Below are positions 1 to 23,925 of a stretch of DNA of 23,925 nt, piece by piece. A program made the position numbers and the translations under genes. The notes below the pieces were generated by a model. The model was given only the letters and a program-made list of their open reading frames with translations, did not search any database and was not told the DNA's origin. Positions within the stretch are counted from its first letter, which is position 1. Each line of letters opens with the position of its first letter. Source of the stretch: Baffinella frigidus (Eukaryota > Cryptophyceae > Cryptomonadales > Baffinellaceae); the NCBI GenBank assembly GCA_026770585.1, contig MU646367.1, forward strand, positions 353,533 through 377,457, read 5' to 3'.

Positions 1-340
1 TCAGGGTTTAGAGTTTAGGGTTTAGGGTTTAGGGTTTAGGGTTCAGAGTTTAAAGTTTGGGGGTCGGGGTTTCAGGGTGTAGGGTGTAGGGTTTAGGGTG
101 AAGGGTTTATGGTTTAGGTTTTAGGGTCTGGGGTTTAGGGTTTAGGGTTTAGGGTTTAGGGTTTAGGGTCTAGGGTTTAGGATTTAGGTTTGAGGTTTGA
201 GGTTTTAGGGTGTAGGGTTTAGGGTTTAGGGTTTAGGGTGTAGGGTCTAGGGTTTATGGTTCAGGGTTCAGTGTTTAGGGTTTAGGGTTAAGGGTTTATG
301 GGTTAGGGTTTAGTGTTTAGTGTTCAGTGTACAAGTCTTT
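1..340 (+). repeat. Telomere-like TTTAGGG array, left edge
   Basis: Degenerate head-to-tail TTTAGGG 7-mers with variants TGTAGGG, TTCAGGG and TTAAGGG. The array lies in what should be the fifth intron of DGAT2 (minus strand), so the sense strand reads CCCTAAA. It is interrupted by point changes, so it is an old internal array and not a chromosome end. Confidence 0.9.
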
Positions 341-795
341 GGGTATAGGGTTTAGGTTTAGAACTCAGCGCTCTAAACCATGCACAGGGGTCCAGGATTC
401 GTGGCTGGCACTTCATGATCTCAGGGGCGAGGTTTCAGGGCTGAACCCTGAAAACCAATCCCGGAAACCTGCCACACAGCGGGCTACGAAGGGATTTTTG
501 GTGGCTTAGCATTCTTGGTGGCTCAGCCACCAAGAATTGGCCAGGATACCCGTAGGAACAACCCTACATCCCTACGAATTGCCTACCGTGGAGTCTTATG
601 GGGTACCATCTTGTGAGTTATTCACGAAATCCCGTGCAGTCCGCTGTGAAGTACGCGGGTGGCCTAACGTGACAAATCCTCCAACCGCAGTCCGATTGCT
701 GGCCCATGGCCGTTTCTTGGTTCAAATGTGTGAACTGACCGCAGCTCCCGAATTCACAACAGCCCTTGCTCGAACCCTGAACAATAAATCCTAAA
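341..795. other. Unique sequence between opposed telomere-like arrays
   Basis: No exon of DGAT2 or any other family is recognisable on either strand. The stretch contains a perfect 13-bp stem dyad with a one-base centre at 511-537 (ATTCTTGGTGGCT / AGCCACCAAGAAT). It is flanked by TTTAGGG on the left and CCCTAAA on the right. Confidence 0.6.
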
Positions 796-1328
796 CCCAG
801 ACCGGAAAAGGAAAACACAAAACCGAACCCATCATACCCTCAAACATAAATAATAGCCCCTAAACCCTAAACCCTAAACCCCAAACCCTAGACGCTGAGC
901 TCTGAACTCTACACCCTCAACCCTAAACTCTTAAAACCTAAAACCGTACTCCCAAACCCTAAATTCTGAATCCAGAATTCTACACCCTACACCCTACACC
1001 CGACAACCTAAAACTGACCCCAAAAACCTTGAAACTAAAACCTAATTATATACCTTAGATCTACACCCTACACCCTACACCCTACACCCTACACCCTAAC
1101 CATAACCCCTCAAACCTTGAAACTAAAACCTAACTATATACCCTAGACCTACACCCTACACCCTACACCCTACACCTTACAACCTACACCGTAAACCCTA
1201 CACCCTACACCCTTCACCATAGACACACACTAAACCCTGAACCCTACACCCAAACCCTCAACACTAAACCTGGAACCCCAAAACCAACACCTGAACCCTA
1301 AACAACTCCTTAACCCTAAAAAGCCAAC
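796..1328 (-). repeat. Telomere-like CCCTAAA/CCCTACA array in DGAT2 intron 5
   Basis: On the plus strand the units are CCCTAAA and, from about 980, mostly CCCTACA. The segment CCTTGAAACTAAAACCTAA-TATATACC-TAGA occurs twice (near 1028 and 1115), showing local duplication. This array is inverted relative to the one at 1-340. On the DGAT2 sense strand it reads TTTAGGG, the less common orientation in this window. Confidence 0.88.
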
Positions 1329-3240
1329 CTTGCTCGAGGGCCTTATCCATAACGGGGCGCGTAGCCTCGATGCATCCACCCGCCAGACACAGCTCGCGGT
1401 ACACGGGGATGCAGAAGCACACGCTTGCGCCGCCCTGCCACCACACGCCACGGAGGTCAGTCTAGGCCCGCTGGCCTTGCATCCCGGGTGAGGGCTTCGG
1501 GCAGGGGGCGTGGTGCGGGATGCGGGACTCAGGGTGGGGTCTCTGAGGGCTGCGGTTGAGAAGGGAAATGTTCGAGGCTGCCACGCCAGATTGCAGTTGG
1601 AGGTTGAAGTCCTAGATATCTAGGACTTTTGACTTTTGAAAACCACTGCCCTCAGGAGAATAGACTTTTGGCGACCCCTTGCAAGACTCTGGCGTGGTGA
1701 TACGCACCGCGTGGAGCTGGGTGAAAGAAAACTTGTCGTGGAAGCCGTTGGATTCCTTGTTGTTGACGTCTGTGAGGAGGTTCACGATCGACCCTGCCGC
1801 CGCGCGCCGCTCCTTCAGTCTACTCCCGTCTCGCATCTTGCGACGAGTCCTACCATGGCGCATTTCCAAGGGATGCTTGAAATAGGGACACCACGCCCGG
1901 TTGAGAGCATCGCGGCGTGGACGCGGGGAGGCAGGCAACGTGACGGCAAAAACGCGTGGAAGCTGGCACGACGCACACGGTACTGATTCTCGGATGAGTA
2001 CGCGCTTGTGGAGAAACACCCGGCACTGATTCGCGGGCGGAGAGGCGGTGACGCACCCCAGGGGAGGATGCTGTGGGGATGCACGCCGAAGACGTACTTC
2101 TTCGCGGGGTCAAGCTCCTCTTCGAAGTGCAGCTTCAGATTCATCCTGTCGTCGAGAACCACGTTCAATCGTCCCGGTTCCGGTGAAAGCTCAAGGGCTT
2201 GGATGTATGTGTGTAGCAGATAGTATGGAATCGGGGAATTGATCCAAGGCTTGATCGAGTTCTCTGATTGGAACACGATGCGAATCATTAGGTTTGCAAA
2301 TAGTTTTCAACTTGGACTCTACTCCAGTGGCCTCGCCACCGACGCTAGATTATAGGGTTTAGGGTTTGGGGTTTGGGGTTTAGGGTTTAGGGTTTAGGGT
2401 TTAGGGTTGAGGGTTTGGGGTTGAGGGTTTGGGGTTGAGGGTGCAGGGTGTTGGGCGTAGGGTGTAGGGTGTAGGGTGCATGGTATAGGGTGTATGTTGG
2501 AGGGTGTAGGGTGTAGGTCGCAGGGTTTAAGGTGTAGGGTGTAAGGTTCAGGGTTCAGGGTTCAGGGTTCAGGGTTCAGGGTTTAGGGTGTAGGGTTCAG
2601 GGTTCAGGGTTCAGGGTTCAGGGTTTAGGGTTTGGGGTGTAGGGTGTAGGGTGTAGGGTTTGAGGTTTAGGGTGTAGGGTGTAGGGTATAGGTTGTAGGG
2701 TTTGGGGTTTAGAGTTTAGGAGTTTAGTGTTGAGGGTTTAGGGCTTAGGGTCTAGGGCTTAGGGTTCAGGGTTTTGGTTTCAGGGTTCTCGCCTTCGTTT
2801 GAGCCAGTGCCAGATCCAGTGCGTCTGCACGTGCATGCTGTTGCGGCCTTCCCGTTGTTCGCAGCCGTTCAGGTAGCTCGGAAGGTAGAAGGCAAGGACG
2901 ACGAGGAGGAGTTGGGGTGGCAGAACGAGTCGCCACACGGGCAAGAAGAACACGGAGGAGTACACGGCGAGGAAGATCGTGCGGAACAGTTTGTCCGCCG
3001 CCCAACCTCCCCCGTTCCTGAAGCCCATACGCAGGGTTATGCCATGGCAGGGCGCAGAGAAGAGGAAGCTTGCCGCACAATGAGCTCTAAACCTTGCACC
3101 CTAAACCCTGAGCGGGCGGGGTCGGCGACGAACCCGCGGAGGACGGCGCCCCGGTCCATCCACCACAGTGCCGAGATGGTGCAGACGACGATGGCCATCG
3201 TCATGGGCGAGGGCTGCAGCTGCGCGGGAATGAACTCCAT
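1329..3240 (-). CDS. DGAT2: Diacylglycerol O-acyltransferase 2-type enzyme (DGAT2), 3' end beyond the window
   Basis: This family makes triacylglycerol from diacylglycerol and acyl-CoA in the endoplasmic reticulum membrane. Exons on the minus strand: 3240-3134, 3017 to about 2793, about 2263-2057, 1793-1708 and 1434-1329. Exon 1 starts MEFIPAQLQPS at the ATG at 3240 and has a hydrophobic segment. Exon 2 has two more (FLAVYSSVFFLPVWRLV, LLLVVLAFYLPSYLNG) and then Trp-rich HWIWHWLKR. Exon 3 holds the family signature ELDPAKKYVFGVHPHSILPWG; the HPHS form resembles plant DGAT2 (EPHS) more than animal HPHG. Exons 4 and 5 read SIVNLLTDVNNKESNGFHDK and then CFCIPVYRELCLAGGCIEATRPVMDKALEQ, the family's PxxREL...GCIxASR block. 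Phases match at every junction except 2/3, where the donor appears to be a non-canonical GC (near 2792) and the acceptor is unresolved. The C-terminal half lies left of the window. A monoacylglycerol or wax acyltransferase relative is possible. Confidence 0.87.
1607..1628. repeat. Perfect 22-bp palindrome in DGAT2 intron 4
   Basis: The 11-bp half AAGTCCTAGAT is followed directly by its exact reverse complement, with no spacer. It is followed at 1625-1640 by ACTTTTGACTTTTGAAA, whose reverse complement contains the TTCAAAAGTC motif seen in the PUS10/TAF1 promoter gap. Role unknown. Confidence 0.75.
2340..2782 (+). repeat. Telomere-like TTTAGGG array in DGAT2 intron 2
   Basis: About 440 bp of TTTAGGG, TGTAGGG and TTCAGGG units fill the intron between DGAT2 exons 2 and 3. 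The sense strand (minus) is C-rich. Short runs are homogenised: TTCAGGG repeats at 2547-2582 and 2598-2622, and TGTAGGG around 2638-2660. Confidence 0.9.
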
Positions 3241-3662
3241 CGTGGGGCGTTGTGTTCCAAAGCAAGCAAGGGGATCAGTTGCCCACAGATCGATTTTAAC
3301 AGGGTCAAAACTCAAGCGACCCCGAGCGCAAGCTCTAGAGAGGGAGGCGTTTGCAGCCCCGCAAGCTCCTCACACGAGACGTGTGCGATCCCACTAGGAG
3401 AGATGAGGGAGTGGGTGTTGCGTCTCCTTCTCTCGGATCTTGAAAACGTGGTAAAATTTGGAAGACGACCGGGTTTGGGTCTTGGATGGCCACTTGAAAA
3501 GTCAATTACGCTTGTAGTTGGAGCCTTTTTGTCAACTTTGTGGGGATTCGATGCCATAATTTGAGCCCCCTCCCAAGTTGATGTTCAAAATCGACAAACG
3601 GGCAGGGGTCTGGATTTCCGTTTCATCGCTGTGTGTGCGCCGTGTGGAGGCTTCACGCTCGC
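3241..3662. promoter_or_regulatory. Divergent promoter gap between DGAT2 and AGGF1-like genes
   Basis: Both start codons face away from this 422-bp gap, so it should hold both promoters and 5' leaders. I see no TATA box. There is a TTGAAAAGTC motif near 3493, close to the TTCAAAAGTC motif repeated in the PUS10/TAF1 promoter gap. An AT-rich stretch lies around 3500-3595 in otherwise GC-rich DNA. Function is inferred from position only. Confidence 0.5.
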
Positions 3663-6600
3663 ATGTCCAATGAGCCTGCGGTCTGCTCTGAGAGCCCTGT
3701 GGACGCCGCGGCAAATTCTTCCCTGGTGGAATTCCAGGAGGGAGCCATGTCCGCTGACCCCGCTGAATTCTCCGAGAGCGGCCCTGCCGACGCCGCGGCC
3801 AGTCCGGCCATGGAAGGCCAAGAGGAGGGCTGGGTGTGGCTCGCAGACTGGCAACGCTGGGGGCACGCTGCGTCTGGCATGATGCTTGACCCCCACACGG
3901 GCAAGTATTTTGTGTTGAACGGCACGGAGATGCAGGAGGTAGCTGCGCCGCACGGAGAGGCTGGGCAGGATCCAGACGCGCAGCCAGGGGAGTGGGACGG
4001 GGAGAGTTTGAGCGGGGGGGGGGAGGAGGACGACGACCTCGACGGCGCGAGCTTCAGCGAGGGGGAGCTTGCTGATCTCGACGGTGGGGGCTTCGACGAG
4101 CAGGAGGCCAGCCAACTGTTGGGTACACACACTCCCAAGGATGGGACGGCGGAGAACGGCGCGGAGGAGGAGCCAGCGAATCCGGATGTGTGCGGCGATT
4201 GGATCTTCGATGGGGAGTGGTGGATTACAGCGGAGGGGCACTCGTACCATCCGGTGCTGAAGCAGCTCTTCCACAACGGGGAGCGCGTCCTCTCCCAGGT
4301 CTAGCTCTGCTTCAGTTAAATTGGTCTCATCATTTTCCAGTTTCCACGCCAAAAGTTGAGGGATTGGTACCACAGAACAGGGGAATCAACTTCCGGTCTC
4401 GTCGAATGATGAGACCAAATTAACTCAGACAGAGCTGTTTGTTTGGTAGACTTATCCGTCAAATGTCAATTTGGTAGAGTGATCCCAACGGCCACGCTGA
4501 TTTGGTGGACAGCTCCACGGATAGTGTTTGGGTGGGGGTACCAGGCTGGCTTTGCATTCGTCAGTGGGTGGCTGAGTGCGGCATGGCGTGGTGCGTGTCT
4601 CGCACCACGCCTGAAACGAAATCACCACCCAGCTGCCTGCCGCCGCCGCCGCATTCACCAGTGCTGATGATTAACAATAGGAGCGTGCCACACGTTACAG
4701 ACATGTTCGCCCCACCATGCACAGTGTTTTGTCAACCCTTTTTAGGGGTTTGGGTTTAGGGGGTTGGGGTTTAGGATTTAGGGTTTGGGGTTTAGGATTT
4801 AGGGTTTGGGGTTGAGGTTTAGGGGTTCAGGGGTTTGGGGTTTAGGGTATGGGGTTTAAGGTTTAAGGTTTTAGGGTTTAGAGTTTAGGGTTTACGTTTA
4901 GGGTTGAGGGTTTATGGGTTTATGGGTTTTAGGGTTTGGTGTGTAGGGTTTAGGTCTTGGGGGTTTCTGTTTCAGGGTTGAGGGTAGGTAGTTTGGGGTT
5001 TAGGGTGTAGGTCAGATAGCTAACAGCGCCCTATGCCGGCGCGGGATTCGCAGGAAGACAAGTTTGGACTGGACGGAGAGGCGGCGCGCGAGAAGTGGGA
5101 GCAGGATCGCTATGCTCTCGACTACGGACACTACATCCCCAAGGCACACATCGCCTCCCCCCACCCTCCGCCTATATACAGACACCCTTGATCCCAGGCC
5201 GCCCAAATGTCCCAACACTCGAACATTTGTCTGCCGACTCCGCCTTTTTTTTCGCACCTAAATAGTTCTCAGCAGGATTCAAGGGGGCGTCAGGGGCTTC
5301 TTTTCCAAACAGCCGCCTTAACTAAATTCGGCCAACTGTGACCCTAGTTATGGGGTGGGGGAAACTGAGCGTAAACCTCCTCATAACCTTGCGTCCTTAG
5401 GTGCCCTTAAAGCCTAGCTGCCCACAGTCTGACCTTCTGGTGGGAGGCGGTTGCAGGAGCCAGCGCACGCGCAGGAGGGCGGCGCGGCCGAAGACGGGGC
5501 AGCCACGAACCCTCCCGAGGAGGAGGAGGCTGCGGGGGTAGAAGCTCCGAAGGGGAGGGTTCCGCGGAAGCACATGATCGGGCCGCTAGGCGCGACCATC
5601 GGGCGGAGCACGGCGTGCGGCGTGCACGTCAAGTGCCACCTCATTTCGCGCGAGCACTGCCGCGTCGCCTTCGTGCCTGCCGAGGGGGAGGAGCCGGGCC
5701 GATTTGTTCTCCTGGATTGTGGGAGTCGAAGGGGGACGTTGCTCAACGCAAGGTTCGCCCCCCCATGTGGCTGCGTGTTCTTGATTCCTGGACTGGGTTA
5801 CGGGCGTGTGGGTGCTTTCGGGGGGGGTCTGGATCTCGTCGCCGGTCCCGCACTGCGTCCACATGGTCATTCAAGTGGATGCTGGGCTAAGAGTGTGTGT
5901 GCACCGAGAGGCAGATCCCAAAATGCGACCATCAAACTGCATGCAGAAATGAGAGTTAACGACACTTGAGCAGACAGATCCCCTCTGGACGAGGACTCGG
6001 AGGCGAAGGGGCGGAGGCTTCCAGCGAGGAGGTGCTCAAGCCCGGGGATCGAATCGTGCTCTCGCCGCGTGCGTCGCTCACTGTCACTGCTTCTCCCGCG
6101 GTAACGCCCACTCACCACTGCCCCCGTGGATCCAGCAGCCTAGGATCGATCAGGGGTTTTCCAGGTTCAAAGCCTGCCTGGTTTAGTCATCTTTCACGTA
6201 CATAACCCGCCCGATTCAGTCAACCGTCGTGAGAGTCTTGTCCAGGCCATCTCCTGCCCTCTATTCCTCCTGAACCCAGGTCGAAAAACTGCAATCCTTG
6301 CTAGCAATCCCAACTGAGCGCCAACCAATCGTGCGCAGTTTCCTCCGGCTGGATGCAATGCACTAGCCAGGCGCTCTCCAGTCCCCACAGAATATCGCAG
6401 GCTGAGTGGAAGGCTGCGCGGACCGCAGGGGTCACTGGTCCTGATCGAGCGGCTGAGCGCGCCCTGGCGCGAGCGCGGCGCTTCCTTGGACGCCGAGGGG
6501 GCTGCGGCCAGCGCGGGGGGGATGTCGCGCGAGGAGTATCGCGACCGGACGCGCGAGCGAAGAAGGCTCTTCGAGGCGGCTGAGCGCGAGGCCGTGCGGG

Positions 6601-7551
6601 GGGGGTACGCGGACAAGGTGGCGAGTGTGAAGGAGATGCAGGATTCGCAGGCGCGGCGGAGAGTTGAGTTGCACGCCGCGATTATGGCCAAGGACGTGCT
6701 CGGGGGGAAGCACGAGCGGGAGGGAGACGCTGGGGTGCCGGAGGTGGTGGAGGAGCCGGAGTGGAAAGAGAAGGGTGCCAAGTTGCTCAAGAAGATGGGG
6801 TGGAAGGAGGGTGGCGGCTTGGGGAAGGACGGCCAGGTGCACACCCCGGCCCTTGCCCGTGTGGCCTGCTTGGACCCTGAAACAGCATTAAACATAAATA
6901 GCCCCTCTGTGAAGTTGCCCACGAATAAATATTCGCGTCACTAGTAAGCAGGCTGAGGTCTCGTTCGTTAACGGAATTAACCAGACAAATAGCACAGGAT
7001 TCCTGATGTTGAAGCAGCTACGGATGCCTGCGCCGCCAGGCCCGCCTCGCACATTCAGGCCCGCTGCGTGGTCAAGTAGGCCGCCTTAGAGACCAGATGC
7101 CACATTGGAGACCAGTCAACGCCGAGTGACGCAGAGCTAGACATGATTCCTTGCCGACAGTTGACTGCCCGGCGGTGCCAAAACTGGCATTTGAACGCTA
7201 CATGCCCACGTGTCACTTTCCAGTCAACTCTCTTAAGTTAATCCACTCCGGAGGCCTAAGTGAATCTACCTAGGCGTCCTCATAACCTTGGGTCCTTATG
7301 CCCTTAGATTCTAGACACACACACTCGACGCTGACGTTTGACACCCACCAACTCTGGCGCAGGGCATGACGGATCCTATCGCGGCGCGGCCGTCGGGGCG
7401 CGGCGGGATCGGGATGCCCCCCCCGCCGCCGCTGCCGCCTGGAGTGCGAGCGCCAGCGGCAGCGGGAGGCAAGTGGAAGCGGGGGGCGGCGCAGGGCGTT
7501 GCGCGCATGTCGGCGATGAGCCGTTTGGCGCAGCTGCCGGAGCCGGGCTAG
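3663..7551 (+). CDS. AGGF1: AGGF1-like protein with OCRE-like, FHA and G-patch domains
   Basis: Six exons: 3663-4298, 5054-5143, 5457-5752, 5974-6100, 6429-6836 and 7363-7551, joining in phase into 581 residues. Residues about 57-90 (SGMMLDPHTGKYFVLNG) resemble an OCRE octamer repeat. A second copy of that style (DWIFDGEWWITAEGHSYHP) follows near 175-205 after a long acidic stretch. Exon 2 reads EDKFGLDGEAAREKWEQDRY. The FHA domain spans about 275-380, with the GR of TIGRS, the SREH core (306-309), DCGSRRGTLLN and LKPGDRIVL. The G-patch spans about 498-540 and is split by the last intron: KGAKLLKKMGWKEGGGLGKDGQ joins GMTDPIAARPSGRGGIGM. OCRE, FHA and G-patch in this order is the architecture of AGGF1, whose relatives bind RNA and spliceosomal factors. 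Intron 2 appears to use a GC donor at 5144. The ATG at 3663 is the first in its frame. Without splicing, exon 1 would end at a TAG inside the donor sequence (4302-4304). Confidence 0.85.
4303..4436. repeat. Inverted-repeat (foldback) element at the start of AGGF1 intron 1
   Basis: Arms 4303-4334 and 4405-4436 are inverted copies matching at 28 of 32 bases, starting AGCTCTG and ending TTGGTCTCATCATT, around a 70-bp loop. The left arm starts four bases into the intron, so the hairpin begins almost at the 5' splice site. I see no clear target duplication. It could be a MITE or a structure affecting splicing. Confidence 0.75.
4585..4611. repeat. 11-bp perfect hairpin in AGGF1 intron 1
   Basis: GGCGTGGTGCG (4585-4595), a five-base loop, then CGCACCACGCC (4601-4611). 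The stem is perfectly matched and GC-rich. No neighbouring T-run suggests a terminator. Role unknown. Confidence 0.7.
4740..5020 (+). repeat. Telomere-like TTTAGGG array in AGGF1 intron 1
   Basis: TTTAGGG, TTTGGGG and TTGAGGG units. The host gene is on the plus strand, so here the sense strand is G-rich, opposite to most arrays in PUS10 and TAF1. The array ends about 30 bp before the exon 2 acceptor. Confidence 0.88.
5378..7306 (+). repeat. Shared ~30-bp sequence in AGGF1 introns 2 and 5
   Basis: CCTCATAACCTTG-GTCCTTA followed by TGCCCTTA occurs near 5381-5409 and near 7274-7305, with about three differences. No protein is encoded. The span given covers both copies. It may be the remnant of one dispersed repeat inserted twice in the gene. 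Confidence 0.65.
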
Positions 7552-7757
7552 CCGCGCACGTTGGTGCGGCTGATTGTATGTGCATGTAGAGACAAGGCTG
7601 GGAGTGAATATTGAGGCAGCGAGGCTTAACGCGGGCGCGAGTTTGTTTCCGGTGCGTGTACTGTGATGTACGTACGTGCGCTCGTTGTGCACGACACCCC
7701 ACTGTGTGCTGCACGAGAAGACCCCCACGCTGCGGCAGAAGAGGAGGTGCAGAGCCC
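7552..7757. other. Convergent 3' end region between AGGF1-like and PUS10
   Basis: The two stop codons are 206 bp apart, facing each other, so both 3' UTRs and polyadenylation sites must lie or overlap here. I see no canonical AATAAA on either strand. No telomere-like repeat is present in this gap, unlike the neighbouring introns. Confidence 0.55.
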
Positions 7758-10700
7758 TCACACCTCCACCTGATCCACGTCCAACTGAAGGATGTCGGCG
7801 TCGCAGTGAAGCAAGCTGCACACACCCCACGTCAGATTCAGGACAGCCGAGCGAGGCGCAAGCCAGAAAGGAGAGCTGGCAGGAAACGTGCTCTGACAAA
7901 CGGGAGAGGGATGCCGCACCTTCCTAGACTAGGGCGCGTGCGGCCGAGGTCGCCATGCACAAACTCCTTGACGTATGTCCCTGCCTCCTGCCACCCGCCG
8001 CACGGATGGGGCACGTCAGCGAGGCAACCCCACGGCAGGCTGTAGCCACGCGCCATGAGCATATCACCTCTCGCGCTATTTCCTGCTCAGACACCGCCTC
8101 GGTGGAGGTGCATACATGGCGGCCGTTGGTAGTAGGAAAGGTCTCTCTCTAGCACAGGTGGAGCGCACCACAGCGCACGATGGTAATTGAGACCCGGGGA
8201 GCGGCGGGGGGGAGGGGGGCAAAACCGTTTGGAGGTCGAGGAGGAGGAAGCGGGGGTTGACGACAGTGCATTTGATGCTGTGGATGTGGCGCACGCGCGT
8301 CGCGAGCGAGCGGCGATGCAGCACCCGCACGGGCGTGTCCTGGTGTCAGGGCCGTGGTGAGGATGAGCCCGCCCGACTGTATTCGGGGCATCGAGGAAAG
8401 GCCCCATTCAGGGCTGCACGTGACTTCATTACAGGGGTACCTCGCTCATAAGAAAGCGCCTCCCCCTAGGACCCTACAGTAGGCCTATACCTAGGGCCTC
8501 ATGGTGGCGCTCATGAGAAAGCGCCTCCCCCTAGGACCCTACAGTAGGCCTATGCCTAGGGCCCCATGGTGGCGCTCATAAGAAAGCGCCTCCCCCTAGG
8601 ACCCTACAGTAGGCCTATGCCTGGGGCCCTATGGTGGCCCTAGGGGGGGGGGGGGGCGCTTTCTTATTAGCGAGGCACCCCTGTAAAGGCATCAGAGTTG
8701 CAAGGATGGTCTGACATCTGGTCGATCGTATCGGGGAAAGGCCCCATTTTGGACTGCACGTGACTTCAGTAAAGGCATCAGAGTTGCAAGGACGGTCTCA
8801 AGCGTAGGGGCCTATCCAGGACCTGTTTCGAGAGTCATAAAGAAGAAGAAGAAGAAGAGGAAGAATGGGGTGACACCTGGTCGATGGGGAAAGGAGTGGC
8901 CATGGCGTTGATCTCCGCGATGCGCGCGGGCGAGACTTCTTTCGAGGTCCACACCTGCTTCACGGTTGCGGGTTAAGGGTCTAGGGTCTAGGGTTTAGCG
9001 CAGCCACCACAGCCCCACCACTCTTCACTAACCCAGGTCGCAGGTTTTACATCAGGGCGATGCCTCGACAGAGCAGGGTTGGTACCAGAAACGCCTGAAT
9101 TAGTCAACAGGCGCGGGAAATCTGGGAGCGAGCGATACTAGTTGGGTTTTGGTGAGAGGCGGGAGCGGCCAGACGGGTTGGGAGACGCAGCGAGTGTGGA
9201 GGAGAGCGGCGCGGTGGGTTTCGGGTTTAATATTTAGGGTTCAGGGTCCAGGGTTCAGGGTTTAGGGTTTAGGGTTTAGGGTTTAGGGTTTAGGGTTTGG
9301 GGTTGAGGATTTAGGGTTCAGGGTGTAGGGTGTGGGTGTAGGGTAAAGGGCTGGGGCGGGACAAGCGCGCGGTAGAATTTGCGCTTGGTCTCGCCGGAGC
9401 TCTTGATCAGCTGGATGTAGCTTCGCCCCACTGCCCGCACCCGGTTCACCTGCGGTGATAGTCATACAGTTAGTGCTCTCCACGCCTCAACTTTTCACGC
9501 CATAAGTGCCCCGGGATAAGCCGTGGATTACTATCATCCGGCAGGAACCAGGGGCTGAGGCGTGTGGTTCTCATAGTCCCTGGGGACTCAAATTATGGCA
9601 ATTATGGTGTGGGTAGACGTGGCCTGCAGGGTCTGAGTGAGGAGACCGCGCGCGGTTGGGGGCGTCAGGTTCATCGCTTCCTACGCCCAGCATGTCTAGG
9701 TTTCGGTCGCAGGTTACGAGCCTGGACAAAAAACGCTTGTGAACCGCCAGTGTCCTAGGCTCGTAACCTAAGACCCAAATCTGGGCGCTTGCTGTTACCA
9801 CGCGGCGCGAGATGAAGGCACGGCAGGGGAGGATGGGCACCTGGATGAGGCTGGTCGACGCGTTGATGGCAGCCTCAATCTGCGTGTACACGCCCCTCTC
9901 CTTCCCCTCCCCCGGTGTGGCCCCGGGCCGACTCGCTGCCGCCTGCACCCATCAAAACGTTGATATCAGAAAAGCCTTTTTTAGAAGTCGTGTTATGAAG
10001 TCAACCCCCCTACAAATTCTTCAACTAATGCGTAGAGAAAAGAATAAGTTCACGAATGTTTAGAGGAATTGACTTGAGAAACCGACTTTGAAAAAGGCTT
10101 TTCTGAGATAAACGTTGTTGGCAACCACCACTGAGGGCTCTCGCTGAGCATTACCAGGCAGCATGCCCACTGCTGCAGAAGGAACAGCCTCCAGGCGGCA
10201 TGCCGGGGACGTCTGGGGGCATCAATAGGTGTGGGCACTTGACCAGGGAGGGGGCTGGGGATAGAGCGGCGTGGTTGGGGATGGGAATGAAAGAACCTCG
10301 GGAGCCGGCGGGGGCAGGTGTGGGTTCGACGGAAGGGTTTTGGCATCCACAAGCTCAATGTAGAACGGCCGCCCCTGTACAGTCCACGCCACGAGTTCGT
10401 CAGTGGCAACATCCGCCGACGGTTCGAAAACGGCGAGCGCGCAGGGCTGCATGCGTGGATGATTGTTCTGGGGGGTGAATGGGGGTGCAGCAAGACTTTG
10501 TTCCGAGGGTGAATGGGGGTGCAGCAAGACTGGCGTTGACGCTGGGCGCTCTCAGATGGAGGAGCTGTCGAACCTCCTCCGACGTGTACACCCTGGCCTC
10601 AGGGTCTGGAGTGCAGTTTCAGGGTTTGAGGTGTGGGGTTTAGTGATGCTGGAGCAACAGACCTCCCCGAGCATGCGAACATCAACATCTTCGCGGCCCG

Positions 10701-13114
10701 ACCCCATGAACTTGCACTCCCCAGCGTTGAAGTGCGGGCCAAGTTCCTTGAGGATCAGAGACTGCACTGAGTCCCCGATGTCCCCGTGCGCTTCGTTCCA
10801 CGGCGACTGGCTCACCTGGGGTGGGGGGTTGGGTGTTACAGCATGTCACGCTCACGCGGTGGGATGGTTATGTGATGAGCGCTTCCAAGTTTGAGAGGGA
10901 CGGCGGGCGCAGGGTGCAGGTAAGCAGGGTGTAGGGTGCCCAACGCAGGGTACGCAAAGCAGGGCGGATGGTGCACGGCTCTGACGCAAAGCGGTCCCCA
11001 CGCCTCCGACGCTGCACCAGTGCCACGCGCCAGATTTGGTTACGGTCAAAGGTTTTGGGTGTAGGGGTTTGGTTTAGGGTTGAGAATTTAGGGTTTAGGG
11101 TGTGGGGTTTGGGGTTTAGGGGTTGGGGTTTAGGGTTTAGGGTTTAGGGTTTGGGTGTTTGGGGTTTGGGGTTTGGGGTTTGGGGTTTGGGGCTTGGGGT
11201 TTGGGGTTTGGGGTTTGGGGTGTGGGGTTCAGGGCGGTGAGTGGAGTCGCAGCACTGACCTCGCGAGAGTACTTGCAGTAGTGTCCACCGACAAAGATCG
11301 GCTCGCGCTCCACCTTGATCGTTATCTCCGGCTCCTCGGTCACCTCCTTTGGCGGCCACGGAAACATCTGGGTTTGGGATGTAGGGTTTAGGGGTTGGGG
11401 GTCAGGGTGTAGGGTTTAGGGTGTAGGATGGTCCATGGTCTATGGTCTATGGTTAATGGTCAAGGTTTTACGGTTGAGGGTTTATGCTTTAGGGTTTAGG
11501 TTTGAGAGTGTTGGGTGTAGGGTGTGGGGTTTGACGTTTAGCGTTTGGGGTGTGGGGTTTAACTTTCAGGGTTTAGGGTGTGGGGTGAAGGGTGTAGGGT
11601 GTGAGTGTAGAGTTTAGTGTTTAGTGTTAAGTGTTTAGTGTTTAGTGTTTAGGGTTTAGGGTTCAGGGTTTAGGGTTCAGGATTTAGGGTTTAGGGTTGA
11701 GCGTTAAGGATCCAGGGTTTAGGGTTCAAGGTTTAGGGTTTAGGGTTCAGGTTTTAGGGTGTACAATGTGGGGTGTAGGGTGTAGGGTGTAGGGTTTAGA
11801 GTTTAGGGTCCAAGGTTTAGGGTGCAGGGTTTAGGGTTTAGGGGTAAAGGGTTTGGGTTGGAAGGTTCAGGGTGTAGGGTGTAGGGTGTAGGGTGTAGGG
11901 TTCAGGTTTGAAAGTTCAGGGTGTATGGTTTAGGTTTTAGGGTTCAAGGTTTTGGGTTGAAAGGTTCAGGGTGTAGGGTGCAGGGCATAGTGTGTAGAGG
12001 TCAAGGTTAAGGGTTTCTAACCCAATCGGTTTCTCAGGCCCGCGCTTCACACCATCACGGGCAGGCTTCTTCAGCATTGCACGGTGCGGCCTGAATCTAG
12101 TTGAATCTGCAGGAGGCAGCCGCGGGCGACGATTGACGAGATGGTACTCAGGAAAGTGTTTGGCCGTCGCAGAGAGAGTGAGAAGGAGGGAGGGAGGGAG
12201 GGAGGGAGAGGGAGGGAGAGAAAGAGAGAAAGAGAGAAAAAAGAGATACCGACAGATTGAGGGAGAAAGAGAAAGAGCATGAGTGAGAGAGAGCAAACGG
12301 TGGGTGCAACCTTTGAGATGGCGCCCGGTGGCATGGCACCGAGCACCGAGACGACGACGGCGATGTTCTCAACCTCGTGAACCGCCCCACGGCGCTGGCC
12401 CTGCTCGCGCTTCCCGCGCTGAGTGCGCGGAGCATTCTTGCCTACCAGGAGAAGGTCTTTCTCCCCAGCCGTGTCCTTGTGCCGGAACTCAACATCGATC
12501 TTGAGGCGCCCGCCGTAGTCGGCTTCACCCTGGTCAAGCTTCGCGCCGACCAGCGCCGTGACCCCCCCCGCGACCATCCAGCGGAACGCCTCCTTCGTCT
12601 CAACTATTTTGGACTTGCTGGGGATGGTGCCCTGTGTTCCAGCTGCGGCAAGACGCTCGCGAAGAATCGTGTCGACGCGGTCGCTCGCGAGATGCTGGCG
12701 GATGAGCACGGCCGATGGCGCCGAGAGCGAAAGAATGAACGTGGAGAGCGACTCCGGGCTGTACCCCAGCTCCCGGATCCGCCGCCCAACCTTCTCCGCC
12801 ACCGGCTCCCCTCGCTCAGCCAGAATCCCGAGGCACGTGGCGCAGTTCGCGGTACCGCCAGGTTGGCAAGGTGGGGGCGGGGGTTCCTGCACGGCCAGCT
12901 CCTTGCACATCGCATCACGCAGCGCCGCCTCGGGAATGGCGTACAGAGATGGAACCCGCACCCCGGCCATGCAGAGGGCGCAGCGGGCGCACACGCATTC
13001 GAGAGAGAGGATCGCGCTGAGCTGCTTCCCCTTGCCACCCGCGATCTCTTTCCGGATCTGCATGGAGGCCTCATCGTTGGCGGCGATGGGATCCATGACG
13101 ATGGGATCCGCCAT
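7758..13114 (-). CDS. PUS10: tRNA pseudouridine synthase Pus10
   Basis: Pus10 converts uridine to pseudouridine at T-arm positions of tRNA in archaea and eukaryotes. Ten exons on the minus strand: 13114-12311, 11367-11260, 10815-10663, 10374-10297, 9942-9799, 9449-9363, 8954-8877, 8339-8226, 7987-7920 and 7815-7758. All phases match, giving 563 residues (human Pus10 is about 530). Exon 1 has the N-terminal cysteine clusters CVCARCALC (about 40-48) and CATC (91-94), then a THUMP-type region (RHKDTAGEKDLLLVG). Exon 2 gives REPIFVGGHYCKYSRE. Exon 3 gives GSGREDVDVRMLGE with the catalytic Asp, about residue 347. Exon 4 gives GRPFYIELVDAKTL and exon 7 VWTSKEVS...PIDQ. Exon 8 gives DTPVRVLHRRSLATRVRHIH, exon 9 EAGTYVKEFVHGDLGRTRPSLG, and exon 10 DADILQLDVDQVEV followed by the stop. 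All donors are GT. Introns carry telomere-like arrays, a GA-rich tract and two inverted-repeat elements. The start ATG lies 549 bp from the TAF1 ATG, divergently. Confidence 0.95.
8430..8685. mobile_element. TA-flanked inverted-repeat element (MITE-like) in PUS10 intron 7
   Basis: Terminal inverted repeats 8432-8460 and 8655-8683 match at 27 of 29 bases (outer ends CAGGGGTACCTCGC and CAGGGGTGCCTCGC) and are flanked by TA on both sides. Inside are three tandem 65-bp units (8451-8515, 8516-8580, 8581-8645) and a run of 14 G. No transposase is encoded, so it is non-autonomous. TA target duplication is typical of Tc1/mariner elements. A nearby uninterrupted copy of the flank (8732-8798) shows the original site. 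Confidence 0.85.
8732..8798. repeat. Uninterrupted duplicate of the element's target sequence
   Basis: This stretch matches the sequence flanking the 8430-8685 element (8393-8431 joined to 8686-8712), including GCACGTGACTTCA and TAAAGGCATCAGAGTTGCA. It has a single TA where the other copy carries the element. It therefore serves as an internal empty site. Sequence just before it (8711-8725) also resembles the exon 7 boundary at 8870-8885. Confidence 0.8.
9225..9355 (+). repeat. Telomere-like array in PUS10 intron 6
   Basis: TTTAGGG, TTCAGGG and TGTAGGG units on the plus strand, C-rich in the PUS10 sense direction. The array begins within about ten bases of the exon 6 donor (sense direction). 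A smaller patch lies near 8970-8998. Confidence 0.88.
9711..9769. repeat. 13-bp perfect inverted repeat in PUS10 intron 5
   Basis: AGGTTACGAGCCT (9711-9723) and AGGCTCGTAACCT (9757-9769) around 33 bp. Four further bases beyond the inner ends can pair with a one-base bulge. It is not a tRNA: no acceptor stem or D-arm is present. Confidence 0.7.
9956..10116. mobile_element. Foldback/MITE-like element in PUS10 intron 4
   Basis: Outer arms 9956-9981 and 10091-10116 match at 24 of 26 bases (AACGTT...CAGAAAAGCCTTTTT). Pairing continues imperfectly inward through AAGTCG and AAGTCAA, for about 50 bp per arm. The element is AT-rich in GC-rich surroundings and encodes no protein. I see no target duplication. 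A non-autonomous transposon is the likeliest reading. Confidence 0.7.
10473..10531. repeat. 25-bp perfect direct repeat in PUS10 intron 3
   Basis: The 25-bp unit beginning GGGTGAATGGGGGTGCAG occurs at 10473-10497 and 10507-10531 without mismatch, a period of 34 bp. Perfect identity in an otherwise degenerate intron suggests a recent tandem duplication. Confidence 0.85.
11055..11233 (+). repeat. Telomere-like array with a homogenised GGGGTTT block, PUS10 intron 2
   Basis: Mixed TTTAGGG units pass into a near-perfect run of GGGGTTT 7-mers at about 11158-11222 (CCCCAAA on the PUS10 sense strand). The same variant forms a separate block in TAF1 at 19262-19338. Confidence 0.9.
11370..12010 (+). 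repeat. Long telomere-like array in PUS10 intron 1
   Basis: About 640 bp of TTTAGGG, TTCAGGG, TGTAGGG and TTTAGTG units, plus an ATGGTCT patch near 11427-11455. On the PUS10 sense strand it is C-rich and runs right up to the exon 2 acceptor. No exon is recognisable inside. Confidence 0.9.
12174..12296 (+). repeat. GA-rich microsatellite in PUS10 intron 1
   Basis: Purine tract made of AGGG repeats followed by AGAGAAAG repeats. On the PUS10 sense strand it is a polypyrimidine CTCC/TTCTCT tract just downstream of the exon 1 donor. The AGGG part could form a G-quadruplex on the template strand. Confidence 0.85.
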
Positions 13115-13662
13115 GGTCGCTGCTATCTTCGCTCGTGGACGCCGGGGGTTTAGGAGAAAACTCCAACCTCTCGCTCCCCTCTCGTGGCCACAAAGTCACC
13201 CAGGATTGTTGGGGGGGTATTTCAAAAGTCATTTGTCAGGGACAAATATTTCAAAAGTCCTTGTGTGGTGCACAAATGGCTCAAAAAACAGCCAACGGCT
13301 CAAATGCCAGTCACGAAATGCCCCTCCTGCATGATCAGGTTGCGAACCGCAGGCTTCTTGAGCTTCCGGGGAAGGAGGGAGGGCTCTTTTGTTCGCGCTG
13401 CTGACTTGCAAGCTCGACCTGGACAGCACACCCAGAGACGATCCGACGCCCCCCCGTGAGGCGGGGGCTGCCTTGCTGGCAAAGCGGCGTCAGGACCATG
13501 TGGTAATTCGTGGAGGAGCTGTTTCAGGTTTCTCAGCTGCTGAGGCGCTGAGCGCAGGAGTGGCGCACAGATCCGCCTCGCGAGCACACACAAGGTGCCC
13601 TGCGGAACCGGGCGAGGACTCGTGGCGTGACGGGGGCCGCATTCTAGGCGGCGCGGGTCGAG
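13115..13662. promoter_or_regulatory. Divergent promoter gap between PUS10 and TAF1
   Basis: The 548-bp gap between the two start codons should drive both genes. At 13218-13259 a 13-bp sequence (TATTTCAAAAGTC) occurs twice, 29 bp apart. Between the copies sits a perfect dyad, ATTTGTC-agg-GACAAAT (13231-13247). Direct repeats around a dyad look like a binding site for a dimeric factor. I see no TATA box and no telomere-like repeat. Regulatory function is inferred. Confidence 0.5.
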
Positions 13663-16600
13663 ATGGGGGAGCTCGACAAGTTCTGGCTCGGGAACGTGAA
13701 CGAAAAGGGGGAGGTCGACCAGGAGGGTTACGATGATGATACCAAGGAGGGGCTGCTCAAGACTACGCGCGAGGAGAAGCTCTCGAGCAACTCGGTCAAC
13801 GCCACGGACACCACAGGCGGAGATGAGGACTTTCAGATGCCTGTCAACTCCGTGGTCAAGTCCAAGAACGCGGTCGATTACACTGATGAGCAGGAGGCCG
13901 CAGAGGATGACGCGAGCAACGACAAGTACGTCGAGCGTGCCAAGGCGCTGCTGAACCGCACAGCACCGGCGGCAGCGCAATCCGTGCGCAGAACTGACGA
14001 CGACTACGACGATGAGGAGGAGGAGGACGAACAAGCGCCAGGCAGCAGCTCCGCCAAGCCGCCCGCTCCTGCAGCTGCACCTCCAGGGGACCCTTCAGCC
14101 GCGGCGCACGCACACGTGGACGCAGCTGAAGGGCAGGCTCCCGCCGCTGTGCCCGGGGCTGCAGGCGACGTGGGGGGGGGGGCGAGCGCGAAGGACAGGC
14201 GGCGGAACGTTGCTGGGCCGCAGAAGGTGGATCCGTGGGCGACGCAGGTGAATCTGCGGAAGAACGGGATGCTGATGCTGAGCGAGATGTACGACGGTCC
14301 GGTGAAGATGCCGCGCATGATCCGCGGCCGCAAGAACACTTTCTCCTTGAACAGCAAGGTGCGTCCCCCCACAACCCAATCCCCCCCCGCGACCTCATCC
14401 GTGCATCCCCAGGGCGTTGGGCGCAGAAATTGCCCTGCCCCCCCTACCCTGCTCACCAAATGGCATTACTGGTAGGTGGAGGTGATGAGTGACGAGGAGG
14501 AGAGGTTCGTGGACGAAGCAGCAAGACGCGGGGCCGCTGCCGCCTCCATGCGCCTTCGCGACCGCATGGTCTGCCCCCCCCACCCCCCCACCCCTTCCCC
14601 GAGACGTTTTCCCCGCAGAGAAACTGCGGCGCCCCGTGGGAATTTTCATGCGGTGGCTGGGCGGATATGCTGAGGTGACGCCGCATCCTCCCTGGCTGAG
14701 ATGCGGGGGGGGTGCGGCAGATGGAGCCGGAGGTGAGCGACGAGGAGGAGATGCAGGAGAAGAAGCGCAAGGACGAGGCTGCGTCCGCCGCTGGACTGGC
14801 GTTAGCGGCGTCTGCCTCGGTGGACCAGCCTCCGGTTCCAGGGGATGGCGACGGGGATGCGCTGATGGCGGCGGAGGGGGGGGATGGGAAGGTGGCGGAG
14901 GAGGAGAAGGAGGGGGGGGGGGCGCGGGGGGTGTTGAAAGGGGCGACGTCGCAGACGCCGAAAACGCTGGAGCTGCAGATGTGGGAGGATAACATCATCT
15001 GGGATGGGAGCAGCAGCGACGAGGGGGACGACGAGCGCGAGGAGAAAGATAGTGGGGACGAGGAGGAGGAGGATGCCGCGCCGATGCTGCTCGATCCCGT
15101 CGTTCCACACGACGCCGGCGGTGAGACCCTACACCCTCAACCAGCGCTGACACGCACACCATTCCCTCGCTCTGACTGACTGAGCGCTCGCGAGCCGGAA
15201 CCAGCGCTCCCACGCGCTCCACTTCTTCGCTCTGGCTGACACCAGGCTGGCGCTGCGTGCCTTGGCGCAGGTTGGAGCTGTGGCTGGCAGAGGCGGTGTG
15301 TAGCCTCGCAGGGCACGCTGAGGGTGGGTGCTGCGACTGACTACCCGTGAGAGTGCTGACTGCCTAGACTTCACCGCGTCTGACTGACTTGCCTACACGG
15401 CAGGCAACGGAATGATGGACATGCTGTTCGGCGGCGGGGGCGACGACATGGTGCTCGCGCCCGGCGGAAGAGGAGGAGACGATGGCGTCGAAATTATCGC
15501 GCCGGATGATGACAAGAAGCATGGTCCGGGAAACGGAAAAAAGCACGTCTCGTTGACAATCGGTACGCCCGGGGTCGTGTGTTTTTCAGGGGGGGGGGTA
15601 GTTGTTTGGGCGGCTTTGATTTGGTTGTGTGCGCGGGGTCTTGTTTGTCCTGGTGCCATCGTGCATCCTCGTGCGCAGTGCAATGCTTGGATTTGCCGGG
15701 GAGGTCCGTTGTTGATAGCGCCTGGAGAAATCATAGTGCTGCATTGTCGTTGAATATCTTGACAGCATGGATTGAGGTGAGGGCACCTCTGGTGTCCCCC
15801 CGCCACGCCTTCACCACGGACCCTTGCTCTCCTCCCCTCGGCACCCCTGGACGCTCACCCTTGGTTCCCACCCCGCAGTGGAGCGGATAGCGCTATCTAA
15901 GCGCTATTTCGCTGAGCGGGACGTGCACAACCCCACAAATGAGGTGGTGATCAACCAGCGCAACGTCAAGCTCGAAGACGGCGCTTGGCTCGATCACATC
16001 CTCTGGCAAGACTCGGTACCCCCTCTCCCCGCGCCCTGCAGCGCTTCCATATTATGCGGATGTTGCGCGTGAGCGAGCACCCGTCCCCGCGCCACACACA
16101 AGTGCCGCTTCCAGCCTCCCGTCGCGCATCTTTCCCCGCGTGCAGCACGCGTGCGCGCAGGTGCGTAGGTGCAGCTTCCTGCCACGTGTTGTCCAGTGGG
16201 CAGTGTAGTTGTTTCGGCGCCCCCCCCGGGAGTGATGGGAGGCGCTCGTTTCAGCCCCACACCCCACACCCCTAAACCCCTAAACGCCTAAACCCGAAAC
16301 CCCCGCGTGGCAGGATCGGAAACGAGTGGCGCAGACAGGGGGATCCCTCCCCCGCCGCTTCGGGGGAGGCGGGCGCCGCGTCGGCGGCAGCAGCCTCGCG
16401 CGCCAGACGCCGCTCGCGCCCCACTCGCGCGCCGAGCGCGTGCACGACTGCGTGCCGCCGTGGTGGTCGCGCCCGTGCGAGCACAAGCAGCTCTCGCTCG
16501 AGTCGCTCGCGATGAGACTCGACCTCTCGAATGACCACTACTACCAGGCAACTACCTGTACCCGCTGCTCACCCCCCGCTGCGTCCCCCCCTCTGCTTCC

Positions 16601-19600
16601 CCCTCGCTGCTACCCCACGGTGCCCATGCGTTCCCACCCACCCCGCGTCGCCCGCGCAAAGGCCAGTGTGATCCCTCTCACATCTCCGCCGCGTCCTCGT
16701 CCCTCGCCCTGCAGCCCTCCTCCCAGCCGCGCCTCGGCAGCACACCTCTCGCATCCCCTGACCACGCCCCCCTCGACCATCAGGGCGGCGCCGGGTCGAA
16801 GGCGCGGATCAGGCTGGGGCGGCCGTCGGTGATGCACGCGCCAGCCGCGACGCGGTTCCCAACCCCCCCAAACCCCACACCCTAAACCCTAAACCCTAAA
16901 CCCTAAACCCTAAACCCTAAACCCTAAACCCGAAACCCGAAACCCTAAACCCTAAATATTCAACCCTCCACCTCAAACCCTAAACTCTAAACTCTAAACC
17001 CGAAAACATGAACCATAAACCATAAACCATAAATCCTAGCCCATAAATCATAAACCATAAACCATGAACGATAAACACTGGGCAGGTTCCCGCGGCGGGC
17101 GATACACACGGACGGGCTGCGTTCGGACTTCCACCGCCCGAGAATGTTCATCGATGCGCGCCAGCGGTCCCCGCCCTTCCCACCTAACACTCTTCCAGGG
17201 TTGGTAGGGTAGGGGTTTGCGGGGTTTCGGGGCCCGTCTCACCTGAACCCGCCCAGAGGTTTAGGGGTTTGTTGTTTTGGGTTTGGCCTCGCAGACGGCC
17301 TGTCTCTGCCCCGGGGCGGCATCGAGAAAACGTGGTGCAGGAGCCCTGTAGCTTTCTTTCGTGCAACACCGTGTGGTGCTTCCCCCGCAATCGCCACAAG
17401 TTCTGATGATAATCGCTTGGCGGTTTGAAAAATCTGGAGCGCGGTGGGAGCGGCAGAGTTAGCGCTAGGGCAGCGTGCTGCACACGCTCCGATGAATCCC
17501 AGAGTGGTATAGAGCCAGGCGCGCATGCCGTATGCGAAGCCACACGCAGAAATCGCCAGGTTTTGACGGAGTGAAGCTGAAGGGCGGGGGCGGCGGCAGG
17601 TTCCACATTCTGATGATATTTGTTTGGCGATGTAAAAAAGCTGAGCGGAGGTGGGTGCGCCCTAAACCCTAAACCCTGAACCCTGAACCCTAAAGCAGGT
17701 TCCACATCGCGTTCTCGCCCGTGGAGCTGCCCGAGAAGAGCAAGGACCGCAAGGCATTGCGAGGCGCCCAGGTCCTCGTGTTCTTGCCCCACACTGCCCA
17801 TCCACCTCGCGGCTGGTGAAGCTCGATGCTGCCATGTTGTTATGCGCGTTGGAAAAAAGCGGCCTTCTCGCTAGCGTGGCTGTCTCTCTCTTTAAATTGG
17901 CCTGCGTACACACTTTGTCCATGAACTCTAACCAGACCCCAAACCCCAGCCACTAAACCCAAAACGATGAACCCTTGAACCTAAAACCTAGTCTCTGGTT
18001 GCAGGAGAAGATCATGGCGATGAAGAAGCCGCGCGACGTGACATGCGCTGACTCGCGAAACCTCATCATCGAACACCTCGAGGTCCGTCTCACACCCCCC
18101 GACCCATCAACCCTCATCCCTGAAGCGTCAGCCACCTGCGGGAAGAGGCACCGCACGTCAGATGCCTCACGCGCCTGTCCGTGCACTATCCCTCATCATC
18201 CAACACCTCGAGTTGTGTCTCACGCCTCTAGCTCTGCCCCCTGTCACGCACAGCTTTTAGTGGCGGGGGGGTCCACGTGGACTGGAGACCTTGGAATTGG
18301 AGCGGAGTGGAGCGTTTGTTTGCAAAACTATACCAGGATTTCCACCATTTCCACCAACGGCTCCAAGATCCCGCACTTGTCCATGCCAGCACCATCCCCA
18401 ACCCTCCACTCCTCCGCTGCCGGACCCCAGCCTCGCTGGGCAACGCGTGCGCCCCGCCCCCCCCTCACGCGGAGAGCGGCGGGCTCTATCCATAACCTCT
18501 TCTTTTTTTCTCGAATCTCGCAGGAGTGCCCTCCGATGGTATCGAACCCCGGGATGGCCGCGCGGATCAGGCACTTCTACCGATCCAAGCACGATGCGCC
18601 CCCCCCGACGATCCCGCAGGAGCACCTCAACGACGGCAAGCCGGTGCCGCTTGATCCTCGACCCGAAACCCGAAACCCGAAACCCGAAACCCGAAACTCT
18701 AAACCACAAACCCTAAACCCGAAACTCTTAATCCCACACCTCAAACCCTAAACCCTAAACCCTAAACCCTAAACCCGAAACCCTAAACCCTAAACCCAAA
18801 CCCCAAACCCCAAACCACGAACCATGAACCCTAAACACCAAACACAAACCCCAAACCATGAACTCTGAGCCATAGCCCCTAAACCCAAAACACTGAACAG
18901 TAAACCTTAAACGCAAACCCCAAACCCCAAACCAGGTGGCGCTTGACCCGCAGCAGGACTCGCCGTTTTTCGGGGAACTTCCCGACGGGGCGAACGCGTT
19001 TGTGAGTGCGCTTGAGAACAACATGCAGCGAAGCCCGATGGTCAAGCACCAGGCGGAGTCCTCGGATTTCCTGGTTGTCAAGTGCGGGGACAAGTACTAT
19101 TTGCGGGAGATCGATTCGATGTACCTCGCGGGGCAGACGTACCCTTTTGTCAAGGTGCTACACCCTGAACCCTAAACCATCAACCCTGAACCCTAAACCA
19201 TCAACCCTGAACCCTAAACCATGAACCCCGAACCATAAACCCTACACTCTGAACCATAAACCCCAAACTCCAAACTCCAAACCCCAAACCCCAAACCCCA
19301 AACCCCAAACCCCAAACCCCAAACCCCAAACCCCAAACCCTAAACCCTTACCCCTGAACCCTAAACCCTTACCCCCAAACCCCAAACCCGTGAAGGTGCC
19401 GGCGCCCGAGAGCAAGGATCAGAAGGCGTACGAGCGGAAGCAGTTGCAGACGTTCATCCTCTCGCGCCTCCGCCACGGCGGGACCATCCAGGTGCCACTG
19501 CGCCCCAGAACTCCCCCGCATTTCGCTGCAACCAACCAACGGACTAGCCAAGACGCCCTCCAACCTGCATTCGTCATGCGTTGTTTACACCCCGCAGGCT

Positions 19601-22600
19601 CCTAACTGTAACGCACCAATCCTGCAACCACCCCTCCCGCACCCCAGAGCTCCCCGCATTTCGCCTGAAGCAACCGACGATTCCCTGCTACTAAGCCGTG
19701 ACTGCACCATCCTGCATGCATTCCCCTCAGGGGCCCGACTAAATCTGCAACGATCCAGATGCATGAGATCTTCGACGAGTTCAAAGCTGTCTCCGAAACC
19801 TCCATCCGCCGCGAGCTTGGGGTGTGCGGCAACTTCGTGCGCAAGGGGGGTGATGGCGGGCATTGGACGCTCAAGGATGCCAACGAGCTTCCCAAGGATC
19901 TGGTGGAGACCGAGGACTCGGCGGAGACGGTGTGTGTTCAGGAGTCGCTGCAGAACGGGCATATGCGGCTGCAGAACATGGGCATTTCGAAGCTGCATCA
20001 GGTCGACCCTCGTCTTCTGCTTCTTTTTTCTTCTTCTTTTTTTCCTCTTCGTCTTCTTCTTCTTCTTCTGCTTATGTATGTCTCTCAAGTCTGGAGATGA
20101 GTGATCTACCCGCCACGGACACCTTGCCCTCACCCCGCCTGCTCAACCCCCTCGGGGGACCACACCCGAGAAACCTCGCCTCGACAGCACCCGTCTGCCC
20201 CCGACTGACAACTGCTCAGCCGCAATTGCTACAGGGGCTTTAGCGCGTGTCTGACACTACCCACACGTGCCCCACAGCGCTGAGCCTGAGCCTCAGCTTT
20301 GCTACCACGGTGGCAGTAGGCGGGGAGTCGAGGTGGAGCATAGCAGCCACTGACAGCACGAGCCTCTCCACTCTGATCCTGCGCTAAGCCTGTGCTTTGC
20401 GCGGTGGTGATGCGTGGGGAACGAGGGTGGGGCCACAACAGGTCCGAGGGATGTAGCGTGTGCCTGACCCTGCCGCACGAGCCCCCCCTGCGCTGAGGCT
20501 GAGGTGTGGAGGTGTGTGGGGAGACCAGATGCGCTAAGCCTTCGCTGTGCCTCAGCGTCGCGCGGTGGTGACGAAAATTGTGGTTCAGTCGACTGGTGCG
20601 ATGAGAGTTGACTAATCGGAGGTGTGGGAGGAGAGCAGGTGGAGGTGCAGCTGATCAGTCAAGTGGACGGGATGCAGAAGGACCGCAACCTCGACAAGGG
20701 CGTCCAGGCTGGCGCCCTCTGCGTGCACGAGGCGGTACCCCCAAAACCCCAAACACGAAACACGAAACACGAAACACGAAACCCAAAACCCAAAACCCAA
20801 AACCCAAAACCCAAAACCCAAAACGCACACCCCACAGGTACGATTCGCGCCATGGAACATGACAAACAACCTGGTGACGGCCGCGGACCGCGCGCCGCTG
20901 ACGCTCTCGACCCTCTCCGGAAGCGAGACCAGCAAGAAGCTCTCGCGCAGCAACGAGCAGAACTTCTCCAAGCACGATCCGAAAGATAAGAAGGTGCAGG
21001 CGGACATTGCGCGGAAGCGGCAGATGATCTTCAATGAGCAGTTGGAGATGATCTCTTCGAAGGAGCCTCCGACTTCCTCTTCTGATGAGGAGGGCCGTGA
21101 CGGCGAGGTCCTCTCCCTACAACCACCCTCCCTCCAGACACCCTCTCTCCAACCACCCTCCCTCCAACCAACCAACCCCACACTACCATGCGTGTGCCTA
21201 CCGCCAACCACCCTCCCGCCACCCTGTGTGTACCTCCCTCCACCCCCCACACACACACACACACCCCGCGTGCGCCAGCCATGCCCGCTGCCGCACTCCG
21301 CCCTGTCCGTACACCAGCAATGGCTAGCGGGCTCTCGCACACGTCACGTGTGATGTGCTGCGAAGCCCTGCCCTGCACCCCCGCCCCCGCGCGCCGTCCC
21401 CCAGGAGCGTCCCCGCGTAGTCAGCGAAATGCGCACGGGTGGATACACGCGTATAAGGTGTGGGGTTTAGAGTGTACGGGTCGGCTGAATGGGCACGGGG
21501 TGGTGCACGCAGGATCCGGAGGATCAGTTCGAGGGGAGGAGCGCGAAGCCGCGGCGCGTCGAGCGGGTCACGCTCGCCCATCGCTGGCGCAAGGAGGAGA
21601 TGCCTACTACCGGGGTTTGTCCCAAGCCCCCTCTCCATCCCTCTCCAGGAGTGCATAGGCCCGCCTCAGGTTGGCGGGTTTTGTGATTCCTTCTTAGATC
21701 TCGTGATCTGGCCCCGCGACCCCTCCTGAAGTGCGGAGGCCCGCCTTGGGGCTTCCTTCGTGTTGATTCCGTGCGATGTTGGATCTGGTGAGGGGGGGGG
21801 GCGCGAGACACAATCGCCGTCGGATGAGGTTTGGGAAGAGAAAATTAGGGTAGCGGGTTGGTGGGGCGGTAGGATGCCAGCTCTGCGCGAGTGAGTGCTT
21901 GGGTGACAGGCAGAGGGGGGTTGGTGGTGATGGCGGCGCACCACCTGGGCCCTAAACCCTACACCCTAAACCAGGAATTCCGGTGGAAGTGCGAGACGGT
22001 CACGAACCCCACGGAAGTGGGACGGATGCACAAGGAGCAGGAGGCCAAAAAGACGCCCCTGGCAGAGGACGGTCTCGACGAGAGGACCAAGCACCATGCG
22101 CGGAAGGAGAAGAAGCGATTGCAGGAGCAGAAGCGCCGCCAGGTCCCCCACATCTCTTTCCGCCTCCCAACAAACTTGTGTCTTCGCGTTCAACATCCCC
22201 ACCACCCAACAACACGGTGGGGGGGGGAGTTGAACCCATCCTCCCATCCAGTTATTTGGGAGCAACAAGGTAGTCGTGCGGGTGGTGCACACCACCTCCC
22301 TCCCCCCAACAAGCACGGGGGGGGGGGCGGGGGGGGCGATGATGCTCTGGAGCATGCTCTGCCCGGGCGCTCAGCCCCGCGCGGTTGCCACCGGGCCAGC
22401 GCGTAAACCATAAACCATAAACCATAAACTATAAATCATAGACCATAGACCATAAGTCATAAACCCTACACCATAAACCATAAACCATAAACCCCAAACC
22501 CCAAACCCCATCACGCAGGACATGAAGCGGCAGAAGCAACTCAACGGATCGCACTCAGCCAGCTGGGGGGGCGGGGGTGGGCCGCGAAGAGAGAAGGCTG

Positions 22601-23874
22601 GCGTCATCAAGCTCTCCAAGGAACAGCTCCTCGACTACGAGCAGGTGCGCTGGTAGGGGCTGATGCTCTAGGGTTAAGGGTGCGACAGAGCTGGACCTGG
22701 TTTAGGGTTCAGGGGTTGAGGGTTTAGATTGTTCGGTTTAGAGAGAGACAGAGGTGGTTAAGGGTAGAGAGGGTTATGGGTGTATGGGCGCAGGTTGTAG
22801 GGTCCAGGTTGTGTAGCGCAGGTGTGCGTGTGCGTGTAGGATGGAACAAGTGTCAGGTGGTCTGAGGCGGGCCCGTCCGAGTGAGTACCCCCGTGAAAGA
22901 GCAGGCGATACCTTCTGCCCATCGCTGCCAACGCTGCCTCGCAGCCTCGAGTCCGAAACCTGTGCTTCGAGACCGTAACCTGTGCGGCGATGGTGTGGAG
23001 CAGAAGAAGAAGAACGACGCTCGCAAGGGACCAGATGGCGCGGGGCGATCCCGCCGCGCCGGACAGCGCCGGTTTGCACCCCCTCCCGATCTTCGTCACG
23101 TGCAGGTCTTTTTTTTATGTGCACCACAAACCGGCCACTTTTGCAGATGCGTTCCCCGTCGTTGGTAGTACATTGACTTAAGTTTTTTGAGGAAGTTGGT
23201 GATATAGCTTCGAAAGGCGCCCCGCAGCGCCCGTGTACGCTCATCCGAGGCCCTCTCATCATCCGAGGCCCTCTTTCTCACCAGTCAGGGTCCGCCAAGT
23301 GCGCCCTCCGTGTGCCCAACACTCATGGGCGTGTGTCCCTTCCACAGGCGACTCGATCCGCTGATGGACCTACGCAACGTCTTCTCCCGCGCGGTGCGCT
23401 TTGCCCTCACCCCTCCCCGTGTACAGCGTATCAATCACCTCGATTGCTGCTCGATTGCTGCTGTCGTGCGTTTCGCCCTCACCTCTCCCCCGGAACTCAA
23501 CCCTGCATCACAATCCCGTCGCGCAGAGTGTGTATCTATCATCTCGTTTGCTTCCGTGGAACGCTTCGCGTGGCATCGCACGAACAGAAAATTATCAGCA
23601 CCGACGAGGGATAAAAATCGCAGTCAGGGTTGATTGTGAGGTACTGAGGGTGTGGAAGGGAGCGGAGGGTGTTGAGGCAAGCAAGGAACGGAGAGTGGGG
23701 AAGGAAGCATGGAAAGGCCGCTCGTTTTTTCTGCGCGATTGATTGTTAGCGACCGGCGGACTGTTCTTTTGCCACTAATTGTATGGTTAAGGGTGTAGGC
23801 GACTGATTGTTTTCGAACGGGAGCAGGTCAACGCCATGTGGCAGGACCCCAAATCGGTGCCGTTCCGTGCGGCG
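13663..23874 (+). CDS. TAF1: TFIID subunit 1 (TAF1), C-terminus beyond the window
   Basis: TAF1 is the scaffold subunit of general transcription factor TFIID in the nucleus. Twenty-two exons join in phase into about 1208 residues: 13663-14358, 14476-14568, 14721-15120, 15404-15562, 15879-16015, 16314-16547, 16784-16854, 17086-17166, 17699-17771, 18005-18082, 18524-18643, 18936-19154, 19396-19491, 19759-20001, 20639-20734, 20838-21107, 21513-21614, 21975-22142, 22519-22644, about 23004-23071, 23348-23393 and 23827-23874. The N-terminus (FWLGNVNEKGEVD...AVDYTDEQEAAED) matches the TAND-region motifs. Next come WEDNIIWDG, LDLSNDHYYQ and LRSDFHRPRMF, then the DUF3591 core and the basic coil before the bromodomains. 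Acidic and low-complexity stretches fill exons 1-3. Exon 6 appears to use a GC donor at 16548. The acceptor of exon 20 is the least certain boundary. The bromodomains, apart from their first residues, lie beyond the right edge. Confidence 0.95.
15139..15258. repeat. 60-bp tandem duplication in TAF1 intron 3
   Basis: AACCAGCGCT...CGCTCTG-CTGAC occurs at 15139 and again at 15199, exactly 60 bp later, with moderate divergence. It starts about 20 bp after the exon 3 donor. Confidence 0.7.
16855..17084 (+). repeat. Telomere-like array filling TAF1 intron 7
   Basis: Nearly the whole intron is CCCTAAA (about 16878-16930), then CCCGAAA, then a CCATAAA-type block (about 17007-17075). GGTTCCC occurs at both ends, spanning the donor (16854-16860) and the acceptor (17085-17091). 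A small CCCTAAA patch also lies before exon 6 (16262-16303). Confidence 0.9.
17401..17707 (+). repeat. Internal duplications and small telomere-like patch in TAF1 intron 8
   Basis: A segment starting TTCTGATGATA and containing TTGGCG-TGTAAAAA-type sequence occurs at 17401-17445 and again, diverged, at 17608-17655. The 13-mer GCAGGTTCCACAT occurs at 17596-17608 and 17695-17707. The second copy is the actual acceptor of exon 9. Between the copies lies a CCCTAAACCCTGAA patch (17659-17694). Confidence 0.8.
18191..18223 (+). repeat. Copy of the TAF1 exon 10/intron 10 boundary inside intron 10
   Basis: These 33 bases match 18061-18093 at 29 positions. That segment covers the last 22 bases of exon 10 and the donor. 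In the copy the G of the donor GT is changed to T, so it should not splice. Confidence 0.82.
18658..18935 (+). repeat. Telomere-like array filling TAF1 intron 11
   Basis: Begins with five perfect CCCGAAA units (18661-18695), then CCCTAAA (18745-18775) and CCCCAAA units, and runs to AACCAG at the acceptor. The first 14 intron bases and the first 14 bases of exon 12 are direct repeats (GTGCCGCTTGATCC / GTGGCGCTTGACCC). Confidence 0.92.
19155..19395 (+). repeat. Telomere-like array filling TAF1 intron 12
   Basis: CCCTGAACCCTAAACCATCAA units (a 21-base higher-order period near 19163-19225) pass into a CCCCAAA run (about 19262-19338). The intron is nothing but repeat. GTCAAGGTGC (19149-19158) and GTGAAGGTGC (19390-19399) span its two splice sites. 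Confidence 0.92.
19492..19758 (+). repeat. Tandem duplication inside TAF1 intron 13
   Basis: No telomeric repeat here. Sequence around CGCCCCAGAACTCCCCCGCATTTCGC (about 19500) recurs near 19640 as CACCCCAGAGCTCCCCGCATTTCGCC. ATCCAGGTGC (19486-19495) and ATCCAGATGC (19753-19762) span the two splice sites. Confidence 0.78.
20002..20638 (+). repeat. TAF1 intron 14: CTT tract and degenerate ~200-bp duplication
   Basis: A pyrimidine tract of TTC units lies at 20020-20076. Then TAGCG-GTGTCTGAC-type sequence near 20242 recurs at 20455. CGCTAAGCCT...GCGCGGTGGTGA near 20382 recurs at 20531. This fits a tandem duplication with a later deletion in the second copy. No exon is recognisable. Confidence 0.65.
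20735..20837 (+). repeat. Homogenised 7-mer arrays in TAF1 intron 15
   Basis: About four ACACGAA-type units (20753-20780) are followed by seven near-perfect CCCAAAA units (20781-20826), filling a 103-bp intron. GTAC begins both the intron and exon 16. These blocks are far more regular than the long arrays, so they expanded recently. Confidence 0.9.
21113..21270 (+). repeat. CCACCCTCC repeats and CA microsatellite in TAF1 intron 16
   Basis: Short CAACCACCCTCCCTCC units (21118-21175) are followed by an ACACAC run (21247-21262). The rest of the intron, to 21512, shows nothing recognisable apart from one GTGGGGTTTAGAG telomere-like patch near 21459. Confidence 0.75.
21650..21800 (+). repeat. ~80-bp tandem duplication in TAF1 intron 17
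   Basis: AGTGC-AGGCCCGCCT...CTTC-T...ATCTGG occurs near 21651 and again near 21732, diverged. A small CCCTAAACCCTACACC patch (21950-21970) leads directly into the exon 18 acceptor. Confidence 0.65.
22404..22512 (+). repeat. CCATAAA-type array before TAF1 exon 19
   Basis: Units of CCATAAA and variants (CATAGAC, CATAAGT), then CCCCAAA, ending a few bases before the acceptor at 22518. The same CCATAAA variant appears in intron 7, so this 7-mer family has spread between introns or arisen repeatedly. Confidence 0.88.
22668..22810 (+). repeat. Degenerate TTTAGGG-type patch in TAF1 intron 19
   Basis: Sparse TTTAGGG, TTAAGGG and TGTAGGG units. This is the only clear TAF1 patch with the G-rich strand in the sense direction, and the repeats are more decayed than elsewhere. 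Confidence 0.7.
23394..23826 (+). repeat. TAF1 intron 21 with a copy of its own donor region
   Basis: The first 25 intron bases (GTGCGCTTTGCCCTCACC...) recur at 23466-23490 with 22 matches, 72 bp downstream. The second copy still has GTGCG and could act as an alternative donor. A similar short tandem (TCATCCGAGGCCCTCT twice) lies at 23240-23273 in intron 20. Confidence 0.78.
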
Positions 23875-23925
23875 GTGAGACACCCCACCCTCCACCTGCC
23901 ATCCGCCACCCTCTACCCTCCACCC

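Follow-up and report, generated by a model that had tools for sequence, protein, structure and literature searches.

How introns originate has been debated for a long time, and only in few cases is the inserted DNA identifiable. TTTAGGG is the telomere unit of the plant type and that of cryptophytes too, and the stretch considered here, from the nuclear genome of the cryptophyte Baffinella frigidus (23,925 nucleotides, positions 353,533-377,457 of the 999,381-bp contig C65, hereafter referred to as the window) carries degenerate tandem arrays of this unit inside genes. The locus raises the question of how telomere-type DNA came to lie in introns of housekeeping genes and, in some, to form nearly the entire intron.

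Period-7 arrays of the TTTAGGG/CCCTAAA type cover 1,888 + 1,247 bp of the window, as compared with 0 to 16 bp in five first-order Markov simulations. The original prediction placed such arrays within the introns of four genes and outside exons and intergenic gaps. The array scan together with the gene models confirms their presence in introns of the AGGF1-like gene, PUS10 and TAF1; at the fourth locus, DGAT2, the arrays are present and the gene itself is weakly supported, as one of three fragments scanned matched a Pfam family (DAGAT, PF03982; E 9.4e-5, 21.9 bits, the cut-off being 22) and the other two had no Pfam match. The DGAT2 arrays were left out of the intron statistics, the exon structure being incomplete, and three of them were counted in the orientation tally. 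Arrays make up 2,043 of the 11,884 bp of modelled intron sequence and, as had been claimed, none of the 6,777 bp of modelled exons (33 introns were modelled at that stage). The three intergenic gaps are likewise array-free, as stated, and this is uninformative on array distribution because in their total of 1,173 bp only 1.1 arrays are expected and the chance of finding none is 0.33; a restriction of arrays to introns, argued from these gaps, was rejected since they are too short. At least one array base occurs in 18 of the 35 modelled introns and none in the other 17, with an array share of at least 50% in just five. The claims that introns of all four genes are built from arrays, and that these are systematically used as intron body, were therefore overstated, the more so as 53,120 exact triple-unit matches (overlaps included) are spread across the genome, against 27 for the reversed control. 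TAF1 introns t7, t11, t12 and t15 do contain little else (74%, 82%, 94% and 61% array, respectively), and telomere-type DNA as nearly the whole body of housekeeping-gene introns was rightly called unusual. The earlier observation is real and partly confirmed, and its interpretation is partly supported. Tandem telomere-type repeats lie away from chromosome ends in the window and at many sites elsewhere, which makes them interstitial telomeric sequences; telo boxes, single units in promoters or 5' UTRs, are a different matter, since the arrays here are long and intragenic.

The models were built such that each of the 35 introns begins with a GT or GC donor and ends with an AG acceptor; the frames are open and no internal stops occur in the gene models of the window. 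The p4 and p5 junctions of PUS10 were revised after inspection of the frames and the deposited protein, and t19a and t19b were taken from the deposited TAF1. The TAF1 model is identical to the deposited protein P0121 over 859 residues spanning 19 of the 21 introns, from t3 to t20. The final PUS10 model differs from the deposited P0001 solely by 27 extra residues at p4, p5 having been adjusted to P0001. For the AGGF1-like gene, P0127, a 553-aa ORF on a 1,877-bp contig, agrees at all five junctions (a1-a5), its residues being spread over 3,802 bp in the window. Splicing is supported where the protein models or this contig agree with the gene models: for the AGGF1-like introns, including the array intron a1, by the contig, provided that it is an assembled transcript, and for TAF1 and PUS10 by deposited protein models, which suggest that the array introns are removed. 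The array-bearing features are listed in Table 1.

Table 1. Array-bearing introns and arrays of the window, with array orientation in the sense of the gene and direct repeats over the splice junctions
Gene	Feature	Positions	Strand	Array	Direct repeat
TAF1	intron t5	16016..16313	+	short sense-CCCTAAA, 16270-16303	
TAF1	intron t7	16855..17085	+	sense-CCCTAAA, 16870-17065	GGTTCCC, 16854-16860 and 17085-17091
TAF1	intron t8	17167..17698	+	short sense-CCCTAAA, 17658-17696, adjoins 3' splice site	
TAF1	intron t11	18644..18935	+	sense-CCCTAAA, 18661-18933	GGTG(C/G)CGCTTGA(T/C)CC, 18643-18657 and 18935-18949
TAF1	intron t12	19155..19395	+	sense-CCCTAAA, 19158-19390	GT(C/G)AAGGTGC, 19149-19158 and 19390-19399
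TAF1	intron t15	20735..20837	+	sense-CCCAAAA/CACGAAA, 20740-20824	GGTAC, 20734-20738 and 20837-20841
TAF1	intron t18	22143..22518	+	sense-CCCTAAA, 22402-22510	
TAF1	intron t19a	22645..23003	+	sense-TTTAGGG, 22667-22728 (orientation exception)	
PUS10	intron p1	11368..12310	-	large sense-CCCTAAA in 3' part, after ~290 bp of other sequence	
PUS10	intron p2	10816..11259	-	sense-CCCTAAA, 11051-11221	
PUS10	intron p6 (absent from deposited protein P0001)	8955..9362	-	sense-CCCTAAA, 8970-9000 and 9215-9333	
AGGF1-like	intron a1 (absent from P0127)	4299..5053	+	sense-TTTAGGG, 4741-5012 (orientation exception)	
putative DGAT2 (- strand; weakly supported)	TTTAGGG array	1..360	+	sense CCCTAAA	
putative DGAT2 (weakly supported)	CCCTAAA array	784..1321	+	sense TTTAGGG	
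putative DGAT2 (weakly supported)	TTTAGGG array in putative intron	2350..2777	+	sense CCCTAAA	

Two features missing from the original prediction, direct repeats flanking the arrays and a strand bias, point to intron origin. Direct repeats of 7, 15, 10 and 5 bp extend in register over both splice junctions of t7, t11, t12 and t15, respectively, with junction scores of 7, 10, 7.5 and 5 that were equalled or exceeded by 27, 0, 10 and 189 of 1,190 swapped pairs, so that t15 by itself is not significant. The in-register and off-register maxima are 10 versus 3 in t11, 7.5 versus 3 in t12, 7 versus 5 in t7 and 5 versus 3 in t15; the repeats of the window were noticed by eye before being tested. Junction scores average 6.3 in the five introns with at least 50% array and 3.37 in the remaining 30 (permutation of labels 1,033/200,000; Mann-Whitney p 0.017, 35 introns), and the correlation between score and array share is weak (Spearman 0.28, p 0.11). 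Junction repeats occur outside arrays as well: the array-free intron t13 scores 8, and among the 30 introns with less than 50% array four reach a score of at least 6, where 1.9 are expected. The p1 intron has no junction repeat (score 2).

Further arrays were sampled outside the window. For the random set, 120 random places were drawn on contigs C1-C65 and 20 were fetched, seven of them with readable letters; one overlapping draw was skipped and the next one used. The young set (seven perfect units) comprised 20 stretches on C1 and C2, among the matches listed, and the array-CAGGT set 40 stretches on C1 to C8, also among the matches listed, some rows being skipped by no fixed rule with the flanks unseen. 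Arrays or sites with N or short flanks were dropped: 7 of 33 young and 3 of 16 random arrays in the offset-free test, 11 of 85 in the splice-register test, 2 of 20 and 1 of 20 in the first and second array-CAGGT sets, 5 of 40 in the coding score at these sites, and 7 of 44 young and 3 of 18 random arrays in the test of orientation and coding calls.

By the offset-free test, four of 26 testable young arrays (0.26 expected) and none of 13 random arrays had flanking repeats that exceeded the 99% point of the swapped pairs; of those four, L048 resembles telomeric sequence itself. In the splice register, the score was at least 7 in two of 41 cases from the young set (0.20 expected) and in one of 17 from the random set (0.08 expected). 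Among the array-CAGGT sites of both sets, 3 of 37 testable ones scored at least 8 against 0.39 expected (permutation 18/4,000); the second set of 20 stretches, analysed with the script unchanged, showed no significance at the level of the set (permutation 436/4,000; 1 of 19 scoring at least 8, 0.22 expected). In the independent samples, junction repeats thus occur in excess over swapped pairs, yet in a minority of arrays, and the majority of array introns tested have none. Repeats that run in register from exon into intron, 7 to 16 bp long, are present in t7, t11, t12, L038, L052, L055 and L077; the repeat lengths in the window and outside, 5 to 16 bp, are what staggered breaks would give. Junction repeats were rejected as a measure for sense-TTTAGGG arrays, whose unit contains AG and GT and whose swapped pairs score high too.

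A CCCTAAA array followed by CAGGT within 15 nt downstream gave 1,365 matches genome-wide and the permuted CGAGT 84, both counts including overlapping matches in one array; with the window background at 61 CAGGT against 29 CGAGT (2.1x), the remaining CAGGT excess is about 7.7-fold. The uncontrolled donor-side count at C-arrays is 502; a GT near the array start, tried as a signal, was dropped as expected by chance. The array phase at AG|GT (n=40) was AACC|AG in 16 cases and AAC|AG and AACCC|AG in three each. To the right of CAG, the coding score was positive at 24 of 35 evaluable array-CAGGT sites, compared with 13 on the opposite strand; to the left of the arrays it was positive at 11 of 35 against 10 of 35 on the opposite strand, with no excess. 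It was positive on both sides at 9 of 35 sites, with a clear repeat in L077 alone. The L038 frame and the joined frames of L077 and L075 had no Pfam match. Array introns outside the window are likely in a cyclin-like gene and in a plasma-membrane-type Ca ATPase. Many arrays elsewhere sit away from detectable coding sequence: 75-bp windows on either side gave no unambiguous coding call for 25 of 37 unselected arrays of the young set and 13 of 15 of the random set.

Arrays in genes of the window are predominantly CCCTAAA in the sense direction (13 to 3 against TTTAGGG, p 0.021, including the three putative DGAT2 arrays), as are the unselected ones of the young set (11 to 1, p 0.006); the random set gave 1 to 1. 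A perfect sense-CCCTAAA repeat is free of GT and AG, whereas TTTAGGG has both in each unit, and GT and AG occur at densities of 0.0096 each in the five array introns against 0.054 and 0.052 in 23 introns with less than 10% array. It is proposed that the CCCTAAA sense predominates in genes because no competing splice sites arise in that orientation, so that selection may have acted on orientation.

The reading favoured here, which is considered probable by a narrow measure, is that telomeric repeats were inserted at staggered breaks with duplication of AG|GT-like sites and that some of the exonic insertions became introns. Telomere-type repeats would enter many internal nuclear sites of B. frigidus, most likely by telomerase extension or by capture of telomeric fragments during the repair of staggered double-strand breaks. 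If an exon was broken at an AG|GT-like sequence, fill-in of the staggered ends would duplicate the target; the 5' splice site (|GT) would come from one copy and the 3' splice site (AG|) from the second, and the array would thereby become an intron whose excision restores the old reading frame. The remaining arrays would have landed in or beside pre-existing introns or in non-coding DNA. The direction of change would be gain and not loss. Possible empty sites are seen at the protein level in relatives, on contigs that may not be genomic: in TAF1, P0123 is uninterrupted through positions t1 to t17, and in PUS10, P0002 is uninterrupted at p1 and p2. The spliced TAF1 product is gapless at t11 in alignments to the relatives P0122 and P0123, and at t12 in alignments to these two and to TAF1 of PDB 6mzm (a short TAF1 piece searched against PDB had no match).

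It is rather doubtful, and still a substantial alternative, that the arrays made no introns, telomeric repeats having entered or arisen in existing introns and expanded by slippage, with the junction repeats due to chance or left by older gains. The p1 intron fits this account, with some 290 bp that are not array and with P0005 and P0006 running into intron-like sequence at that position, where P0002 continues through; so do the absence of junction repeats from most array introns tested, the junction repeat without an array in t13, and the single-variant blocks of t15 (CACGAAA, CCCAAAA), which resemble local slippage. It leaves unexplained the in-register repeats, 7 to 16 bp long, of the seven introns and loci named above and the excess over swapped pairs in the unselected sets. 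A mobile DNA element of the introner type, with a telomere-like body and duplications made by a transposase, is improbable: according to the parts of PMC9860276 consulted, introners do give rise to introns, and some families duplicate their target, but duplication length in Baffinella varies from 5 to 16 bp and is not fixed. The t12 array lies 3 and 5 bp from the splice sites, leaving no space for terminal inverted repeats, and up to 20 bp remain outside the array in t7, t11 and t15; the array introns have a tandem unit in common while the array edges vary, and no common non-telomeric sequence was noticed among them, mostly by eye.

Retention of the arrays by selection as functional elements, such as sites for telomere-repeat proteins or splicing enhancers, could account for the strand bias and the proximity to 3' splice sites, and short telo boxes act in plant promoters, as described in part of PMC3022908; the arrays are nevertheless degenerate and variable in length, occur in 18 of 35 introns and lie also away from detectable coding sequence, which makes this very improbable. 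Least probable of all is an assembly artefact in which repeats were misjoined into genes. Such arrays are hard to assemble, and the contig is 999,381 bp here against 1,010,273 bp in the protein record, but the flanking exons splice in frame in TAF1, PUS10, the AGGF1-like gene and probably the Ca ATPase and cyclin-like gene, and there are thousands of matches across the genome.

Insertion of telomeric repeats at breaks has precedents. The mammalian interstitial telomeric sequences, in the passages of PMC2246262, PMC7215372 and PMC8537989 consulted, lie at double-strand breaks, sometimes with target site duplications, and break repair and telomerase have been proposed; the Baffinella arrays are like them in placing telomeric repeats at internal sites and unlike them, as described there, in that the duplications span splice junctions in coding exons, and those passages contain no description of spliceosomal introns made by telomeric repeats. 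In the account of break-repair intron gain in PMC3443670, as far as consulted, short direct repeats flank gained introns, with insertion during end joining of staggered breaks. Short direct repeats likewise flank some Baffinella array introns, whereas the insert here is one recognisable class, telomeric repeats, in many places; the term 'telomer' does not occur in the main text of that review. As with the introners described in part in PMC9860276, many introns derive from one kind of sequence, yet the body is a tandem array, and neither a unit with fixed ends nor a constant duplication length was seen; the main text of that paper contains none of the terms cryptoph, Guillardia and Baffinella. 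Direct repeats at or near the borders were reported for every one of 213 introns of varied classes in the portion of PMC11782384 consulted; here the tests were made in splice register with swapped pairs as the reference, and only array introns and a few further introns showed an excess. Plant telo boxes, according to part of PMC3022908, occur as single units, most often in 5' UTRs and a little less than expected in introns, with telomerase as the proposed source; the arrays share with them plant-type telomere units at internal sites and differ in being long. Within the open-access literature, no description of telomere-repeat-derived introns was found.

More tentatively, and with somewhat less than an even chance, telomerase or captured telomeric DNA may be a continuing source of introns in Baffinella, both splice sites being made at once and CCCTAAA being splice-neutral, and hundreds of introns may have been born in this way; if true, this would tie telomere maintenance to gene structure and the machinery of chromosome ends to intron birth. 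The Baffinella insert is recognisable, its strand effect on splicing is predictable from its sequence, and the many copies in varied decay within one genome make the succession of break, duplication, splicing and decay testable across strains. A telomere-pattern scan of viral contigs revealed 17 loci with short arrays.

The gene models in the window (353,533-377,457 of contig C65) contain 35 introns: 21 in TAF1 (designated t), nine in PUS10 (p) and five in the AGGF1-like gene (a). The TAF1 model comprises 1,153 aa up to t18 with a DUF3591 domain (E 2.6e-68), the AGGF1-like model 581 aa with FHA and G-patch domains, and the PUS10 model carries Pus10_C (E 1.9e-79), all three without an internal stop; the DGAT2 identification in the window is weakly supported. 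Among the deposited sequences of the cryptophyte Baffinella frigidus, which are protein models, T484DRAFT_1934619 matches PUS10 at 93% over the whole length (first model used) and T484DRAFT_1883814 matches TAF1 at 100% over the 441 aa searched, with 859 residues identical up to the window's end. Human TAF1 (PDB 6mzm) aligns ungapped across t12 (E 8e-33), and ungapped alignment across t11, t12, t13 and t15 is seen for two sequences from uncultured relatives, with search identities of 49% and 52%. A 553-aa sequence from a 1,877-bp contig (P0127) lies letter for letter inside the AGGF1 model and agrees with all five junctions, including that of a1, a 755-bp array intron; since the same residues occupy 3,802 bp in the window, this contig is probably a transcript assembly, the 'lgn' label presumably denoting an assembly of public reads.

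Degenerate TTTAGGG/CCCTAAA arrays account for 2,043 of the 11,884 intron bp in the window (33 introns modelled at the time of the count), with some array in 18 of the 35 introns and at least half array in five. Such arrays are absent from exons (0 of 6,777 bp), as originally noted; their absence from the intergenic gaps (0 of 1,173 bp) is uninformative. Across the assembly (382,457,362 bp, 1,364 contigs), exact triple units number 53,120 versus 27 for the reversed pattern, and exact seven-unit matches 7,218 versus none, overlapping matches being counted. In 20 random stretches of 10 kb, of which 48,134 of 200,000 letters were readable, all in seven stretches, 6.6% of the readable letters were array-like, and five of these seven held arrays of 35 bp or longer, 17 in all.

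Direct repeats near intron borders have been claimed quite generally (PMC11782384), and a swapped-pair control therefore matters. For each intron, 20 nt on each side of its own 5' junction were matched in register with those of its own 3' junction, the null pairing each donor with the acceptors of other introns (1,190 pairs; 99% point 7, maximum 9). The scores were 10 for t11, 7.5 for t12, 7 for t7, 5 for t15 and 2 for p1, with a mean of 3.37 for the other 30 introns; shifting the register lowered the score in t11, t12, t7 and t15.

As the repeats in the window were noticed before being tested, other parts of the genome were sampled. The young set consisted of 20 stretches with seven-unit arrays, picked without regard to repeats among the matches listed. 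An offset-free test placed four of its 26 testable arrays above the 99% point (0.26 expected), one of them (L048) with a repeat that is itself telomere-like; in the random set it did so for none of 13. In splice register, scores of at least 7 were found in two of 41 cases in the young set (0.20 expected) and one of 17 in the random set (0.08). A further 40 stretches with array and CAGGT, among the matches listed, were analysed by an identical method in two batches of 20: three of 18 scored at least 6 in the first (0.76 expected; permutation 20/5,000), the shift was not significant in the second (436/4,000), which held one repeat at 11.5, and three of 37 scored at least 8 when pooled (0.39 expected; 18/4,000). 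The junction repeats thus appear to be real, but mark only a minority of arrays.

Within 15 nt after CCCTAAA arrays genome-wide, CAGGT occurs 1,365 times versus 84 for CGAGT (overlapping matches counted in both), an excess of about 7.7-fold once corrected for the ratio of both words in the window. A coding score based on codon usage trained on the window (in-sample false-positive rate 8%) was positive right of CAG at 24 of 35 sites versus 13 on the opposite strand, which supports 3' splice sites; left of the array it does not stand out (11 of 35 versus 10). Both sides were positive at nine of the 35 sites, including a Ca ATPase frame whose PDB match starts two residues before the junction. Arrays in genes are mostly CCCTAAA-sense: the ratio is 13 to 3 in the window (p 0.021; three putative-DGAT2 arrays included) and, for the young set, 11 to 1 (p 0.006), with the random set evenly split (1 to 1). 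Neither GT nor AG occurs in the perfect CCCTAAA strand, and GT and AG densities in the five array introns are about five times below those in introns with less than 10% array.

Among the relatives, a PUS10 sequence (P0002; the longest contig of its cluster has 47,255 bp) runs uninterrupted through the p1 and p2 positions before entering what looks like intron at p3, and a TAF1 sequence (P0123; on a contig of 6,876 bp) spans t1 to t17 without a break, both its ends resembling intron sequence; the introns are absent there if the contigs are genomic and were translated unspliced. Two other PUS10 relatives (P0005, P0006) enter intron-like sequence at p1, which therefore looks older than its array. 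For t7, t11 and t12, an origin by insertion fits. In mammals, insertion of telomeric repeats at breaks is known, in some cases with duplicated targets (PMC2246262), and repair of staggered breaks is one proposed route of intron gain (PMC3443670). Each half is thus already known, and the window suggests that the two meet here; no account of telomeric repeats as an origin of introns was found in the open-access literature searched. Telomeric repeats would be inserted at breaks, a duplicated AG|GT-like target would provide both splice sites and the array itself would form the intron body, telomerase being a candidate agent only. As the repeat length varies from 5 to 16 bp, break repair fits better than a transposase. 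We lean slightly towards telomeric insertion at staggered breaks with target duplication, some exon insertions becoming introns; our confidence is lowered by the unremarkable left-side coding score and by a domain match (L071) that does not span its junction.

Junction repeats, both-sides coding sites and other repeats in the window and in sampled stretches (L; positions within the stretch follow the colon)
Feature	Location	Repeat	Observation
Best case	L052	AGGT(C/G)ATCTTCAACCC	Open frame over joined flanks
Best case	L055	CCAAGGT(C/G)AT(C/G)CTCG	Open frame over joined flanks
Best case	L077	GGTACATC	Open frame over joined flanks
Best case	L038	GGTCCCC	Open frame over joined flanks
Both-sides site			Cyclin-like frame; 229-bp array intron; Cyclin_N match stops before junction
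Both-sides site			Plasma-membrane-type Ca ATPase; 141-bp array intron; Pfam match covers junction
t13	19492-19758	ACCATCCAG / ACGATCCAG	Array-free; junction score 8
t10	18061-18226		Preceding exon end recurs 130 bp downstream inside t10, 86% over 36 nt
t8	17401-17659	GCAGGTTCCACA	Two 52-nt copies, 75% alike; the start of the following exon is duplicated just before the second (sequence given)
t6	16548		Starts with GC, not GT
p1, 5' part	12171-12293		Low-complexity GA-rich tract
p4	9968-10104	AGAAAAGCCTTTTT / AAAAAGGCTTTTCT	137 bp bounded by inverted repeat; small-transposon-like
p7	8443-8638		Three tandem 65-bp copies
p7 lookalike	near L044:8177-8221		Seen by eye
a2	5144		Starts with GC, not GT
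Array	L051:520-706	CCCTGCTCGACCC	Perfect 13-bp repeat around array; junctions without GT-AG
Array	L050:593-962	GGCGAGCCCC	At either side of array, positioned as for a GC-AG intron

Insertions other than arrays may also have made introns, since t13 has a junction repeat. The p7 unit may be a dispersed repeat, given the similar sequence visible outside the window, and the L051 array is perhaps an unspliced insertion. Array ends at the 40 array-CAGGT sites (L066-L105) favour the phase AACC|AGGT, seen in 16, two other C-ending phases occurring three times each. Three stretches of the sample (L046, L047, L048) each contain three or four degenerate CCCTAAA arrays clustered within about 1 kb, and L052 has four in 1.4 kb, apparently between successive short exons of one gene.
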